DNA of 64,000 bases from Fictibacillus nanhaiensis (GTDB lineage: Bacteria; Bacillota; Bacilli; Bacillales; Fictibacillaceae), in the NCBI GenBank assembly GCA_016401345.1, contig JAEACG010000003.1:372001-436000 (forward strand), read 5' to 3'. The notes below the pieces were generated by a model, which was not told the origin of the DNA, did not search any database, and worked only from the letters and a program-made list of their open reading frames with translations. The stretch's first letter is position 1. Each line of letters opens with the position of its first letter. Shown in pieces: positions 1-64,000 of the stretch. The translations under genes and the position numbers were made by a program.

Positions 1-239
1 AACCCAACCATGAGTCCTTCTGCTGCACTATCAGCTCCAAATAATCCGATAAGATAAGACATAAGAAATGAACTGATAAAGGCAACGATTACGGAAAAAA
101 TATATTTAAAAGGTCCTGTCTCACCATTTTCCTTTTTCTTTCCGAGTATCGTTGAATAGTAGATGCCTCCGTAGATCATATATAAAAGTCCCCCAGCGAT
201 AATCGCTGTCGTGTTTAATAACACTCCGTTTAGTTCCAT
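1..239 (-). CDS. DUF1761-like small membrane protein (3' part beyond window)
   Basis: Only the N-terminal 79 residues lie inside the window. The protein starts at the ATG whose complement is 237-239, preceded by a GAGGGGG ribosome site. Two hydrophobic segments are visible (about residues 5-25 and 47-67), separated by a short basic loop with KKK. The YYSTILGK-like stretch between them resembles the DUF1761 membrane family. The function of that family is unknown. The gene begins 13 bases after the stop of the AraC regulator on the same strand, so the two are probably cotranscribed. The family assignment rests on overall look and is tentative; the reading frame itself is convincing. Confidence 0.55.
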   Translation of the reverse strand, partial: MELNGVLLNTTAIIAGGLLYMIYGGIYYSTILGKKKENGETGPFKYIFSVIVAFISSFLMSYLIGLFGADSAAEGLMVG

Positions 240-252
240 AATGGCCCCCTCG

Positions 253-1197
253 TTATTTTGGTTCAATGGCTAGGGCAATCGCTTTAATCTTACTTTCCCT
301 TTTTAACGTGTCTCCGTCCTGTTGGATCTCTATGACTTCTACTGGATTACTTAAATATTTAAACCCGCTTCTTGGCAGCCAATAGCTATACAGTTCAGAG
401 TAGCAGTCAATTATCAGATTGCGTTCTGAATAATCGACAGGTTCATCAAATTCATATACTACATGCTTTCCACCAACAAACTTAGATGTATCATCAGACG
501 CGATCGAATCAGCTATAGATTCACTGATCGTAATATGACAATCATAACGGCATTTGTCAGGAGGCGTGATGTATGGATTGTTTTGCGGTACGCCGAGAAA
601 CAACGTATGTGAATTAATCAAATTTCTTGATTCACACCATTTATGAACTTCTTCCCAAGCTTCAGAAACCCCACTCGTGTACATCCCAAAGTGGTGACCT
701 TTAATCGTAGCGCTGTTTGGAAAAGTTTCAATTCTTATTTTAGATAAATCTAGCCATTTAAACTCATTATAAGGAGCATTCTCCTCTTTTTCTTTCGATG
801 GGTTGCGAACTTGTTTAGATTTCTTGCTATCTTCATATTCCCGAGGAAATTGCTGGAGATAAGCTCCTTCTCTCCAGTTTTTCGGGCTCGTTTTGAAATA
901 AGATTGGAAAGAATACGTGAAATACGATAAGGAAGAGAATCCACACAACATCGCAATCTGCGTGATGGGGATATAGGATTCATAGATCAATCGATGTGCC
1001 GCGTTCTCCAATCGAAATCTTTTCACATAGGCAGCTGGTGTTTCACCAACGATACTTTTAAAAATCCGTTGAAAGTGAAAAGGAGAATAAGTAGAGATGC
1101 CAGCCAGTTTTTCTAATGATAAAGAATCCTCTACATGCTCTTCAATATATTCCAAAACTCTGAATATCTGTTTTCGTTGCTCGCGCTCAACATTCAT
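253..1197 (-). CDS. AraC-family transcriptional regulator with GyrI-like effector domain
   Basis: A 314-residue regulator. Residues about 8-108 form an AraC DNA-binding domain with two helix-turn-helix units (first near LSLEKLAGISTYSPFHFQRIFK, ends in the signature F..SYF..SF...F..SP..WR). Residues about 150-313 form a GyrI-like small-molecule binding domain, the arrangement seen in the SoxS/Rob/MarA-like multidrug regulators. The ATG is preceded by AAAGGAGT. It sits directly upstream of a small membrane protein gene on the same strand, which may be its target. The ligand cannot be read from the sequence. Confidence 0.85.
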   Translation of the reverse strand: MNVEREQRKQIFRVLEYIEEHVEDSLSLEKLAGISTYSPFHFQRIFKSIVGETPAAYVKRFRLENAAHRLIYESYIPITQIAMLCGFSSLSYFTYSFQSYFKTSPKNWREGAYLQQFPREYEDSKKSKQVRNPSKEKEENAPYNEFKWLDLSKIRIETFPNSATIKGHHFGMYTSGVSEAWEEVHKWCESRNLINSHTLFLGVPQNNPYITPPDKCRYDCHITISESIADSIASDDTSKFVGGKHVVYEFDEPVDYSERNLIIDCYSELYSYWLPRSGFKYLSNPVEVIEIQQDGDTLKRESKIKAIALAIEPK

Positions 1198-1395
1198 AAA
1201 CTGTACTCCTTTTTCATGCTAGTTCTTAAATTATAAACGAATCTCTGTATGTATTTGTAAATGTATTTTTTTTAGCATCCATTTTTTAGAATCGTCCAAA
1301 CCATTGAGACAAGCTTGCGTAAGATAGAGTAGAGAAGAAAACATGACTGATTGTTCTTTTTCTCAACAGTTCGCTTATAGAAGGGGGTGTCTATA

Positions 1396-1467
1396 GTGAG
1401 CTTAATCGGTAGCCTATTAGGATTTAAGAAAAGAAAAAAAGGTAAAAAAAGACCTGAAGTAGCATAA
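1396..1467 (+). CDS. candidate 23-residue basic amphipathic small protein
   Basis: A short frame starting with GTG, preceded at good spacing by a strong AAGGGGGTG ribosome site and followed within 10 bases by an intrinsic terminator (1476-1503). The predicted peptide has a short hydrophobic N-terminus (MSLIGSLLGF) followed by a run of Lys/Arg (KKRKKGKKRPEVA). This resembles small membrane-surface peptides such as SpoVM in general character only, not in sequence. The RBS-frame-terminator arrangement is what argues for a real gene. No family is recognised; it could instead be a short noncoding transcript. Confidence 0.45.
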   Translation: MSLIGSLLGFKKRKKGKKRPEVA

Positions 1468-1475
1468 GCAGGTAG

Positions 1476-1503
1476 AAAGCCGGGGATCTTCCTCGGCTTT
1501 TAT
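1476..1503 (+). terminator. intrinsic terminator after the 23-residue frame
   Basis: AAAGCCGGGG and CCTCGGCTTT pair with one G-T wobble around a 5-base loop and are followed by a T-rich stretch. Confidence 0.7.
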
Positions 1504-1719
1504 ATGTTTTTAAACCATTCTTTTACATAGAGCCTTTTTCACCAGAATTAGGACGGTATCCAGACCCCTTTCAAGGACAAGCACATATAGTACAAGCAAG
1601 GGGGATTTTTAATAAATAATAGTTATGTTCTAATGTAACCTATGTGTTTCTGAAGTGAATCATCTTCTATTTATTTCTTTATATCTTCCCTTCGTAAAGT
1701 AATATAAGGGGGAATATAA

Positions 1720-2211
1720 TTGTATATTCGCAAACGGGTACCTGGTAAGGATGATCCTTTTTTAGTTGATATGGTAGTAAGTAACTTTCAAGTCCGTAAA
1801 AACGTGATTGAAATGATTATAAAAATGGCCAACGAGGTCATGATTGTCTGTGATAGCAATGACACGATTATTGGTTTTGTATGTTATCGATTCAGAATCG
1901 GCCCTACGATTTTTGTGGATTATGTTGTGTTAGATACGAAGCATCAAGGAAAAGGGATCGCTACCTCATTTCTTCCCGTATTTGAGAGTCACCTTATGAA
2001 ACAAGGGATTCGTACTGTTTTTGGTACCGTTGATGAAGAGAACACGGATGCACTAAAAACCTTCCAGCATTGGGGCTTTAAGGTACAAGGTCAACTTGGT
2101 TCTAGTATCGTCATTCAAAAGGATCTTTCAACGCCTACTTCTAACCAAACAAATGGAGTTTATTCTAATTCGAGTGTTAGAAAGCTCGCTACTCCTCCAT
2201 CGCTTCGCTAA
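1720..2211 (+). CDS. GNAT-family N-acetyltransferase
   Basis: A 163-residue protein starting at TTG, chosen because AAGGGGG precedes it by about 7 bases. The acetyl-CoA-binding motif A is visible at about residues 68-95 (VVLDTKHQGKGIATSF, the Q/R-x-x-G-x-G/A loop), followed by the E-N-x-x-A..F/W..GF pattern of motif B near residues 108-122. The last ~30 residues are Ser/Thr/Asn-rich and lie outside the fold. The acceptor substrate is unknown. It is a stand-alone gene with its own terminator (2228-2260). Confidence 0.85.
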   Translation: MYIRKRVPGKDDPFLVDMVVSNFQVRKNVIEMIIKMANEVMIVCDSNDTIIGFVCYRFRIGPTIFVDYVVLDTKHQGKGIATSFLPVFESHLMKQGIRTVFGTVDEENTDALKTFQHWGFKVQGQLGSSIVIQKDLSTPTSNQTNGVYSNSSVRKLATPPSLR

Positions 2212-2227
2212 GTAATGGATAATAATT

Positions 2228-2260
2228 AAGCAGATCTTCTATGTAAGGTCTGCTTTTTTT
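2228..2260 (+). terminator. intrinsic terminator of the GNAT gene
   Basis: AGCAGATCTT and AAGGTCTGCT form the stem, with a run of seven T after it. Confidence 0.85.
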
Positions 2261-2295
2261 ATTTCAAAGGCTGATTTTTTTCATTGATGCTCTTT

Positions 2296-2512
2296 GAAAG
2301 TAGTTGCTTTCCGCTCCAGGTTGCTCGCTTTCCATGGGGCGAACGGTGAGCCTCCTGCCGCTACGCGGCATTAGGAGTCTCCACCTGACCGCTTCTAGGT
2401 TGCATCCTTGCTCCTGCGTCTAAGAGTTAATGCTCCGCAGTTAGCTTCCTCGTCGCATGCCTTGCCGAGTAGCTTCTCATGTAGTAGGCAGGCAACCTTC
2501 CTCTCCAATCAA
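2296..2512 (-). repeat. GC-rich structured repeat, copy A (diverged, reverse)
   Basis: Reverse-orientation copy of the dispersed repeat (consensus end GCGAGCACCTG..ACGG..ATCAAC read on the minus strand). The central hairpin is intact: GAGACTCCTAATGCCGC and GCGGCAGGAGGCTC pair around a GTA loop. The left arm is longer and diverged compared with other copies. It forms an inverted pair with copy B about 80 bases away. The repeats and their spacer occupy most of the gene-free stretch 2261-2990. Confidence 0.8.
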
Positions 2513-2596
2513 CATGCATGGAAGGTGAAATAAAAAATCTACTGTCCGATAGAAATGCTATTTTAAAACATTGTACTTTCATTGTCTTCTTGAATC

Positions 2597-2852
2597 TTTG
2601 ATTGGAGTGTAAGATGCGAGACTCCTACGGGACAGGTAGGAAGTCCGAAAAGTGAAAGTGGCTTGTCCAGCCCCGACAAGCAAAAGGTGAATAGACAAGG
2701 AAGGTGCTCTTTGCCTTCATGGTCTATTTAACTTTTGACCTCGAGGGGCTAGCCACTGCAACTAGACAGGTGAGACATTTAAAAGTAAAACGTACGAATG
2801 TGGCTCACCGCCTGCACCGTGGAAAGCGAGCAGCCTGGAACGGAAATCAACA
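2597..2852 (+). repeat. GC-rich structured repeat, copy B (long form)
   Basis: Forward copy, about 255 bp. It has the common left end (TTGATTGGAGTGTAAGATGC), then the extra module (about 2650-2765) with GTGGCT and AGCCAC arms and the conserved block TTTAACTTTTGACCTCGAGG. The common hairpin and right end (GGAAAGCGAGCAGCCTGG..ATCAAC) follow. The same long module is found at 20709-20961 and 48574-48825. Short open frames across it are repeat sequence read as protein. Confidence 0.9.
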
Positions 2853-2904
2853 CTTTCACAAACAACAAGGTTTACACAGATATCCTTTAAAAAAGCTATT
2901 TTAA

Positions 2905-2956
2905 AAAAGCCAACTCAAGATCTGCAGAAAAACAAATCATTAAGTCGGCTTTTTAA
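2905..2956 (-). terminator. terminator-like inverted repeat
   Basis: AAAAGCC.ACT and AGT.GGCTTTT flank a loop of about 30 bases, with T-runs on both strands. It lies just past the stop of the small zinc-ribbon gene. Confidence 0.5.
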
Positions 2957-2990
2957 CGTTTATAGTAAGAATGAATAAGTCTTATTGTTC

Positions 2991-3170
2991 TTACAGATCT
3001 AAGAGATTTTGTGGGCGTCTCGTCTTTTTAGATCCATTCACCTGATTGTTGTTTGGATTGAAGATTTCTTCAATGTATCTTTGATTCCAATCACTATTAA
3101 ATTCTTTATCAGAACAGATACAGCCACTTAGATCATATCGGAAAAGGCCACAGTGTGGGCAGTTACTCAT
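2991..3170 (-). CDS. small zinc-ribbon-like protein of unknown function
   Basis: A 59-residue protein. The start at 3170 (MSNCPHCGLF) is preferred over an in-frame upstream one because AAGGGGGG lies 5-6 bases before it. The N-terminus has CPHC and then C-x-C (CICSD), enough cysteines for one zinc site. The remainder is hydrophilic and ends in a basic tail (KKTRRPQNLLDL). No family is recognised. A bidirectional hairpin follows the stop. Confidence 0.65.
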   Translation of the reverse strand: MSNCPHCGLFRYDLSGCICSDKEFNSDWNQRYIEEIFNPNNNQVNGSKKTRRPQNLLDL

Positions 3171-3278
3171 ATTAATCCCCCCTTGAGTCAACATAACGTA
3201 TTCTATGAGCATTTAAGAGAGTTGGTAACGGCTTTCGTACAGCTTTTCCACGAAATAATAAGCTGATTTTTTATGGAG

Positions 3279-4088
3279 TTACTTGTTCATCCAATCTGGC
3301 TTATGAAACTCTTCAAAATCACTTTGTATGACCTTTTTGAACGAGCCGGATTCTACTGCATCTTTAAGATCTTTTACTAGCTGTGAATTCTTATCTTTCT
3401 CTAGTACAACGATTCGATTGATAATCTTCTCTGGAAGTTTATCTTTTACGAGTGCATCCTTTAGATCTAGACCCGATGAAATTGCAAAGTTTCCGTTTAC
3501 TGCAGCTAGATCTACCGAGTCTAGCGTTCTTGGAGTTTGAGCAGCTTCAACAGGCTGGAACTTCAAGTTCTTTGGATTTTTTGTCACATCTTTTTCTGAG
3601 ACTCTTAACGGGTTTGCTGAAGAATCGATCTCAATTAGTCCATTGTCTCTCAAAACAGTAAGCCCTCTTGCTAAATTCGTAGGATCATTGGCTAGTGAAA
3701 CCGTACTTCCAGGCTTGATCTCGTCTATAGACTTGAATTTTTTAGAATAAATACCGATTGGTGCAGTGGGTACGGTAACAACTGAAGCTAGTTTCATATC
3801 ATTCTCTTCTGAAAAAGCGTCCATGTACACTTTATGCTGAAACAGGTTTGCATCTAGCGAACCGCTCTTTAAAGAGATGTTCGGTTGTACATAATCATTA
3901 AACTCTTTCACTTCAACGCTGTATCCTTTTTTCTCTAGGTATGGCTTCACACCTTTTTCAAGCATGTCGCTGTAAGGCACAGTTGCGCCGAGCGTGATCT
4001 CTTTACTTTCTTTTTCACCTGAAGCGCTACATCCCGCTAAAACGCCGATTAATAAAGCTGCTGTAAGAAATATGTTAGATCGTTTCAT
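3279..4088 (-). CDS. metQ: MetQ/NlpA-family substrate-binding lipoprotein
   Basis: A 269-residue lipoprotein. The start at 4088 (MKRSNIFLTAALL) follows AGGAGAG; an upstream in-frame GTG would place that ribosome site inside the gene. The signal peptide ends in the lipobox LAGC, with Cys20 as the lipidation site. The mature part matches the MetQ/NlpA fold (LGATVPYSDMLE..., NDPTNLARGL, VDLAAVNGNFA), which binds methionine or related sulfur compounds for an ABC importer. No metN or metI partner is present in the window, so it must use a transporter encoded elsewhere. It lies 28 bases downstream of the flavin monooxygenase on the same SAM-riboswitch-controlled transcript. Confidence 0.88.
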   Translation of the reverse strand: MKRSNIFLTAALLIGVLAGCSASGEKESKEITLGATVPYSDMLEKGVKPYLEKKGYSVEVKEFNDYVQPNISLKSGSLDANLFQHKVYMDAFSEENDMKLASVVTVPTAPIGIYSKKFKSIDEIKPGSTVSLANDPTNLARGLTVLRDNGLIEIDSSANPLRVSEKDVTKNPKNLKFQPVEAAQTPRTLDSVDLAAVNGNFAISSGLDLKDALVKDKLPEKIINRIVVLEKDKNSQLVKDLKDAVESGSFKKVIQSDFEEFHKPDWMNK

Positions 4089-4116
4089 ATGTTTTCTCTC
4101 CTCACTCACTCTCTAT

Positions 4117-5508
4117 TTATTTACTTTCCGTTAGCACCGGTCTAAATCTAGCTGCAGGATGATCGTTTGGCAGTAGCGGTTGTCCGGGTGAAAATAGTTT
4201 TTCACGAAGCGTGCCACTGTTGTACTCTTTTTTATAGAGTCCTCTTTCTTGAAGAACAGGTACAACAAGCTCTACGAAAGCTTCTAAGTCTCCTGGTGTT
4301 ACGAGGTGATTAAGATTGAAACCATCCACCCCAGACTCTTCAAACTGCTTTTGTATCCCATCCGCTACCTCTTCTGGATTGCCGACTATAAAACTACCTC
4401 TGTCAGGTGACTCGAAGCGATTCAATACCTCACCTATTGTTAACGGTTTAGGAGCATCCGTAGTGAGCGTAGCAGCCTTGTAATGTCCGCCTTCTGTTGA
4501 TTTATTGTACGAGAATGGAAGTTCCGGATCTAAATCTTCATATTCCGCGATATCATATCCACTTGCTCCATATTGAGCTTTTGCAGCATCAGCACTCCAA
4601 ACACTTGCATACTCTTTAAATTTTTCCTCGGCTTCCTCAGTCGTTCTTCCTACCACCACGTTTAAAAAAGAAAAGATTTTAATGTTTTCTGGATTTCGGC
4701 CGTGTTTTGTAGCGAGCTTACGGATATCGTCAGCATAAAATCGAATTCTTTCTGGCGTTGGACCACCTACAAAAATACATTCAGCATGCTTGGCCGCAAA
4801 GTCTCGTCCACGCTCAGAGGTTCCCGCTTGGTAGATCACAGGTGTCCGCTGCAAAGAAGGCTCACTCAAGTGAGGTCCTTCAACGCTGAAGTATTGCCCC
4901 TCATGATTGATCTCATGTACCTTACCGGGATCCACTAATTTATTGTTTTCAACATCTTCTACAACAGCTCCATCTTCCCAGCTGCTCTCCCAAAGCTTAT
5001 ACGAAACATCCAAATATTCATCCGCGATGTTATACCGTTCATCGTGCTTGATCATATTCTGCAATCCAAAATTCCTCGCCGCGTTCGGCAGATAAGAAGT
5101 GACTACGTTCCAAGCGATTCGCCCATTCGTTAGATGGTCTAAAGTAGAAAAACGACGCGCGTTGCCAAATGGCTGCTCATAGGTTGTGCTCACCGTCACA
5201 GCAAAAGACAGGTTCTCTGTTACGCTTGCCATGGCCGACACGAGAAGTGCCGGATCGTTTAATGGAACTTGAAGCCCATCACGAATAGAAGGAGCTTTAC
5301 TTTGTTTATAAACATCATAAATCCCTAACACATCCGCAAAAAATACAGCGTCAAACTTTCCTCTTTCTAAGAGCTTCGCATAGTCGATCCAGTAATTCAG
5401 ATCTTTATAGCTTCTATGTCTCTTGTTCTCCGGGTGCTTCCAAAGGCCATGTGAATTGTGCATGGCACTTGTCATCTCAAACGCGTTTAACAAAATTTCT
5501 TTACCCAA
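4117..5508 (-). CDS. LLM-class flavin-dependent monooxygenase (NtaA/SnaA/DszA type)
   Basis: About 463 residues, the usual length of the FMN-reduced-dependent two-component monooxygenases that attack amino-polycarboxylates, sulfones or other organosulfur compounds. Family hallmarks include LNAFEM near the N-terminus, FDAVFFADVLG, the NARRFSTLDHLTNGRIAWNVVTS segment, HEGQYFSVEGP and YQAGTSERGRDFAAKHAE. A TTG at 5508 is the likely start: the ATG 15 bases upstream (5523) overlaps the GGAGGAA sequence that serves as ribosome site for the TTG. A SAM riboswitch and terminator lie in the leader, and a MetQ-type binding protein follows. Together these indicate scavenging of sulfur from an organic source. 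The substrate is not readable, and a flavin reductase partner is not adjacent. Confidence 0.85.
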   Translation of the reverse strand: MGKEILLNAFEMTSAMHNSHGLWKHPENKRHRSYKDLNYWIDYAKLLERGKFDAVFFADVLGIYDVYKQSKAPSIRDGLQVPLNDPALLVSAMASVTENLSFAVTVSTTYEQPFGNARRFSTLDHLTNGRIAWNVVTSYLPNAARNFGLQNMIKHDERYNIADEYLDVSYKLWESSWEDGAVVEDVENNKLVDPGKVHEINHEGQYFSVEGPHLSEPSLQRTPVIYQAGTSERGRDFAAKHAECIFVGGPTPERIRFYADDIRKLATKHGRNPENIKIFSFLNVVVGRTTEEAEEKFKEYASVWSADAAKAQYGASGYDIAEYEDLDPELPFSYNKSTEGGHYKAATLTTDAPKPLTIGEVLNRFESPDRGSFIVGNPEEVADGIQKQFEESGVDGFNLNHLVTPGDLEAFVELVVPVLQERGLYKKEYNSGTLREKLFSPGQPLLPNDHPAARFRPVLTESK

Positions 5509-5552
5509 AATAATTTCCTCCATCCGATTTTTTGTACCCGCTCCAAGAGAAA

Positions 5553-5585
5553 ATAAAAAAACCTCTTCAGTGATGAGAAGAGGTT
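5553..5585 (-). terminator. expression-platform terminator of the minus-strand SAM riboswitch
   Basis: AACCTCTTC and GAGAAGAGGTT pair, followed on the minus strand by a T-run. The hairpin sits between the aptamer and the monooxygenase gene. Confidence 0.85.
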
Positions 5586-5621
5586 AAAAAATACGTGAAA
5601 TAAACATACGTATATAAATTT

Positions 5622-5723
5622 CCTCTTATCTTTCAAGCTTTCGCCTGCTGGAATTGGCACAGTCCTAAAAATAGTTGTTGCCGAGGCTTCAAAGGGCCAG
5701 TCCCTCCACCTCTCTCGATAAGG
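5622..5723 (-). promoter_or_regulatory. SAM (S-box) riboswitch controlling the monooxygenase-metQ operon
   Basis: Read on the minus strand: TTATCGAGAGAGGTGGAGGG, then ACTGGCCC, GAAGCC.CGGCAAC, a variable arm, GTGCCAATTCCAGCAG, and a closing GATAAGAGG. These are the conserved S-box P1-P4 elements in the right order. A transcription terminator (5553-5585) follows. By the known mechanism, SAM binding lets the terminator form, so the operon is expressed when methionine/SAM is low. Confidence 0.95.
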
Positions 5724-5750
5724 AATCGATATTATTCAATTTAGTTACGA

Positions 5751-5779
5751 AATATACAGGAATAAAAATAGACTGTCAA
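5751..5779 (-). promoter_or_regulatory. SigA-type promoter for the minus-strand SAM-riboswitch transcript
   Basis: On the minus strand a perfect TTGACA (complement of 5774-5779) is followed after 17 bases by TATATT (complement of 5751-5756), about 30 bases before the S-box aptamer. Confidence 0.8.
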
Positions 5780-5825
5780 TGGAATTTAGAGAAATAAAAT
5801 AATTTTCTTAACAATCAGTTTTTAG

Positions 5826-5855
5826 TTGACAGTGGTTTGCTTTATCCTCTATAGT
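5826..5855 (+). promoter_or_regulatory. SigA-type promoter for the plus-strand SAM-riboswitch transcript
   Basis: TTGACA (5826-5831), an 18-base spacer, then TATAGT (5850-5855), just upstream of the second S-box aptamer. It is divergent from the promoter at 5751-5779, with 46 bases between the two -35 elements. Confidence 0.75.
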
Positions 5856-5876
5856 GATGACTAATAATTAAATAAT

Positions 5877-5990
5877 GTATCTTATCAAGAGTCAGGGGAG
5901 GAACTGGTCCTACGATCCTGCAGCAACCGCTTTTTATAAAGAAAGGTGCTAATTCCAGCAGATGTTTTTTTGAATGTCTGATAGATGAGA
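5877..5990 (+). promoter_or_regulatory. SAM (S-box) riboswitch upstream of the acyl-CoA-dehydrogenase-like gene
   Basis: CTTATCAAGAGTCAGGGGAG, GAACTGGTCC, GATCCTGCAGCAACC, GGTGCTAATTCCAGCAG and a closing TGATAGATGAGAG match the S-box core order. The downstream hairpin at 6018-6050 is the terminator of the expression platform. It is divergent from the minus-strand S-box, so both halves of this locus respond to SAM. Confidence 0.93.
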
Positions 5991-6017
5991 GAGCGTGTAA
6001 GCATATGGAATCTACGT

Positions 6018-6050
6018 CCTCTTTCGTCTTTGAAAGAGGGCTTTTTTGTT
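6018..6050 (+). terminator. expression-platform terminator of the plus-strand SAM riboswitch
   Basis: CCTCTTTC and GAAAGAGG form a strong stem followed by a run of T. Confidence 0.85.
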
Positions 6051-6079
6051 TTTGGTGTCCTTCGCTGTACTTGTGAGCG

Positions 6080-6206
6080 TATGATTTGCGCTGCAGGTGC
6101 TCGCTTTCCGTGGGGCAATCGGTGAGCCCCTTGCCGCTTCGCGCCCTTAAGGGTCTCACCTGACCGCTTGTCCCACAGGAGTCTCGCACCTTGCGCTCCA
6201 ATCAAC
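6080..6206 (-). repeat. GC-rich structured repeat, copy C (reverse, within a leader)
   Basis: Short-form copy in reverse orientation, lying between the riboswitch terminator and the ribosome site of the gene it controls, so it is part of the 5' untranslated region. On the minus strand CTGTGGGAC on the left arm matches GCCCCACGG on the right arm: a T-A pair where other copies have C-G or G-C. Confidence 0.9.
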
Positions 6207-6273
6207 CTATCAAAGATGTCTAATAACAAAACCAATCTACTAAAACCTTACTGAAAAAATTTAGGAGGGAACT

Positions 6274-7431
6274 ATGAGCTTACCTTTGAGAAAAGCCACT
6301 GAGATAGATCATTTTGAAGAAGCGGTTAGTACCGCTCTAGGACTAAAAGAAATTTTTAAGAAACGTGCAGATTTTGTAGATCAAGAAGGCGTTTTTCCTT
6401 ATGAGAACTTTCAAGATTTGAAGGATGCTGGCTTTCTTTCTCTTACCATTCCAAAAGAATATGGTGGTAAAGGGTTGAATCTACTTGAGTTCTTAACCAT
6501 TCAAGAGCATTTAGCCGAGGGAGATGCTCCTACTGCCCTCTCTCTTGGGTGGCATCTCGGTACTCTTTTAGAGGCGGCAGAAAATCGGCATTGGAATGGT
6601 AACTCGTTCGCTGATCTTAGCCGGAAAATTGTTGAACAAAAAGCACTCATTAACTTGGCACAAACAGAGCGTGCGACGGGAAGTCCGTCTCGAGGCGGTA
6701 TTCCTACAACAACAGCGGTCAAGAAAGCAGACGGATGGCTGATCAACGGAAGCAAAGCTTTTACTTCTATGGCAGAAGCTCTAGATTACTCAGTCATTAC
6801 GGCTACCATCTCAGAAACTAATCATAAAGGGTTTTTCTTAGTGGACCATCGGGAAAAAGGGGTTTTTGTAAAAGAAACATGGGACAGCATCTCTATGAGA
6901 GGAACAAAAAGTGATGACCTCCTTTTGAAAGACGTTTATGTACGTGAGGAAAATCTTCTAGTCGTAGAGGATGGGAAGAACCTCATACCTAAAGGCTGGT
7001 ATCTTCAGGTGCCTGCTGTGTACCTAGGTATCGCAAGAGCAGCGCGGAATTACGCGATTGAATTTGCGTCAGAGTATAGCCCTAACACTTTATCAGGACC
7101 GATCTCAGACGTACCAGAGGTGAGAAGAAAGATTGGTAAGATAGAACTTGAGCTATTCCAAGCAAGAACGATCCTTCATGCCGTTGCTGAAAAATGGGTA
7201 AACCACCCTGAACAACGTCAAAATCTAGGTACAGAACTCGCTGCCGTTAAACATTCTGTAACAAATAGTGCGAACAGGGTCGTTGATCTCGCGATGAGAA
7301 TCGTTGGGGCTCGTAGTCTTTCTGTACAAAATCCGCTTCAGCGGCATTTCCGAGATGTAAGAGCCGGCCTTCATAATCCACCAACAGATGATGCGATCGT
7401 CTATTCGTTAGCGGATGCAGCGCTTAAGTAA
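6274..7431 (+). CDS. acyl-CoA dehydrogenase-like flavoprotein (SfnB/DszC/YdbM group)
   Basis: A 385-residue protein starting at an ATG preceded by TTAGGAGGGA. It has the three-part acyl-CoA dehydrogenase architecture: N-terminal helices (DAGFLSLTIPKEYGGKGL at about 51-68), a middle beta domain (AQTERATGSPSRGG and TAVKKADGWLINGSKAFTS around 127-168), and a C-terminal helical domain with the ARSL...RHFRDVRAGLHNPP signature. The SfnB/DszC branch uses reduced flavin to oxidise sulfones or thiophenes rather than to dehydrogenate acyl-CoA. The SAM riboswitch leader and the divergent monooxygenase favour an organosulfur role. B. subtilis YdbM is the nearest counterpart I can name from memory. The substrate is unknown. 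Confidence 0.85.
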   Translation: MSLPLRKATEIDHFEEAVSTALGLKEIFKKRADFVDQEGVFPYENFQDLKDAGFLSLTIPKEYGGKGLNLLEFLTIQEHLAEGDAPTALSLGWHLGTLLEAAENRHWNGNSFADLSRKIVEQKALINLAQTERATGSPSRGGIPTTTAVKKADGWLINGSKAFTSMAEALDYSVITATISETNHKGFFLVDHREKGVFVKETWDSISMRGTKSDDLLLKDVYVREENLLVVEDGKNLIPKGWYLQVPAVYLGIARAARNYAIEFASEYSPNTLSGPISDVPEVRRKIGKIELELFQARTILHAVAEKWVNHPEQRQNLGTELAAVKHSVTNSANRVVDLAMRIVGARSLSVQNPLQRHFRDVRAGLHNPPTDDAIVYSLADAALK

Positions 7432-7553
7432 AAGAAGTCAACTAACAGATTCATGTTAAACTAAACATTTTTTTATATGATGAGATTTAGATCACCATAG
7501 GTTATTATGGATACAATATATTTCCATATCAACTCATAAAAGGGTGGTTTAAT

Positions 7554-8336
7554 TTGAGAGCGCTTCTTACATTCACTTATTTACAAGCACTTTCTTGTAT
7601 CTTTCCAGTCATCATCTTTGGTGCGTTAGCTCTTTCAAAATTCGTCAGCATCCCGTTCATCCCTCGATACGATTTCATACTCCTTCTTTGTCTCCTTACA
7701 CAAGTTGCCATGATCGTAACGAAACTTGAAACGATAGATGAACTTAAAGTCATCTGTGTCTTTCACTTGATCGGACTTGCTCTAGAGCTATTTAAAGTTC
7801 ACATGGGGTCTTGGAGCTATCCTGAAGAGGCTTATTCTAAGATCTACGGTGTACCTCTTTACAGCGGTTTTATGTATGCAAGTGTTGCGAGTTATATTTG
7901 CCAAAGCTGGCGGAGGTTAGACCTTCAGATTAAGGGCTGGCCGAATCCTGCTTTTTCTTTCGGAATATGTGTACTGATTTATTTTAACTTTTTTACTCAT
8001 CATTATTTGTTTGATGCCAGATGGATTCTAATTCTGCTTTTATTCCCTATCTTTTATAAGACGGTTGTTCATTATACGATCAACGAACGCGTCTATAGAA
8101 TGCCGATCCTTCTTTCGTTTTTGTTGATCGGATTTTTTATCTGGATCGCTGAAAACATTACAACTTTTCTCGGAGCCTGGCAGTATCCCAATCAAGAAGC
8201 CTCTTGGTCACTCGTGCATATTGGTAAGATCAGCTCCTGGTTCTTGCTCGTGATCATCAGCATTATTATCGTGGCACAATTAAAACGCATTAAAAGCCAC
8301 CAAGATGAGATTTTCACGCATACGAAACACCTTTAA
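7554..8336 (+). CDS. DUF817 integral membrane protein (YoaT-like)
   Basis: A 260-residue, very hydrophobic protein with about eight membrane segments. It starts at TTG after AAAGGGTGG. Diagnostic stretches include HLIGLALELFKVHMGSWSYPEE, GVPLYSGFMYASVASYICQ and ENITTFLGAWQYPNQ...WSLVHIGKISSWFLLV, which match the DUF817 family. The paired W-x-YP elements in the two halves suggest an internal duplication. Its terminator overlaps the last codons (8325-8365). Function is unknown for the family. Confidence 0.8.
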   Translation: MRALLTFTYLQALSCIFPVIIFGALALSKFVSIPFIPRYDFILLLCLLTQVAMIVTKLETIDELKVICVFHLIGLALELFKVHMGSWSYPEEAYSKIYGVPLYSGFMYASVASYICQSWRRLDLQIKGWPNPAFSFGICVLIYFNFFTHHYLFDARWILILLLFPIFYKTVVHYTINERVYRMPILLSFLLIGFFIWIAENITTFLGAWQYPNQEASWSLVHIGKISSWFLLVIISIIIVAQLKRIKSHQDEIFTHTKHL

Positions 8337-8365
8337 GCTGCCGTAGGCTTTTTAGGTGTTTTTTC
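8325..8365 (+). terminator. intrinsic terminator overlapping the end of the DUF817 gene
   Basis: AAACACCT and AGGTGTTT enclose an inner AAGC/GCTT stem, followed by a T-run. Confidence 0.7.
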
Positions 8366-8466
8366 TTTGTGTGGCTCCTTCTCAAGAAATCTGCATGTTC
8401 AAGATGTCCGCTCCATATGCATACATAGATGACGTTTGAACCTTCTATAAGAGAGGAGCTCATCAC

Positions 8467-9645
8467 ATGGATAAGAACAATAAAGATCAACAGCAACGAA
8501 GACCAATGCAGATTCCTCAGCCGATTCGCAGTGATGGTGCGGGTGCTACCGACTTAGGGCCTCGCGACGTTATGCGTGACATACAAAATCCCGATATGTT
8601 AGTTTCACCTGCAACAGATGCGGGAACTGTCCCAAATTTACGGTTTTCCTATTCTGATACACATATGCAATTAAATTTTGGAGGCTGGTCGAGAGAGATT
8701 ACGGTTCGTGAGCTTCCTGTCGCCAAGACACTTGCCGGAGTAAACATGCGGCTGACTCCAGGCGGTGTAAGGGAGCTTCATTGGCATCAAGAAGCGGAAT
8801 GGGCTTATATGATATTAGGCCGTGCTCGAATTACCTCGGTTGATCAAAACGGAAGAAATTTCATCGCCGATGTTGGTGAAGGTGATCTTTGGTACTTCCC
8901 TCCCGGCATTCCTCATTCGATTCAAGGACTTGAAGAAGGTTGTGAGTTTTTACTCGTATTCGATGATGGAAATTTCTCCGATCTGAGCACATTCTCTATT
9001 TCAGATTGGTTTGCGCATACACCGAAAGAGGTTCTTTCAGCAAATTTCGGTATACCGGAAAGCGCATTCGCAAACATTCCGACTGAACAACGTTATATTT
9101 ATCAGTCTACGGTTCCCGGTCCGATTGAAACACAAGCCGTACCTGATCCATATGGAACTGTACCATTGAGCTTCACGCACCGCTTAATGGCGCAGAAACC
9201 TCTTGTTACCCCTGGTGGTACCGTACGAATAGTTGACTCTACTAATTTTCCGATCTCACAGAGAATTGCTGCCGCTTTAGTAGAAATAAAACCCGGCGGA
9301 ATGAGAGAGTTGCATTGGCATCCGAATAATGATGAGTGGCAATATTATTTAGCCGGTCAAGGGCGGATGACCGCTTTCGCTGGAAATGGAACGGCACGAA
9401 CTTTTGACGTACGAGCGGGAGATGTAGGATATGTTCCGTTCGCATTTGGTCATTATGTGCAGAATACCGGAAATAAGAGTTTATGGTTTTTAGAGATTTT
9501 TAAAAGTGACCGTTTTGCAGATGTTTCATTGAACCAATGGATGGCTTTAACACCTAAAGAAATCGTGCAGAGTAATTTAAACGCTAGCCCTGAACTCATG
9601 AATTCCCTTCGCAAAGAAAAATGGCCAGTTGTGAAATATGATTAG
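8467..9645 (+). CDS. oxdD: oxalate decarboxylase-family bicupin (OxdC/OxdD-like)
   Basis: A 392-residue bicupin that would convert oxalate to formate and CO2 at Mn sites. The N-terminal cupin has ligands H105, H107, E111 and H150 ([18 protein letters not shown]). The C-terminal cupin has H283, H285, E290 and H329 ([18 protein letters not shown]), and the E of FLEIF is kept. The N-terminal lid that reads SENST in B. subtilis OxdC reads SDLST here (171-175), replacing the catalytic lid Glu by Asp. It has no signal peptide and an extra ~15 hydrophilic N-terminal residues. Assignment to OxdD (spore coat) rather than OxdC is a guess. It has its own terminator at 9671-9706. Confidence 0.88.
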
Positions 9646-9670
9646 CAAGAATATGCGATGCCACCTTTAA

Positions 9671-9706
9671 ACAGCGATTAGAACTCTCTAATCGCTTTCT
9701 TTCAGT
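9671..9706 (+). terminator. intrinsic terminator of the bicupin gene
   Basis: AGCGATTAGA and TCTAATCGCT form a perfect 10-bp stem with a 4-base loop and a T-rich tail. Confidence 0.85.
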
Positions 9707-9745
9707 CTTTCTAGTAAAACACCTTCCCCTACTCTATTCATATAC

Positions 9746-9773
9746 ACCACTTACAACTTGTCCGCATAATCTA
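9746..9773 (+). promoter_or_regulatory. candidate SigK (late mother-cell) promoter
   Basis: ACC (9746-9748), 16 bases, then CATAATCTA (9765-9773) fits the SigK consensus (AC..., CATANNNTA). It lies about 70 bases upstream of the C1q-like spore-surface gene. The match is short and therefore only suggestive. Confidence 0.4.
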
Positions 9774-9845
9774 CTAGTAATAATCTATTAGATTATTCTC
9801 TGATCTATTTTCTAGATTAGAGTGAAAATAGGAGGGAAAGTTTGT

Positions 9846-10343
9846 ATGTACTACCATTATGATCAGAATCCGTACGCACATATGAAAAGAGATTGTGAAT
9901 GCAAGCATAGAAAGGTTCAGCCTTGCCAAAAGGTTTCTGCCTTTAAAGCGGTTAAAGATTTGTTTCAATTTATATTAGGCTCCACACCAAATCAAGTGAT
10001 ATATCCGGTAGAGGTTTTTGATAGCAACAATGAATACAATCCAGATACATCAACGTTTGTTCCAAAGAGCAACGGAATATATACGTTTACAGCTAGTATC
10101 TTTTTGCCGATTTATACTGGAACACCCTATTCTGCATTCGTTGGCATTCGTGTAAACGGCGAGATTGTTGCAGGAAATCAAGAAATGATTACATCGCCAA
10201 ACGCGATTGTAGCTACTTCATCACTCGTCGAGTTAAGAAGAGGCGACGAAGTTCAAGTAGTCGCCTCAAGTCCATCAGGCGCAACGATAGAAATAGAAGT
10301 TAATCCAATCGCAACTCGTTTTGAGGGTGCGAAGATAGGTTAA
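9846..10343 (+). CDS. C1q/TNF-like spore-surface (exosporium-type) protein
   Basis: About 165 residues from the ATG at 9846 (MYYHYDQNPYAH). The AGGAGGG ribosome site is 9 bases upstream and would be inside the gene if an earlier ATG at 9822 were used. Residues about 1-35 are His/Cys/Lys-rich. Residues about 50-160 form a C1q-like beta-sandwich (FDSNNEYNPDTSTFVPKSNGIYTFTASIFL, SAFVGIRVNGEIVAG, SLVELRRGDEVQVVAS), the fold of the BclA C-terminal domain and related spore proteins. There is no collagen-like repeat. A SigK-like promoter precedes it. A role on the spore surface is inferred from these points. Confidence 0.7.
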   Translation: MYYHYDQNPYAHMKRDCECKHRKVQPCQKVSAFKAVKDLFQFILGSTPNQVIYPVEVFDSNNEYNPDTSTFVPKSNGIYTFTASIFLPIYTGTPYSAFVGIRVNGEIVAGNQEMITSPNAIVATSSLVELRRGDEVQVVASSPSGATIEIEVNPIATRFEGAKIG

Positions 10344-10352
10344 GCAACGTTA

Positions 10353-10380
10353 GAAGGTGAACAATTTCACCTTCTTTTTT
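10353..10380 (+). terminator. intrinsic terminator of the C1q-like gene
   Basis: GAAGGTGA and TCACCTTC pair around a 6-base loop and are followed by a T-run. Confidence 0.88.
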
Positions 10381-10383
10381 AAA

Positions 10384-10399
10384 TGTTTCATGTGGAACA
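10384..10399. other. degenerate parS-like site
   Basis: TGTTTCATGTGGAACA differs at two positions from the ParB/Spo0J consensus TGTTTCACGTGAAACA. It lies in the gap between the C1q-like gene's terminator and the AraC gene, about 52 kb from the perfect site at 62243. Confidence 0.35.
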
Positions 10400-10475
10400 A
10401 TCCACTAAATCCTCTCGTAGACCACGCTATATAAGGTATAATTTCCCTATTACTAACTCTTTTAGGAGTAATCAT

Positions 10476-11348
10476 ATGACTGAAAAAAACGTACGCAAAT
10501 CCAATTACATTCTACATGCAAAGAGCGCGCAATTTCATTGGGATGGCACGGGACTTCTCTCTATTAAAACCTTTTCGAACGGAAGGGCTCATTACAAAAC
10601 GAACCGAGGATATTTTGCTGTTGAAGAAGGAAGTTATCTGCTACTCAATCAAGGTCCTTACACCTTAACCATAGAAGAACACAAAGATGTAGAATCGTTC
10701 TGTGTCTTTTTCCAAGAAGATTTTGCGAACGATGTATTCCGCAATTTGTCAGATACATCTCGCCAACTTTTAGATAACCCTTTTAGTAATCATACATCTG
10801 CTTCATTTTTTGAAAAAACGTATGAACAAAGCCAGGTTCTGACTCAGCAAATGAACCTCTTAAAACATATGACAAATCAATACCCACTTGACTCCAACAT
10901 GTTAGATGAACAATTTCATTCCATAATGACCACTCTATTCAGAGAACAAATGAAAACTTTTAAAGAAATCGATCGGTTAGATTTAGCCCGTAAATCAACA
11001 CGCGAAGAAATTTATAAACGAGTCAGCATCGCACATGAATACATAAAAGCCTTTTATGATAAACAGCTTACATTAGATAAAATTGCAGAAATCTCATGCT
11101 TATCTCCTAATCACCTGTTGAGAAATTATTCAACCATCTATAACAGAACACCCTTTCAGCATATTGCTGAGTTAAGGATCGCAAAAGCCATAACGTTGCT
11201 CCAGACTTCTGAATACTCCATGACTGATATTACTTATGAAATCGGATTGAATAACCCCGTTTCATTCAGCAGATTATTTAAACAACATATGGGCATCTCC
11301 CCCCTTCAATATCGTAAAAAGGTGATTTTGGATAAGAAATTACTTTAA
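10476..11348 (+). CDS. AraC-family transcriptional regulator
   Basis: A 290-residue regulator from the ATG at 10476 (MTEKNVRKSN), which is preceded by TTTAGGAGTA. A longer in-frame version from 10383 lacks a ribosome site and runs through the parS-like sequence. The N-terminal half is an AraC-type cupin effector domain (YFAVEEGSYLLLNQGPYTLTIE). The C-terminal ~100 residues hold two helix-turn-helix units (LTLDKIAEISCLSPNHLLRNY and MTDITYEIGL...FSRLFKQHMGISPLQYR). A VOC enzyme gene follows 41 bases later on the same strand and is a plausible target or operon partner. Confidence 0.85.
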   Translation: MTEKNVRKSNYILHAKSAQFHWDGTGLLSIKTFSNGRAHYKTNRGYFAVEEGSYLLLNQGPYTLTIEEHKDVESFCVFFQEDFANDVFRNLSDTSRQLLDNPFSNHTSASFFEKTYEQSQVLTQQMNLLKHMTNQYPLDSNMLDEQFHSIMTTLFREQMKTFKEIDRLDLARKSTREEIYKRVSIAHEYIKAFYDKQLTLDKIAEISCLSPNHLLRNYSTIYNRTPFQHIAELRIAKAITLLQTSEYSMTDITYEIGLNNPVSFSRLFKQHMGISPLQYRKKVILDKKLL

Positions 11349-11389
11349 CCTTCATTTATGATGAAGAAAATGATAAAGGAGAGATTCAT

Positions 11390-11776
11390 ATGACGATTCA
11401 GACTAATGTCATTCAAAGAGTTGGACAAGTTGCTGTACCGGTTCAAGATATCAAACGCTCCATTCACTTTTATAAGGACGTATTAGGTTTACAACTTCTT
11501 TTCAGCACAGAAAATATGGCTTTTTTCAATTGTAACGGTCTAAGAATACTACTAAGCCTTCCTGAAAAAGAAGAATTTGCAGGAGCAAGTTCCGTAATAT
11601 ACTTTCAAGTAGGAAACATCACCGAAGCTTATGAAGCCCTTAAACAGAAGGATGTAACATTCCTAGACTCCCCTCATATTGTTGCTAAGATGGAGCATAC
11701 GGAGACATGGATGGTATTTTATAAGGATTCAGAAGGAAATACCCATGCTTTGATGAGTGAGGTTGTAACATCATAA
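11390..11776 (+). CDS. VOC (glyoxalase/bleomycin-resistance) superfamily protein
   Basis: A 128-residue single-domain vicinal-oxygen-chelate protein with paired beta-alpha-beta-beta-beta modules. The first is RVGQVAVPVQDIKRSIHFYKDVLGLQLLF, the second SSVIYFQVGNITEAYEALKQKDVTF, ending WMVFYKDSEGNTHALMSE. The final metal-ligand Glu position is plausible (DSEGN), while the usual first His is replaced by Gln (GQV), so metal dependence is uncertain. RBS is AAAGGAGA. It is probably cotranscribed with the AraC regulator. The substrate is not identifiable. Confidence 0.82.
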   Translation: MTIQTNVIQRVGQVAVPVQDIKRSIHFYKDVLGLQLLFSTENMAFFNCNGLRILLSLPEKEEFAGASSVIYFQVGNITEAYEALKQKDVTFLDSPHIVAKMEHTETWMVFYKDSEGNTHALMSEVVTS

Positions 11777-11788
11777 GTTTTCTAGAAT

Positions 11789-11818
11789 AGATGCCTATAT
11801 ACAGAAGGCATCTTTTTT
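11789..11818 (+). terminator. intrinsic terminator of the AraC-VOC pair
   Basis: AGATGCCT and AAGGCATCT form the stem, followed by six T. Confidence 0.85.
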
Positions 11819-11859
11819 CTGCTGTAACTTTGCATCACTTTTCCTTTCATCATTGTGAA

Positions 11860-11990
11860 GTTGGTTGGAGCGTAAGATGCGAGACTCCTGCGGGATCAGT
11901 GGGACAGTTGAGACTCCTAACAGCGCAAAGCGCTAGGAGGCTCAACGCACACCCCGCGGAAAGCGAGCGATCTGAAGTGGAAACCAACCA
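11860..11990 (+). repeat. GC-rich structured repeat, copy D (short form)
   Basis: Forward copy. Left end GTTGGTTGGAGCG and right end AAACCAAC co-vary with the usual GTTGATT/AATCAAC pair. The central hairpin GTTGAG.CTCCTA / TAGGAG.CTCAAC likewise co-varies with the usual GTGAG/CTCAC. It lies between the VOC terminator and the response regulator gene. Confidence 0.92.
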
Positions 11991-12101
11991 CTTTCAAGAG
12001 CTCCGAAGCATATGAAAACCAATTAAAAAATTGCACATCCTAGAAAATATCCAAGTTTTGCTATAGACTGAAAAACATATCAAGTAATGATGTGGTGATA
12101 A

Positions 12102-12794
12102 ATGATGTTTAAGATTTTGCTCATTGAAGATGATTCGACACTGTTCAGCGAGATAAAAGAGCGATTGTCCCAATGGTCGTATGAAGTGTATGGCATTACT
12201 GACTTTGGACGAGTGATGCAGGAGTTTACAGAGGTTAAACCTGACCTTGTTGTAATCGATATACAGCTACCGAAGTTTGATGGCTTTCATTGGTGCCGAA
12301 ATATTCGATCGCACTCAAATGTACCGATCATCTTTCTGTCTTCGCGTGATCATCCGAGCGATATGGTCCTATCCATGCAGCTTGGAGCAGACGACTTTGT
12401 CCAAAAACCGTTTCATTTTGAAGTATTGATCGCAAAGATTCATGCGATTCTTCGGCGTGTTTATAATTACAATACAGAGACCGTTAGTCTCAAAACGTGG
12501 TGTGGCGCTCAAATTGATTATGAAAAGAATATCGTAACGAACGAAAAAGGTTCCGTCGAACTAACTAAGAATGAAGTGTTCATTCTGAAACTCTTAATCG
12601 AGCAAAAGAATAAGATTGTAAGTCGTGATAATCTCATCAACAGCTTATGGGATGATAAAAAGTTCATTAGTGATAATACCCTCACCGTAAATGTGAATCG
12701 TTTAAGAAAACGTCTAGAGGAAATCGAACTCGGACAATTCATCGAGACGAAAGTCGGACAAGGCTATCGTGCAATAGAAGAGGATTCTATATGA
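12102..12794 (+). CDS. bceR: BceR-like response regulator
   Basis: A 230-residue OmpR/PhoB-type regulator. The receiver domain (about 3-118) has the acidic pair ED near residue 10, phosphoacceptor Asp in VVIDIQLP (about D53) and the conserved Lys in VQKPF. The C-terminal winged helix (about 130-228) includes VELTKNEVFILKLLIEQKN and TVNVNRLRKRLEE. The start codon of the following kinase overlaps its stop by four bases. Its gene order (regulator, kinase, ABC ATPase, large permease) is that of Bce modules, which detect peptide antibiotics acting on lipid II cycle intermediates. It may equally be named after YvcP or PsdR paralogues. Confidence 0.88.
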   Translation: MMFKILLIEDDSTLFSEIKERLSQWSYEVYGITDFGRVMQEFTEVKPDLVVIDIQLPKFDGFHWCRNIRSHSNVPIIFLSSRDHPSDMVLSMQLGADDFVQKPFHFEVLIAKIHAILRRVYNYNTETVSLKTWCGAQIDYEKNIVTNEKGSVELTKNEVFILKLLIEQKNKIVSRDNLINSLWDDKKFISDNTLTVNVNRLRKRLEEIELGQFIETKVGQGYRAIEEDSI

Positions 12795-13795
12795 TCAAAT
12801 GCTATTTGATCGAACGCAGCAGCTGGATATTTTTGTTTTTATTACAACAGCTGATCCTTCTCTTGATCGCCTATCTAGATCCAGCAATTCCCCTTTCTGC
12901 TGTTGGCTATATCGTTTTTATTTCACTTATTGTCTTTGTCCTCTTTCTTTTTTATCGGTATCAGAAGGAAACAGACTTCTTCCAACAACTTGAGGAAAGA
13001 GAAAATGATTTTGATCTTTCTAATATGTCATCACCTTCTACACCTTTTGAAAAAATCGTTACAAACAGCATTACCGAACAAACAAAGCATTTAAAACAAA
13101 CAGCTTCTGAGAACCGTTTACTTATCGAACAGGAAAAGGACGATCTCCTTGCTTGGATTCATGAGGTGAAAACGCCGCTGACAGCGATGCATCTTATGAT
13201 ACAGCGAATGGACGATACGCCACTAAAAGGAGATCTGACCTACGAATGGCTTCGTATCCACCTTCTGCTCGATCAACAGCTTCATCAAAAAAGGATTCCT
13301 TTTATTAAGAACGATCTTTATATGGAAGTGACTGATCTTGAGACGTTGCTTTTTTCCGAACTTAAAACGCTACAGTCGTGGTGCATTCAAAAAGGAATCG
13401 GCTTTGATTTTAACCTTGAAGTCAACCATGTCTTAAGTGATGCCAAATGGCTAGCATTTATCATTCGTCAGATCTTAACGAATGCTGTGAAATACAGCCA
13501 TTCATCAGAGATTATCATCAACTCTTATAACATGAACGACAGAAACTATTTATCGATTCAAGACTTTGGTCGAGGAATTGATACAAAGGATATGCCTCGT
13601 ATCTTTGATAAAGGGTTCACGTCAACAACAGACCATCAGGATCAAGCTTCCACCGGCATGGGCTTATATTTAGCCAAAAAAGCGGCAGACTCCCTACATA
13701 TTCAACTCTCTGTAGGGTCAAAACGGAATGAAGGAACAACGGTCACGCTCGCTTTCCCAAAAAGAAATGAATTTGATGAAACGATGGGCATGTGA
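12791..13795 (+). CDS. bceS: BceS-like intramembrane-sensing histidine kinase
   Basis: A 334-residue kinase with two membrane segments near the N-terminus (about 12-30 and 36-56) joined by only a few residues, so there is no extracellular sensor domain. The dimerisation and phosphoacceptor motif is [18 protein letters not shown] (His near 118), followed by an ATPase domain with N (ILTNAVKYS), G1 (DFGRGI) and G2 (GMGLYL) boxes. This architecture, and the overlap with the regulator, match BceS. In known systems the stimulus is relayed by the BceAB transporter rather than sensed by the kinase itself. Confidence 0.9.
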
Positions 13796-13810
13796 CGAAA
13801 GTGTCACATG
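13788..13810. promoter_or_regulatory. candidate BceR-family operator upstream of the ABC genes
   Basis: CATGTGAC and GTCACATG form an 8-bp perfect inverted repeat with a 6-base spacer. The inner part TGACG-AAAG-TGTCA fits the TnACA-N4-TGTnA pattern described for Bce-type regulators, with one mismatch. It overlaps the kinase stop codon. A TATAAT at 13860-13865 without a good -35 follows, as expected for an activated promoter. Confidence 0.6.
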
Positions 13811-13893
13811 CTTTTCTGTTTTGTTCGTTGAACAGAAGGAAAAGAGCGGAAATGCTTTCTATAATGAAACTATCAGAGAGGGGTAATAAAATC

Positions 13894-14655
13894 ATGAGTA
13901 TATTGAAAGCCGTTAAGCTTCATAAGAGCTATGGAAATAAAAATAATAAACAGCACGTCCTTAAAGGCATCGATCTTTCTGTTGAAAAAGGTGAGTTCAT
14001 CAGTATTATGGGAGCATCTGGCTCTGGTAAAACGACATTGTTGAACGTCCTATCCTCTATCGATCAAGTAAGCGAAGGTACGATTCATATCAACTCATTT
14101 GAGATGACAGCCATGAAAGAAAAACAGCTGGCAGAGTTCAGAAAGAACCACCTTGGTTTCATCTTCCAAGATTACAACCTTTTAGATACATTAACCGTTA
14201 AAGAAAATATTCTGCTGCCGCTTTCGATAACGAAAACACCGAAAAAGGAAGCTGAAAAGAAATTTGAGCAAGTCGCAACCGAGCTTGGTATTTCCGAGAT
14301 AAAAGATAAATATCCGAACGAGATCTCAGGTGGACAAAAGCAACGAACATCTGCGGCTCGTGCATTCATTCATGAGCCAAGTATCATCTTCGCCGATGAA
14401 CCGACCGGCGCTCTCGATTCCAAGTCTGCGTCTGACCTTTTAAACAAATTAAGCGGTCTTAACGAGAACAGACAAGCAACCATTCTTATGGTAACGCATG
14501 ATCCTGTAGCAGCAAGCTATTGCAGCCGTGTGGTGTTTATAAAAGACGGACAGATCTACACGCAGCTTATGAAAGGAGAGCAAGATCGACAAAGTTTCTT
14601 TAAGGATATTATGAAAACGCAAGGTGTTTTAGGTGGTGTTCATCATGAACATTAA
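13894..14655 (+). CDS. bceA: BceA-like ABC transporter ATP-binding protein
   Basis: A 253-residue ATPase. The start at 13894 ([14 protein letters not shown]) follows GAGAGGGG; longer in-frame starts lie inside the operator region. Walker A is GASGSGKTT, the Q-loop is FIFQDYN, the signature is EISGGQKQR, Walker B is [13 protein letters not shown] and the switch His is in VTHD. This is the MacB/LolD-like class with the insertion typical of antimicrobial-peptide exporters. It overlaps the permease start by 11 bases. With BceB it would free target lipids from peptide antibiotics and signal to the kinase. Confidence 0.9.
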
Positions 14656-16591
14656 TCAGCTCATCTTTCGCAACTTAAAGAAAAACTTAAGAAACTATTA
14701 TTTATATGTTTTTGCTTTAGTATTCAGTTCTGCTCTTTACTTTGCATTTGTAACGCTTCAATATGATCCGTCGATGGATGCTGTTGAAGGTTCAGTAAAA
14801 GGTGAAGCCGCGATTCGAGCCGCTTCTATCCTGCTTGTTGTAATCGTATCCGTCTTTCTGCTTTACGCGAACAACATCTTTATCAAACGACGCAGCAAAG
14901 AAATCGGGCTGTTCCAATTGATCGGGATGACGAAAAGTAAGATCTTTCGCATTCTTTCCATTGAAAACTTATTCCTCTACTTTGGTTCTCTTTTGATCGG
15001 AATCTTTGCAGGTTTTTCGTTTTCAAAATTAATGATTCTCGTTTTGTTCAAAACGACTGGTGTAGATTCGATCGCATCTCTACGGTTTTCACCACAAGCA
15101 CTCCTACAAACCGTTCTCGTTTTTACAGCAATCTATCTGTTAATCATGATCATGAACTACACGTTCATTAAAAGGCAGACCATACTATCTCTATTCCGTG
15201 TCACCTCTTCTACTGAGATCACTGTGAAAAAACTTTCTCGCTTTGAGATGGTGATGGGAATCGTGGGTCTCGTTCTAATCACGACAGGTTATATCGTATC
15301 TTCCAAACTGTTTGGCGGCGATTTTACAACGATGCCTCAATTATTTGGAGCAATGATCTTTATTTTGACAGCCGTCATTTTAGGTACGTATTTCTTTTAC
15401 AAAGGCTCTGTCAGTTTTCTGCTTAACCTGATAAGAAAACGAAAAGGTGGCTATCTATCGATCAACGAAGTGATGTCGCTCGCATCTGTCATGTTCCGCA
15501 TGAAGTCGAACGCCCTTCTGCTCATGATTATCACCACCGTTTCAGCGCTCTCGATCGCTTTGTTGTGCCTTGCTTATATCTCGTATTATTCTGCAGAGAA
15601 AACGGCTGAAAAAAATGTTCCGCATGACTTTTCAATCATTGATAGAGAGTCCGCTGATACGTTCCAATCTGCTTTAAAGAAGAACAATATTCCGTATTCG
15701 GAAAAATCGATTGAAGTGGTCCAGGTGACGGTGAATGCTTCACAGCTTATTGATCGAAGCTTAGATGAACTCACTATCAATCCGAAAGCGATGCCGCTTC
15801 CTTTAATCAGCGAAAAGTCAGTATCTGGCATGGAAGTTTCACGGGATGAAGTGGTCTTTACTGGCTATGACGATCTGCTTCAAAAGTTTATGCCATTAAA
15901 GAATTCTGGAACCATCAAAATAAAAGGAAAGACCGAAACGCTCACTCAACGTTATGTAGGCTTAGAAGATATTTATCCCGTATCCTGGTATTTCACAGCT
16001 GGAGGTGTTCCAACCGCAATCGTTGATGATGCTATTTTTAAGAAGATGAAAAAAGATATCGATCCTAAGGTACAAAAAGAATCAAGCCTCTATATTGGGG
16101 TCGATATTAAGAATAAAGAACAACTGGAAAAGGCAGATAAACTGTTTAAATCAACCGAAACGTATAAAAAGCTATACAATGAATCTCGTCATGAGATCAG
16201 CACGAACCAAAAGAAAAACATGGGACTCATGATGTTTATCGTAGGTTTCCTAGGACTGACTTTCCTCGTCACCTCTGGATGTATCCTCTACTTCAAACAG
16301 ATGGATGAAGGAGAAAGTGAGAAGCCAAACTATATGATTCTGCGAAAACTAGGTTACACGCAGAGTGACCTGTTAAAAGGTATTCAGTATAAGCAGCTCT
16401 TTAACTTTGGAATTCCATTAGTGGTCGGCTTGCTTCACAGTTATTTCGCCGTACAATCTGGGTGGTTCCTGTTCGGAGCTGAACTTTGGACACCGATGAT
16501 CATCGTCATGGTCATGTATACGATCCTCTATTCGATCTTTGGCGTGTTGTCAGTTCTCTATTATAAGAAAGTGGTTAGAGAAGCACTTTAG
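14645..16591 (+). CDS. bceB: BceB-like ABC transporter permease
   Basis: A 648-residue permease from the ATG at 14645 (RBS AGGTGG), inside the end of the ATPase gene. Ten membrane segments are expected: four near the N-terminus, further ones around 200-320, then a large extracellular domain of about 200 residues (roughly 320-540), and three at the C-terminus. FtsX-like segments ([34 protein letters not shown]) occur in both halves. The large external domain between segments 7 and 8 is the hallmark of Bce-type permeases and determines peptide specificity. A terminator follows at 16643-16676. Confidence 0.9.
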
Positions 16592-16642
16592 CTTGATGCT
16601 CGCTTTGCTATAAAGGCGATAAATTGAATAAAAAGAACAAAA

Positions 16643-16676
16643 TCGACTAAAACATGATGATTTTAGTTGGTTTTTT
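16643..16676 (+). terminator. intrinsic terminator of the Bce module
   Basis: GACTAAAA and TTTTAGTT pair around CATGATGA and are followed by six T. The remaining stretch 16677-16927 shows no convincing gene; I see only A/T-rich sequence with a short GGAAAATCC palindrome near 16759. Confidence 0.75.
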
Positions 16677-16927
16677 CTATGGTATACAAATCTTAAGCTT
16701 CACTTTGTGTCTCATAAGTGATTTTAATTGATACCATAAGGGGTATATGGCTAGATCATTCCGGAAAATCCGGTCCTGATTTGAAAAATATTAGGATTAA
16801 TTCCGCTAGTTTCGTCTATAATTTCACAAGTTTTGCTCATATATCGACGAGTCGACATTAATCGACTGCTATCCCCTATCCATATACCCTCAACCCTGAT
16901 AAACAAAGGCCGCCTCTTACAACACCC

Positions 16928-16963
16928 AAAAAGAAAACCCCAGCCAATAAAATGGCTGAGGTT
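16928..16963 (-). terminator. intrinsic terminator of the hydroxybutyrate operon
   Basis: On the minus strand AACCTCAGCCA and TGGCTGGGGTT form the stem, followed by TTTCTTTTT. Confidence 0.8.
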
Positions 16964-16977
16964 CATCAAAACTAAGA

Positions 16978-17754
16978 TTATTGAGCAGTATAACCGCCAT
17001 CGATTACGATTGCTTGTCCTGTAACACTTTTCGCTTTGTCACTTGATAGGAACATCGCATAGTCTGCGATCTCGCTAACTTCCATCAGACGTTTTTGAGG
17101 AACTAATGGATAGATAACTTCTTCAAGTACTTTATCTAATGAAACGTTTCTTGTTTTTGCTAAGTCTTCCATTTGACCACGGACAAGTGGTGTGTCCACG
17201 TATCCAGGGCAAAGTGCGTTAACTGTAACACCTTCTGCTGCTGATTCAAGTGCAGCAACCTTTGTAAGACCGATTACACCGTGCTTTGCACTATTGTAGG
17301 CAGCTTTACCAGCAAATCCGATCAAACCATTGATGGATGAGATGTTGATGATACGTCCGAAACCTTGTTGCTTCATGATCGGCATTACATGCTTTGTTGC
17401 GATGAATGGTGCAGTTAGCATGATTTTGATCATAAGTTCGAATTTAGCTGTTGGAAACTCTTCGATCGGTGAAACGTGCTGAAGACCAGCGTTATTGATC
17501 AGAACGTCAACACGTCCATATTCTTTGTGTGCTGTTTCGATCATGCTCTTGATGTCTTCTTCACTTGTAACGTCAGCTTTAAGACCGATTGCTTCAAGTC
17601 CAAGACCTTTTAATTCTTCTGCAGCCTTTTTAACGCCTTCTTCATTAAGGTCAGTTAAGACTACTTTGCTTCCGTTTTGAGCGAATGTTTTTCCGATTTC
17701 AAATCCGATACCACTTGCAGAACCTGTAATAACGACTACTTTATTTTCTACCAT
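16978..17754 (-). CDS. bdhA: 3-hydroxybutyrate dehydrogenase (SDR family)
   Basis: A 258-residue short-chain dehydrogenase that interconverts 3-hydroxybutyrate and acetoacetate with NAD. The start at 17754 (MVENKVVVITG) follows TAGGAG at 8 bases. Features are the Rossmann motif TGSASGIG (about 9-16), NNAG, catalytic Ser in ISSINGL, the YNSAKHG Tyr-Lys pair, and VTVNALCPGYVDTPLVRGQ with the C-terminal VTGQAIVIDGGYTAQ; these match BdhA closely. It is the second gene of an operon with a GntP-family permease 22 bases upstream, together forming a hydroxybutyrate uptake and oxidation unit. Confidence 0.92.
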   Translation of the reverse strand: MVENKVVVITGSASGIGFEIGKTFAQNGSKVVLTDLNEEGVKKAAEELKGLGLEAIGLKADVTSEEDIKSMIETAHKEYGRVDVLINNAGLQHVSPIEEFPTAKFELMIKIMLTAPFIATKHVMPIMKQQGFGRIINISSINGLIGFAGKAAYNSAKHGVIGLTKVAALESAAEGVTVNALCPGYVDTPLVRGQMEDLAKTRNVSLDKVLEEVIYPLVPQKRLMEVSEIADYAMFLSSDKAKSVTGQAIVIDGGYTAQ

Positions 17755-17776
17755 ACTACTCACTCCTAAAAAGTTT

Positions 17777-19063
17777 TTATATAATACCCATGCTTGCCAT
17801 AATGATTCCTACGATTACGGCAATGGTAGGGATAATTAAAGCGACTACAAATACATCTTTGTACGTTTCCTTATGCGTTAACTGTGTTACCGCAAGAAGT
17901 GTTAACAATGCTCCGTTATGAGGCAGGATCGATGCTCCAGATGCAATGGATGCCATTCTATGGAACGCTTCAGGACTCATGCCTGTTGACTGAGACAAGT
18001 CATAATATGTTCCGCCAAGAGCTTGTAACGCGATTCCCATACCACCTGATGCTGAACCTGTGATCATCGCTAAAAGCTGTACGACTAAGGATTCAGATAC
18101 GAGCGGATTGCTTGAGATTCCTAAAAGCATATCAGTGATTTTGTCAAAGTCCGGCACACTTGTTACAACAGCACCGAATCCAACGGCAGCACTCGTGTTG
18201 ATGATCGCCATAACAGAACCTTTAGCACCTTCATTCATAGAAGGAATGAACGTTTTGTATTGCTTGATATTGATAATAAGAATAGCTAGAATTCCCGCTA
18301 ATAACGAAGGAATTGGAGCGATTTTTAAGAAATTAAGTAAAATAACAACAACGATTAAAGGAACTAATGAAAGAATCCAGTTTGGAAGGTTCTCCTCATT
18401 TTCATCTTCATTCTCTTTTGATTTATTTGGTTCTGTATACTTTTCACCAGCTGCTGTTAAACGGTTCTCTCTGAACTTCAGCCAGAAATAGCCGCCAACT
18501 GCCATAATCAGCGTAGCTACAATACCGATAATGGTACCCGCCATAGGGGTTGTCTTAAACGTGTTCATCGGAATTAAGTTTTGAATCTGTGGTGTTCCTG
18601 GTACAGCAGTCATCGTAAACGTGAATGCCCCAAGAACGATCGTAGGTGCGATCAATCTTCTAGAGATATCTGCTTTTTTAAACAATGCCAATGCGATCGG
18701 ATAGATAGCAAACACAACGACAAACAGACTTACACCACCGTAAGTTAAGACAGCTGATGCTACCAAAACTCCGAGAATCGCACGTTTTTCACCAATAAAC
18801 TTCGTGAACTGAATCGCAACCGATTTAGCAGCTCCCGTATCTTCCATCAACTTACCGAGTACAGCTCCTAATAAGAAGATCGGAAACCATGCTTTTGCGA
18901 AATCTACAAAGCCGGTCATATACGTATTGGTATACGCGTCCATCAAGTCTAAACCACTCATTAGAGCAACAATACCCGCTACGATTGGAGCAACCCAGAT
19001 GATCGACCAGCCGAGGTACGCAAAAAACATGAGTAGAGCCAGACCTATTATGATACTAATCAA
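17777..19063 (-). CDS. GntP-family permease, probably for 3-hydroxybutyrate
   Basis: About 428 residues with some 12 membrane segments. A TTG start at 19063 is preferred because AAAGGAGGAAAG lies 6 bases upstream; longer in-frame starts have none. Family features include WFPIFLLGAVLGKLMEDTGAA, GGVSLFVVVFAIYPIA, PGTPQIQNLIPM and SGASILPHNGALLTLLAVTQLTHKETYKDVF. GntP transporters carry gluconate or other hydroxy acids. The adjacent hydroxybutyrate dehydrogenase suggests 3-hydroxybutyrate as substrate, which is inference from context. A divergent LysR gene and shared operator lie upstream. Confidence 0.88.
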   Translation of the reverse strand: MISIIIGLALLMFFAYLGWSIIWVAPIVAGIVALMSGLDLMDAYTNTYMTGFVDFAKAWFPIFLLGAVLGKLMEDTGAAKSVAIQFTKFIGEKRAILGVLVASAVLTYGGVSLFVVVFAIYPIALALFKKADISRRLIAPTIVLGAFTFTMTAVPGTPQIQNLIPMNTFKTTPMAGTIIGIVATLIMAVGGYFWLKFRENRLTAAGEKYTEPNKSKENEDENEENLPNWILSLVPLIVVVILLNFLKIAPIPSLLAGILAILIINIKQYKTFIPSMNEGAKGSVMAIINTSAAVGFGAVVTSVPDFDKITDMLLGISSNPLVSESLVVQLLAMITGSASGGMGIALQALGGTYYDLSQSTGMSPEAFHRMASIASGASILPHNGALLTLLAVTQLTHKETYKDVFVVALIIPTIAVIVGIIMASMGII

Positions 19064-19089
19064 AATCTTTCCTCCTTTTTTATATAGAA

Positions 19090-19103
19090 AGAGTGCGCTT
19101 TCA
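19090..19103 (-). promoter_or_regulatory. weak cre-like site (CcpA) near the permease start
   Basis: The minus strand reads TGAAAGCGCACTCT against TGWAANCGNTNWCA, with two mismatches. It lies 27-40 bases upstream of the TTG start. Catabolite repression would suit a hydroxybutyrate operon, but the match is marginal. Confidence 0.25.
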
Positions 19104-19182
19104 TCTATTAGCACTTACTTTTCAAAAGTTTTCTTTGCACGAAGGACATTTTACTCCTGTGTATTTATTAAGTAAAATGAAT

Positions 19183-19215
19183 TATAACTATAGATAGTAT
19201 GCACAAAAGTTATAG
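19183..19215. promoter_or_regulatory. candidate LysR operator, site 1 (permease/LysR divergent region)
   Basis: ATAACT and AGTTAT bound an 18-base interior. On the minus strand the order is TATAAC, 5 bases, TGCATACT, 4 bases, ATA. The same order recurs at 20124-20151, upstream of the CMD gene. Confidence 0.6.
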
Positions 19216-19230
19216 AATGGAGTTCTCTCT

Positions 19231-20112
19231 ATGGATATTCGACAATTGACCTATTTTCATGCTGTGGCCAAGCACAAAAGCTTCACGAAAGCTTCTACCG
19301 TACTGCATTTATCTCAGCCTAGTCTTAGTAAAATGGTAAAAAGTTTAGAAGACGAACTTGAGATGGAACTGATCGATCGTTCTTCCAGGCAGATCGAACT
19401 AACAGAAGCCGGCGAGATCGTGTTTGAACAGAGCAAGATGATTCTAGAGTCTTTGGACAACCTATCATCAAACCTTTACGACTTAATGAACTTAAAAAAA
19501 GGGAAAATCAAAATTGGAATTCCCCCGCTTATCGGCTTTTTATTTTTCCCTAAAATCATCAAGAAATTCAAAGCTTCTTATCCGGAAATACAGATTCAGC
19601 TCGTCGAACATGGCGCGAACCGTGTTCAACGAGAAGTGAATGACGGACTCTTAGATCTCGGGGTTGTCGTCATGCCCTTAAATGAAGATAAACTTGAGAT
19701 TGTTTCTTTCTTAACCGAGCAGCTCATGTTGTTTGTTCATCATTCACATCCGCTCGCAGGTAGAGAAAAAGTAATGATGAATGAATTGGAGAATGAATCT
19801 TTTATTATTTTTAAAGAAGGCTTTACCTTACATGATCGTGTAATCGAAGAGTGTATTACTGCTGGATTCCATCCGAAGATTTCCTATGAAAGCTCACAAT
19901 GGGACTTTATCAGCGGTATGATCGGGGAGAACTTAGGGGTTTCCATCTTTCCAGAATCAATCGCAAAAAAGGTAGATCAAACTTTAGTTAAAGCCATTCC
20001 GATCGTTGATCCTTCACTGCCTTATAAGCTAGGTATTATTAAAAAGAAAGATAAATACGTTACGTATGCAACTCGAGAATTTATTAATATGCTTTCACCA
20101 TTTAGCGAATAA
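19231..20112 (+). CDS. LysR-family transcriptional regulator (CidR/AlsR-like)
   Basis: A 293-residue regulator. The N-terminal winged HTH (about 1-60) reads MDIRQLTYFHAVAKHKSFTKASTVLHLSQPSLSKMVKSLEDELEMELIDR, typical for the family. Residues about 90-290 form the periplasmic-binding-protein-like effector domain (GIPPLIGFLFFPKIIKKF, VNDGLLDLGVV, GMIGENLGVSIFPES). It is transcribed divergently from the GntP permease-bdhA operon, and a CMD-family gene follows on its own strand. Matching motifs in both intergenic regions suggest that it controls all three genes. The effector is unknown. Confidence 0.88.
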   Translation: MDIRQLTYFHAVAKHKSFTKASTVLHLSQPSLSKMVKSLEDELEMELIDRSSRQIELTEAGEIVFEQSKMILESLDNLSSNLYDLMNLKKGKIKIGIPPLIGFLFFPKIIKKFKASYPEIQIQLVEHGANRVQREVNDGLLDLGVVVMPLNEDKLEIVSFLTEQLMLFVHHSHPLAGREKVMMNELENESFIIFKEGFTLHDRVIEECITAGFHPKISYESSQWDFISGMIGENLGVSIFPESIAKKVDQTLVKAIPIVDPSLPYKLGIIKKKDKYVTYATREFINMLSPFSE

Positions 20113-20123
20113 GATTTAAAATT

Positions 20124-20151
20124 ATAACAAAAATGCATACTTTAGATATAT
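20124..20151. promoter_or_regulatory. candidate LysR operator, site 2 (upstream of the CMD gene)
   Basis: TATAAC, five A, TGCATACT, four bases, ATA: the same arrangement as site 1 at 19183-19215 read on its minus strand. It lies between the LysR stop and the CMD gene. Confidence 0.6.
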
Positions 20152-20221
20152 TATATGTATTTTACGAATAGTTTGAAGTGAGATAAAGTAGTTCCTATAC
20201 AGATTCTAGGAGGCACTACTC

Positions 20222-20638
20222 ATGGAAAAAGATCGTTTTCAAAATGGATTAGATAAGTTAATGGAGTATACGTTAACGGATAACAAAGACATTTCAACGC
20301 ACTTAAAAATCTCAGATGCCCTGCAAGATATCGCGCCAGATGTAGGGAAATACATTATTGAATTTGCGTACGGCGAGATTTATTCACGAGCAGGACTCAC
20401 GAACAAACAAAGAGCGCTTGTAACGATTTCTTCTCTAGTGACACAAGGAACGGAGCCTCAGTTGGAGCTTCATATCAATACTGGGCTGACGGCGGGACTG
20501 ACAAAAGAAGAGATTGTGGAGAGCATCACGCACTTGATTCCATATACAGGTTTTCCTCGTGTGTTGAACGCGTTAACGGTTGCGAAGAAAGTTTTTTCAA
20601 TGCGTGATGAAGAAGCGGGTGAATCACAATCACATTAA
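20222..20638 (+). CDS. carboxymuconolactone decarboxylase (CMD/AhpD-like) family protein
   Basis: A 138-residue protein, RBS TAGGAGG. The core FAYGEIYSRAGLTNKQRALVTISSLVTQGTEPQLELHINTGLTAGLTKEEIVESITHLIPYTGFPRVLNAL matches the CMD fold. The active-site C-x-x-C of AhpD peroxidase relatives is absent (no Cys in the protein), so a lactone or quinone-type small-molecule role is more likely than peroxidase activity. It probably belongs to the same LysR regulon as the divergent hydroxybutyrate operon. The exact substrate is unknown. Confidence 0.82.
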   Translation: MEKDRFQNGLDKLMEYTLTDNKDISTHLKISDALQDIAPDVGKYIIEFAYGEIYSRAGLTNKQRALVTISSLVTQGTEPQLELHINTGLTAGLTKEEIVESITHLIPYTGFPRVLNALTVAKKVFSMRDEEAGESQSH

Positions 20639-20642
20639 GAAA

Positions 20643-20682
20643 AAGTAGCTATCCTTTTTTATAGGATAGCTACTTTTTTTTG
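20643..20682 (+). terminator. intrinsic terminator of the CMD gene
   Basis: AAGTAGCTATCC and GGATAGCTACTT form a perfect 12-bp stem followed by a run of T. Confidence 0.9.
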
Positions 20683-20708
20683 TAAAATTTGCAGGTGTTT
20701 TGGTGAGA

Positions 20709-20961
20709 GTTGATTTCCGTTTCAGGTGCTCGCTTTCCGGGGGATGTGCGATGAGCCATCTCGACGCTTTGCGCCCTGAGCTGTCTCATCTGTCTAGTTG
20801 CAGTGGCTAGCCCCTCGAGGTCAAAAGTTAAATGGCTAAGAAGGCAAAGTGCGCCTTCAAACCCATTCATCTTTTGCTTGTCGGGGCTGAACAAGCCACC
20901 TCCACTTTTCGAACTGTCCCGCTGATCCCCCAGGAGTCTCCCACCTTCCACTCCAATCAAC
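20709..20961 (-). repeat. GC-rich structured repeat, copy E (long form, reverse)
   Basis: Reverse long-form copy containing the extra module, with the block TTTAACTTTTGACCTCGAGG on the minus strand. The left arm CTGGGGGAT pairs with right arm TCCCCCGG, the G-C version of the co-varying pair. It fills the gene-free stretch between the CMD terminator and the secreted protein gene. Confidence 0.92.
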
Positions 20962-21032
20962 ACTTGTCCATGATGTCTTAGTAAGTCTATGTTCTGGCAC
21001 TAACCCAAATAATTAGGTTAGCGACGTAGCAT

Positions 21033-21647
21033 TTACAAGAAATCGCCTTCTTCTGTTTGCTCCATTTGCTCTGATTGACTTGGAGCATCTTTATATTCGA
21101 TGTCGTATTTTTTACTCAACAACTCCATCTCTGCGTGGTAAGCGTCTACCAACTGAAAGTATTCTTTTAATTTCAGATTAGACTGTGTCATCAGATTTTC
21201 ATCTTGTTGTTCTAACGCTTGTCTTTGAAGAATTAAGCCTTCGTAAAATGTTTCGGTAGCTTTTACGATTTGCCTTTTCATACCCACTAATTCTTCTCCT
21301 TGAACATCGATGGTTTTTGCTTGGGAAACTGCTTTTTCATAGGCAGGAATCGTCGTTTCCACTAACTCCAAATACATCGTTTCGTCGTCTGTATAGTTTG
21401 CACCTGAAACGCTAGCTAAAGAATCAAAGGCTTGTACTTCGTAGGTAGATACTGCTGCCACGTCCACATTGATGAATTTTAATACAGCCTCTTGCTGTTC
21501 TTCCGTATTGATAGGCTCAGAAAAGCTCTGTGATTCCTCTTCGGTCTGGGTTACATCATTGCTCGTCCGATTTAAGGTCATTTCGCTCGAGTTCGCTCCT
21601 GTCACAATCGAACTCACTAAAAAAGAAACTAAGAAAAGTGTATTCAC
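21033..21647 (-). CDS. secreted acidic protein of unknown function
   Basis: A 204-residue protein starting at GTG after GAGGGAG. The first ~20 residues (MNTLFLVSFLVSSIVTGANS) form a signal peptide without a lipobox Cys. The mature part is acidic, rich in Glu/Gln/Ser, and mainly helical with heptad-like stretches (about 85-185: EKAVSQAKTIDVQGEEL, ETFYEGLILQRQALEQQDENL). It ends with SQSEQMEQTEEGDFL. No known family is recognised. An exported, wall-associated helical protein is as far as the sequence goes. Confidence 0.65.
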   Translation of the reverse strand: MNTLFLVSFLVSSIVTGANSSEMTLNRTSNDVTQTEEESQSFSEPINTEEQQEAVLKFINVDVAAVSTYEVQAFDSLASVSGANYTDDETMYLELVETTIPAYEKAVSQAKTIDVQGEELVGMKRQIVKATETFYEGLILQRQALEQQDENLMTQSNLKLKEYFQLVDAYHAEMELLSKKYDIEYKDAPSQSEQMEQTEEGDFL

Positions 21648-21814
21648 GCTGTCAGCTCCCTCAACATTTTGTAAGTATTAACCAATACCCGGGTTGTTCA
21701 GGGGTTATGCGTTCAAACTGCATTTTGCACGTATAAGTATTCAATAAATAGTCTTACTTACTCATATCCGAATATATTATTATGATAAGATTACATTAGA
21801 GAGGTGGTTATTTG

Positions 21815-21985
21815 ATGAAGAAACGAAAATTTTTGATTCTCTTTCCTCCATTTGTAATCATCGGATTTTTGCTGCTACTCTATCTACCAAAAGATTTAAA
21901 ACCATTTTCATTACTTACTGCGCTTTTTTTCTGGACGACGTACGAAAGCTGGACCTTAATCGAGAAAAAGAAAAAATCCAGTTGA
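21815..21985 (+). CDS. 56-residue two-segment membrane protein
   Basis: ATG at 21815 preceded by GAGGTGG. The predicted protein MKKRKFLILFPPFVIIG... has a hydrophobic segment at about 6-24, the loop YLPKDLKPF, a second hydrophobic segment at about 30-42 (FSLLTALFFWTTYESW), and a basic tail EKKKKSS. That pattern is typical of small bacilli membrane proteins. A bidirectional terminator follows immediately. No family name can be given. Confidence 0.65.
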   Translation: MKKRKFLILFPPFVIIGFLLLLYLPKDLKPFSLLTALFFWTTYESWTLIEKKKKSS

Positions 21986-22019
21986 AAACCCCTGCTAATC
22001 TACAGCAGGGGTTCGTTTT
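21986..22019. terminator. bidirectional terminator between convergent genes
   Basis: AACCCCTGCT and AGCAGGGGTT form a perfect 10-bp stem, placed between the small membrane protein gene (+) and the MurE-like gene (-). Confidence 0.85.
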
Positions 22020-22026
22020 ATAGCTT

Positions 22027-23589
22027 TTATAGTACATTCTTTTTTTGTGTCTGCACCCATCTTATCTTAGAAGAAGCAAACATTCTCCCACTCTTCGCCA
22101 CTTTTTTACTTCTAAAAAAGTCAGCAATGATGTCTTTGTCAGAGTGAGGGATCTTCTCACCTTTTACAATTTGAGCCCCATTGATGCAGCCGCTCGTGAG
22201 GAGAACAATGTCATTCTCTTCACTCAGAGACAATGCCTTAATCACTGCATCATGTCGCGTAAGTTCTGAATGAATGTTAGGTGCGTCAGGATTTTTGAAC
22301 CCTTTCATCACGTGACCAACGATCTCACTCGGATCGTTGTATCCTGGATGATCAACAGACACGACGATTTCATCCGCTTGGTTTTCAATCGTTTCTGCCA
22401 TTTTTGGCATCTTCTCTTTATCTCTTATTCCGATACCCATGACTAACACGATCAGTCGACTGTATGGCAGCTTTTTCACTTCTGTTACAAGGTTTTGTAA
22501 CGCAACCGGTGTGTGCGCGTAATCCAAAATGATCTTTCGCTTTTGCTTATGGATGATTTCAAATCTTCCTTCTGGTCCTGTCATTTCAGGAAGAACTTGA
22601 AGCATTTTTTCTAGTGGTATTCCAATATGCAAGCCTGTACAGATGGCAGAAAGCAGATTCGCTATATTATAAGATCCATAAAATGGTGTTATGACAGAAT
22701 AATGTTTTCCGTGAACAGATAAGGTAAACGAAGTACCGTTCGCTACCTGCTTAACAGCCGTCGCGATCACATCCGCACCGCTTTCTTCATTCATGCTGTA
22801 CGTTAGCAAAGGACCTGCAAATAACTCAACGATTTCTTTACCCATACCTTCGTCATCAATGTTTACAACTGCTTTTTTTGCTTGTTTAAATAGCTTTAAC
22901 TTCGCTTGTTTGTAGTTTTCAAACGTATGGTGAAACTCTAAATGTTCTGGCGATAAGTTTGTGTGAATGGCAACATCAAAATGGATACCTGCTGTTCGTT
23001 TTTGTTCAATTCCAACAGAAGTAACTTCCATCGCAGCGAGCTGATCACCATTCTCTACAAACTGTTTGAAGATGTGATGAAGATCAGGTGCTTCAGGCGT
23101 TGTTGGCGTTGACTGTTTTATGTCCAGATTTCCTGTAGAGGAAATCATACCGGTAGTTCCGATCGAACCGGATTTTACATTACAAAGGTTCATCAACGAT
23201 CTAACATAAGCTGCGACCGTCGTTTTACCATTCGTACCAGTAATACCAACTGTTATTAATTGTTCATGTATACGTTCGTTAAAAAGGATAGATAATTGAG
23301 CCATAAATACGCGAGCATCCTCAACGAGTAAGAATGTACGATCTCTATAAACTTCACTCGCCTCTTTTAAAATCTTCTTATTTTCACCGGCTACCACAAC
23401 TGCACCGTTCTGGATAGCACTTTCAATAAAGGTGTGACCGTCAAATTGTTCTCCAGTTATACAGACAAAGGAAGAGTTATTGGTTACGTTTCTGGAATCA
23501 AAGCAGACAGAAGAAATGGTTTGCTGTTTGCTTCCCCAAATTTCCCGAATACCTAATTGCTGCTTTTTTTGTTCAAAATGTATATTCAT
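22027..23589 (-). CDS. divergent MurE-family Mur ligase paralogue
   Basis: A 520-residue Mur ligase. The N-terminal domain (1-105) has SSVCFDSRNV and DGHTFIESA. The central ATPase carries P-loop GTNGKTT (118-124), TTPEAPDLH, MEVTS, HLEFH and YKQAK, whose Lys is probably carbamylated. The C-terminal domain has GRFE, LDYAHTP and MGIGIRDKEKMP. The motif that in MurE selects the third amino acid (DNPR for meso-DAP) reads DHPG at 413-416, and the protein has an extra ~35-residue basic tail. It stands alone, away from the dcw cluster. It is probably a specialised ligase adding an amino acid to a UDP-MurNAc-like or other acceptor. The substrate is unknown. Confidence 0.82.
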   Translation of the reverse strand: MNIHFEQKKQQLGIREIWGSKQQTISSVCFDSRNVTNNSSFVCITGEQFDGHTFIESAIQNGAVVVAGENKKILKEASEVYRDRTFLLVEDARVFMAQLSILFNERIHEQLITVGITGTNGKTTVAAYVRSLMNLCNVKSGSIGTTGMISSTGNLDIKQSTPTTPEAPDLHHIFKQFVENGDQLAAMEVTSVGIEQKRTAGIHFDVAIHTNLSPEHLEFHHTFENYKQAKLKLFKQAKKAVVNIDDEGMGKEIVELFAGPLLTYSMNEESGADVIATAVKQVANGTSFTLSVHGKHYSVITPFYGSYNIANLLSAICTGLHIGIPLEKMLQVLPEMTGPEGRFEIIHKQKRKIILDYAHTPVALQNLVTEVKKLPYSRLIVLVMGIGIRDKEKMPKMAETIENQADEIVVSVDHPGYNDPSEIVGHVMKGFKNPDAPNIHSELTRHDAVIKALSLSEENDIVLLTSGCINGAQIVKGEKIPHSDKDIIADFFRSKKVAKSGRMFASSKIRWVQTQKKNVL

Positions 23590-23817
23590 TCTGCCTCTCC
23601 TTTTGCGATCAATCTATGAATAATTACTATAGTAGAATATAAAGGTTTGTATTTAAAATTTTTATGCACATATACTTTCTTTAAATACCCTAAGTATTCG
23701 ATTGTTAACCTTTTTTTATTTATGTTTCTTCAGCTTTTTTTGAGAGAAAATAAGCGTTAAATACTGGAAGGACAGGGATTAACCAATTAGGATCTTGAGG
23801 AGTAGGATTATTTTACG

Positions 23818-23850
23818 AAAAAAATAACCACCGGAGAATGGTGGTTATTC
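23818..23850 (-). terminator. intrinsic terminator of the PhnA-like gene
   Basis: AATAACCACC and GGTGGTTATT form a 10-bp stem; the minus strand continues with a long T-run. The stretch 23590-23857 otherwise holds only the MurE-like gene's A/T-rich upstream region. Confidence 0.85.
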
Positions 23851-23857
23851 TGAATCT

Positions 23858-24193
23858 CTATATCTTTTTTACAAACTCGGACTTCAATTTCATCGCGCCA
23901 AATCCGTCGATCTTACAATCAATATCATGATCGCCTTCAACGAGACGAATGCCTTTTACTTTCGTGCCGATCTTAATAACAGAAGATGTCCCTTTGACTT
24001 TAAGGTCTTTAATAACAGATACAGAGTCACCATCTTGAAGGATGTTTCCGTTGGAATCTTTTACAACCTTTTCGTCAGATTCACTCTCTATTTCCGGAGA
24101 CCATTCATGAGCACATTCCGGGCATACGAGAAAAGCTCCGTCCTCATAAACATAAGCAGAGCTACATTTTGGGCAGTTTGGTAGGTTAGACAT
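23858..24193 (-). CDS. PhnA/YjdM zinc-ribbon protein
   Basis: A 111-residue protein with start at 24193 ([15 protein letters not shown] 8 bases upstream, inside a longer alternative frame). The N-terminus is a zinc ribbon (CPKC...CPEC). The C-terminal ~65 residues form the PhnA beta domain ([59 protein letters not shown]). The E. coli family member was first linked to phosphonate use, but the family's role is unsettled. It stands alone with a good terminator. Confidence 0.9.
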
Positions 24194-24317
24194 TCCGGTG
24201 TTCCTCATTTCTTAGAATTATTATTCATTTTACCATACTTAGTTGTGGCTCAAAATTGCTTTCAGAGCAGTCGTTTCATACAAATCCTTAATGTGAACAT
24301 CAAAAGTGCATTACGCT

Positions 24318-24345
24318 TTGAATACACATACCTGTCCTCTATAAT
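24318..24345 (+). promoter_or_regulatory. SigA-type promoter of katG
   Basis: TTGAAT (24318-24323), a 16-base spacer, and a perfect TATAAT (24340-24345), about 90 bases upstream of katG. Confidence 0.7.
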
Positions 24346-24349
24346 TGAG

Positions 24350-24364
24350 TTATCATAATAATCA
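24350..24364. promoter_or_regulatory. candidate PerR box at the katG promoter
   Basis: TTATCATAATAATCA matches the PerR consensus TTATAATNATTATAA at 11 of 14 defined positions and begins five bases after the -10, at the likely transcription start. Peroxide-responsive repression would suit a catalase gene. Fur or Zur boxes look similar, so the regulator is inferred. Confidence 0.45.
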
Positions 24365-24404
24365 AATATTTAACATCATGGCTTTTCGTGTTTTGCAATT
24401 TTAA

Positions 24405-26651
<2,247 letters not shown>

Positions 26652-26660
26652 TAAATAATG

Positions 26661-26732
26661 AACGCACCTACTCACGATTTCTGATGCAGAATTTGCTGCT
26701 TCAGAGCTCTTGAGATTAGGTGCGTTTTTTTG
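26661..26732 (+). terminator. intrinsic terminator of katG
   Basis: AACGCACCTA and TAGGTGCGTT form a perfect stem around a long internal loop that contains a secondary hairpin, followed by seven T. Confidence 0.75.
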
Positions 26733-26736
26733 CCCA

Positions 26737-26766
26737 TAAAAAAAGACAGGGTAACTCCCCGTCTTA
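26737..26766 (-). terminator. intrinsic terminator of the radical SAM gene
   Basis: On the minus strand AGACGGGG and CCCTGTCT pair with one mismatch and are followed by seven T. Confidence 0.75.
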
Positions 26767-26790
26767 AATATCTAGCATATGTTTTTTGTA

Positions 26791-27675
26791 CTATTTACCG
26801 AACCGCTTACGATAACCACATTTTCTGCAAAGTTCCTCAACCGCTTCTCTTCGCGAAAAACCATCTACAAGATTGTTCGCTCGGTCACCTTCAATAATAG
26901 TTGAGAAGTCTGTTTCATTAATATTTCCTAAGTTAATGACCCCTTCTCCATCTAGGCAGCATGGAATGACTGTACCGTTCGCCAAAATCCCCGCTTGATT
27001 GCGAAGGCCGTAGCAGAACCCTTTTCCATCGTCCTCTTCTTCATGCAGTGCTGGCCATTTAAACTCGTAATCCTGATTTATGAAAATTTGATCCGCTAGT
27101 TTGATACCTTTACCCGGCGTGAGCTTTTCTTCAATTTTAAATGTGAGATTAAATTCGTTTTCAATAATCTCAAGCAGCTGACGATTACGCTGTTTCTCCA
27201 AGTTCGTTGCATTGTCTTGCGTCAGGTTCCAAAGCCTTAAAGAAACAAATAACGAAGACTCTTTCGTTGCTTCTTGTACAAAAGAAAGAATCGTTCTAAC
27301 GTATTCTTCTTTATCCGTCATACTCTGCCCGACGTGGCCATCAAAGCTATGAAGGGAGAAATTCATCTGTCTCAGCGCAGGCTTATTGATAAGCTTGTCC
27401 CAGTTCTTTTTGATGAGTGTCCCATTCGTCGTGATATTAACTTTAAATCCTCTTTCATGGGCTATGTCCAATAGCTGATCGATTTTAGGATGAAGCAGCG
27501 GCTCACCTTTTACATGCAAATAGATGAAATCGGTATACGGCTTGATCTGGTCTAAACGCTTCGTAAAATCATCAATGGATATGAACTGTTTAGCTCGTTC
27601 CGTTGGAGGACAAAAATGACACGCCAAATTACAGATGCTCGTAATCTCTATATAAAACTTCTTAAATCTTTTCAT
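26791..27675 (-). CDS. radical SAM/SPASM-domain protein
   Basis: A 294-residue iron-sulfur protein. The radical SAM cluster motif CNLACHFC has Cys at 15, 19 and 22. The segment HVKGEPLLHPKID contains the GEP-like SAM-contacting motif, and ITTNGTL is the next core strand. From about residue 220 a SPASM-like auxiliary-cluster region follows (FCYGLRNQAGILANGTVIPCCLDGEGVINLGN, then CRKCGYRKRF). Such proteins modify peptides or mature enzymes. No small peptide or partner enzyme gene is adjacent, so the substrate is unknown. It stands alone with its own terminator. Confidence 0.85.
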   Translation of the reverse strand: MKRFKKFYIEITSICNLACHFCPPTERAKQFISIDDFTKRLDQIKPYTDFIYLHVKGEPLLHPKIDQLLDIAHERGFKVNITTNGTLIKKNWDKLINKPALRQMNFSLHSFDGHVGQSMTDKEEYVRTILSFVQEATKESSLFVSLRLWNLTQDNATNLEKQRNRQLLEIIENEFNLTFKIEEKLTPGKGIKLADQIFINQDYEFKWPALHEEEDDGKGFCYGLRNQAGILANGTVIPCCLDGEGVINLGNINETDFSTIIEGDRANNLVDGFSRREAVEELCRKCGYRKRFGK

Positions 27676-28103
27676 GGGTATTCCTCATTTCGCAAACTCT
27701 TGATACATACACTAATGCTCATTTAAGCCATAGTGCACATAAACTACCTGCTTTTTTAACTCTTTCTTATTAGAGCACAATTCATTAAAAAGATAAACGT
27801 GTTATGAGGAAATTAACGATGAAAACGAAGTGTTGGTCGTTCGGTTGTTCATTAACTATCTAAACGTAAACGCAAAAAAGAAGAGAACTCATCTCGTTTC
27901 CCTTCTTCGTCAGTCACTATTTCATCAGCCTTTTTCTATCACCTTTGCACTTGTATGATTATTAGATATCGGCGCGTTCTGCCGCTTCCTTCCCCTCGTT
28001 TCACAAGAACTTTCATGACCCTAGCTAAGCTTCTCATCCTCATGTTTTTTCGAGGACAAGCATAAGATGGTAGAACAATTGACTGGGAAAGGAAAGCCTA
28101 TCT
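27676..28103. other. gene-free interval between radical SAM and EamA genes
   Basis: About 430 bases with no convincing coding frame. It must contain the divergent promoters of the two flanking genes, but no strong consensus promoter is obvious. One 14-codon frame (from about 27821) has a GAGGAA before its ATG; it is too short to call. Confidence 0.5.
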
Positions 28104-29027
28104 ATGATTTCATTTCGAAAAATGCTAGGAGCCTCATTGTATGCCACCATGTCCATCAGCCTTTGGGGAATATCCTTTGTCTCGACTAAAGCAGTACTGG
28201 ACAAGCTTGATCCCTTTACTCTTCTGGTCATCCGTTTTGGTATAGGTGCATTATTTTTATTAGTGCTTATCCTTGTAAAAAAGGAACATTCCATGAAGCT
28301 GCCGATACAATATATCCCTCATTTAATCGTATTAGGGATTCTTGGTGTTTTTCTTCATCAAGTTATTCAGGCAAGCGCGCTTTTATCCATTGATGCATCC
28401 TCTGCAGGCTGGCTCATTACGTTATCCCCGATTTTTACCGTCGTTCTTTCCATGGTCTTTCTGCATGAAAGGATGACATTTCCAAAGGCTATTGGAATTA
28501 TTTTGGCCATTAGTGGTGTATTGCTGGTCACAACAGCAGGTGGAGACAGGTCATTAGGATTCTCGATCAACATCGGGTATCTACTGATGGTTCTCAGTAC
28601 TTTAAATTGGGCCATTTATTCAGTTTTACTAAAAAGCCTAAAAGTGCCATTGCCTGCATTGGTCCTCACTTTTTACATGAGTACTTTGGGACTTTTGCTT
28701 ACTCTACCATTCATCTTTCAGAACAAAAGCTGGGAAAAGCTTATTCTTCTAGATGGAGTAGAATGGGCTCATCTTATCTTCCTTGGAGTCTTTGTATCCG
28801 GTATTGCCTACTGGTACTGGGCAAAAGCATTAGAGGTGTTGGAGGCCACTCAAGTATCTGTTTTCTTATACCTTGAACCAGTCTCTACACTGATAGCAGC
28901 CGTGCTACTTCTACATGAAAAGGTTATTTATACCAGTATTCTAGGTGGAGCAATCATTATCCTTGGGGTAATTTTCGTAAATGGTCATCTAGTTGGACTG
29001 ATAAATCGATGGAGTGCGAGGAGGTAG
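28104..29027 (+). CDS. EamA-family (DMT) transporter
   Basis: A 307-residue protein with ten predicted membrane segments arranged as two EamA repeats (about 10-140 and 155-295). Typical stretches are SLWGISFVSTKAVLDKLDPFTLLVIRFGIGAL, ITLSPIFTVVLSMVFLHERMTFPKAIGIILAISGVLLV, and in the second repeat FLYLEPVSTLIAAVLLLHEKV. The family exports or imports small metabolites; the substrate is not predictable. RBS is GGGAAAGG. It stands alone. Confidence 0.88.
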   Translation: MISFRKMLGASLYATMSISLWGISFVSTKAVLDKLDPFTLLVIRFGIGALFLLVLILVKKEHSMKLPIQYIPHLIVLGILGVFLHQVIQASALLSIDASSAGWLITLSPIFTVVLSMVFLHERMTFPKAIGIILAISGVLLVTTAGGDRSLGFSINIGYLLMVLSTLNWAIYSVLLKSLKVPLPALVLTFYMSTLGLLLTLPFIFQNKSWEKLILLDGVEWAHLIFLGVFVSGIAYWYWAKALEVLEATQVSVFLYLEPVSTLIAAVLLLHEKVIYTSILGGAIIILGVIFVNGHLVGLINRWSARR

Positions 29028-29037
29028 GGAAAGCAAA

Positions 29038-29130
29038 GGGACGGCTCTGCTGCTTCCTAACTTACAACTTAAACACTAAAGGATTCACCTTTCCATCTAA
29101 TTATACAATAAGAAGCACGAGAACCGTCCC
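29038..29130. repeat. REP-like element with imperfect inverted ends
   Basis: The element begins GGGACGGCTCTGCTGCTTC and ends GAAGCACGAGAACCGTCCC. The two ends are inverted repeats matching at 16 of 19 positions, spaced 55 bases apart. It lies directly after the EamA gene. A degraded relative of its left half lies at 33084-33135. From memory, GGGACGGTTCTCGTGCTTC-type motifs flank RAYT (Y1 transposase) genes in bacilli, but no transposase is present here. Confidence 0.6.
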
Positions 29131-29180
29131 CGCGCCGCTAAACTAAAAAACTAAAAGATACGCGCTAATCAATAAAATAA

Positions 29181-29222
29181 CTGAAACAAGCCAGAGATTT
29201 TAAAAAATCTCTGGCTTGTTCA
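29181..29222. terminator. bidirectional terminator
   Basis: AACAAGCCAGAGATTTT and AAAATCTCTGGCTTGTT make a near-perfect long palindrome between the convergent EamA and SRPBCC genes. Confidence 0.88.
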
Positions 29223-29245
29223 TCAGATAAATTCCATGTATCTAT

Positions 29246-29725
29246 TTACAATTTCTCAGTAAAAGCAGCAAGATTTTCTAGCGTGGACCTTAGTCCAGTG
29301 TCGTGATCTTCCCTACGAATACCTTCTGGTACGTTTTCACAAAGAATTGTAACATTAGTGCCTCCTGGAACATCTTCCAATATCCATTTCTGTATCATCT
29401 CACCCGAGAAAGCAGGATCTTCGGAATTGAAGTTAACAGATTGGACAATTCGCTGGTTTGGGACCAGCTCCAAAAATGTTCCTTCCGCCACATCGGTGTT
29501 ATCCGACGTTTTGCCAAGAATCAACTCATCCAATTCATACGTAAGCGTCATTTTATAAGCTCCTCCTACACGGCAATCATAGATATCAATTTGACCCGAC
29601 ATCCCTTCAGGGGGAAGCCATTGAATTAGTGAATCCGGATTTATAATAGCTAGATAGACGATTTGAGGTGGAACTGGGATCACTTTTGAAGCAGTATCTG
29701 TTCTCCGATTTCTTGACAAATTCAC
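29246..29725 (-). CDS. SRPBCC (AHSA1/START-like) domain protein
   Basis: A 159-residue protein with the helix-grip fold of the AHSA1 family. Recognisable elements are VIPVPPQIVYLAIINPDSLIQWLPPEGM, the CRVGGAYKMTLTYE strand pair, EGTFLELVPNQRIVQSVNF and GTNVTILCENVPEGIRREDHDTGLRSTLENLAAF. These proteins form a hydrophobic cavity for small ligands; no specific function is evident. The gene is upstream of, and on the same strand as, the sequence leading to a bidirectional terminator. Confidence 0.85.
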   Translation of the reverse strand: MNLSRNRRTDTASKVIPVPPQIVYLAIINPDSLIQWLPPEGMSGQIDIYDCRVGGAYKMTLTYELDELILGKTSDNTDVAEGTFLELVPNQRIVQSVNFNSEDPAFSGEMIQKWILEDVPGGTNVTILCENVPEGIRREDHDTGLRSTLENLAAFTEKL

Positions 29726-29862
29726 TTAAAAACCTCCTTGTAATAAACTCTAAAGGAAAATTCGTCGCTTCCTGCTTATCACCTGCTTAAAGATGCTACT
29801 TATAAAATGTAAGATGTCTCTAAAGATCCAGATCAATGATGCATTCCAAATAACCAATCCTT

Positions 29863-31209
29863 TTATTTCAGCATAGGTTTTTTAAAAGCATACAAGAAAA
29901 ATAATAAAATAAACCAAATGGGTGTCAGCAATAAAGCAGACCGTGTGGCATCTGCCACGAGCAGCACGATCAAAATTAACCCAAACAGTGCGAGTACCGC
30001 ATAGTTAACGAATGGAGCAAAAGGTGCTTTGAACGTTGACTTCTTGTGCAGGTCAGATCGTGTTTTACGGTATTTAATATGGCTGATCAAGATTACGCTC
30101 CACACCCAGATGAAACAGATGGCACTGATTGTTGTTACGATGCCAAAAGCTTGCTCCGGAAGTAGCTTACTGAGCAGCGCTCCCACTGAAACAACTATTG
30201 TCGAAACCCAAAGCGCGTTTCCAGGCACCGCATTTTTCGTTAGTTTTTTAAACGATCGAGGAGCCTGCTCACTCTTGCTTAACGTAAATAGAATGCGACT
30301 CGTTGAGAACAACCCGCTGTTGCAGGCAGATGCCGCTGAAGTCAGTACAACAAAATTAATGATCCCCGCTGCAAGCGGAATCCCTATTAAGCTAAACGTT
30401 TTAACAAACGGACTGTCCGACGCGTTTAACTCTGTCCAAGGATTGATACAGAGCAGCACAATCAATGCGCCCACATAGAAAAATAGAATTCGCAGTGGAA
30501 TTTTATTGATCGCAGACGGGATATTCTTTCTCGGATTAGACGTTTCAGCTGCCGCTACACCGACCAATTCAACCCCGACAAACGCGAAAACGACCATCTG
30601 GAACGAGAGTAAGAACCCAGTCATCCCGTTAGGAAACAAACCTCCATGATCCCATAGGTTGTTTATAGAGACTGTACCCGCATCCGTTTGGTAACCCACA
30701 ACGAGTAGGACAACGCCAATCACAATTAACGCTAGAATGGTAATCACCTTGATTAATGCGAACCAAAACTCCAATTCACCGAAAAGCTTTACCGTTAATA
30801 AATTCAGCCCAAGTAAAAGAAGCAAACAAACAATCGCCGGAACCCACTGCGGTATATCAAACCAATATTGAACATAGACACCGACCGCAATCACATCGGC
30901 CATCGCTGTCATAATCCAGCAAAACCAATAAGTCCAGCCTGTGATAAACGCAGCTCGCGGACCAAGATAATCCTCCGCAATATCAGTAAACGACTCATAA
31001 CCTGCGTTCGAAAGCAGCAGTTCCCCTAGCGCTCTCATCATGAAAAATAGAGCGATTCCCACAATTAAATAAGCAAAAATAACAGACGGTCCCGCAAGCT
31101 GAATCGCTTTTCCTGAACCTAAAAATAATCCCGTACCAATCGTTCCGCCAATGGCAATCAGCTGCACATGACGGTTAGCTAAATCTCTCTTCAACTCTTG
31201 CTGTGACAC
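29863..31209 (-). CDS. amino-acid permease (CycA/AapA-like), glycine-riboswitch controlled
   Basis: A 448-residue APC-superfamily permease with 12 membrane segments, starting at GTG after AGGAGG. The N-terminus RDLANRHVQLIAIGGTIGTGLFLGSGKAI and later GELEFWFALIKVITI and FVGVELVGVAAAETSNPRKNIPSAI are typical of the GABA/CycA/AapA branch, which carries D-serine, alanine or glycine. The leader contains a glycine riboswitch and terminator (31243-31445). That makes glycine, or alanine/serine linked to it, the probable substrate. The AlaP/YtnA paralogues cannot be separated by eye. Confidence 0.88.
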   Translation of the reverse strand: MSQQELKRDLANRHVQLIAIGGTIGTGLFLGSGKAIQLAGPSVIFAYLIVGIALFFMMRALGELLLSNAGYESFTDIAEDYLGPRAAFITGWTYWFCWIMTAMADVIAVGVYVQYWFDIPQWVPAIVCLLLLLGLNLLTVKLFGELEFWFALIKVITILALIVIGVVLLVVGYQTDAGTVSINNLWDHGGLFPNGMTGFLLSFQMVVFAFVGVELVGVAAAETSNPRKNIPSAINKIPLRILFFYVGALIVLLCINPWTELNASDSPFVKTFSLIGIPLAAGIINFVVLTSAASACNSGLFSTSRILFTLSKSEQAPRSFKKLTKNAVPGNALWVSTIVVSVGALLSKLLPEQAFGIVTTISAICFIWVWSVILISHIKYRKTRSDLHKKSTFKAPFAPFVNYAVLALFGLILIVLLVADATRSALLLTPIWFILLFFLYAFKKPMLK

Positions 31210-31242
31210 GTATGAATCCTCCTTCTAAGATGCAAATCAAAC

Positions 31243-31276
31243 GAAAAAAAGAGACTGGAGGAATCTCCAATCTCTT
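31243..31276 (-). terminator. expression-platform terminator of the glycine riboswitch
   Basis: On the minus strand AGAGATTGGAG and CTCCAGTCTCT form the stem, followed by seven T, about 45 bases before the permease start. Confidence 0.85.
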
Positions 31277-31339
31277 GTACATTAGAATATGAAAAAAGCA
31301 TTCATTGCGCTAGATATGACAGGCACAACAAAGTCAAAA

Positions 31340-31445
31340 TTCGATACTCTTCTGTCCGTTTGCCTGAGATTGTGAACCCTTCGGCGCCGCTATAATAGCG
31401 GTCTCTCCAGAAGCTGCTCCTGCTGTAGTACGACCTACAGCAATC
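31340..31445 (-). promoter_or_regulatory. glycine riboswitch
   Basis: On the minus strand GGAGAGACCGC, a variable stem, GCGCCGAAGGG, TTCACAATCTCAGGCAAACGG and ACAGAAGAG reproduce the conserved glycine-aptamer core (GGAGAG, GCCGAAGG, CTCAGGCAAA, GGACAGA). Only one full aptamer is visible. A GCTGTAG/CTACAGC hairpin on its 5' side (about 31422-31445) may be the ghost half seen in singlet glycine riboswitches. The downstream terminator and permease gene suggest switching off at high glycine, as known for transporter-linked members. Confidence 0.88.
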
Positions 31446-31598
31446 ATAGCTTGCTATCTATTAATTTTTTTTGTAGTTCTATATATAGTTTTTAATATTA
31501 TTACGGAGTTGGGGGTTTGTCAACTTGTTAATCCCGTGTAGACAATAGTCATACATCATTTGCTTATGATACGGTTTACCGTGGTTATTTAAGAGGCA

Positions 31599-31633
31599 TA
31601 AAGGGGTTGGTGAGTTACACCAATCCCTTTTGA
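31599..31633. terminator. terminator hairpin downstream of the GTPase gene
   Basis: AAAGGGGTTGGTG and CACCAATCCCTTT pair with a 5-base loop, and T-rich sequence follows on the plus strand. It is about 100 bases past the GTPase stop. Confidence 0.65.
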
Positions 31634-31730
31634 ATTTTATTTTTTGTGAAGAAGAAGAACGTTAATAGTATCTGCAAACTTCATTCAAAATGAATTAGGC
31701 ATTATACAATATTTGTTACATATAAAGTAT

Positions 31731-32843
31731 TCATTTTTTCAAATTTTCTTCATACATCTCTTTCATCATTTTAGCAATTTGTTCATTATCATAACTTTTA
31801 CCTTGATATTCTGCCTCAGCTACTTTACCCATAACTTCAATGTAAGATATTGCAAGTGCTGTTGTTAATATTGAAGCTGTACCACCACTAATTAATCCTC
31901 CTGCAAGAGTACCAACTCCCGGAATTAATTTAAGTAAATTTGATACAATATACCTTCCTAAAAATGCTGCTCCACCACTGCCGCCTATTGAGCCCACGAT
32001 TCCACTTAGTAGTGCCTTGTCTATAGAAATCCCGAATATAGCAGTAATATGAGCTAGCATACCAACTTGGATTGGAACTAACACAGCAGCATCAGAGAAT
32101 GGTATTGGTGTAAATCCCGCTCCAAAACTACTAGCGATATAACCTGTTGACCATACTCTTGCTTCTTTTACCTTTTTTTCTATATCTACTTTTTGGGCAT
32201 TATTAAAAGACTTTTTTACTGCTTCTGGTAATACTTCATATGTTTTACCTACTAACTCTTTTAAACCATAAGAAGGAATAGAAATATCCTTAGATATTTT
32301 AAATTCTTCTGCCAGTACAGGCTGAATAGCTCTTACATTTAAATTTAATTCTTCGATAACCTTTTTGAAATCAAAAGAACTTTCACCAAAGCTTTGTGTC
32401 ATCACAAGGATTACAGGGACATTTTCAGCAAATGAATTTATTAGTTCTATTTCAGATTCTTCAATTCTATTAGAATTGGAATTTATACAATACCAAATTG
32501 CATGTATATAATCTTTTTCATCCCCCTTAAGATAAAGTTCCTTTATTTTCCCATTAATCTCATTAATAATTTTATCTTGAACTTCCTCTTTTAACTCTAA
32601 CCCTTTGGTATCATAGATAGTAAGAGGAATACCAATTTTGGTAATTTTTCTTAGATGTTGAGTTACTGGTTGTCCAATACCAGTTTCTGCTAGGTTTTCT
32701 CTAAATACATTATTAATTAAAGTACTTTTTCCTATTCCTGTTTTTCCAATAATCATTATATTAACAGGCATTAGCTTATTAATTTCTTCTTTAGTCTTAT
32801 TAAAAATATCATTAATAATGTTAGAACCGGTTTGTGTTGCCAT
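31731..32843 (-). CDS. Era/YcjF-like GTPase with C-terminal DUF697 membrane domain
   Basis: A 370-residue protein. The GTPase domain (about 25-200) has P-loop GKTGIGKS (33-40), G3 motif DTKG (78-81) and an atypical G4: where NKxD is expected it reads VMTQSF. The C-terminal ~140 residues are the DUF697 region (FTPIPFSDAAVLVPIQVGMLAHITAIFGI, LLKLIPGVGTLAGGLISGGTASILTTAL), hydrophobic and Gly/Ala-rich, likely membrane-associated. The gene is clearly more A/T-rich than the core genes, suggesting recent acquisition, and it opens the accessory island. A defence or stress role is inferred from location only. Confidence 0.85.
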   Translation of the reverse strand: MATQTGSNIINDIFNKTKEEINKLMPVNIMIIGKTGIGKSTLINNVFRENLAETGIGQPVTQHLRKITKIGIPLTIYDTKGLELKEEVQDKIINEINGKIKELYLKGDEKDYIHAIWYCINSNSNRIEESEIELINSFAENVPVILVMTQSFGESSFDFKKVIEELNLNVRAIQPVLAEEFKISKDISIPSYGLKELVGKTYEVLPEAVKKSFNNAQKVDIEKKVKEARVWSTGYIASSFGAGFTPIPFSDAAVLVPIQVGMLAHITAIFGISIDKALLSGIVGSIGGSGGAAFLGRYIVSNLLKLIPGVGTLAGGLISGGTASILTTALAISYIEVMGKVAEAEYQGKSYDNEQIAKMMKEMYEENLKK

Positions 32844-33242
32844 ATAACCACCTCATTTAATTAATATAAGAATTATAAATAAACTCTTCTATGAAAATTT
32901 TACCAACACCTTAATATTCAATGAGAAATTTATGTAAGTCAATAAGTTTGTTGCACAAAAGCGATTAGTTCGTAATTTATTGAGTTACTAACATACCCAG
33001 TCACAACACAGGTTAGATGTATTTCTTTATTTTCAGCACCAGTCAATGGAACTGTACTGGAGTCACACCATTCATGGAAGCTAAGAGACCGGGCTCTTCC
33101 TTCTTACTTTACGACTTAAAACACAAAGTTAGCCAAACCTCATATACACTCGCAGTTTGCCGTTGAGAACAGCTTAAAAGAAATTTCAAAATTCTTGTAG
33201 CTTACTTTTAATAGGTCATTTAAAGGGAAACTAATTAATTAA
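32844..33242. other. gene-free interval with a decayed REP-like fragment
   Basis: No coding frame is convincing. The fragment 33084-33135 (GAGACCGGGCTCTTCC, then CTTACTTTACGACTTAAAACACAAAG) aligns loosely with the left half of the element at 29038-29130. The remainder is A/T-rich and contains the GTPase gene's promoter region. Confidence 0.45.
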
Positions 33243-33292
33243 AAAACATAGGGAAGACACCTTTCCAATAGAATGTAAAACGTGCTTCCCTG
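33243..33292 (-). terminator. intrinsic terminator of the McrBC-like operon
   Basis: On the minus strand AGGGAAGCAC and GTGTCTTCCCT flank a ~20-base loop, followed by six T. Confidence 0.65.
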
Positions 33293-33295
33293 TAA

Positions 33296-34792
33296 TTAAT
33301 TTACTTCTAGAATCTCAGCAATTTTCTTCTTAAAGATTGAATTCGACTCCCCCGATTTTAAGCAAAAAGCACCCATGTCATATCTACTTTGAAAATCTTC
33401 ACGGTAAAAATCTTTCTTCTCGCTGCCTTCATGATCTCCTGGAGTTATGATATACACTTCTTTTACAACTTGTTGATCTGTTGTTCTTGATAATATTCCA
33501 TCCCGGTATTTATGCATTTCACCAAGTGCCATTGGAAGGTTAGTTGCAACACGGTACTTGGGATCAAAAATATATAATTTCTCTTTGTATTCAATTACGA
33601 TGTCTGGAATCATACGCTGTGTAAAAGAATAATAAGGACTTGTGTTGATTTGTATCATTTTTTGATAAGTAAGTTTCGCACCATTGGCCAAAAGAAGCGT
33701 GCTTTCTTTATTCTCAGCTAGGTTTAGGATATAGAATCCGTCTTTCTTAGTAAAAAGCGCAGTAGAATTATTTAGCAGGCCGTACTCTCTTAACACTTTA
33801 ATAATTTGCACATAACACCACATCTCGTATAAGAGAAAGGTATCCTTTAAAGCCAGCTTTTGTCCGAGATCGAATGACAGACTATTGTATTGATAAAGAG
33901 CATGAAACCATTGATACCATAGACGATAATGAGGATGTTTCCGGAAAACTTGGGTAATGACAACCGTACCTTTATGAGAGGTAACACCGTATAAGAACTC
34001 TGCCTTTTTCCAATGAGTAATCCAACTTAAGTATTTTGCTGCTTTCTTTTGAATTTCATCATCTTTAACCGTTTTGTACACGTTCAGTAATGCTTCAAGA
34101 TCTAGAATGTTTTTTAATAATAGTCTATTTTCATATAGGTCGAAGCTTTCATTTGCCTTTGTTGACTGTATGTGTGAAGGAAGTTTGGTTGGTGTGGCTC
34201 CGTAACTTTGGCCATACCTTTCCACCCAAGAAACACTTCTAGGTGTGGCGTGGGTCACCTTCTCTCTTCTCATCAGTAAATCTTCCCTCTTCAGGGAGCG
34301 CAACGGCTGATGATCAATATGTCTAAATATATTCCTTAGTTGGTAAATAGAAGATTCAATATAGCTCCAATGCAACAATGAATAGTCTCTTGTATAACCC
34401 AAACCACTTACATGTGAAGCAAGTCCTGACTTTTGAAAACAAATCTGCGACTCTTCTAAGAGTTCTTCTAAAAGAAGAGTATAATGCTGTTCCGTCATTT
34501 TACGGCTGTCTGAATAGCAATACGTTTCGAAAATGGTTTCGTGGTTATCAAACAACATCTTAAACTGAATGAACCCGCTTTGAAAGGGCGTTTCAAGCAC
34601 TCCCTCCCATCCAGAGTTTGTACTTGTCATTGCAACTGGAACCTGTTGCATGAAAAAGCGAAAGGCGGATTTAGTCTCTACCTTCCAGCGATAGATTCTT
34701 GCTTCTTTAAAATAGGCTTCAGAAAGAGATTCCCAAACCATTTGAACTTCATCAAAGATAAGCAACTTATCTCCAGAATTGAGTTGCTCCAT
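33296..34792 (-). CDS. McrC-like DUF2357/PD-(D/E)XK nuclease
   Basis: A 498-residue protein with a large N-terminal DUF2357-like region and a C-terminal nuclease. Catalytic residues read PD at 396-397, then D410-x-K412 (IPDIVIEYKEKLYIFDPKYR), the PD-(D/E)XK pattern of McrC. The helix DTFLLYEMWCYVQIIKVL (about 318-335), typical of the family, precedes it. Its start lies 26 bases inside the end of the McrB-like gene, indicating translational coupling. In McrBC systems the nuclease joins the AAA+ motor to cut modified or foreign DNA; the target here is unknown. Confidence 0.82.
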   Translation of the reverse strand: MEQLNSGDKLLIFDEVQMVWESLSEAYFKEARIYRWKVETKSAFRFFMQQVPVAMTSTNSGWEGVLETPFQSGFIQFKMLFDNHETIFETYCYSDSRKMTEQHYTLLLEELLEESQICFQKSGLASHVSGLGYTRDYSLLHWSYIESSIYQLRNIFRHIDHQPLRSLKREDLLMRREKVTHATPRSVSWVERYGQSYGATPTKLPSHIQSTKANESFDLYENRLLLKNILDLEALLNVYKTVKDDEIQKKAAKYLSWITHWKKAEFLYGVTSHKGTVVITQVFRKHPHYRLWYQWFHALYQYNSLSFDLGQKLALKDTFLLYEMWCYVQIIKVLREYGLLNNSTALFTKKDGFYILNLAENKESTLLLANGAKLTYQKMIQINTSPYYSFTQRMIPDIVIEYKEKLYIFDPKYRVATNLPMALGEMHKYRDGILSRTTDQQVVKEVYIITPGDHEGSEKKDFYREDFQSRYDMGAFCLKSGESNSIFKKKIAEILEVN

Positions 34793-37025
34793 AACGCTCT
34801 AATTCCTTTCTCATTCTAGAGATATGCTTGTAGCTTTCCGATTGAATTCCAAACTCTATCAAGAGAATCTGTTGCAGATCCTCAAGCAGCCGGGCGATTC
34901 TTTCATCCCCCTTAATTTTTGGAATGACCTTTTCAGTAAGGATACGATCTACCGCTACTTTTGAATCCATTTGAAAATCCTCAGGTAGCGTTCTGTTTTT
35001 GTGAAGTTTTCGAATCATCTCTGTCATGGTCCGATACCCAAAGTGCAATTCGTATTCAGCAAGCAGTTGGTGAATCTGTAGCAATAATCTCCATTCACCT
35101 TGCACCGATGTTTTCCACTTTTCATCAAGTGTTTCCCAGAAGGAGGAGAAATCCACATCAGAAAGAGTCATGACAAAAGCCCGATCGAGAACCTTGTCTG
35201 ATATACTGTGCGTGGTTTCATCTACATTTATTGTTCCAATCACATAAAAATTATGAGGAATTTCAATTTTTGACGGTATATCAATTAGATTATTTTGATT
35301 ATGAAGCTGTATGGGCTTCCTGGATTCTACTGCACTTAAGTAATCACTTAAGTAATATTCCACACGAGCCAGGTTCATTTCGTCTAGAACTACAAAAAAC
35401 GGCTTGTCTTTTTCTTTATTCGCCTGAAGAAGCAGATTCAAAAACTCCGTCTGCATGTATGCCTTCTCAAAGGAACTATAGTAACCAAATAAAGAAGTAG
35501 AATCCATCCAATCGGGCCGCACAGGAACGATTCTCATATAAGGATTGTCTTCTTTATAATCCAATCCATATACGGCATTTGCAAACACCTTACAAAGCTG
35601 TGTTTTTCCTGTTCCAGATATTCCATTTAAAATTACAAAGTGTTTGTCATCCAGACTGGTTAGATTTAAATAAAAATCACGGACAATTTCACTTGAGAAA
35701 GTAAGCCCGCTTTGATTCACTAAATCAATAATCTGCTCAAAATCAAAGGAGCTTTCATACGTTACTATATTCTCAATATCCTCATCTTCTTCACCTCCCG
35801 GCGCTTCTACTGGTGAAGATCCCTTTGGAAACACAAAAAAATCTTTCACGTCTGCACTTAAACATGCAGCGGTGATTAGTCGCTCCTTAATTTTAGATAT
35901 AGGTTCTGTAAAGGTATGGCTATCTCCTAAATACGTTCCTACAAAAAAAGCATTGGATTCATTCAGTTTCAGGTTATGTTCCTTAAACAAATCTATTATT
36001 TTTACTCTGTATAGCTGATTTTCATTATTTATGTTGTATTTACCACGCTGGTAAAATGACTTTTTAATATACCAATCAAAACTTGAAGTGCTTGTTGCCA
36101 CTTTCCTCACCTGGTTAAAAAGGTGACCATAATTATTAATGATGACTCCAATGGATTCATGAGGATCACGGTAATAATACTCCATTTGTCCATCTGTAAT
36201 GAGCTGATCTTGATCATAAATTTTAAATTCTTGTTTATACACATTTACTCTTATCTTTTTTACTTCTGCTTCAGTTTCTACCCGATACACCTTTGAAAAG
36301 AGTTCTATAGGAAATGAATTGGTATCCTTTTGCAGTAATTTCATAAAGATAATTGATTTGCTGTGTATTTGCGTCTCTTTTTCAAGAAGACGCCGAACTG
36401 GTGAAAGGTGCTGATAGACCTCCCATAGATGGTCTATTAAACTTTCTTCATTTAGTGAACCTTGTAGCGGTATAGAAGTTCCGAAATTGATAGTAGGCTT
36501 ACGCTTTTCATTAAGAAACTGTCCTACGGTGGTTATAAAGTCTTCATGCTCAATCAAACCTTGTGTGGTAAAAATACGAATACTTTTATGAAGCTCTTTA
36601 ATCATCTCTTCCATTTCAAGAACCAATGTTTTCTTATAAAATACCCAAAATGGATAAAAATCAGAGGTCGATCCTATGCGAATCTCGCCATTCTCCAGAT
36701 GGAATTCCATTCTTAAAACGACAAGAATGGTGTCTTCGTATTGATCATCTATTAGTTCAACGAAACCTCTGTTTCCATAATGCTTTTTCTTATCCGCATA
36801 CTTTGGATTTTTTGAATCAGCAATTGTTGTTCTCAATGTCTGTTCATGTGTATGTACTCTTAACTGCCTAAGATAAGGCTCCCTATCCCCATATTTCTCT
36901 AAAAAAGCATTGATTACTCTCCGAATGACCGGCTGCACCTCATTCAAAATTCTCTCATTTCGTTCAGTAGTATCATCTATATTCATAATTGTGACGAGAT
37001 TGTCCGCCTGAATCATCTTATTCAC
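34767..37025 (-). CDS. McrB-like AAA+ NTPase with large N-terminal region
   Basis: A 752-residue protein. Residues 1-400 have no motif I can name; they would be the target-recognition part. An acidic linker (about 408-420, EEDEDIE) precedes the AAA+ domain. Walker A is GISGTGKT (468-475), Walker B FFVVLDEMNLA (D548, E549), and a sensor-1-like stretch VIGTINVDETTHSISDKVLDRAF (about 596-617) ends in the DRAF arginine-finger region. In McrB the corresponding segment reads MNTAD, so nucleotide preference may differ here. It overlaps the McrC-like gene and diverges from the SLFN-type helicase gene. Confidence 0.82.
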   Translation of the reverse strand: MNKMIQADNLVTIMNIDDTTERNERILNEVQPVIRRVINAFLEKYGDREPYLRQLRVHTHEQTLRTTIADSKNPKYADKKKHYGNRGFVELIDDQYEDTILVVLRMEFHLENGEIRIGSTSDFYPFWVFYKKTLVLEMEEMIKELHKSIRIFTTQGLIEHEDFITTVGQFLNEKRKPTINFGTSIPLQGSLNEESLIDHLWEVYQHLSPVRRLLEKETQIHSKSIIFMKLLQKDTNSFPIELFSKVYRVETEAEVKKIRVNVYKQEFKIYDQDQLITDGQMEYYYRDPHESIGVIINNYGHLFNQVRKVATSTSSFDWYIKKSFYQRGKYNINNENQLYRVKIIDLFKEHNLKLNESNAFFVGTYLGDSHTFTEPISKIKERLITAACLSADVKDFFVFPKGSSPVEAPGGEEDEDIENIVTYESSFDFEQIIDLVNQSGLTFSSEIVRDFYLNLTSLDDKHFVILNGISGTGKTQLCKVFANAVYGLDYKEDNPYMRIVPVRPDWMDSTSLFGYYSSFEKAYMQTEFLNLLLQANKEKDKPFFVVLDEMNLARVEYYLSDYLSAVESRKPIQLHNQNNLIDIPSKIEIPHNFYVIGTINVDETTHSISDKVLDRAFVMTLSDVDFSSFWETLDEKWKTSVQGEWRLLLQIHQLLAEYELHFGYRTMTEMIRKLHKNRTLPEDFQMDSKVAVDRILTEKVIPKIKGDERIARLLEDLQQILLIEFGIQSESYKHISRMRKELERYGATQFWR

Positions 37026-37138
37026 TCCCTCAATGGTTATTCTAATCTTTATTTTAGCAGATTTAGGAAAATTTCTAATCCTTTATACAGTTTATTCAAG
37101 TTGATTTTTACATTATTTTGAAAACTAACTTCTACCTC

Positions 37139-37166
37139 TTACTATTAGTGATAAAATATGTATAAT
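37139..37166 (+). promoter_or_regulatory. candidate promoter of the nuclease-helicase gene
   Basis: TTACTA, 16 bases, TATAAT (37161-37166), about 28 bases before the TTG start. The -35 is weak. Confidence 0.4.
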
Positions 37167-37193
37167 CAGACTCATTAAAGAGGTGATACCAAC

Positions 37194-39125
37194 TTGATCA
37201 TTTACGAAGCAACCAAGACTGAATTTATATCCGATGTTACAAACGAGCTTCTCGTCGAACGTCTTTACGAGTCATACCAACAGAAAATCGGCCGTACTTC
37301 TAAAAGTGAAATCAACTCATGGGAGAATTCTCTCCACCGCATGTCAAATGTGATGCAGGATAACGAAATTCCGGATGATACATCTGTTGCGATAGAATTC
37401 AAGATTCCGAATACATCTAAACGTGTCGACTTTTTAATAGCTGGCCATGACGGTGCCCAAGATCATGTGGTGATTGTAGAGTTAAAACAATGGTCGGAGG
37501 TTGAAAAAGTAACGTCTAAAGATGCGCTAGTGTCTACCTATCTTGGTGGAAAAATGAGAACGGTCACGCACCCATCTTATCAAGCTTGGTCATACGCTGC
37601 TTTAATTGAAGATTTTAATCAGAATGTACAAGATCAACATATTGCATTGAAACCGTGTGCCTATTTACATAACTATCGAAAGTTAGAAAATGACCCATTA
37701 ATGGATCCTCACTATTCAGATCATCTCGCTAAAGCACCTGTGTTTGCAAAAGGTGAGATACAAAAATTAAGAGATTTTATAAAAAAACACGTTCGTTACG
37801 GTGACCATAACCAATTGATTTATCAGATTGAGCGAGGTAAAATTCGGCCGTCTAAATCCTTACAAGATTCTCTCGCAAGCTTATTAAAAGGTAATCAAGA
37901 ATTTGTGCTTATTGATGAACAAAAAGTATTTTATGAAGATGCCTATCACTTAGCAATTGAGAGTATTAAAAGCAATCAGAAGACCGTAATGGTAATTGAA
38001 GGAGGACCGGGAACAGGGAAATCTGTTATGGCTATAAATCTTCTTGTGAATCTAATCAATGAAGACTTAACAGCACTATATGTCTCAAAAAATTCAGCTC
38101 CTCGTAATGTTTATGCTTCTAAGTTGAAAGGGACCATTAAGAAAACACAAATTGATAATCTATTTAAAGGTTCAGGTAGTTTCTATGAATCAGAGAAAAA
38201 TGAGTTTGATGTACTCATAATAGATGAAGCTCATCGTTTGAATGAAAAGTCAGGACTTTTCAGCAACCTAGGCGAAAACCAGATAAAAGAAATCATTCAT
38301 TCATCTAAATTCACAATTTTCTTTATAGATGAAAATCAAAAAGTGACACTAAAAGATATTGGAAGTATAGACTTAATTAAAAAGTATGCCGATGAGTTAG
38401 ATGCTGAAATAGTACAAGGAAAACTCACTTCACAATTTCGATGTGATGGTTCTGATGCCTATATGGCGTGGTTAGATGATGTGCTTCAAATCAGGAAAAC
38501 AGCTAATGCAAATGATAGAGGTGTGGATTACGACTTTAGAGTATACGATGATCCCAATGAAATGCTCAGAGAAATTGAGAAGTTAAATAAGAAAAATAAT
38601 AAATCACGTATGCTTGCCGGGTACTGCTGGGAGTGGCCTAAAAATGGCCGGACGAACACTCTTCATAAAGATATTGTGATTCCAGAACATAATTTTAATA
38701 TCAGCTGGAACCTTTCTGACAGCATATGGGCAATACACCAGGATTCTGTCTCTGAAGCAGGCTGTATTCATACATCTCAAGGACTTGAATTTGATTATGT
38801 AGGTGTTATTATTGGGCCAGACCTTGCCTTTCAGAATGTGCAGGTAATGACCGACTACACAAAACGTGCAAAAACTGATCAGTCTCTTAAAGGTATTAAG
38901 ACGCTAGCAAAAGAAAATCCAGAAAAAGCTCAAATTCTTGCAGACCAAATTATTAGGAATACATACCGAACACTTATGACTAGAGGTCAAAAGGGATGTT
39001 TCATCTTCTGTACTGATCCAGAATTAAATGAGTATTTTAGAGAACGACTGAAGAAATCAGTTGTTTATCAGGATTTGTCACCTCGTCAGGCAGAAGTGGC
39101 TGCGGAAGATCGGAGTAAGTATTAA
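37194..39125 (+). CDS. PD-(D/E)XK nuclease fused to Schlafen group 3-type (DUF2075) helicase
   Basis: A 643-residue protein starting at TTG after GAGGTGAT. An N-terminal nuclease-like domain (about 60-200) has D79 (KRVDFLIAG) and E96-x-K98 (VVIVELKQW), the PD-(D/E)XK core. From about 255 follows the DUF2075/SLFN-g3 helicase domain: Walker A GGPGTGKS (270-277), Walker B VLIIDEAHR (340-348), FIDENQKVT, LTSQFRCDGSDAY, VSEAGCIHTSQGLEFDYVGVIIGPD, and near the C-terminus YRTLMTRGQKGCFIFCTD. Eukaryotic Schlafens with this helicase class restrict viruses. A MazG pyrophosphatase gene follows 43 bases after its stop, probably as the second gene of the same transcript. An anti-phage role is inference. 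Confidence 0.88.
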   Translation: MIIYEATKTEFISDVTNELLVERLYESYQQKIGRTSKSEINSWENSLHRMSNVMQDNEIPDDTSVAIEFKIPNTSKRVDFLIAGHDGAQDHVVIVELKQWSEVEKVTSKDALVSTYLGGKMRTVTHPSYQAWSYAALIEDFNQNVQDQHIALKPCAYLHNYRKLENDPLMDPHYSDHLAKAPVFAKGEIQKLRDFIKKHVRYGDHNQLIYQIERGKIRPSKSLQDSLASLLKGNQEFVLIDEQKVFYEDAYHLAIESIKSNQKTVMVIEGGPGTGKSVMAINLLVNLINEDLTALYVSKNSAPRNVYASKLKGTIKKTQIDNLFKGSGSFYESEKNEFDVLIIDEAHRLNEKSGLFSNLGENQIKEIIHSSKFTIFFIDENQKVTLKDIGSIDLIKKYADELDAEIVQGKLTSQFRCDGSDAYMAWLDDVLQIRKTANANDRGVDYDFRVYDDPNEMLREIEKLNKKNNKSRMLAGYCWEWPKNGRTNTLHKDIVIPEHNFNISWNLSDSIWAIHQDSVSEAGCIHTSQGLEFDYVGVIIGPDLAFQNVQVMTDYTKRAKTDQSLKGIKTLAKENPEKAQILADQIIRNTYRTLMTRGQKGCFIFCTDPELNEYFRERLKKSVVYQDLSPRQAEVAAEDRSKY

Positions 39126-39168
39126 AGCTAGTTTCTAAATAAAAGAACTTTACAAAAGGATGAACAAC

Positions 39169-39477
39169 ATGAATGAAATAAAGCAGCTAATAAACGCTAT
39201 TAATGAATTTCGAGATGAAAGAGGATGGAAACCGCATCATAATCCTAAAGATCTTGCTATTTCTCTTTCCATTGAAGCAGCTGAACTGTTAGAAGATTTT
39301 CAGTGGAAAAGCAGTGAAGAGGCTGTAGAACAAAACATTGAAAATATTAAAGAAGAAATCGCTGATGTTTTCATCTACGGACTTATGCTCTGCAGTGAAT
39401 TGGATTTGGATGTTGAGACAATTATTAGAGATAAGATTAAGAAAAATGGGTTGAAGTATTCTGTTTCAAATAGTTAG
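39169..39477 (+). CDS. MazG-like nucleotide pyrophosphohydrolase
   Basis: A 102-residue single-domain protein; the start at 39169 is preferred over the ATG three codons earlier because AAAGGATG then sits at 8 bases. The MazG metal-binding pattern is present: SIEAAELLEDFQW (E-x-x-E) and, two helices later, KEEIADVFIYGLML (E-E-x-x-D). The family hydrolyses NTPs or dNTPs to NMP plus pyrophosphate. It follows the nuclease-helicase gene closely, suggesting a two-gene unit in which nucleotide hydrolysis is coupled to, or regulates, the nuclease. Confidence 0.87.
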   Translation: MNEIKQLINAINEFRDERGWKPHHNPKDLAISLSIEAAELLEDFQWKSSEEAVEQNIENIKEEIADVFIYGLMLCSELDLDVETIIRDKIKKNGLKYSVSNS

Positions 39478-39502
39478 ATACGAAAAAAATACAAAAATAA
39501 AA

Positions 39503-39550
39503 TAAGAAACAGCACCTATAGTATTTAGTTAAGTAGGTGCTGTTAGATCG
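39503..39550 (-). terminator. intrinsic terminator between MazG-like and ASCH genes
   Basis: AACAGCACCTA and TAGGTGCTGTT form an 11-bp stem. The strong T-run lies on the minus strand, so it mainly serves the ASCH gene. Confidence 0.7.
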
Positions 39551-39605
39551 GTATGGATTGTTGTCCGTAATTCCTATGTATAAATGAAATAACCCCTCAT
39601 CGCCT

Positions 39606-40034
39606 TCATAATAAATCAGTTTCCCATAACCCAAGCTGGCCTTTTGCTGGGATACGTTCAGTCAAGATCTTCATGTCTTGAACCACCCAAGCATATCCTC
39701 CCACATTAAAGTCACCCAAAAAATAATCATTTCCTGATACGATTTGTCCATTTTCCAGGACTGCTGATGTCTGATTTTCCTCAGTTATCTTCAGACAATT
39801 TTCAAGCAGACATACAGCAATGATCATTCCCGTTGGAAGAGTTTCTTCTGTATATCCATGCTTATCGAGCAGTGAACGGATGGCAACATGCCTGCAGACA
39901 GACTTATCTATTTTTTTACTTGTATGAATGGCCAACGGCCCGCGATAATTTGTTTTCCATGACCTTGTTTCAAATTCATTCTCTCGGAGGACAAAAAGAC
40001 TTGCCCAAGGCTGAATCATAGATAATACCTTCAT
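39606..40034 (-). CDS. ASCH-domain protein
   Basis: A 142-residue protein from the ATG at 40034 (MKVLSMIQPWASLF; GGTGGCAGG upstream), chosen because an upstream ATG at 40064 has no ribosome site. The ASCH core is clear: IQPWASLFVLRENEFETRSWKTNYRGPLAIHTSKK, then PTGMIIAVCLLENCLKI and NVGGYAWVVQDMKIL...KGQLGLWE. These beta-barrel domains bind RNA; some act as nucleases or cytidine-derivative amidohydrolases. It lies between the defence-like genes and rlmH. Its role is unknown. Confidence 0.82.
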   Translation of the reverse strand: MKVLSMIQPWASLFVLRENEFETRSWKTNYRGPLAIHTSKKIDKSVCRHVAIRSLLDKHGYTEETLPTGMIIAVCLLENCLKITEENQTSAVLENGQIVSGNDYFLGDFNVGGYAWVVQDMKILTERIPAKGQLGLWETDLL

Positions 40035-40212
40035 TCTGCCTGCCACCCATCTATAAAGTTTCATTCGTTTGTCTTATCGTGTCCGTAGAGAAGAATAATA
40101 TTAGCAAAAAGGTTTAAGTGCCAACGGTAAGTGGTAATCTACCGGAAAAGTAAAAATGAGGGGCTTACTATTAAAAAGTACATTAAAAACTATCCAACCT
40201 TGGAATTAACTT

Positions 40213-40692
40213 TTATTTATGGTACGGTTCCCCACGATTAATTCGAAAAGCTCGATAAATCTGCTCGACAAGCACGAGTTTCATCAGCTGATGCGGATAA
40301 GTAATCTTACCAAAAGAAATCTTTTCATTCGCCCGCTTCATAACAGCGTCACTTAACCCTAGGGATCCTCCTATGACAAATGCCACTTTGCTTTTTCCAT
40401 ACGTTGCAAGCTGATCTAGGTTCTTAGCCAAATCTTCAGAGGAAACAGCTTTTCCCTCGATCGCCATTGCAATCACATACACATCTTGACCGATCTTTGC
40501 TAGAATTCTTTCACCTTCAGCATTTTTGACCATGACCATCTCTTGATCACTTAAGGTTTCAGGTGCTTTTTCATCAGGAACCTCGATAATTTCTACTTTT
40601 GCATAAGGTCCTAGTCGCTTTAAGTATTCATCAATACCTAGTTTTAAGTATTTTTCTTTTAATTTCCCTACGGAAATGATTGAAATATTCAC
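40213..40692 (-). CDS. rlmH: 23S rRNA (pseudouridine1915-N3)-methyltransferase RlmH
   Basis: A 159-residue SPOUT methyltransferase that modifies pseudouridine 1915 in helix 69 of 23S rRNA. The GTG at 40692 (RBS AAAGGAAG) gives exactly the usual length. Visible motifs are [40 protein letters not shown] (the SAM-binding knot) and the C-terminus [21 protein letters not shown]. The 3' end of this gene is the SCC element attachment site in staphylococci, and here too it borders an accessory island. DnaA boxes lie at its 5' end. Confidence 0.97.
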
Positions 40693-40718
40693 TTGTTGAA
40701 AACTTCCTTTCAAATAAG

Positions 40719-41031
40719 TTATCCCCAGAACTTATCCACATATGCACAATTAGTGCTATATCTTGTAGGCGTTCATATGTTCGATACTTTATATGCACCT
40801 TTGTTATCACAGTATTCACAACCTGTTGATAACTCATCATTCTCTGTTAGTAACTCAACTACAGGAGGCGTTTCGAACTCATCCACAATGATGTCAATCG
40901 CAAGCTCAGCATGGTCTTTGCAGCAAATAATAACCAAATCTTTTCACTCCTAACTTATCCACAATCCTTCTTATTACACTAACGAATTTACAGCTGTGTG
41001 TAAACAATCCAATAAAATAAAGTTGTCCACA
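40719..41031. other. cluster of DnaA boxes beside rlmH
   Basis: Perfect TTATCCACA boxes lie at 40732-40740 and 40955-40963. One-mismatch boxes are TTATCCCCA (40719-40727), GTATTCACA (40812-40820), TCATCCACA (40879-40887) and TTGTCCACA (41023-41031), plus TTATCAACA on the minus strand near 40824-40832. Seven boxes in about 310 bases is far above expectation. They span the rlmH promoter and the small CxxH/CxxC gene. Confidence 0.7.
40773..40937 (-). CDS. yyzF: CxxH/CxxC small zinc-binding-like protein (BA_5709/YyzF family)
   Basis: A 54-residue protein from a TTG at 40937, preceded by GGAGTG. Near the N-terminus is CKDH (C-x-x-H, after an extra Cys) and near the C-terminus CEYC (C-x-x-C), the defining features of this conserved Bacillales family, which is usually found immediately upstream of rlmH as here. 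The function is not known; a single zinc site is likely. The gene overlaps several DnaA boxes. The name yyzF is from memory of the B. subtilis counterpart. Confidence 0.85.
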   Translation of the reverse strand: MVIICCKDHAELAIDIIVDEFETPPVVELLTENDELSTGCEYCDNKGAYKVSNI

Positions 41032-41119
41032 TATGGAATCAACCATTAGATTTTTCTTAAATGGTAGGGGTATTTGTATTTCTTATCTTTTGTCTTTTAT
41101 TTTCATTCTTCACCGTCAA

Positions 41120-41248
41120 GTTGATTGAAGTGTAAGGTGCGAGACTCCTGCGGGACAGGTGGGCAGGTGAGACACTTATACGTGAAACGTACGAATGTGG
41201 CTCACCGCCTGCCCCGCGGAAAGCGAGCAACCTGAAACAGAAATCAAC
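41120..41248 (+). repeat. GC-rich structured repeat, copy F (short form)
   Basis: Forward copy: GTTGATTGAAGTG at the left, ATCAAC at the right. Arms CTGCGGGAC and GCCCCGCGG pair (C-G version). The central hairpin is GTGAG.CACTT / AATGTG.CTCAC topped by an ACGT-rich loop. It lies between the htrA terminator and the DnaA-box cluster. Confidence 0.93.
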
Positions 41249-41281
41249 TCACTCCCAAAAGACACCTTAGCACCAACAAAC

Positions 41282-41313
41282 AAAAAAACAGGAGACCCTA
41301 AAGCCCCCTGTTC
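41282..41313 (-). terminator. intrinsic terminator of the walRK-htrA operon
   Basis: On the minus strand ACAGGGGGC and GTCTCCTGT pair imperfectly, followed by seven T. Confidence 0.75.
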
Positions 41314-41319
41314 CCACTT

Positions 41320-42528
41320 TTATTGAGATTGATTACCACCGCTCAATTCAACTTTCACGGTCTTCTTCTTCCCATCACGATAGAACGTCACATCCACCTC
41401 ATCACCAATCTTCGCTTTTGTATAAAGGAACTTACGAAGTGCGATTGGGTCTTTGATCTTCTCTCCACCCATCTCGACAATAACGTCCATTTCCTTAATA
41501 CCTGCACGCGCTGCTGGTGAAGCTGACGTGATCTCCATAACAACGACACCTTCTTGCACGCTGTTTGGAATCTTCAGTGTCTGCTCACGTTGATACGTGT
41601 TCACTTGAGAAAGCGGAATGATGTTAACGCCTAAGAACGGTCTGCGTGTCTCACCATATTTCTCAAGGTCTTCGATGATCGGTTTTGCTACATCAGATGG
41701 AATAGCGAATCCGATTCCTTCTACTTCGTTCTGCGCGATTTTAGAAGAGTTGATCCCTATCACCTGACCGGAGATATTAATTAAAGCACCTCCGCTGTTA
41801 CCGGGATTGATCGCTGCATCCGTTTGAATAACTTCAGCTTGCCAATCTGGGTTTCCGTCTTGATCCAGATCAACGGGAATCGAACGGTCCGCACTTGATA
41901 CGATACCTTGTGTAACAGATCCAGGAAAGTTTCCTAGCGGGTTACCGATTGCGATTGCCGGTTCACCACGTTTTAAGTCACCTGACACGCCAAATTCCGC
42001 TACACTGTCCACTTTGCTGCCATCGATTTCAACAACAGCTAAGTCCATGAGAGGATCTGTTCCACGTAAAGTACCTTTAAGCTTCGTGCCGTTGCTAAGC
42101 GTGATTTCAATCTGGTTTGCGTCCGCAACAACGTGATCATTCGTTACCACATACGCCTTATTACCTTCTTTCTTATAAATAACACCTGATCCTGTGCCCG
42201 CTGGCTGCTGGCTCCAAAAATCAGTCTGCTGAATGTTGATAACTTCCACTACCGCTCCAGATGCTTTATCAACCGCATCCGTTACATTCGTAGTGAAATC
42301 GACATCCACTTTTCGCTGTTCCACATTTTCGTCAGTACCTAACCCATTTTCCTCTTCGTTCGGAGGATACAGATTATCTGGTAAAAGACCAGCTCCTCCT
42401 AGTGCAGGTACTGTAAATAAGACAAGCAAGCCGCCTAGAATAGCTCCTAGCAACGCTGGTAGAAACTTTCCTCCGCGGTTTCCTTTTTGTCGAGATGGTG
42501 ATTCATAATCATCATCGTAATAGCCCAT
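41320..42528 (-). CDS. htrC: HtrA-family membrane-anchored serine protease
   Basis: A 402-residue protein from the ATG at 42528 (GGTGAGGAG upstream). After a charged N-terminus (DDDYESPSRQKGNRGGK) one membrane segment (about 23-45) anchors it outside the membrane. The trypsin-like domain has the triad His in VVTNDHVV, Asp in MDLAVVEI and Ser in NPGNSGGAL. A C-terminal PDZ domain follows (PFLGVNIIPL ... AGIKEMDVIVEMGGEKI). It acts in surface protein quality control. It is the last gene of the walRKHIJ cluster (YyxA/HtrC position), with about 150 bases before it that may hold its own promoter. Confidence 0.93.
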   Translation of the reverse strand: MGYYDDDYESPSRQKGNRGGKFLPALLGAILGGLLVLFTVPALGGAGLLPDNLYPPNEEENGLGTDENVEQRKVDVDFTTNVTDAVDKASGAVVEVINIQQTDFWSQQPAGTGSGVIYKKEGNKAYVVTNDHVVADANQIEITLSNGTKLKGTLRGTDPLMDLAVVEIDGSKVDSVAEFGVSGDLKRGEPAIAIGNPLGNFPGSVTQGIVSSADRSIPVDLDQDGNPDWQAEVIQTDAAINPGNSGGALINISGQVIGINSSKIAQNEVEGIGFAIPSDVAKPIIEDLEKYGETRRPFLGVNIIPLSQVNTYQREQTLKIPNSVQEGVVVMEITSASPAARAGIKEMDVIVEMGGEKIKDPIALRKFLYTKAKIGDEVDVTFYRDGKKKTVKVELSGGNQSQ

Positions 42529-42684
42529 ATGCTCCTCACCGTTCCTTTCAACAATAAAATGGATGAATTCATAACCTAGTATAAGCAATTAGTCCTGAAA
42601 TTATGGACATTTTGGGTTATTTTTCATAATTTCCCACACTTATTGTTATTTCCGGAAACGGCTTACTTTAAACAAGTAAGTATT

Positions 42685-43482
42685 TTAGACTAAAGCCAAT
42701 TTTGTTGGCTGACTCGCATCTGTATCGTGAAGGATCACTTGTTCACCCGCTGAAATATCATACGTTTTTAACGTCTGCTCCACGGCTAAACGAGCAATAT
42801 CCTTCATGTTGTTGTCTTTACTTAAGTGAGCAAGGTAGATATGTTTTGTACCGTCACCGATTACATCAGCGAGAGCATGTCCACAATCTTCGTTCGAAAT
42901 GTGACCATGGTCCCCTAAAATACGGCGTTTAATGTTCCACGGATAACGTCCCATCATGAGCATGTTGATGTCATGGTTCGATTCGATCACGAGCGAGTGG
43001 CTGTCACGAATGATACCTTTCATACGATCGCTCACATAGCCCGTATCCGTCATGAGCGCAAGCTTTCTTCCGTTGTGATGAAACACGTAAAACATTGGCT
43101 CTGCCGCATCATGTGACACGCCAAAGGATTCAACTTCTAAATCGTTGAACGTTTTCACACTTTCCATCTCAAACTCAAACTTTTGCTCGGTCGCCACTTC
43201 ACCAATCAAACCGTTCATGGCATTCCACGTATTTTTGTTCGCATAGATCGGCAGCTTAAATTTTCGAGCCAGCACACCGAGTCCCTTTATGTGATCGCTA
43301 TGTTCATGAGTGACGAGGATTCCATCAATGTCAGCCACCTCACCGCATGCTGCTTTTTCGAATAATATTTGAATCTGTTTGGCACTTAAGCCCGCATCCA
43401 CGAGCAAGCGTGTTTGTTCGGTTTCAACGTAAACAGCGTTTCCCGAACTGCCGCTTGCAAGAACGCTAAATTTTAAACTCAT
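42685..43482 (-). CDS. walJ: WalJ/YycJ metallo-beta-lactamase-fold hydrolase
   Basis: A 265-residue metallohydrolase. The metal motif is VTHEHSDH, with further ligands in MTDTGYVSD and [11 protein letters not shown]-terminal [15 protein letters not shown] is characteristic. YycJ proteins have been linked to DNA maintenance and to coordinating cell wall and division signals. The gene follows walI after 16 bases within the wal operon. Confidence 0.93.
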
Positions 43483-43498
43483 AACCGCATGTTCCTCT

Positions 43499-44338
43499 CT
43501 ACTCTGCCTTTTCCGTCAAAACTTGAATGGAACTGTCAGTTGCATTAACTAAATACTGTCCGTCCTTGGTTTCTATGAACCATGTAGGTGTATAAACCTG
43601 AACTTCCCCTTCACCTACAAGGCTATAGTGGCCAAGCTCCACTTTTTGTATATGATCACCTTTTTGAAGGTTTGTTTCTAATAGTTTCTCAAGTGCTTTG
43701 CTAGGTGAGATGATTTGTTGAAAAGCTCCTTGTCTCGTAATAAAAAGATAAGTTTGCGTAAAACTTGTAAGGTTTCCTTTATCATCAAGCGTGAACTTGA
43801 TCATTCCGTTCGGAACATCGTAATCTTTTGCATCCGCAACAATACCAAAATTAGTAGGGTTATAGAAGACCTTTTTCTCTTGGTAGACCTGCGTAAACCA
43901 GACGATGTTACTCTCTTTATCCCATTCGTAAAAAGCGTATTCTTTACCGCGTGAGATGTTTTCTTCTGCAAATTGATTAAGCTCTGAGATCAAATCTTTT
44001 GAATCCTTTTTCGGAAGATCCATCGGTTTACTAAGATCATAGTGAAGGGTGATGTCTGTGCTAGCTTCCTTATCCAGCGATACATTTTTTGCAGGGGATT
44101 TCTTCTCATCTTCAGAAAACTTGTAACGCTGAGCACTGATCAAGGTTTGTTTTTCTTTATATCTCGGCAACTTTTCTGAAAGTGAAATTTCGTTATTCGC
44201 CAAACGCTCTTCTAGAGGCTGATCAGTAAGTCTTGAGATGTTGTTAATGTCGTTCTTTTGATAGAGCTGATACCCCAAAAATAGATTTAAGATAAGAAAG
44301 GTAAGGATAAAAATGCTTTTTGTTCTTTGCCAATTCAA
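43499..44338 (-). CDS. walI: WalI/YycI regulatory membrane protein
   Basis: A 279-residue protein with one N-terminal membrane segment ([19 protein letters not shown]) and an extracytoplasmic YycI domain containing PepSY-like repeats. In known systems WalI and WalH together hold the WalK kinase in check through membrane contacts. Its ATG starts immediately after the walH stop. Confidence 0.92.
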
Positions 44339-45742
44339 TTAATATCCTTCCTTTCCCGTCTCTGTAAATAATGGCTGCCATCCTTTAGCATCATAGTTAA
44401 TAAACCATTGCGGCTCTAGCTTATATACGTGAGGTTCTTTTTGTTTTTTCATCGTAAATCCAATACGAACATCTTGAACATAGTTCTTGTTGTAATCTTT
44501 TTCTTCGAGCTCTTTCTTAACTTCTAATCCTGACTGAATGTTGACTTTCTGTGAGAGATAAGACTTTTGGTCGAGTTGTAACTGAACGAGTGAGCGCTGA
44601 TATTCCTTAAGCTCATTTTCATACCACACTAGGCTCATCTGCATCTCCGGATCCAACACAGGCAAATTCTCAACAAATAGCCAGAAGTTTGCTGAGTACG
44701 TTGATAGAGCGGAAAGGATATACGGGTTTCCCCACCCTGCGTGCGTATTGATATAGTCTAAGGATTGATAGAGTGGTGAAATGTTTGGTGTTGTATTTGG
44801 ATTCCGATTTCCCGCAAAGTTTGTAAACGCGAAACGATTTTGCACCTCATTTACAACCATTGCAGCTGTTCCATCAGCATACGTGATCTGATTTTTATCA
44901 GAAGCACTTTTTACGGCTAACGGATCTTTGAACAGCGCTTTTTTATACATTTCATACGTATCCTCACCTGTTGCTTTTGAAAGGTACGTATAGCGAGTTA
45001 AGGCTAGCGAGTCTTTAGGAAAATAGAATCTTCTAAGGATCTCTGCTTGTCCTTCTTTCCCGTCATCCTCAATATCATGCTGGATATAAGGAATTAAATT
45101 CCCCGTATCGACCCACTTATCCATATCTCTTATTAATGGATTTAGCTGGTTATTTGTTGCCCTAATCTTTTGCATCTTTTTATTTTGATAAGATACAAGA
45201 TAGCCTTCAATACTATCTGTCATTTTATCTTGGTATAAGAAGATTCGATCAACATTTTGTGGTTTAGTAGCTTGTATCTCGGATTCAAACGAGAAGATCT
45301 CTTTGTATATATCCTGACTCATACCTACTGGAAAAATAATCTCCACGTACTTGTTGTCTCGTAGGAATTTTTCATCTGGATCGAAAGCTCGATTATTTTT
45401 TGAACCTGTATCAAACGTAAATTTCGTTTCGTTCAAGCCCATATGAAACTCTTTCAATAAGTTGTTCGCTTCAAGTCCGTATAAATCATCTCCACTGTGA
45501 TAGATCACTTGTGTAGGATAGACGAGTTGTTTCACGCCGGCTTCAATATCTACTTCTTGCTTCTTAACGATACGAGCTCCTTCAAGTGATGGATAGCTTG
45601 GCTTGAATGTCCACAAGCTCCATGTAAGGACAAGGCTCATGCCGATCAAGACAGTGAGCGCGATAGACTTAATATGTTCGTAATTCTTCTTGAAAAAGGT
45701 GATCACTTCTTTTGCATGTGTAATCCACTTTAACCAGTTCAT
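44339..45742 (-). CDS. walH: WalH/YycH regulatory membrane protein
   Basis: A 467-residue protein with one membrane segment at about 24-42 and a large external YycH domain (PSLEGARIVKKQEVDIEAGVKQLVYPTQVIYH ... TPNISPLYQSLDYINTHAGWGNPYILSAL). The start overlaps the walK stop by four bases (ATGA), so translation is coupled. It acts with WalI as a negative regulator of WalK. Confidence 0.93.
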   Translation of the reverse strand: MNWLKWITHAKEVITFFKKNYEHIKSIALTVLIGMSLVLTWSLWTFKPSYPSLEGARIVKKQEVDIEAGVKQLVYPTQVIYHSGDDLYGLEANNLLKEFHMGLNETKFTFDTGSKNNRAFDPDEKFLRDNKYVEIIFPVGMSQDIYKEIFSFESEIQATKPQNVDRIFLYQDKMTDSIEGYLVSYQNKKMQKIRATNNQLNPLIRDMDKWVDTGNLIPYIQHDIEDDGKEGQAEILRRFYFPKDSLALTRYTYLSKATGEDTYEMYKKALFKDPLAVKSASDKNQITYADGTAAMVVNEVQNRFAFTNFAGNRNPNTTPNISPLYQSLDYINTHAGWGNPYILSALSTYSANFWLFVENLPVLDPEMQMSLVWYENELKEYQRSLVQLQLDQKSYLSQKVNIQSGLEVKKELEEKDYNKNYVQDVRIGFTMKKQKEPHVYKLEPQWFINYDAKGWQPLFTETGKEGY

Positions 45743-47571
45743 TGCAGCCCCTCCTTAACCTTTTTTAAAGGAAGAGTAAAGTGGATGGTCGTTCCTTGGC
45801 CCCATTCACTTTCTGCCCAGATGTCTCCGCCATGCGCAAGTACGATCTCTTTTGCAATCGCAAGACCTAGGCCAGTGCCTCCGATATCTCGAGAACGAGC
45901 ACGGTCTACCCTAAAGAAACGATCAAAGATCTTAGAAACGTTGTTCTTCGGAATTCCAACGCCTTGATCTGAGATACTTACCTTCACTTTGCGTCCGATA
46001 ACAGCCGCTGTAAAGGTAATCGTTCCACCTTCAGGAGAATACTTCATCGCGTTCGAGATGATGTTATCAAGCACTTGTGTCATCTTATCGGTATCCAGCT
46101 GAACATTGATCTTATGCGTTGGCAACGAGCGAGATAATTCAATGTTTTCTTTTTCAAGCATCTCAAAGCGATCGATGATGCCGTTTAAGAACTCGACAAG
46201 ATCAATCTCAAAAAAGTTAAATCGATAATCTTTGCTGTCCATCTTGGATAATTGAAGGAGATCCGTTACGAGCCTTATCATTCGTTCTGTCTCATTCTGA
46301 GTAACCTCTAAGAAACGCGGAGCGATGTTCTCGTCCTGCCACGCCCCTTCAGCCAACGCCTCTAGATAACTTCTCATCGTCGTCAGTGGTGTTCTAAGCT
46401 CATGTGAAACGTTGAATACAAACTCTCTTCGTTCGTTATCGATCTGTTCTTGCTCTGTAACATCATGAAGAACACAAATAAGACCATTGATTGGCCCGTC
46501 ATCTTTTTGTATCGTCGAGAAGTTTGCTCGCACCACATAATGCATATCGTCCGTACTAAAATCGAGCAGCATGGATTCATATTCGTTATAAAGCTCTTCC
46601 CACGTGTATTCCGTATTTAAGCGCAATAGCTCCATAAGAGGCGTGCCTAGCGCGTTCTGCCTGGAGATGTTCAGCATCTCTTCAGAACGGTCGTTCATGA
46701 GGATGATTGCTCCGTCACGATCTGTTGCGATCACACCATCTGTCATATACGTCAGAACGGAACGCAGCTTTCTACGCTCACTCTCTGTAATAGCTGTTGC
46801 TTCTTGCAGCTTTGTTGTTAAGTTGTTAAAGGTCATAGCGAGCTGACCGATCTCATCATCTCCATACAGCTGAACTTTACGAGAAAAGTCTCCTCTCGCC
46901 ATAACAAGAGCTTGCTTTCTCATATCTGCCATAGGCCGTGTGATCGTACGCGCCAAAAAGACACCTAGAAGCCCTGTAATAATAAGAGCGATTACGGTTC
47001 CGGTCACTAGAATGCTATTGATACGAGAGATTTGTTTAAAGATACCTTCAATAGAAGCGACTAAATAGATAGCACCAATGTTCTCACCGGTAGCATCAAT
47101 TTTGATCGGTTTTGCGAGCACCATGACCCGCTCGCCTTCATGAAGCATGATCTCATCATCGACCGTTCCTTCAAGAGCAAGCTTGATCTTCGGGTTGAAG
47201 CTGATCTGCCCCACTAACTGCCGTTTATTGCTCGCAAGTACCATGCCATCTTCATTAAGTACTTGAATCTCTTTCTCTTCAAATTCCTCGTCAATTAACG
47301 CTTGAATATCATCTTCAAGCGTTATCGGATCTTCACCATCGTCAGTCTTTTTATCTTTGTACCGATCTTTGTCTTTCATCTTTTGCTCAACGTTAAACTC
47401 TAATAAATTCACCCTATCGTAAAGTGATTTAGAGAAGCTCTGCCGAAGATCAGATTCTAAGTTGTTGATAAAATAAACGCTGATCACTTGCATGGCTATT
47501 AAAATGAGCAATACATAAATCAATACAAACTTAACGTGTATTGATTTAAAAAAATTGACTTTATCCATCAT
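45739..47571 (-). CDS. walK: WalK sensor histidine kinase
   Basis: A 610-residue kinase controlling cell wall turnover. Order of parts: membrane segment about 12-32, external PAS-like sensor (about 35-180), second segment about 183-205, HAMP (ARTITRPMADMRKQALVMARGDF), cytoplasmic PAS (about 265-370), phosphoacceptor NVSHELRTPLTTMRSYLEAL, then the ATPase with N, G1 (DQGVGIP), F and G2 (GTGLGLAI) boxes. It may start at the second Met. The gene lies 2 bases after walR. Confidence 0.97.
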   Translation of the reverse strand: MMDKVNFFKSIHVKFVLIYVLLILIAMQVISVYFINNLESDLRQSFSKSLYDRVNLLEFNVEQKMKDKDRYKDKKTDDGEDPITLEDDIQALIDEEFEEKEIQVLNEDGMVLASNKRQLVGQISFNPKIKLALEGTVDDEIMLHEGERVMVLAKPIKIDATGENIGAIYLVASIEGIFKQISRINSILVTGTVIALIITGLLGVFLARTITRPMADMRKQALVMARGDFSRKVQLYGDDEIGQLAMTFNNLTTKLQEATAITESERRKLRSVLTYMTDGVIATDRDGAIILMNDRSEEMLNISRQNALGTPLMELLRLNTEYTWEELYNEYESMLLDFSTDDMHYVVRANFSTIQKDDGPINGLICVLHDVTEQEQIDNERREFVFNVSHELRTPLTTMRSYLEALAEGAWQDENIAPRFLEVTQNETERMIRLVTDLLQLSKMDSKDYRFNFFEIDLVEFLNGIIDRFEMLEKENIELSRSLPTHKINVQLDTDKMTQVLDNIISNAMKYSPEGGTITFTAAVIGRKVKVSISDQGVGIPKNNVSKIFDRFFRVDRARSRDIGGTGLGLAIAKEIVLAHGGDIWAESEWGQGTTIHFTLPLKKVKEGLQ

Positions 47572-47573
47572 GA

Positions 47574-48278
47574 CTACTCCTGATCAGGATTTCTTAAGTA
47601 ATACCCCACTCCGCGTCTTGTAATGATCCATAATGGGTGACTTGGGTTATCTTCAACTTTTTCGCGCAGACGACGAACCGTTACATCGACCGTTCTTACA
47701 TCACCAAAGTAGTCGTATCCCCATACGGTTTGGAGTAAGTGTTCACGCGTCATCACTTGTCCGATATGTTTTGCTAAATAATGCAGCAGTTCAAATTCAC
47801 GATGTGTTAACTCGATCGTTTCGCCACGTTTGGTCACGATATAAGCATCAGGATGAATCGTGAGAGAACCGATCGTGATCTCATTGTTCTCGTCTACTTC
47901 ACGCTCTGATTCCTGCTGATGACGGCGCAGGTTAGCCTTAACACGTGCAATTAATTCACGCGTGCTGAACGGCTTCGTCACGTAATCATCGGCCCCAAGC
48001 TCTAAACCTAATACTTTATCAATTTCAGAGTCTTTTGCTGTAAGCATGATGATCGGCATATCGTACTTTTTACGGATCTCACGGCATACTTCCATACCGT
48101 CTTTTAGTGGAAGCATGATATCTAGTAAAATCATATCCGGCTTCTCTTTTTCTACCTTTTCTAACGCATTAATGCCATCATATGCGCAACTTACAGTAAA
48201 ACCTTCTTTTTCAAGATTAAACTGCAGAATATCTGCAATGGGTTTTTCATCATCCACAACGAGAATTTTCTTATCCAT
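47574..48278 (-). CDS. walR: WalR response regulator
   Basis: A 234-residue OmpR-type regulator, essential in relatives, for autolysin and wall-metabolism genes. The receiver has DDE near residue 10, phosphoacceptor in [13 protein letters not shown] (about D53) and Lys in VTKPFS. The winged helix contains [19 protein letters not shown] and [17 protein letters not shown], nearly identical to other WalR proteins. It is first in its operon. Confidence 0.97.
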
Positions 48279-48502
48279 GAGAACGCTCCTTCTTCGGAAA
48301 CTCTATTTTATATATAGCAGAATATTTTGTAGTATCGATTATATGGTATCTCTACTATTTTATCACAGTTGAAACTTTCTCCATACTACTAGCAAAACCT
48401 TCTAATTTTTGACAAAGAAAAGTTGGTATCACATAAAATCGCCCTCGAAAGTTCGCTGTGTGAAATACATCCGGAAAGTAATTCATTTCGTTTTGAGCAT
48501 GA

Positions 48503-48541
48503 AAAACCTCCCAGGAAGCTGTTACTCCTAAGAGGTTTTTG
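48503..48541. terminator. bidirectional terminator-like hairpin upstream of walR
   Basis: AAACCTC and GAGGTTT enclose an inner AGGA/TCCT pair, with T-runs on both strands. It can end transcripts from the M23 peptidase gene after they read through the repeat at 48574-48825. The remaining stretch 48279-48502 contains the walR promoter region; I see no gene. Confidence 0.6.
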
Positions 48542-48573
48542 ACATTTTGTTTATTACTTTTCATCAATGAATA

Positions 48574-48825
48574 GTTGATTGGAGTGAAAGGTGCGAGACT
48601 CCTGCGGGACAAGCGGGCAGTCCGAAGAGTGAAGTGGCTCGTTCAGATCCGACAAGCAAAAGATGAATGGATTAGAAGGCGCACTTTGCCTTCTGAGCCA
48701 TTTAACTTTTGACCTCGAGGGTCTAGCCACTGCAACTTGACAGGTGAGACCCTTAAGGGCGCGAAGCGGCAAGGGGCTCACCGCCTGCCCCGCGGAAAGC
48801 GAGCAACCTGTAACGGAAATCAACC
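48574..48825 (+). repeat. GC-rich structured repeat, copy G (long form)
   Basis: Forward long-form copy. It carries the extra module (about 48621-48737) with the AGAAGGCGCACTTTGCCTTCT palindrome and the TTTAACTTTTGACCTCGAGG block. The central hairpin GTGAG.CCCTT / AAGGG.CTCAC is identical to copy C. It begins 13 bases from the stop of the M23 peptidase gene, so it lies inside that gene's 3' untranslated region. Confidence 0.93.
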
Positions 48826-48838
48826 ATCTTTCATAACT

Positions 48839-50299
48839 TTAATTTTTACTTATATAATGTGCTGGATCCTTCAGAACACCGTTCTCATAGACTTCAAAAT
48901 GCAAATGAACACCAGTCGATTGACCTGTTGTACCCATCACACCAATCTTTGATCCTTTCTGCACAACATCACCTGTTGTAACAGACATCGAATCAAGATG
49001 CGCATAAATGGTTCTCATGCCATTGTTGTGATCAATAATAATCTTGTTTCCATAATCTCCATCCCACCCAGCAGAAACAACTTTACCGTTGTCTGCAGCT
49101 AAGATCGAACGTTCTGAAGGTCGAGCAATATCCATTCCTTTATGCTCTTTACCCCAGCGCGTGCCTTTATGGCTAGAAATATATCCACCTACAGCTGGCC
49201 ATGAAAGAGTGCCTGTCCCTTTAGAAGGAATCACTTTCGTACCAATCTTTTGAATTTCTGTAACCGGAGTCTTCACTTGCTTTTTCTCTAAAATTTCTTT
49301 TTGTAGCACTTTGTTATCAGCTTTTCTTGTTGTATACGTAATATCTTCTAAGCCAACTTGTCCTTTTTGAACGGTTTTAACCTGTCCTTTTTCCAACGTA
49401 CTATCTTCTTGCTTCTCAACCTGGAAAGGAAGTTCATTCTGAACACGTGTTGCTTCGTACACAAGGACCTCGGTATAAGGCTCTTTTTCAGTAACGGTTA
49501 CTGCCTGTCCTGTACGAACAACGGGTACTAACATAAGCCTTGGGTTTAACGTGAATAACTGTTCCATCGTTAAGTGATATTTTTCTAGGATAGATTGAAC
49601 CGTTTCTCCTTTTTGTACCATATGCTCTTTTTTGTTCAGACTGCCTTCTTTCAAAGAAGAAATGGCATCATCTACCGTAACGAGCTTACTAATAGATGTT
49701 TGCGCTTTTTGAATAAGAACTGGCGCTGAAAAGTCGATATCAACCACTTTACGTTCTCCCGGTTCTAAGTCCGGTACTTCAAGCTTTTCGTTCTCAGCTT
49801 TCTTTTTTTCGATGTCATCTAGCTCGGCTTTTGAAACATGTTCGAGCTTTAGCTTCAGCAACGTATCTTTTGCTTCTTTTTTGCTAGAAACATACGCAAC
49901 AGTTTGTCCGCCAACGACTAAACGATAAGCCTCAACTTCAACCGTTAGCTGCTTCTTCAAGTTCTCTCTTACTTCTTCGTTATCAAACTCTGGTCTGAAC
50001 ATCTTTTCAGGCTTAAGCTCGATAGACTCTCTCACCGCAAAAGCAAAGTTATTCTTTCTACCTTTTGCCTGTTGGAGAATTTGGTCAACTGTCTCGTCAA
50101 CAATACTCTCTTCACGAACCGTTCCAACCTTCCTTCCATCTACATAAACGTGATAAACCGTCTTGATCAACTGGTTATCGTCGCTACTCGCAGATGTACT
50201 TGATGGATTCATCGTGAATGCTGACACTATTAAAATCACTGCGACAAACGACAGTGCGATATATTTAATAAATCTTTCAGTGGTTTTTCGACTGTTCAC
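48839..50299 (-). CDS. LysM-G5-M23 cell-wall metallopeptidase
   Basis: A 486-residue protein starting at GTG after AGGGGGAAA. Parts in order: membrane anchor or signal (about 12-35), a charged helical region, LysM (MVQKGETVQSILEKYHLTMEQLFTLNP, about 225-270), G5 domain (about 275-355) and a C-terminal M23 peptidase (about 365-484) with HKGMDIARPSERS, zinc ligands in GMDI and VHLHFEVYENG. It is predicted to cut peptidoglycan cross-links. It lies immediately upstream of walR on the same strand, and a WalR box precedes it, so it is probably a WalR-regulated autolysin. Confidence 0.9.
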   Translation of the reverse strand: MNSRKTTERFIKYIALSFVAVILIVSAFTMNPSSTSASSDDNQLIKTVYHVYVDGRKVGTVREESIVDETVDQILQQAKGRKNNFAFAVRESIELKPEKMFRPEFDNEEVRENLKKQLTVEVEAYRLVVGGQTVAYVSSKKEAKDTLLKLKLEHVSKAELDDIEKKKAENEKLEVPDLEPGERKVVDIDFSAPVLIQKAQTSISKLVTVDDAISSLKEGSLNKKEHMVQKGETVQSILEKYHLTMEQLFTLNPRLMLVPVVRTGQAVTVTEKEPYTEVLVYEATRVQNELPFQVEKQEDSTLEKGQVKTVQKGQVGLEDITYTTRKADNKVLQKEILEKKQVKTPVTEIQKIGTKVIPSKGTGTLSWPAVGGYISSHKGTRWGKEHKGMDIARPSERSILAADNGKVVSAGWDGDYGNKIIIDHNNGMRTIYAHLDSMSVTTGDVVQKGSKIGVMGTTGQSTGVHLHFEVYENGVLKDPAHYISKN

Positions 50300-50431
50300 T
50301 TTTTCTATTTCCCCCTAAAGATTCTCTCTATGATCTCTAAAATATGCCTAAAGACCTACTACTCTTTATGCCTTTAGCACCTCTAGTATCCTATCACAAG
50401 GAATTTCGCTTTGTCAGAATTTCAGGGATTT

Positions 50432-50448
50432 TGTAATGCAACTGTAAA
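50432..50448 (+). promoter_or_regulatory. WalR box upstream of the M23 peptidase gene
   Basis: TGTAAT, five bases, TGTAAA: a perfect match to the WalR direct repeat TGTWAH-N5-TGTWAH. It lies about 130 bases before the peptidase start and points away from it. In B. subtilis, reversed sites are associated with repression. Confidence 0.7.
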
Positions 50449-50456
50449 AAAACGAC

Positions 50457-50492
50457 ATAAAAAAGAGTATAAATTCACCGATTTATACCCTT
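50457..50492 (-). terminator. intrinsic terminator of plsY
   Basis: On the minus strand GGGTATAAAT and ATTTATACTC pair around a short loop, followed by six T. Confidence 0.75.
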
Positions 50493-50501
50493 ATTTAACA
50501 C

Positions 50502-51101
50502 CTATTCCGTTAATTTGATGCGCTCTTTTATATCTTCTTTTTGAACATACACAACAAGGAAGCTGATCGGAATCAAGAGCAACGTCTCTAGCCACTGCTT
50601 TTCAAACAGCCAGTAGAAGAAAGGAGTGAGTGCAAAAGCAAAGAGTCCCGCTACGGTTAGACTTCTTTTAATTCCATAAAAGAGCAGAAATGCAGCTGCT
50701 ACAAGAACAGCAGATATGGGGTGAAAAATAATCATCCCTCCGATAAAAGAAGCCACTCCCTTCCCACCATGAAAACGAAGAAAGACGGGATAGAGATGTC
50801 CGAGAATCACCGCTAGAAAACCGAGAAGCTGTATATATGGGGGATATTGAAATTGTATGCCTGCCCAAACGACCGCAGCCGCTTTTAAGATGTCGCCAGC
50901 TAACGTGAGTACGAATCCTGATGGCCCTAATACTCTTCCAGCATTCCGTGCTCCTATATTTCCGCTGCCTAACAATCTTAAATCAACGCCTTTTATAAGC
51001 TTTGCTACAAGAAACCCTGTCATGATGCAGCCAACAAGGTAACTCGCGATCAAATACAGCGCCCATTCAAATTCCATCTGTATGATCACTACCTTCCTCA
51101 T
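50502..51101 (-). CDS. plsY: PlsY-type glycerol-3-phosphate acyltransferase
   Basis: About 199 residues with five membrane segments. PlsY adds an acyl group from acyl-phosphate to glycerol-3-phosphate. Motif 1 is GSGNIGARNAGRVLG (usually GSGNPGATN), motif 2 HLYPVFLRFHGGKGVAS, with the third Glu-containing motif near the C-terminus (VYVQKEDIKERIK). The variant first motif suggests an accessory paralogue rather than the main enzyme. The start is uncertain: MRKVVIIQ, a GTG a few codons in, or the MEFEW at residue 9 are all possible. Confidence 0.85.
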   Translation of the reverse strand: MRKVVIIQMEFEWALYLIASYLVGCIMTGFLVAKLIKGVDLRLLGSGNIGARNAGRVLGPSGFVLTLAGDILKAAAVVWAGIQFQYPPYIQLLGFLAVILGHLYPVFLRFHGGKGVASFIGGMIIFHPISAVLVAAAFLLFYGIKRSLTVAGLFAFALTPFFYWLFEKQWLETLLLIPISFLVVYVQKEDIKERIKLTE

Positions 51102-51469
51102 CCCAATTGATACACTATATTCGAACGATTGAGTACTTATCCCTCTTTATCAGCATTAAAAGTATATGGTTGGTGTGAAAATGTTATGAATATTAGTGTA
51201 GATAAGCTGATTTGTGCTGTGCATGTCTCTTTGTATGCTTTTTTGGAGGTGAATCGGTGTTGTTTCTGCTGCCGGAACGGGTCAGCGTTGATACCCCGAG
51301 GGGTACTTGAGCTATTAATTAAGTCTAATCTTGATGCAATTAAGTCGAAATAAAAAAAATTAAGTCTAATTCGATGGCAATTAAGTCTTAGAGACAAAAT
51401 AAAGGCCATTCGATCATTCTCGACAAAGACGTCCTTGCTATATACCCTCCACTAACGGCGACCGACCGT
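51102..51469. other. gene-free interval with four spaced AATTAAGTC boxes
   Basis: AATTAAGTC occurs at 51317, 51338, 51358 and 51379, at 20-21-base spacing (two helical turns), all on one strand. A 17-codon GTG frame (51257-51310) with a GGAGGTGA site precedes them. No longer gene is credible. Confidence 0.55.
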
Positions 51470-51512
51470 ACGCAAAAAAAAAGCATGCTCCCTTTTCAAG
51501 GAACATGCAACA
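51470..51512 (-). terminator. intrinsic terminator of the tRNA operon
   Basis: On the minus strand GCATGTTCC and GGGAGCATGC pair imperfectly and are followed by nine T. Confidence 0.8.
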
Positions 51513-51534
51513 TGTTTTAGGATTTAAAGTAAAA

Positions 51535-51610
51535 TGGTGGCTCGAGACGGAATCGAACCGCCGACACGAGGATTTTCAGTCCTCTGCTCTACCATCTGAG
51601 CTATCGAGCC
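51535..51610 (-). tRNA. tRNA-Phe (GAA)
   Basis: Cloverleaf on the minus strand beginning GGCTCGATAGCTCAG. The anticodon loop CTGAAAA centres on GAA, the T-arm is GGTTCGATTCC, and the acceptor closes with CGAGCC plus discriminator A. CCA is encoded (complement of 51535-51537). It is the last of four tRNAs in one cluster. Confidence 0.96.
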
Positions 51611-51617
51611 ATAAAAG

Positions 51618-51693
51618 TGGCGGACCCGACCGGGGTCGAACCGGCGATCTCCTGCGTGACAGGCAGGCATGTTAACCACTACACCACGAGTCC
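51618..51693 (-). tRNA. tRNA-Asp (GTC)
   Basis: The minus strand begins GGACTCGTGGTGTAG; the anticodon loop CTGTCAC gives GTC; T-arm GGTTCGACC; encoded CCA. The acceptor has one G-T wobble (GGACTCG with CGGGTCC). Confidence 0.96.
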
Positions 51694-51732
51694 ACTTTTA
51701 AATGCTTTTATTTACTTTACTTAAAGAAAAAA

Positions 51733-51807
51733 TGGTGACCCGTACGGGATTCGAACCCGTGTTACCGCCGTGAAAGGGCGGTGTCTTAACCGCTTGACCA
51801 ACGGGCC
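51733..51807 (-). tRNA. tRNA-Glu (TTC)
   Basis: The minus strand begins GGCCCGTTGGTCAAGCGG; anticodon TTC in CCTTTCACGG; T-arm GGTTCGAATCC; encoded CCA. Confidence 0.96.
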
Positions 51808-51824
51808 ACTTTTTTTAAAAAAAG

Positions 51825-51900
51825 TGGTGAGCCATGAAGGATTCGAACCTTCGACCCTCTGATTAAAAGTCAGATGCTCTACCAACTGAGCTAATGGCTC
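51825..51900 (-). tRNA. tRNA-Lys (TTT)
   Basis: The minus strand begins GAGCCATTAGCTCAG; anticodon TTT in GACTTTTAATC; T-arm GGTTCGAATCC; encoded CCA. It is first in the transcribed order Lys-Glu-Asp-Phe. Confidence 0.96.
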
Positions 51901-52049
51901 GTGCTTTGTTTTAAAACGTTTGTCGTTTTTTCACGACAAGTGTTACTTTATCACGATATTGAAGCTTTGGCAATATGTTTTCTGTAGATTTTTCAAAAAA
52001 ACTTTGGAATCCTTAAAAATACTCACGAAAGCATTTCTAATTCATCAAA

Positions 52050-52082
52050 AATAAAGCCCCTCGTTTCACCAAGGGGCTACTA
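52050..52082 (-). terminator. intrinsic terminator of purA
   Basis: On the minus strand AGCCCCTTGG and CGAGGGGCT form the stem and are followed by TTTATTTTT. Confidence 0.85.
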
Positions 52083-52087
52083 ATTTT

Positions 52088-53392
<1,305 letters not shown>

Positions 53393-53469
53393 TTAACGAT
53401 TGACGAATTTATCATCTAATCTTGAAAACCAAGCTTAGTTTAGCAATATATCTGATAGAAGTCAATCAA

Positions 53470-53514
53470 AAACACGAACATTAAAAGATAAATTAATATT
53501 TTCGTTCGTAATAA
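53470..53514. promoter_or_regulatory. candidate PurR operator (two inverted PurBoxes) upstream of purA
   Basis: AAACACGAACATTA on the plus strand and ATTACGAACGAAAAT on the minus strand each carry the CGAAC PurBox core and face each other across about 24 bases. This resembles the tandem inverted boxes bound by B. subtilis PurR at purA. The UPF0158 gene starts divergently and could also respond. Confidence 0.5.
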
Positions 53515-53592
53515 TTTTACATTTCTATAGCCAAAAGATCGAAAACCTTATCGTATCCTGTAGTATTCACCTTTTTTAGGAGGTACGATTAC

Positions 53593-53997
53593 TTGCTTAT
53601 CGAAAAATTAATGGTGGCTTATATGGATACAAAAGCAAACCACATCTATTATTTAGACAAAAATGAACAAACGATACTGCTTGATGCGATCGAAACCGGT
53701 GGCCTTCCCAACCTAGAATTTCTAGATACCGAAGAACCAGACCGATTTATTGAGATTCCAAAGGTGATGAACATTGAATCCTTCAGCTGGATGGTTGAAT
53801 TTGAGAGCTTTCATCAAGACAGCGAACTGCTTCACGCTTTAAATGAGGATGAGCCTTTCAAACGTTTTACCGATAAAGTGATTGAGCTCGGTTTACATGA
53901 AAAATGGCAGACGTTTCAAAAAGATAAAGTGAAAAACAGAATAGAAATGTGGTTAATAGAAAATAAAGTAATAGAAATGCAAAAGCAGCCGGAATAA
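53593..53997 (+). CDS. UPF0158 family protein
   Basis: A 134-residue acidic protein starting at TTG after TTAGGAGG. The UPF0158 character is visible in YLDKNEQTILLDAIET, DRFIEIPKVMNIESFSWMVEFES and LNEDEPFKRFTDKVIELGLHEKWQTFQKDKVKNRIEMWLIENKV. The function of this family is unknown. It is divergent from purA across a probable PurR operator and convergent with the helicase gene. Confidence 0.88.
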   Translation: MLIEKLMVAYMDTKANHIYYLDKNEQTILLDAIETGGLPNLEFLDTEEPDRFIEIPKVMNIESFSWMVEFESFHQDSELLHALNEDEPFKRFTDKVIELGLHEKWQTFQKDKVKNRIEMWLIENKVIEMQKQPE

Positions 53998-54018
53998 ATT
54001 CCAGCTGCTTTTTTTATG
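53980..54018. terminator. terminator between UPF0158 and helicase genes
   Basis: AGCAGC.GGAAT and ATTCC.GCTGCT pair, followed by seven T on the plus strand. Confidence 0.85.
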
Positions 54019-55378
54019 CGCCCGGCGGTATGGCACTCTCATCGTGCCGCCTATCCAGGTTAACGAACTTATTATATTCTTTTACGAAAGCGAGCTCTAC
54101 CGTTCCTGTTGGACCGTTACGCTGCTTAGCGATGATGATCTCAATGATGTTCTTCGCTTCTGATTCTTTATCGTAATAATCGTCACGATATAGAAAGGCA
54201 ACGATATCGGCATCCTGCTCGATGGAACCTGATTCACGGATATCGGACATCATCGGCCGCTTGTCCTGACGGGATTCAACACCACGAGATAGCTGAGAAA
54301 GGGCGATAACCGGCACTTCCAGCTCACGAGCAAGTGCTTTTAGTGAACGAGAGATCTCAGAAACCTCCTGTTGGCGGTTTTCGCCTGATTTCCCGCTACC
54401 CATAATAAGCTGCAAGTAATCGATCAAAATCATACCAAGACCCTTCTCCTGCTTCAGGCGACGGCATTTAGCACGAATATCATTAATACGAATACCCGGC
54501 GTATCATCGATGTAGATACCAGCTGCTGACAGGCTTCCCATAGCCATCGTAAGCTTTTGCCAGTCTTCGGGTAACAAAGACCCTGTACGAAGTCGCTGTG
54601 CATCTAGATTACCCTCTGCACAAAGCATACGCATGACAAGCTGTTCAGCACCCATCTCTAGGCTGAATATAGCCACATTCTCCTCTGTCTTTGTTGCAAC
54701 GTTCTGCGCGATGTTCAGAGCAAACGCGGTTTTACCTACGGATGGACGAGCGGCAACGATGATTAGATCGTTTCGCTGAAAGCCAGCCGTCATTCGGTCC
54801 AAGTCATTAAACCCGGTCGGTATCCCCGTAATATCACCTTTACGGTTATGAAGAGCTTCAATGTTATCGTAAGCGTGAACCAAGACATCCTTAATCGCTG
54901 TAAAAGCACTCGTGTTCTTCCGGTTCGCTACTTCTAAGATCGACTTTTCCGCTTCGTTTAAGATCGCTTCTACTTCTTCTTCACGCGCATAGCTGTTCGC
55001 TGTAATATCAGTCGCTGTACGAATCAACCGGCGAAGAAGAGATTTTTCTTCAACGATCTTGCTGTAATACTCAATGTTCGCAGCCGTCGGAGAACTATCA
55101 GCTAACTCCGTTAAGAAGGACAAGCCGCCGACTTCATCCAGCTGGTTCTTATCCTGAAGCTCTGACGTAACCGTGATCAGATCGACCGGCTCGCCTTTTG
55201 CGTTAAGATCGAGCATCACGCGATAGATTCTTTGATGAGTAGCACGGTAAAAATCTTCCGGAAGCAGAATCTCAGATGCCGTAATAAGAGCTTCGGGCTC
55301 TAAAAAGATCGCACCAAGAACAGCCTGCTCCGCTTCAATATTCTGCGGCGGTATACGGTCAGCAAATAAATCACTCAT
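54014..55378 (-). CDS. dnaB: replicative DNA helicase DnaB (called DnaC in B. subtilis)
   Basis: A 454-residue hexameric helicase that unwinds the replication fork. N-terminal primase-binding domain (about 7-110: PPQNIEAEQAVLGAIFLEPEAL), then a RecA-like domain with Walker A in VAARPSVGKTAFALN, VAIFSLEMGAEQLVMRML, Walker B LGMILIDYLQLI, and the conserved SQLSRGVESRQDKRPMMSDIRESGSIEQDADIVAFLYRDDYY. Length and position near purA and rplI are typical. Repeat copy H lies upstream. Confidence 0.97.
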   Translation of the reverse strand: MSDLFADRIPPQNIEAEQAVLGAIFLEPEALITASEILLPEDFYRATHQRIYRVMLDLNAKGEPVDLITVTSELQDKNQLDEVGGLSFLTELADSSPTAANIEYYSKIVEEKSLLRRLIRTATDITANSYAREEEVEAILNEAEKSILEVANRKNTSAFTAIKDVLVHAYDNIEALHNRKGDITGIPTGFNDLDRMTAGFQRNDLIIVAARPSVGKTAFALNIAQNVATKTEENVAIFSLEMGAEQLVMRMLCAEGNLDAQRLRTGSLLPEDWQKLTMAMGSLSAAGIYIDDTPGIRINDIRAKCRRLKQEKGLGMILIDYLQLIMGSGKSGENRQQEVSEISRSLKALARELEVPVIALSQLSRGVESRQDKRPMMSDIRESGSIEQDADIVAFLYRDDYYDKESEAKNIIEIIIAKQRNGPTGTVELAFVKEYNKFVNLDRRHDESAIPPGA

Positions 55379-55458
55379 GTTAGTTCCTCCTTTCCTTACT
55401 AGTAATCGTTCGTATATGGTTTAAGAGTTTTAATTAGTTTGGTTTTGGCTCCATGAAT

Positions 55459-55588
55459 AGATTGATCGGAGTGTAAGATGCGAGACTCCTGGGGGATCAG
55501 CGGGGCAGGTGAGACTCTTAACAGCGCTATGCGCTAAGAGACTCACCGCACGCCCCCCGGAAAGCGAGCATCTGAAACGGAGATCAAC
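55459..55588 (+). repeat. GC-rich structured repeat, copy H (short form)
   Basis: Forward copy. Ends TTGATC/GATCAA and stems AGATGC/GCATCT both co-vary relative to other copies. Arms CTGGGGGAT and GCCCCCCGG carry the G-C version of the variable pair. The central hairpin is GTGAG.CTCTTA / TAAGAG.CTCAC. It lies between the rplI terminator and the helicase gene start. Confidence 0.93.
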
Positions 55589-55602
55589 GCTTTCTTGGCC
55601 CG

Positions 55603-55633
55603 CAAAAAAACCGGGAAAACCCGGCTCTTTTAT
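55603..55633 (-). terminator. intrinsic terminator of the yybS-gdpP-rplI operon
   Basis: On the minus strand AGCCGGG and CCCGGTT pair around TTTT and are followed by seven T, overlapping the rplI stop codon. Confidence 0.85.
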
Positions 55634-56073
55634 TCTTCTGTTACGTGTACTTTTACAGTCGCCGTAACTTGTTGATGCACTTTAATCGAAACATTCGTGT
55701 ACCCAAGTGCTTTAATCGGCTCAGCAAGCTCGATCTTACGCTTATCAATCTTGATCCCTTGCTCTTTCAAGCCATCAGCGATCTGTTTGCTTGTAACAGA
55801 ACCGAAAACGCGGCCACCTTCACCTGTTTTCGTTTTGATCGTAACCGTCATCTCAGCAAGCTTTGCTTTTAACGCTTCAGCCTCTTCTAATTGAGCTTGT
55901 TGTTTCTTCTCTTCGCTCTTCTGTTGGCCTTGAAGTGTTGCCATAGCGCCTGATGTAGCTTCTGAAGCTAAGTTCTTCGGAAATAAGAAGTTTCGTGCAT
56001 AGCCTTCAGAAACGTTTTTCACTTCGCCTTTTTTGCCTTTACCCTTTACATCTTGAAGAAAAATTACTTTCAT
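55630..56073 (-). CDS. rplI: 50S ribosomal protein L9
   Basis: A 147-residue protein. The N-terminal globular domain [36 protein letters not shown] is the L9 signature, followed by a long connecting helix (about 40-75) and the C-terminal domain ([31 protein letters not shown]). Its start overlaps the gdpP stop by four bases. Confidence 0.98.
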
Positions 56074-58043
56074 TCCTCTTCTCCCCCTTCAATATACTCA
56101 TCAATAATACGTTTTAAATGTATCTCTGCTTCATCAATCGAGCTGTTCTCAATCTGGCAGGCAGCGTTCGTAAGATGTCCTCCGCCTTCCAGTCTCTCCA
56201 TGATCATCTGCACGTTGATGTCCCCAAGCGAACGAGCACTGATGCTTACTTTGCCGTCAATGCGATTTGCAATAACAAAGGATGCTTGAATGCCGTTCAT
56301 GGTTAATAGTATATCTGCCGCCTGAGCGATCACGACTTGATTGTACGCATCCTCAGGAGAGCTCTTGGCAATAACGATGCCTTTTTTATAAACATCCGCA
56401 CTCTCAATGAGCTTGGAACGTCTTGTATACGTGTTTAAATCTTCTTTTAAAAACTTTTGAACAAGAATCGTGTCCGCACCATGCGCTCTTAAATAAGATG
56501 CAGCATCAAACGTACGAGATCCTGTTCTGAGGGTGAAACTCTTCGTATCAACGATAATACCTGCAAGAAGGGCTGTTGCTTCAAGCATACGCATCTTCAG
56601 TCTCTTCGGCTGGTATTCGAGAAGTTCCGTTACGAGTTCTGCTGTAGATGAAGCATACGGTTCCATGTAGACAAGCACCGGATCTTTAATAAACTCCTCA
56701 CCACGGCGATGGTGATCGATGACCACGACATGATCAAGCTTGGATAACAGTTTCTCTTCAATAACCATCGTCGGTTTATGTGTATCAACTACGACTAGAA
56801 GCGTGTCTCTCGATGCGAGCTCGAGTGCTTCTTCAGGCGAGATGAAAAACTTCCAAATCGATTCTGTTTCTTTCAGCTCATCCATCAAGCGCTGAACCCC
56901 GATGTCGATATTCGTTTGATCGAGTACGATATATCCGTCTTTTCCATTTACTTGCGCGACCTTCAAAATCCCGATTGCAGAACCGATTGAGTCCATATCC
57001 GGATTCTTATGCCCCATGATAATCACCTTGTCACTATCTGCTACCAATTCACTCAGAGCATGTGAGATGACGCGGGCACGTACGCGCGTACGTTTTTCAA
57101 CAGGATTTGTTTTTCCTCCATAGAAACGTACTTTTCCGTTCGTTTGCTTGATCGCAACCTGGTCGCCTCCGCGTCCAAGAGCAAGATCTAGACTCGATTG
57201 AGATAGCTGTCCGAGCTCAGGCAGTGACGAAGTCCCAGCTGCAACCCCGATACTGAGCGTAAGGGAGATATTCTGCTTAGCTGTAGATTCTCTAACCTCA
57301 TCAAGAACGCTGAATTTATTTTTCTCCAACTCATAAAGGATTCGTTGGTTGAATACAGCTAAAAATCGCTCAGAAGACGTTCGTTTTAAGAAGATGCCGT
57401 GTACGTTCGCCCATTCATTCAACACAGACGTAACTTTTGAATTGATCGTTGATCGAAACTGGTCATCTAGTCCTTGCGTTACTTCTTCATAGTTATCGAG
57501 ATAGATAATCGCCATGACCGTTTGTTCTTCATCATACAAACGTTCAAGATCTAACTGCTCGGTCACATCAAAAAAGTAAAGCAGTCTATCTTCTTTTTTG
57601 AAGTTAACTTGAAATCTATGTGTATTAATCTTTATAACTTCTTCCTTCGCATCACTCTTGATATGAGGAATCAGTTCTTCTGAAACATGGTTTAGAGAAT
57701 GGCCGATAAAGGACTCTTCTTCAATAAGGGCTCCCATGTATGGATTCGCCCATTCGATCTTAAAATCCTCATCATACAAAATAATCCCGATCGGCATTTC
57801 CATCAACGCTTCTTCTCCCACCTTCTTCAAGCGGTGAGAAAGCGTCGAAATATAATCGCCCAGCTCCTCCTGAAAACTAGCTTCGGCTTTCATGGCATAA
57901 TAAAACAATCCACCGAGCAGCACGAAGCCTGCCATTCCGATCATCCAATGAAAATACGTGATGATGCTTACCAGAACAACAGAAGTTACAAATAAGGCGA
58001 TGACGGGATAACCATGCCACCGTTTTAGTAAAAACTTTGGCAT
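56070..58043 (-). CDS. gdpP: cyclic-di-AMP phosphodiesterase GdpP
   Basis: A 657-residue membrane protein that hydrolyses c-di-AMP. Two membrane segments (about 12-52), a PAS domain (about 80-150), a degenerate GGDEF domain (about 170-300), then DHH/DHHA1 (about 340-650) with metal sites in [24 protein letters not shown] and [13 protein letters not shown], and GGGH near the C-terminus. The catalytic motifs are complete. Gene order yybS-gdpP-rplI with stop-start overlap is conserved in bacilli. Confidence 0.96.
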
Positions 58044-58054
58044 ACTTTCAGCTC

Positions 58055-58999
58055 CTACTGTTTTGGTTTCAACCGTTTTTTGATCATAAACCCTAAATCA
58101 ATTATACCTAAGAATTTAACGACTTCCAGAGGAATCGGCAGGAAAGAGTTTAGCAAAAACAAGAGTATAATCAACAATATGATTCTTTTTCTCTTCCAAT
58201 TCTTTATCCAGGCATAATAAAAAATAACTGTGAAACCTTGTATTATAAGTACAAACGATAATATCATATACAAATTTATCGTTACAATATATAAAGACGT
58301 ACCCTTTTCAGGCATACTGAATGTTAAAACAATCGCTATAATATAATACCACAAAAACGATTTTGGCAGGTTCCACTCACGAAACGGAGGGAACGACGGA
58401 ACATCATAACGCATTCTTTTCATCAGCATTCTTGCTGCGATATGCGTTAAAAAGGCAAGGATGACAGCTCCTCCAATAATATATGTCGGAAGCATCATCG
58501 GAATTAACTCCGCTTGCTCTTTTAATTTCTCAATCTGTGTAGGATCTTGTCCACCCGATTTATATAAATCTTGGGCTGTGCCTATCGCACTTTGAAACTG
58601 AGTCTCTAATTCTTTTACAAAATTGATACCCATGAAAACTTGAGCGATAGCGAGCGTTCCTAACATGTTCACGATGTTTGACAGACTCGCCCCAAGGAGA
58701 ACCGCAAACGCAGGTTTTTTTCTTCTATAAAGTTCCCCCATCACGATTCCTGTCAAACCAGCAAATAGGGTAACGATGATACCGTTAAGCCCCGCAAATG
58801 CCAGAGACACACCAAATGTGACCGCCCATAGGAGTAATCCCGCTTTAAGATCTTGCCGGTACAGATAAATGATAAACGGGAGCGGCAAAATAAATAACGA
58901 GACCAAGCTAAATAACGGTATGTACATACTGATCAAAAAAAGAAGCGTATAAATGCCTGAAACAACGGCACCTTCCACCAATACTTTAGTATTGCGCAT
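58055..58999 (-). CDS. yybS: YybS (DUF2232) membrane protein
   Basis: A 314-residue protein with about eight membrane segments. The N-terminus LVEGAVVSGIYTLLFLISMYIPLFSLVSLFILPLPFIIYLYR and the central GLTGIVMGELYRRKKPAFAVLLGASLSNIVNML match DUF2232, which resembles energy-coupling/ECF-S-like transporters. The function is unknown. It is first in an operon with gdpP 11 bases downstream. Confidence 0.9.
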   Translation of the reverse strand: MRNTKVLVEGAVVSGIYTLLFLISMYIPLFSLVSLFILPLPFIIYLYRQDLKAGLLLWAVTFGVSLAFAGLNGIIVTLFAGLTGIVMGELYRRKKPAFAVLLGASLSNIVNMLGTLAIAQVFMGINFVKELETQFQSAIGTAQDLYKSGGQDPTQIEKLKEQAELIPMMLPTYIIGGAVILAFLTHIAARMLMKRMRYDVPSFPPFREWNLPKSFLWYYIIAIVLTFSMPEKGTSLYIVTINLYMILSFVLIIQGFTVIFYYAWIKNWKRKRIILLIILLFLLNSFLPIPLEVVKFLGIIDLGFMIKKRLKPKQ

Positions 59000-59377
59000 G
59001 ATTCACCTCATAAAATTCTTCATATGTTCTAATTGTAGTGACATAACCGCTGTAATTCAACTTAAACGATAATTCTAGCATAGACGTACTTGAAGAGAAG
59101 TAAACAAATTATGGAAGGTTTGCTTGAGCTGGGTCAGAAATAGGTGATATTCACGTGTTTTCATGGAAATGATGTGTGAAAATGTTATGAGATGGTGTGG
59201 GAATCTACTACGATGGTTCAATAGAGGCTGATTCGGCCATTTCACTGCCGTTTTTTCATATGTGAAGATGAGGAATCCTAAAGTTTTAGCGGTTTATCCA
59301 CGAGTTTTAGGCTTTTATCCACGAGTCTACAATCCTCGACAAAAGTCGACGCCCTACTGCTACCTTTTAATCACAAA
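59000..59377. other. gene-free interval with tandem 21-bp DnaA-box-like repeats
   Basis: GTTTATCCACGAGTTTTAGG and a shifted TTTATCCACGAG recur 21 bases apart (boxes at about 59291 and 59312). Each contains TTATCCACG, one base from a DnaA box. The rest holds the yybS promoter region; no gene is credible. Confidence 0.45.
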
Positions 59378-59411
59378 AAAACGCAGCCAGGAAACCCAGC
59401 TGCGTTCTTTA
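59378..59411 (-). terminator. intrinsic terminator of the rpsF-ssb-rpsR operon
   Basis: On the minus strand AACGCAGCTGGG and CCTGGCTGCGTT pair imperfectly and are followed by seven T. Confidence 0.85.
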
Positions 59412-59418
59412 AACGTTC

Positions 59419-59652
59419 TTATTCAGATACATATGGTAACAATGCCATGTGACGAGAGCGTTTGATCGCACGAGTCAATTGACGTTGATATTTAGCAGAT
59501 GTACCAGTTACACGACGAGGAAGAATCTTACCGCGCTCAGAAACGAAACGCTTTAAAAGATCAGTGTCCTTGTAGTCGATGTAAGTGATTTTGTTTACAG
59601 TGAAGAAACAAACCTTACGACGCTTTTGGCGTCCACCACGACGTCCAGCCAT
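59419..59652 (-). CDS. rpsR: 30S ribosomal protein S18
   Basis: A 77-residue basic protein with the S18 core [57 protein letters not shown]. It is last in the rpsF-ssb-rpsR operon. Confidence 0.98.
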
Positions 59653-59709
59653 AGTTGGTCCCCTCCTTTAGTTTTATTTTATATATTCCGATTCATAGTT
59701 TACGTTAGT

Positions 59710-60255
59710 TTAAAATGGCAAATCGTCATCAGAGATGTCGATCGGGGTGCCATCATTTGCAAACGGGTCATCGTTGAAGTTATTACGTTTTGGATTCTGC
59801 TGTTGTTGCTGTCCTCCAAAGCCGTTGTCACTTCCATAGCTGCGGTTCTGATTTTGCTGCCCAAATCCGCGGTCATTTGATGGTCCACCAAAGTTGTTGC
59901 TGTTGCCTTGATATTGCTGGCCTCCAGCATTAGCGTTTTTAGGTTCAAGGAATTGAACACTTTCTGCCATTACTTCAGTAACATACACTCTTTGACCCTG
60001 CTGGTTCTCGTAAGAACGAGTTTGCAAACGTCCATCCACTCCTGCAAGCGATCCCTTTTTCAAGAAGTTCGCTACATTTTCAGCGGGCTTACGCCATACG
60101 ACACAGTTAATGAAATCTGCTTCGCGCTCACCTTGCTGATTCGAAAAAGGTCGATTGACAGCAAGTGTGAAGTTAGCAACTGCCACACCGTTTGGAGTGT
60201 ACTTTAATTCTGGGTCTTTTGTTAAACGTCCCACCAGTACTACTCGATTTAGCAT
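59710..60255 (-). CDS. ssb: single-stranded DNA-binding protein
   Basis: A 181-residue protein: an OB-fold domain (about 1-105, [72 protein letters not shown]), a Gly/Gln/Asn-rich disordered linker (about 115-165), and the acidic C-terminal tip DISDDDLPF that recruits replication proteins. Placed between rpsF and rpsR as in B. subtilis ssbA. Confidence 0.98.
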
Positions 60256-60276
60256 TCAGAACCACTCCTTAAAGGA

Positions 60277-60567
60277 TTAATTTCTTTCGTCTACGATTGT
60301 CATGAAACGAAGAACATCTTCGTTGATCTTCATAAGACGGTCGAATTCATTAATCGCTTCGTTTGGAGCGTTAACTTCCAATAGCGTGTAATATCCATCG
60401 CGGAAGTCATTGATTTCGTAAGCTAAACGCTTTTTACCCATTTCCTTTTCGTTCGCGATCTCCGCACCGTTGTCAGTTAGGATGCTTTTCGCACGCTCTT
60501 TCGTTGCCTTAAGAGCTTCCTCTTCGATATTCGGACGGACGATGTACATAATTTCGTACTTTTTCAT
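60277..60567 (-). CDS. rpsF: 30S ribosomal protein S6
   Basis: A 96-residue protein. The ATG at 60567 follows a perfect AGGAGGTGA; a longer open frame upstream is untranslated leader. [38 protein letters not shown] and [11 protein letters not shown] define S6. First gene of the rpsF-ssb-rpsR operon. Confidence 0.97.
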
Positions 60568-60640
60568 TCCGTTCACCTCCTTTTGGTCTAAGCGGCCCAA
60601 AAACAAATATTTAAGGGCAAGGAGAAAATCATCATAACAG
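60568..60640 (-). promoter_or_regulatory. possible S6:S18-binding leader of rpsF
   Basis: On the minus strand GCCC and GGGC enclose an A/T-rich loop and are followed by CCGC, just before the ribosome site. Many bacteria have an autoregulatory S6:S18 RNA with a CCG element in this place. The similarity is limited to stem, CCG and position. Confidence 0.3.
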
Positions 60641-60720
60641 TATTTGTTGACAATTAACTCACAATAAAGAATTATATCAAAACATCTTCCATAAAACAAG
60701 CACCTCTTAAAAGAAAGCAT

Positions 60721-60757
60721 AAAAAAGAGGAAAAGCGATTGCTTTTCCTTCGTTTTT
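60721..60757. terminator. bidirectional terminator downstream of ychF
   Basis: GGAAAAGC and GCTTTTCC pair around GATT, with T-runs on both strands. It lies about 215 bases past the ychF stop, beyond repeat copy I. Confidence 0.8.
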
Positions 60758-60824
60758 CTAGATTACTCGGGCTGTATTCTTTAAATTGCTCTGAGATTAG
60801 TGTTGTAAAAAACTTCACTGACAA

Positions 60825-60953
60825 GTTGATTGAAGTGGAAGGTGCGAGACTCCTGGGGGATCAGCGGGACAGGTGAGCCACCTAACAGCGCAAAGCGCTA
60901 GGTGGCTCACCGCACGCCCCCCGGAAAGCGAAGCACCTGCAACGTAAATCAAC
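60825..60953 (+). repeat. GC-rich structured repeat, copy I (short form)
   Basis: Forward copy with ends GTTGATT/AAATCAAC, AGGTGC/GCACCT, arms CTGGGGGAT/GCCCCCCGG and the perfect central hairpin GTGAGCCACCTA / TAGGTGGCTCAC. It sits 17 bases from the ychF stop, before that gene's terminator, so it is transcribed in the ychF 3' region. Confidence 0.94.
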
Positions 60954-60970
60954 CTCTTCCTGTCGTTTTT

Positions 60971-62068
60971 TTAAACATTAAAACGGAAATGAACAACATC
61001 TCCATCTTTCATCTCATATTCCTTACCTTCAAGACGCACCTTACCTTTTTCTTTAGCAGCTGCCATGTTGCCAGCAGCCATCAGATCATCATAAGCCACA
61101 ATCTCTGCACGAATAAATCCTCTTTCAAAGTCCGTGTGAATGATTCCTGCACATGCAGGAGCCTTCATCCCTTTACGGAACGTCCATGCGCGTACTTCTT
61201 GAACTCCCGCTGTAAAGTAAGTAGCTAGACCAAGAAGAGAATATGAAGCACGGATCAGCTTATCAAGACCTGCTTCTTCAATGCCTAGTTCACCTAAGAA
61301 TGCCATCTTTTCGTCGCCATCAAGCTCAGCGATTTCTTCTTCTACTTTTGCACAGATTACGATAACTTCTGCATTTTCACGAGCCGCATATTCTTTAACC
61401 GCTTCAACATGCTCGTTCGTTCCTTCTAAAAGCTCATCTTCACTTACGTTAGCAACGTAAAGGATCGGCTTCATTGTAAGAAGGTGCATCGTGTGAACAA
61501 TCTTCTTCTCTTCAGGTGTTAGATCAACACTTCGTGCAGGAAGTTCTTGCATAAGAGCTTCTTTGATCTTTGAAAGAACAGCAAACTCAGCTACAGCTTC
61601 TTTGTCTTTAGACTTTGCAAGCTTTTCAACACGTGCAACACGCTTATCAATAGACTCAAGGTCTGCAAAGATAAGCTCTAGGTTGATAACTTCAATATCA
61701 TCGATCGGATTAACTTTTCCGTGAACGTGCGTGATGTTTTCATCATCAAAACAACGAACAACTTGAAGGATCGCATCTGTTTGACGGATGTGAGATAAGA
61801 ATTTGTTTCCTAACCCTTCTCCTTTACTCGCACCTTTTACGATTCCAGCGATGTCTGTAAACTCAAAAGTTGTAGGTACTACTTTTTTCGGCTGTACCAT
61901 CTCTGTTAATTTTTGAAGACGGTGGTCAGGTACTTCAACGATTCCAACGTTTGGATCGATCGTACAGAACGGATAGTTAGCAGATTCAGCACCTGCTTGT
62001 GTAATAGCATTAAACAATGTAGATTTACCAACGTTCGGTAAACCAACGATTCCAGTTGTAAGAGCCAC
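60971..62068 (-). CDS. ychF: redox-regulated ATPase YchF (EngD, Obg-like)
   Basis: A 365-residue universally conserved P-loop protein that binds ATP and ribosomes. G1 GLPNVGKSTLFNAIT, switch II DIAGIVKGASKGEGLGNKFL, the altered G4 NVSE (where Obg-family GTPases read NKxD) that explains ATP preference, and a C-terminal TGS-like domain (LATYFTAGVQEVRAWTFRKGMKAPACAGIIHTDFERGFIRAEIV). Length normal. Confidence 0.97.
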   Translation of the reverse strand: MALTTGIVGLPNVGKSTLFNAITQAGAESANYPFCTIDPNVGIVEVPDHRLQKLTEMVQPKKVVPTTFEFTDIAGIVKGASKGEGLGNKFLSHIRQTDAILQVVRCFDDENITHVHGKVNPIDDIEVINLELIFADLESIDKRVARVEKLAKSKDKEAVAEFAVLSKIKEALMQELPARSVDLTPEEKKIVHTMHLLTMKPILYVANVSEDELLEGTNEHVEAVKEYAARENAEVIVICAKVEEEIAELDGDEKMAFLGELGIEEAGLDKLIRASYSLLGLATYFTAGVQEVRAWTFRKGMKAPACAGIIHTDFERGFIRAEIVAYDDLMAAGNMAAAKEKGKVRLEGKEYEMKDGDVVHFRFNV

Positions 62069-62172
62069 TGTTCATTCACTCCTCTGTTTTATATAAAGCT
62101 TAGAAATCCTAAGACTTTTCATCGTAATAAAAAAATATCCTTCCCAATTATAGGTTTTATCATCTTAAAAAA

Positions 62173-62206
62173 CAAGAAGAACCGGGTCGTGTAACCCGGT
62201 TCGAAC
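62173..62206 (-). terminator. intrinsic terminator of the mscS-yyzM transcript
   Basis: GAACCGGGT and ACCCGGTTC form a strong stem; the minus strand continues into a T-run. Confidence 0.8.
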
Positions 62207-62242
62207 GTTTAATCATTTTTTAAAATTATATCGCGTGTTTTT

Positions 62243-62258
62243 TGTTTCACGTGAAACA
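62243..62258. other. perfect parS site (ParB/Spo0J binding)
   Basis: TGTTTCACGTGAAACA is an exact match to the 16-bp parS consensus, a perfect palindrome. Spo0J/ParB loads here and spreads to organise the origin region. It lies just after the yyzM stop, close to where B. subtilis has its origin-proximal sites. Confidence 0.95.
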
Positions 62259-62265
62259 GGAATTG

Positions 62266-62463
62266 TTACTCGCCTGGAGAGGATAAGACTTTCTTAATTT
62301 TCTTAGCGAACTCCGCTCTTGGCAGCATCACGCTATGCTGACATCCCATGCATTTAATCCTTATATCCGCACCCATACGAATCACTTTCCAACGATTCGT
62401 TCCACATGGATGCTGCTTCTTCATTTCTACTTCATCGTGAAGTTGAAATTCTTTTTGCTGCAT
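62266..62463 (-). CDS. yyzM: DUF951 protein YyzM
   Basis: A 65-residue protein: FQLHDEVEMKKQHPCGTNRWKVIRMGADIRIKCMGCQHSVMLPRAEFAKKIKKVL matches DUF951, with Cys residues in HPCG and C-x-x-C suggesting a zinc site. Function unknown. It lies 14 bases after the mscS-like gene, upstream of ychF, as in other bacilli. Confidence 0.94.
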   Translation of the reverse strand: MQQKEFQLHDEVEMKKQHPCGTNRWKVIRMGADIRIKCMGCQHSVMLPRAEFAKKIKKVLSSPGE

Positions 62464-62477
62464 ACTTCAGCTCTCCC

Positions 62478-63362
62478 TTATTTATTTTCTTTTGGCACTG
62501 GTTCTTTTTGATACGTGACCATTTTAGGATAAGGAATCTCAATCCCTGCTCTTTCAAGCTCGTGTTTTAACGTTTTACGGAGTTCACGTGCGATCTTGAA
62601 GTGTGTCATCGGAAGTACCTCTGCTGTAACACGGATTACAACTTCTGATGCACCAAGCATCTGAACACCTAATACTTCTGGTTCTTTAACCATCTCAGGA
62701 TAGTTTGGTTTAGCGTTCTTCACGACATCCTGGATAATGTTTTGCGCTTTATCGATATCCTCTTCATAAGCAATACTCAAGTCAACGACCGCAATACTGT
62801 TATGAACAGAAAAATTCGTAACTTCTGTGATAGACGAATTCGGCAGGATATGTAATTCTCCTGTCCAGCTTTTAATTTTTGTCGTCCTTAATCCAATTTC
62901 TTCAACGGTTCCTTCAAAGTTCGTGATCCGTACCGTATCTCCAACAGAGAACTGGTTCTCGAAAATGATGAAAAATCCTGTAATGATATCTTTTACAAGA
63001 CTTTGGGCACCAAAACCGATCGCTAGACCAACCACTCCAGCACCAGCAAGAATCGCTTTAATATCTACACCGAACTCCGTTAATATGGTTAAGATCGCCA
63101 CAAAATAAATAACATAAGAAGCAACGTTATCTAACAGTCTAAATAGGGTGTTCTCTCTTCTCTCACTTAAACGCAGAGGAGATTTCAGCCGGACTTTAAA
63201 AACATTAGCAATCGCTGCTTTTACGATGTATTTGAAAATAATAGCGAGTAATATGATTCCTACGATCTTTAAGCTCGTCGTAGCAATGCCTGTCCACCAT
63301 TCTTTATCGGAAAAAATCGTGACAGCTTTTTCTGCTGTTTCCGGTAAGTTAGCACCTGCCAA
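62478..63362 (-). CDS. MscS-family mechanosensitive channel
   Basis: A 294-residue small-conductance channel that releases solutes under osmotic downshock. Three membrane segments (about 20-40, 65-88, 92-115); the pore-lining helix reads DIKAILAGAGVVGLAIGFGAQSLVKDIITGFFIIFENQFSVGD, then the beta domain (FEGTVEEIGLRTTKIKSWTGELHILPNSSI) and C-terminal domain. Closely resembles YkuT-type channels. Cotranscribed with yyzM. Confidence 0.94.
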   Translation of the reverse strand: MAGANLPETAEKAVTIFSDKEWWTGIATTSLKIVGIILLAIIFKYIVKAAIANVFKVRLKSPLRLSERRENTLFRLLDNVASYVIYFVAILTILTEFGVDIKAILAGAGVVGLAIGFGAQSLVKDIITGFFIIFENQFSVGDTVRITNFEGTVEEIGLRTTKIKSWTGELHILPNSSITEVTNFSVHNSIAVVDLSIAYEEDIDKAQNIIQDVVKNAKPNYPEMVKEPEVLGVQMLGASEVVIRVTAEVLPMTHFKIARELRKTLKHELERAGIEIPYPKMVTYQKEPVPKENK

Positions 63363-63586
63363 TGGGTCATCTTCCTCTCTTTGATTATGAAATTATTTAA
63401 TCAGCTTTTGCTGAGAATATCAAATGTAAATATGTGATTTACTTTTAAGAAAAACTTCTAGAGTTACGAGTGCATAGGAAACGGGTATAGACTTTAAACA
63501 AAAGTCTGTGATTATTGTATTCTACCATGTATAAGAAAAGGATTTCTTCCGTATACTAGTAGAACCATTATAAAGGAGAGGATGTC

Positions 63587-64000
63587 ATGTTCCTCAAACG
63601 GAAGCTGGGATTAGGGAAACCCATTCAATATAAATTGCACCACGAAGACAAGGAAGCGATGCTCAGAATCACCGAACAAATATTACCTATGCTTCCGGAA
63701 TCAACTCATCAGCCAGTTGTCGTTGTCTGTATAGGAACAGACAGATCGACAGGCGATGCATTAGGCCCGCTTGTTGGTACAAAATTGCATAATAAAGATA
63801 CTTTCCCGTTCTTTGTTTACGGCACACTAGATGACCCCGTTCACGCGGTTAATTTAGAAGAAAAGCTAAAGATGATTGCGATTGAGCATCCAGGTGCTTT
63901 TGTTATAGGAATTGATGCTTGCTTGGGTCGATTAAACCACGTAGGCATGGTCTCGATCAACGATGGTCCTGTTAAACCAGGAGCTGGCGTTAACAAACAG
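63587..64000 (+). CDS. yyaC: YyaC, GPR-related putative spore protease (3' part beyond window)
   Basis: The first 138 residues lie in the window. The ATG at 63587 follows AAAGGAGAGG. PVVVVCIGTDRSTGDALGPLVGTKL and IGIDACLGRLNHVGMVSINDGPVKPGAG match the DUF1256/YyaC family, related to the germination protease GPR. YyaC is made in the forespore in B. subtilis. Divergent from the mscS-like gene, and next to spo0J in relatives, so oriC lies to the right of the window. Confidence 0.93.
   Translation, partial: MFLKRKLGLGKPIQYKLHHEDKEAMLRITEQILPMLPESTHQPVVVVCIGTDRSTGDALGPLVGTKLHNKDTFPFFVYGTLDDPVHAVNLEEKLKMIAIEHPGAFVIGIDACLGRLNHVGMVSINDGPVKPGAGVNKQ

Follow-up and report, generated by a model that had tools for sequence, protein, structure and literature searches.

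The 9 structured repeats in the 64,000-nucleotide stretch of Fictibacillus DNA analyzed here, which we refer to as the window, are very probably old members of a MITE family that is mobilized in trans by IS1595-family transposases. This assessment concerns the MITE and the IS1595 parts of the reading and not the role of the core of the repeats. It draws on sequence features, namely the outer arms, the target duplications, near-identical dispersed copies, IS1595-family insertion sequences with the same ends and elements that consist of arms only, with transposition being deduced from these footprints. The IS1595-family transposon type that appears to spread the repeats among relatives of Bacillus is known.

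The repeat was found at all 9 places in the window that were named in the original prediction (Table 1). The copies are 127 to 256 nt long and carry no transposase. The short forms are about 130 nt in size, and the long forms contain a palindromic insert of about 120 nt at one internal place. The inserts represent modules, a point that was absent from the original prediction.

Table 1. Copies of the repeat core in the window, with neighboring features
Feature	Position	Strand	Context
Rearranged core, chimeric interior	2296..2512	-	Relatives hold shorter versions at the same site
Long-form core, insert of about 120 nt (about 2641-2766)	2597..2852	+	Short form in G004 here
SAM riboswitch	5879-5991	+	One neighbor of core 6080..6206
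Short-form core	6080..6206	-	Between the SAM riboswitch and gene 6274-7431 (+)
Short-form core	11860..11990	+	Occupied in G003 (extra module) and G013
Long-form core, insert of about 120 nt (about 20793-20915)	20709..20961	-	
Short-form core	41120..41248	+	Four relatives occupied at the site, interiors differ
Long-form core, insert about 48620-48737	48574..48825	+	Short form in four relatives
Short-form core	55459..55588	+	G003 without apical hairpin at the site
Ribosomal protein S6 gene	60277-60720	-	Neighbor of core 60825..60953
Short-form core	60825..60953	+	Between the ribosomal protein S6 and YchF-type GTPase genes
YchF-type GTPase gene	60971-62068	-	Neighbor of core 60825..60953

At least 147 matches to the core were identified in the genome from which the window was taken (150 of 1061 candidates were scored), which at about 130 nt each corresponds by simple arithmetic to about 0.45% of the genome or more. 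The core was present in at least 189 of the 249 sampled genomes of the order, with hosts in many genera beyond Fictibacillus. It was absent from the phage and viral collections, and the 5 matches to the arm pattern in viral contigs had neither a partner arm nor a core. It was also noted that the original prediction captured the inner core of about 130 nt only, and missed both the outer arms and the far larger copy number.

Outside Fictibacillus, the core is located between outer arms of the type GGCT[C/G]TTTTC...TTGTTG in a complete unit of about 220 to 245 nt, flanked by 8-bp target duplications. The unit is arranged as an AT-rich 8-bp duplication, a left arm (GGCT[C/G]TTTTC..AAA..TTGTTG), a spacer of about 17 to 40 nt, the GC-rich core (GTTGATT...AATCAAC), a shorter spacer, the right arm and the second copy of the duplication. 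At a threshold defined by the maximum of 388 shuffled controls, the core was bracketed by two arms in 44 of 113 copies from named genomes, in 5 of 46 entries from the window's own genome (2 of which represent one place) and in 2 of 35 copies from relatives. After removal of 7 of the 65 arm pairs found, due to length, a poor anchor or a locus edge, exact 8-bp duplications were identified in 28 of the remaining 58, the best of 25 offsets tried at this length, as compared with a mean of 0.73 and a maximum of 5 in 100 permutations. The duplications were varied in sequence. Peribacillus G110 contained 10 copies of a 244- to 245-nt unit with sharp ends that were near-identical by eye in the alignment, selected from 15 core matches in the fetched stretches, of which 2 were cut by contig ends and 3 were divergent or partial and therefore omitted. 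The duplications were exact for 8 of these units and matched in 7 of 8 bases for the other 2. Both arms and an exact duplication were also found in one copy from the window's own genome, L003.

The same arms and 8-bp duplications were carried by IS1595-family insertion sequences, 2 of which had intact annotated transposases. L247 and L248, located on Niallia plasmids, scored 180.8 and 206.6 bits against the model NF033547, for which the cut-off is 75. The duplications were exact for L247, L248, L249, L257, L264, and L271, and matched in 7 of 8 bases for L250 and L232. Several of the insertion sequences with these arms were partial or contained stops, and for those in P. flexa and C. solani no transposase was present in the gene table of the record. 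NF033547 matched in 10 of the 22 genomes searched, in 7 of them above the cut-off, with no match in the window's own genome or in the element-rich M. bambusae and FJAT-14578. Inspection by eye of the arm-pair spacing in 2 genomes revealed no autonomous element among the matches listed; one was found in another genome.

Our first guess at the mobilizer was ISL3, which we assumed to have 8-bp AT-rich duplications and GG ends. The family search, in which PF01610 matched in 2 of 13 genomes, and the lack of these arms around the loci retrieved from the two argue against ISL3, and a DNA search for ISL3 in plasmids gave no match.

The family as a whole thus consists of short, dispersed elements that lack a transposase, have TIRs and 8-bp duplications and share their ends with an autonomous element, as do MITEs, with the TIRs and duplications being seen at the level of the family and not at the 9 window copies. 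None of these 9 had 2 arms above the shuffled controls, and the link between them and IS1595 therefore rests on the membership of their core in the family. Three had one marginal arm side each, equaled by 1 of 60 shuffles. The lack of two-armed copies in the window, together with the lack of a match to an IS1595 transposase in the same genome, suggests that the insertions are old.

Since the core was enclosed in units of 214 to 246 nt in 50 of the 65 arm pairs (2 of the 50 represent one place), it might be a cis-acting part of the transposition process, such as a transposase-binding or replication hairpin. However, 2 elements of 75 and 70 nt consist of arms only and are flanked by exact duplications, and the core thus seems unnecessary for mobility. 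Furthermore, M. litoralis contains at least 41 near-full-length copies, among the matches listed, of an element of 162 nt that shares these arms but has an unrelated interior. In the one such copy tested, 4 of 8 flanking bases matched in the fixed frame, and a duplication was obtained only if the right end was shifted one base outward. Nor was a core found within the insertion sequence copies retrieved, and we consider a role in transposition very unlikely. The original prediction raised the possibility that the ends of a known insertion sequence fully explain the pattern. They explain the dispersal of the repeats but not the structure of the core, because the core was not seen in the insertion sequence copies retrieved and the 2 arms-only elements have duplications without it.

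Folding of single copies was compared with shuffled sequences for 3 of the 9 repeats. As predicted, the copies at 41120 and 48574 folded onto themselves far beyond the shuffles (z values of -6.25 and -6.86), but the copy at 2296-2512(-) did not (z of -0.64, with 52 of 200 shuffles equally good). The pair changes described in the original prediction were present among 15 copies, in which the X-X' pair (CTGXGGG with CCCX'CGG) was C-G in 9, G-C in 5 and U-A in 1, with joint changes in the end pair (GATT/GGTT), in the stem GGTGC/GATGC and in the apical pairs. We examined one alignment of 67 distinct Fictibacillus copies (A4) and one of 84 distinct copies from other genomes (A3). The fraction of cells that pair was 96.7% in A4, as compared with 90.5% after shuffling, and 93.5% in A3, as compared with 86.8%, whereas the numbers of double-changed cells were 182 versus 47.9 and 223 versus 44.8, respectively. 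These counts are biased towards the structure, since the model was used to fit both alignments and the A3 copies were retrieved with a segment of the 5' arm that had to match exactly. Against a tree-based null, computed with our own script, which resembles R-scape but is not R-scape, 4 of 45 pairs in A3 and 8 of 45 in A4 covaried above background at E<0.05, in line with the original prediction, and at a stricter threshold no pairs outside the structure exceeded the null in either alignment. Only 14 (A3) and 8 (A4) of the 30 top-scoring column pairs were structure pairs. A U.G wobble was nearly invariant, being present in 67 of 67 copies in A4 and 80 of 84 in A3. The covariation and the wobble support a maintained structure of the core.

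The unit is a long near-palindrome in which both sides change together within copies, and the compensatory changes could have resulted from template switching in a replicating hairpin, with no selection for structure. Such quasi-palindrome correction is expected to erase the U.G pair, and a purely self-correcting palindrome is not expected to keep a wobble. The internal loop GAGACUC/AAAGCGA, for which erasure is likewise expected, persists over the sampled diversity. In addition, the intermediates in A4 were mostly G.U (112 cells, as compared with 10 A.C), although 63 of the 112 cells came from 3 columns and unpaired columns showed part of the asymmetry. We regard this explanation as unlikely, and favor a maintained structure.

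In comparisons with relatives, the outer stems were 92.5% identical at orthologous sites, as compared with 82.5% for the 60-nt flanks on either side, with 2 of the 22 comparisons being at sites where the relative is without the element. G004 and G015 lacked the element at the position syntenic to the 11860..11990 core. The interiors differed between species at the same site, and a paralog was closer than the ortholog in 10 of 14 pairs, although the flanks were 90% to 97% identical, a pattern that suggests conversion between copies. A similar picture would be expected from exchange between species or from repeated insertion, and at 6080 the near flanks also differed.

A tentative alternative is a domesticated role for the core in the Bacillaceae, as a functional structured RNA or a cis-acting mRNA hairpin, with the arms having provided only the initial spread. 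The cores in Fictibacillus outlast the arms, and the conservation of the outer stems relative to the flanks, the covariation above the tree null and the U.G wobble are all consistent with such a function. When counted by events, transitions giving G.U exceeded those giving A.C in paired columns (127:99 and 88:59) to a greater degree than in unpaired columns (36:50 and 37:35). This strand test is suggestive only: the raw cells in A3 were reversed (65 G.U versus 86 A.C), although 54 of the 86 A.C cells came from one badly aligned apical column, without which the counts were 65 versus 32. Selection at the RNA level is therefore only weakly suggested. Moreover, there was no clear orientation bias relative to neighboring genes, with 50 copies in sense and 42 in antisense among the 92 tandem contexts of 151 classified copies (15 of 166 were unclassified), and a bias seen by eye in the window was gone in this larger set. 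One full element was without promoter or terminator consensus, interiors differed or were deleted at orthologous sites, and gene conversion alone could keep the cores alike. The core did not correspond to an Rfam family: a gathering-score search of the window and 8 loci gave no match to the core, and a more permissive search of 41050-48900 yielded nothing within the cores. Of the proposed selected RNA or cruciform, the maintained structure thus remains, but the core is the interior of a MITE and not a free-standing RNA family.

We suggest that the transposase binds the arms and excises or copies the unit, which would then be inserted at AT-rich sites that are mostly intergenic. Within the genome of the window, the arms of the 9 copies would have decayed while the cores stayed at fixed sites, where interiors may have been swapped; recombination or conversion between copies would be the simplest way. 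The core would be a passenger kept as a structure. The weakest step is the reason for its retention, which is most likely that a compact hairpin makes the insertion tolerable in a transcribed spacer, or that it has some effect at the RNA level. It is conceivable, but doubtful, that a core dispensable for transposition was carried by IS1595-type arms into most of the sampled genomes of the order and then kept by selection on structure, so that well over 100 loci in a genome such as that of the window would carry a hairpin that is functional as RNA or as single-stranded DNA, with variants swapped between sites.

Open-literature searches retrieved no description of the repeat family, and its presence in so many genomes of one order with no Rfam match represents a large annotation blind spot. 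With the family named, annotators need not read the core as a leader or terminator structure. It also raises the testable question of why a mobile element retains an interior that folds and covaries but seems dispensable for its transposition. Elements that share these arms and consist of arms only, contain the core or have another interior provide material for comparison.

A stretch of the core was presumed to resemble a 16S rRNA primer site, but dinucleotide shuffles were equally good in 23 of 300 and 187 of 300 cases. REP/RAYT systems combine a tagged short palindrome with a Y1 transposase. It is highly improbable that the repeats belong to these, to attC sites, to an Rfam RNA or to the bcr repeats, despite a comparable size and hairpin character. 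The bcr1-bcr18 repeats of the B. cereus group are described as abundant Bacillus repeats of 100 to 400 bp with signs of mobility, but as having a TTTAT motif and being confined to a single species group (PMC6542083), unlike the varied 8-bp duplications, GGCT arms and many other host genera of the family described here. The repeats resemble the IS1595 family (NCBIfam NF033547) in the arm type GGCT..TTTTC..TTGTTG and the AT-rich 8-bp duplications, but they lack a transposase, and their folded core was not seen in any insertion sequence copy examined. IS1595-family elements are described as generating 8-bp duplications and as having, in most groups, an N-terminal zinc finger (PMC8101967), and ISApl4 has A/T-rich 8-bp repeats but ends, described as GGGGCTGTACTAGA, that differ from the arms of the repeats (PMC12561309). 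Bhal-1 of B. halodurans is likewise a stem-loop repeat family in a Bacillaceae genome, with 36 copies listed, but is 74 nt in size (PMC2267715), the comparison being by description only and not by sequence. BOX and RUP of Streptococcus pneumoniae are described as similarly short, non-coding, multi-copy, base-paired and MITE-like, and BOX also has modular middles (PMC3049150), whereas the family described here has IS1595-type arms and one conserved, GC-rich, covarying core, and occurs in most of the sampled genomes of the order.

The nine copies of a single repeat that the original prediction placed in the window (G000:C20:372001-436000, in a host genome of 4.28 Mb) were present at all nine places, and the paired base changes listed for them were found in the alignment of the copies. 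Five copies were about 130 nt long, 3 carried a palindromic insert of about 120 nt, and one, at 2296, was rearranged. The 2296 copy folded no better than shuffled sequences, and the copies at 41120 and 48574, folded singly, both folded far better. The 120-nt insert occupied one fixed internal place in the core, and, in the relatives seen, was missing at the sites orthologous to 2597 (in G004) and 48574. A second module, a hairpin of about 60 nt, was located by eye within the conserved TCCT internal loop in the fetched loci L235, L236, L237, L238, L150 and L030, as well as in the relative G003 at the 11860 site.

Coordinates of modules, neighbouring features and transposon-related elements
Feature	Location	Strand	Remark
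SAM riboswitch	window 5623-5724	-	before one of two diverging genes
SAM riboswitch	window 5879-5991	+	before the other diverging gene; 6080 repeat behind it
Palindromic module, ~120 nt	window ~2641-2766		
Palindromic module, ~120 nt	window ~20793-20915		
Palindromic module, ~120 nt	window ~48620-48737		
Palindromic module, ~120 nt	L030:17158-17546		
162-nt element	L133:2115-2276		example from M. litoralis
Intact IS1595-family element	L248:1223-2991		second gene between arms, annotated DinB family protein
Intact IS1595-family element	L247:1290-2979		second gene between arms, annotated hypothetical protein
IS1595 transposase match	G015:C1:2319024-2319648		L255, L268; internal stop; Fictibacillus relative

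In the 67 distinct Fictibacillus copies (set A4), 96.7% of cells were paired, compared with 90.5% in shuffles, and pairing was only 38% to 45% when the partners were slid by 1 to 3 columns. The corresponding values for 84 distinct copies from other genomes (set A3), some of them also Fictibacillus, were 93.5% and 86.8%, both sets having been fitted to the structure model. Because the copies are related, a tree-based null was built in a script. Against this null, the predicted covariation held at E<0.05 for 4 of 45 structure pairs in A3 and 8 of 45 in A4; no pair outside the structure passed (0 of 8083 and 0 of 7956), under a correction so stringent that passing would have required exceeding all null scores. 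Among the 30 top-scoring pairs, 14 (A3) and 8 (A4) were in the structure, which is above its share of columns, and the remainder show other kinds of linkage, probably due to subfamilies. Variation was scarce in helix 4, which includes the U.G wobble and the GAGACUC/AAAGCGA loop.

The window's own genome contained at least 147 matches to the core (150 of 1061 candidates scored), a count in which long copies enter as part matches. With 13 candidates scored per genome, at least 189 of the 249 genomes sampled from the order, presumably Bacillales, matched at E≤1e-6, representing 81 of 103 genera. In the class sample, 59 of 249 genomes matched, several families outside the order among them. Named genomes among the matches listed belonged to Fictibacillus, Peribacillus, Cytobacillus, Neobacillus, Metabacillus, Gottfriedia, Halobacillus, Niallia, Lederbergia, Mesobacillus, Heyndrickxia, Rossellomorea and Bacillus (pattern scan). 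Partial matches to the full unit were identified in 16 plasmid records, mostly from Bacillaceae, and the phage and viral collections yielded zero core matches. A Bacillaceae core was also found in a contig titled Pseudomonas sp. ISL-84 (L098, JAGGRA010000050.1), a record that may be mislabelled or misassembled.

The flanks of copies from other genera contained a second, outer inverted repeat, located about 17 to 40 nt to the left of the core and mostly 6 to 22 nt to the right. With the ends anchored on GGCT...AGCC, 28 of 58 elements had the same 8 bases on both sides, the highest count among 25 offsets; 100 permutations of the pairings gave 0.73 on average and 5 at most, and no offset gave more than 1 for a length of 9. 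In G110, taken as Peribacillus tepidiphilus SYSU G01002, ten sharply ended units of 244 to 245 nt, nearly identical as judged by eye, were inserted at different sites, with exact duplications in 8 and 7 of 8 bases matching in the other 2; 5 more core matches in the fetched stretches (2 cut by a contig end, 3 divergent or partial) were excluded.

Arms also occurred without the core. Two loci, L233 (75 nt) and L234 (70 nt), consisted of scarcely more than the two arms, and both loci had exact 8-bp duplications. In Metabacillus litoralis, a 162-nt element combines these IS1595-type arms with an unrelated AT-rich interior and occurs in at least 41 copies; in the one copy checked, 4 of 8 flanking bases matched in a fixed frame, and the duplication fits only with one more base included at the right end. 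Between their arms, the fetched insertion sequence (IS) copies gave no match to the core; in L263 and L270, core matches lay beyond an arm, seemingly in a neighbouring element, and L266 contained a partial core without an arm. Judging from these sequences, the arms seem sufficient as a transposition substrate, with the core as a passenger.

Both arms were recognisable in 5 of 46 sampled entries from the own genome (2 of which represent one place), and one of the 5, L003, also had an exact duplication. None of the nine window copies had arms above shuffles on both sides, and 3 had one marginal side. Six window sites (2296, 2597 and 20709 excluded) were compared with 4 relatives in 22 comparisons, 2 of them at a site where the relative is without the element. 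Identity was 92.5% in the outer stems, 82.5% in the ±60-nt flanks, 82.4% in the interior and 91.3% in the far flanks, parts of which are coding. The 11860 element was missing in 2 of the 4 relatives. The interiors differed block by block, as at 41120, where the apical hairpin in G004 and G015 was unlike that in the window. Furthermore, a paralogue among 44 own-genome core entries, some of them duplicates, was closer than the orthologue in 10 of 14 orthologous pairs (one due to a deletion), after 4 of 18 pairs were dropped for lack of a full-length core. Exchange between species, or re-insertion, is a possible source of such interiors; recombination or conversion between copies is the simplest reading.

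Of 166 copies placed in gene context, 3 were inside an open frame or unplaced, 12 were far from genes, and the 151 classified copies were distributed over intergenic types much as the background is, without a clear preference of orientation relative to neighbouring genes (50 sense, 42 antisense). A search of one complete element for promoter and terminator consensus sequences found none. At paired columns, G.U-giving transitions exceeded A.C-giving ones more than at unpaired columns, a weak hint that RNA of one strand matters; in raw G.U and A.C cell counts, A3 and A4 disagree. We think that the hairpin may be kept because it renders insertions tolerable in transcribed spacers, or through an effect at the RNA level.

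Six words of the core sequence occurred nowhere in the literature searched, and no description of the family was found, judging by title or abstract start, in work on IS1595 with MITEs and on Bacillus repeats. In G110, an arm pair 1133 bp apart surrounded a broken transposase gene, the pieces of which, searched apart, matched the IS1/IS1595 zinc-binding domain with 29.7 bits (cut-off 28) and the IS1595 transposase model with 22.3 bits, below the cut-off of 75; a Pfam search of the pieces gave no match above the Pfam cut-offs. A tblastn search led to genes on plasmids whose annotation is IS1595 family transposase, and of the 4 best records, 3 were also among the 15 arm-search records and one among the full-unit matches. 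IS1595 matches were present in 10 of 22 genomes searched, 7 above the cut-off, with none in the window's genome; no arms were found near the match in G015. The Priestia flexa element and the broken G110 copy had duplications of 7 of 8 bases. Arms with exact duplications surrounded elements of Cytobacillus solani, P. simplex (G041), M. litoralis (G042) and Niallia sp. NCCP-28 (G055), some of which were partial or contained stops. Intact IS1595-family transposases were encoded on the Niallia sp. Man26 plasmids L247 and L248 (180.8 and 206.6 bits, cut-off 75), both between arms with exact 8-bp duplications, and the arms and flanking octamer of L248 were the same as those of L254 in G055.
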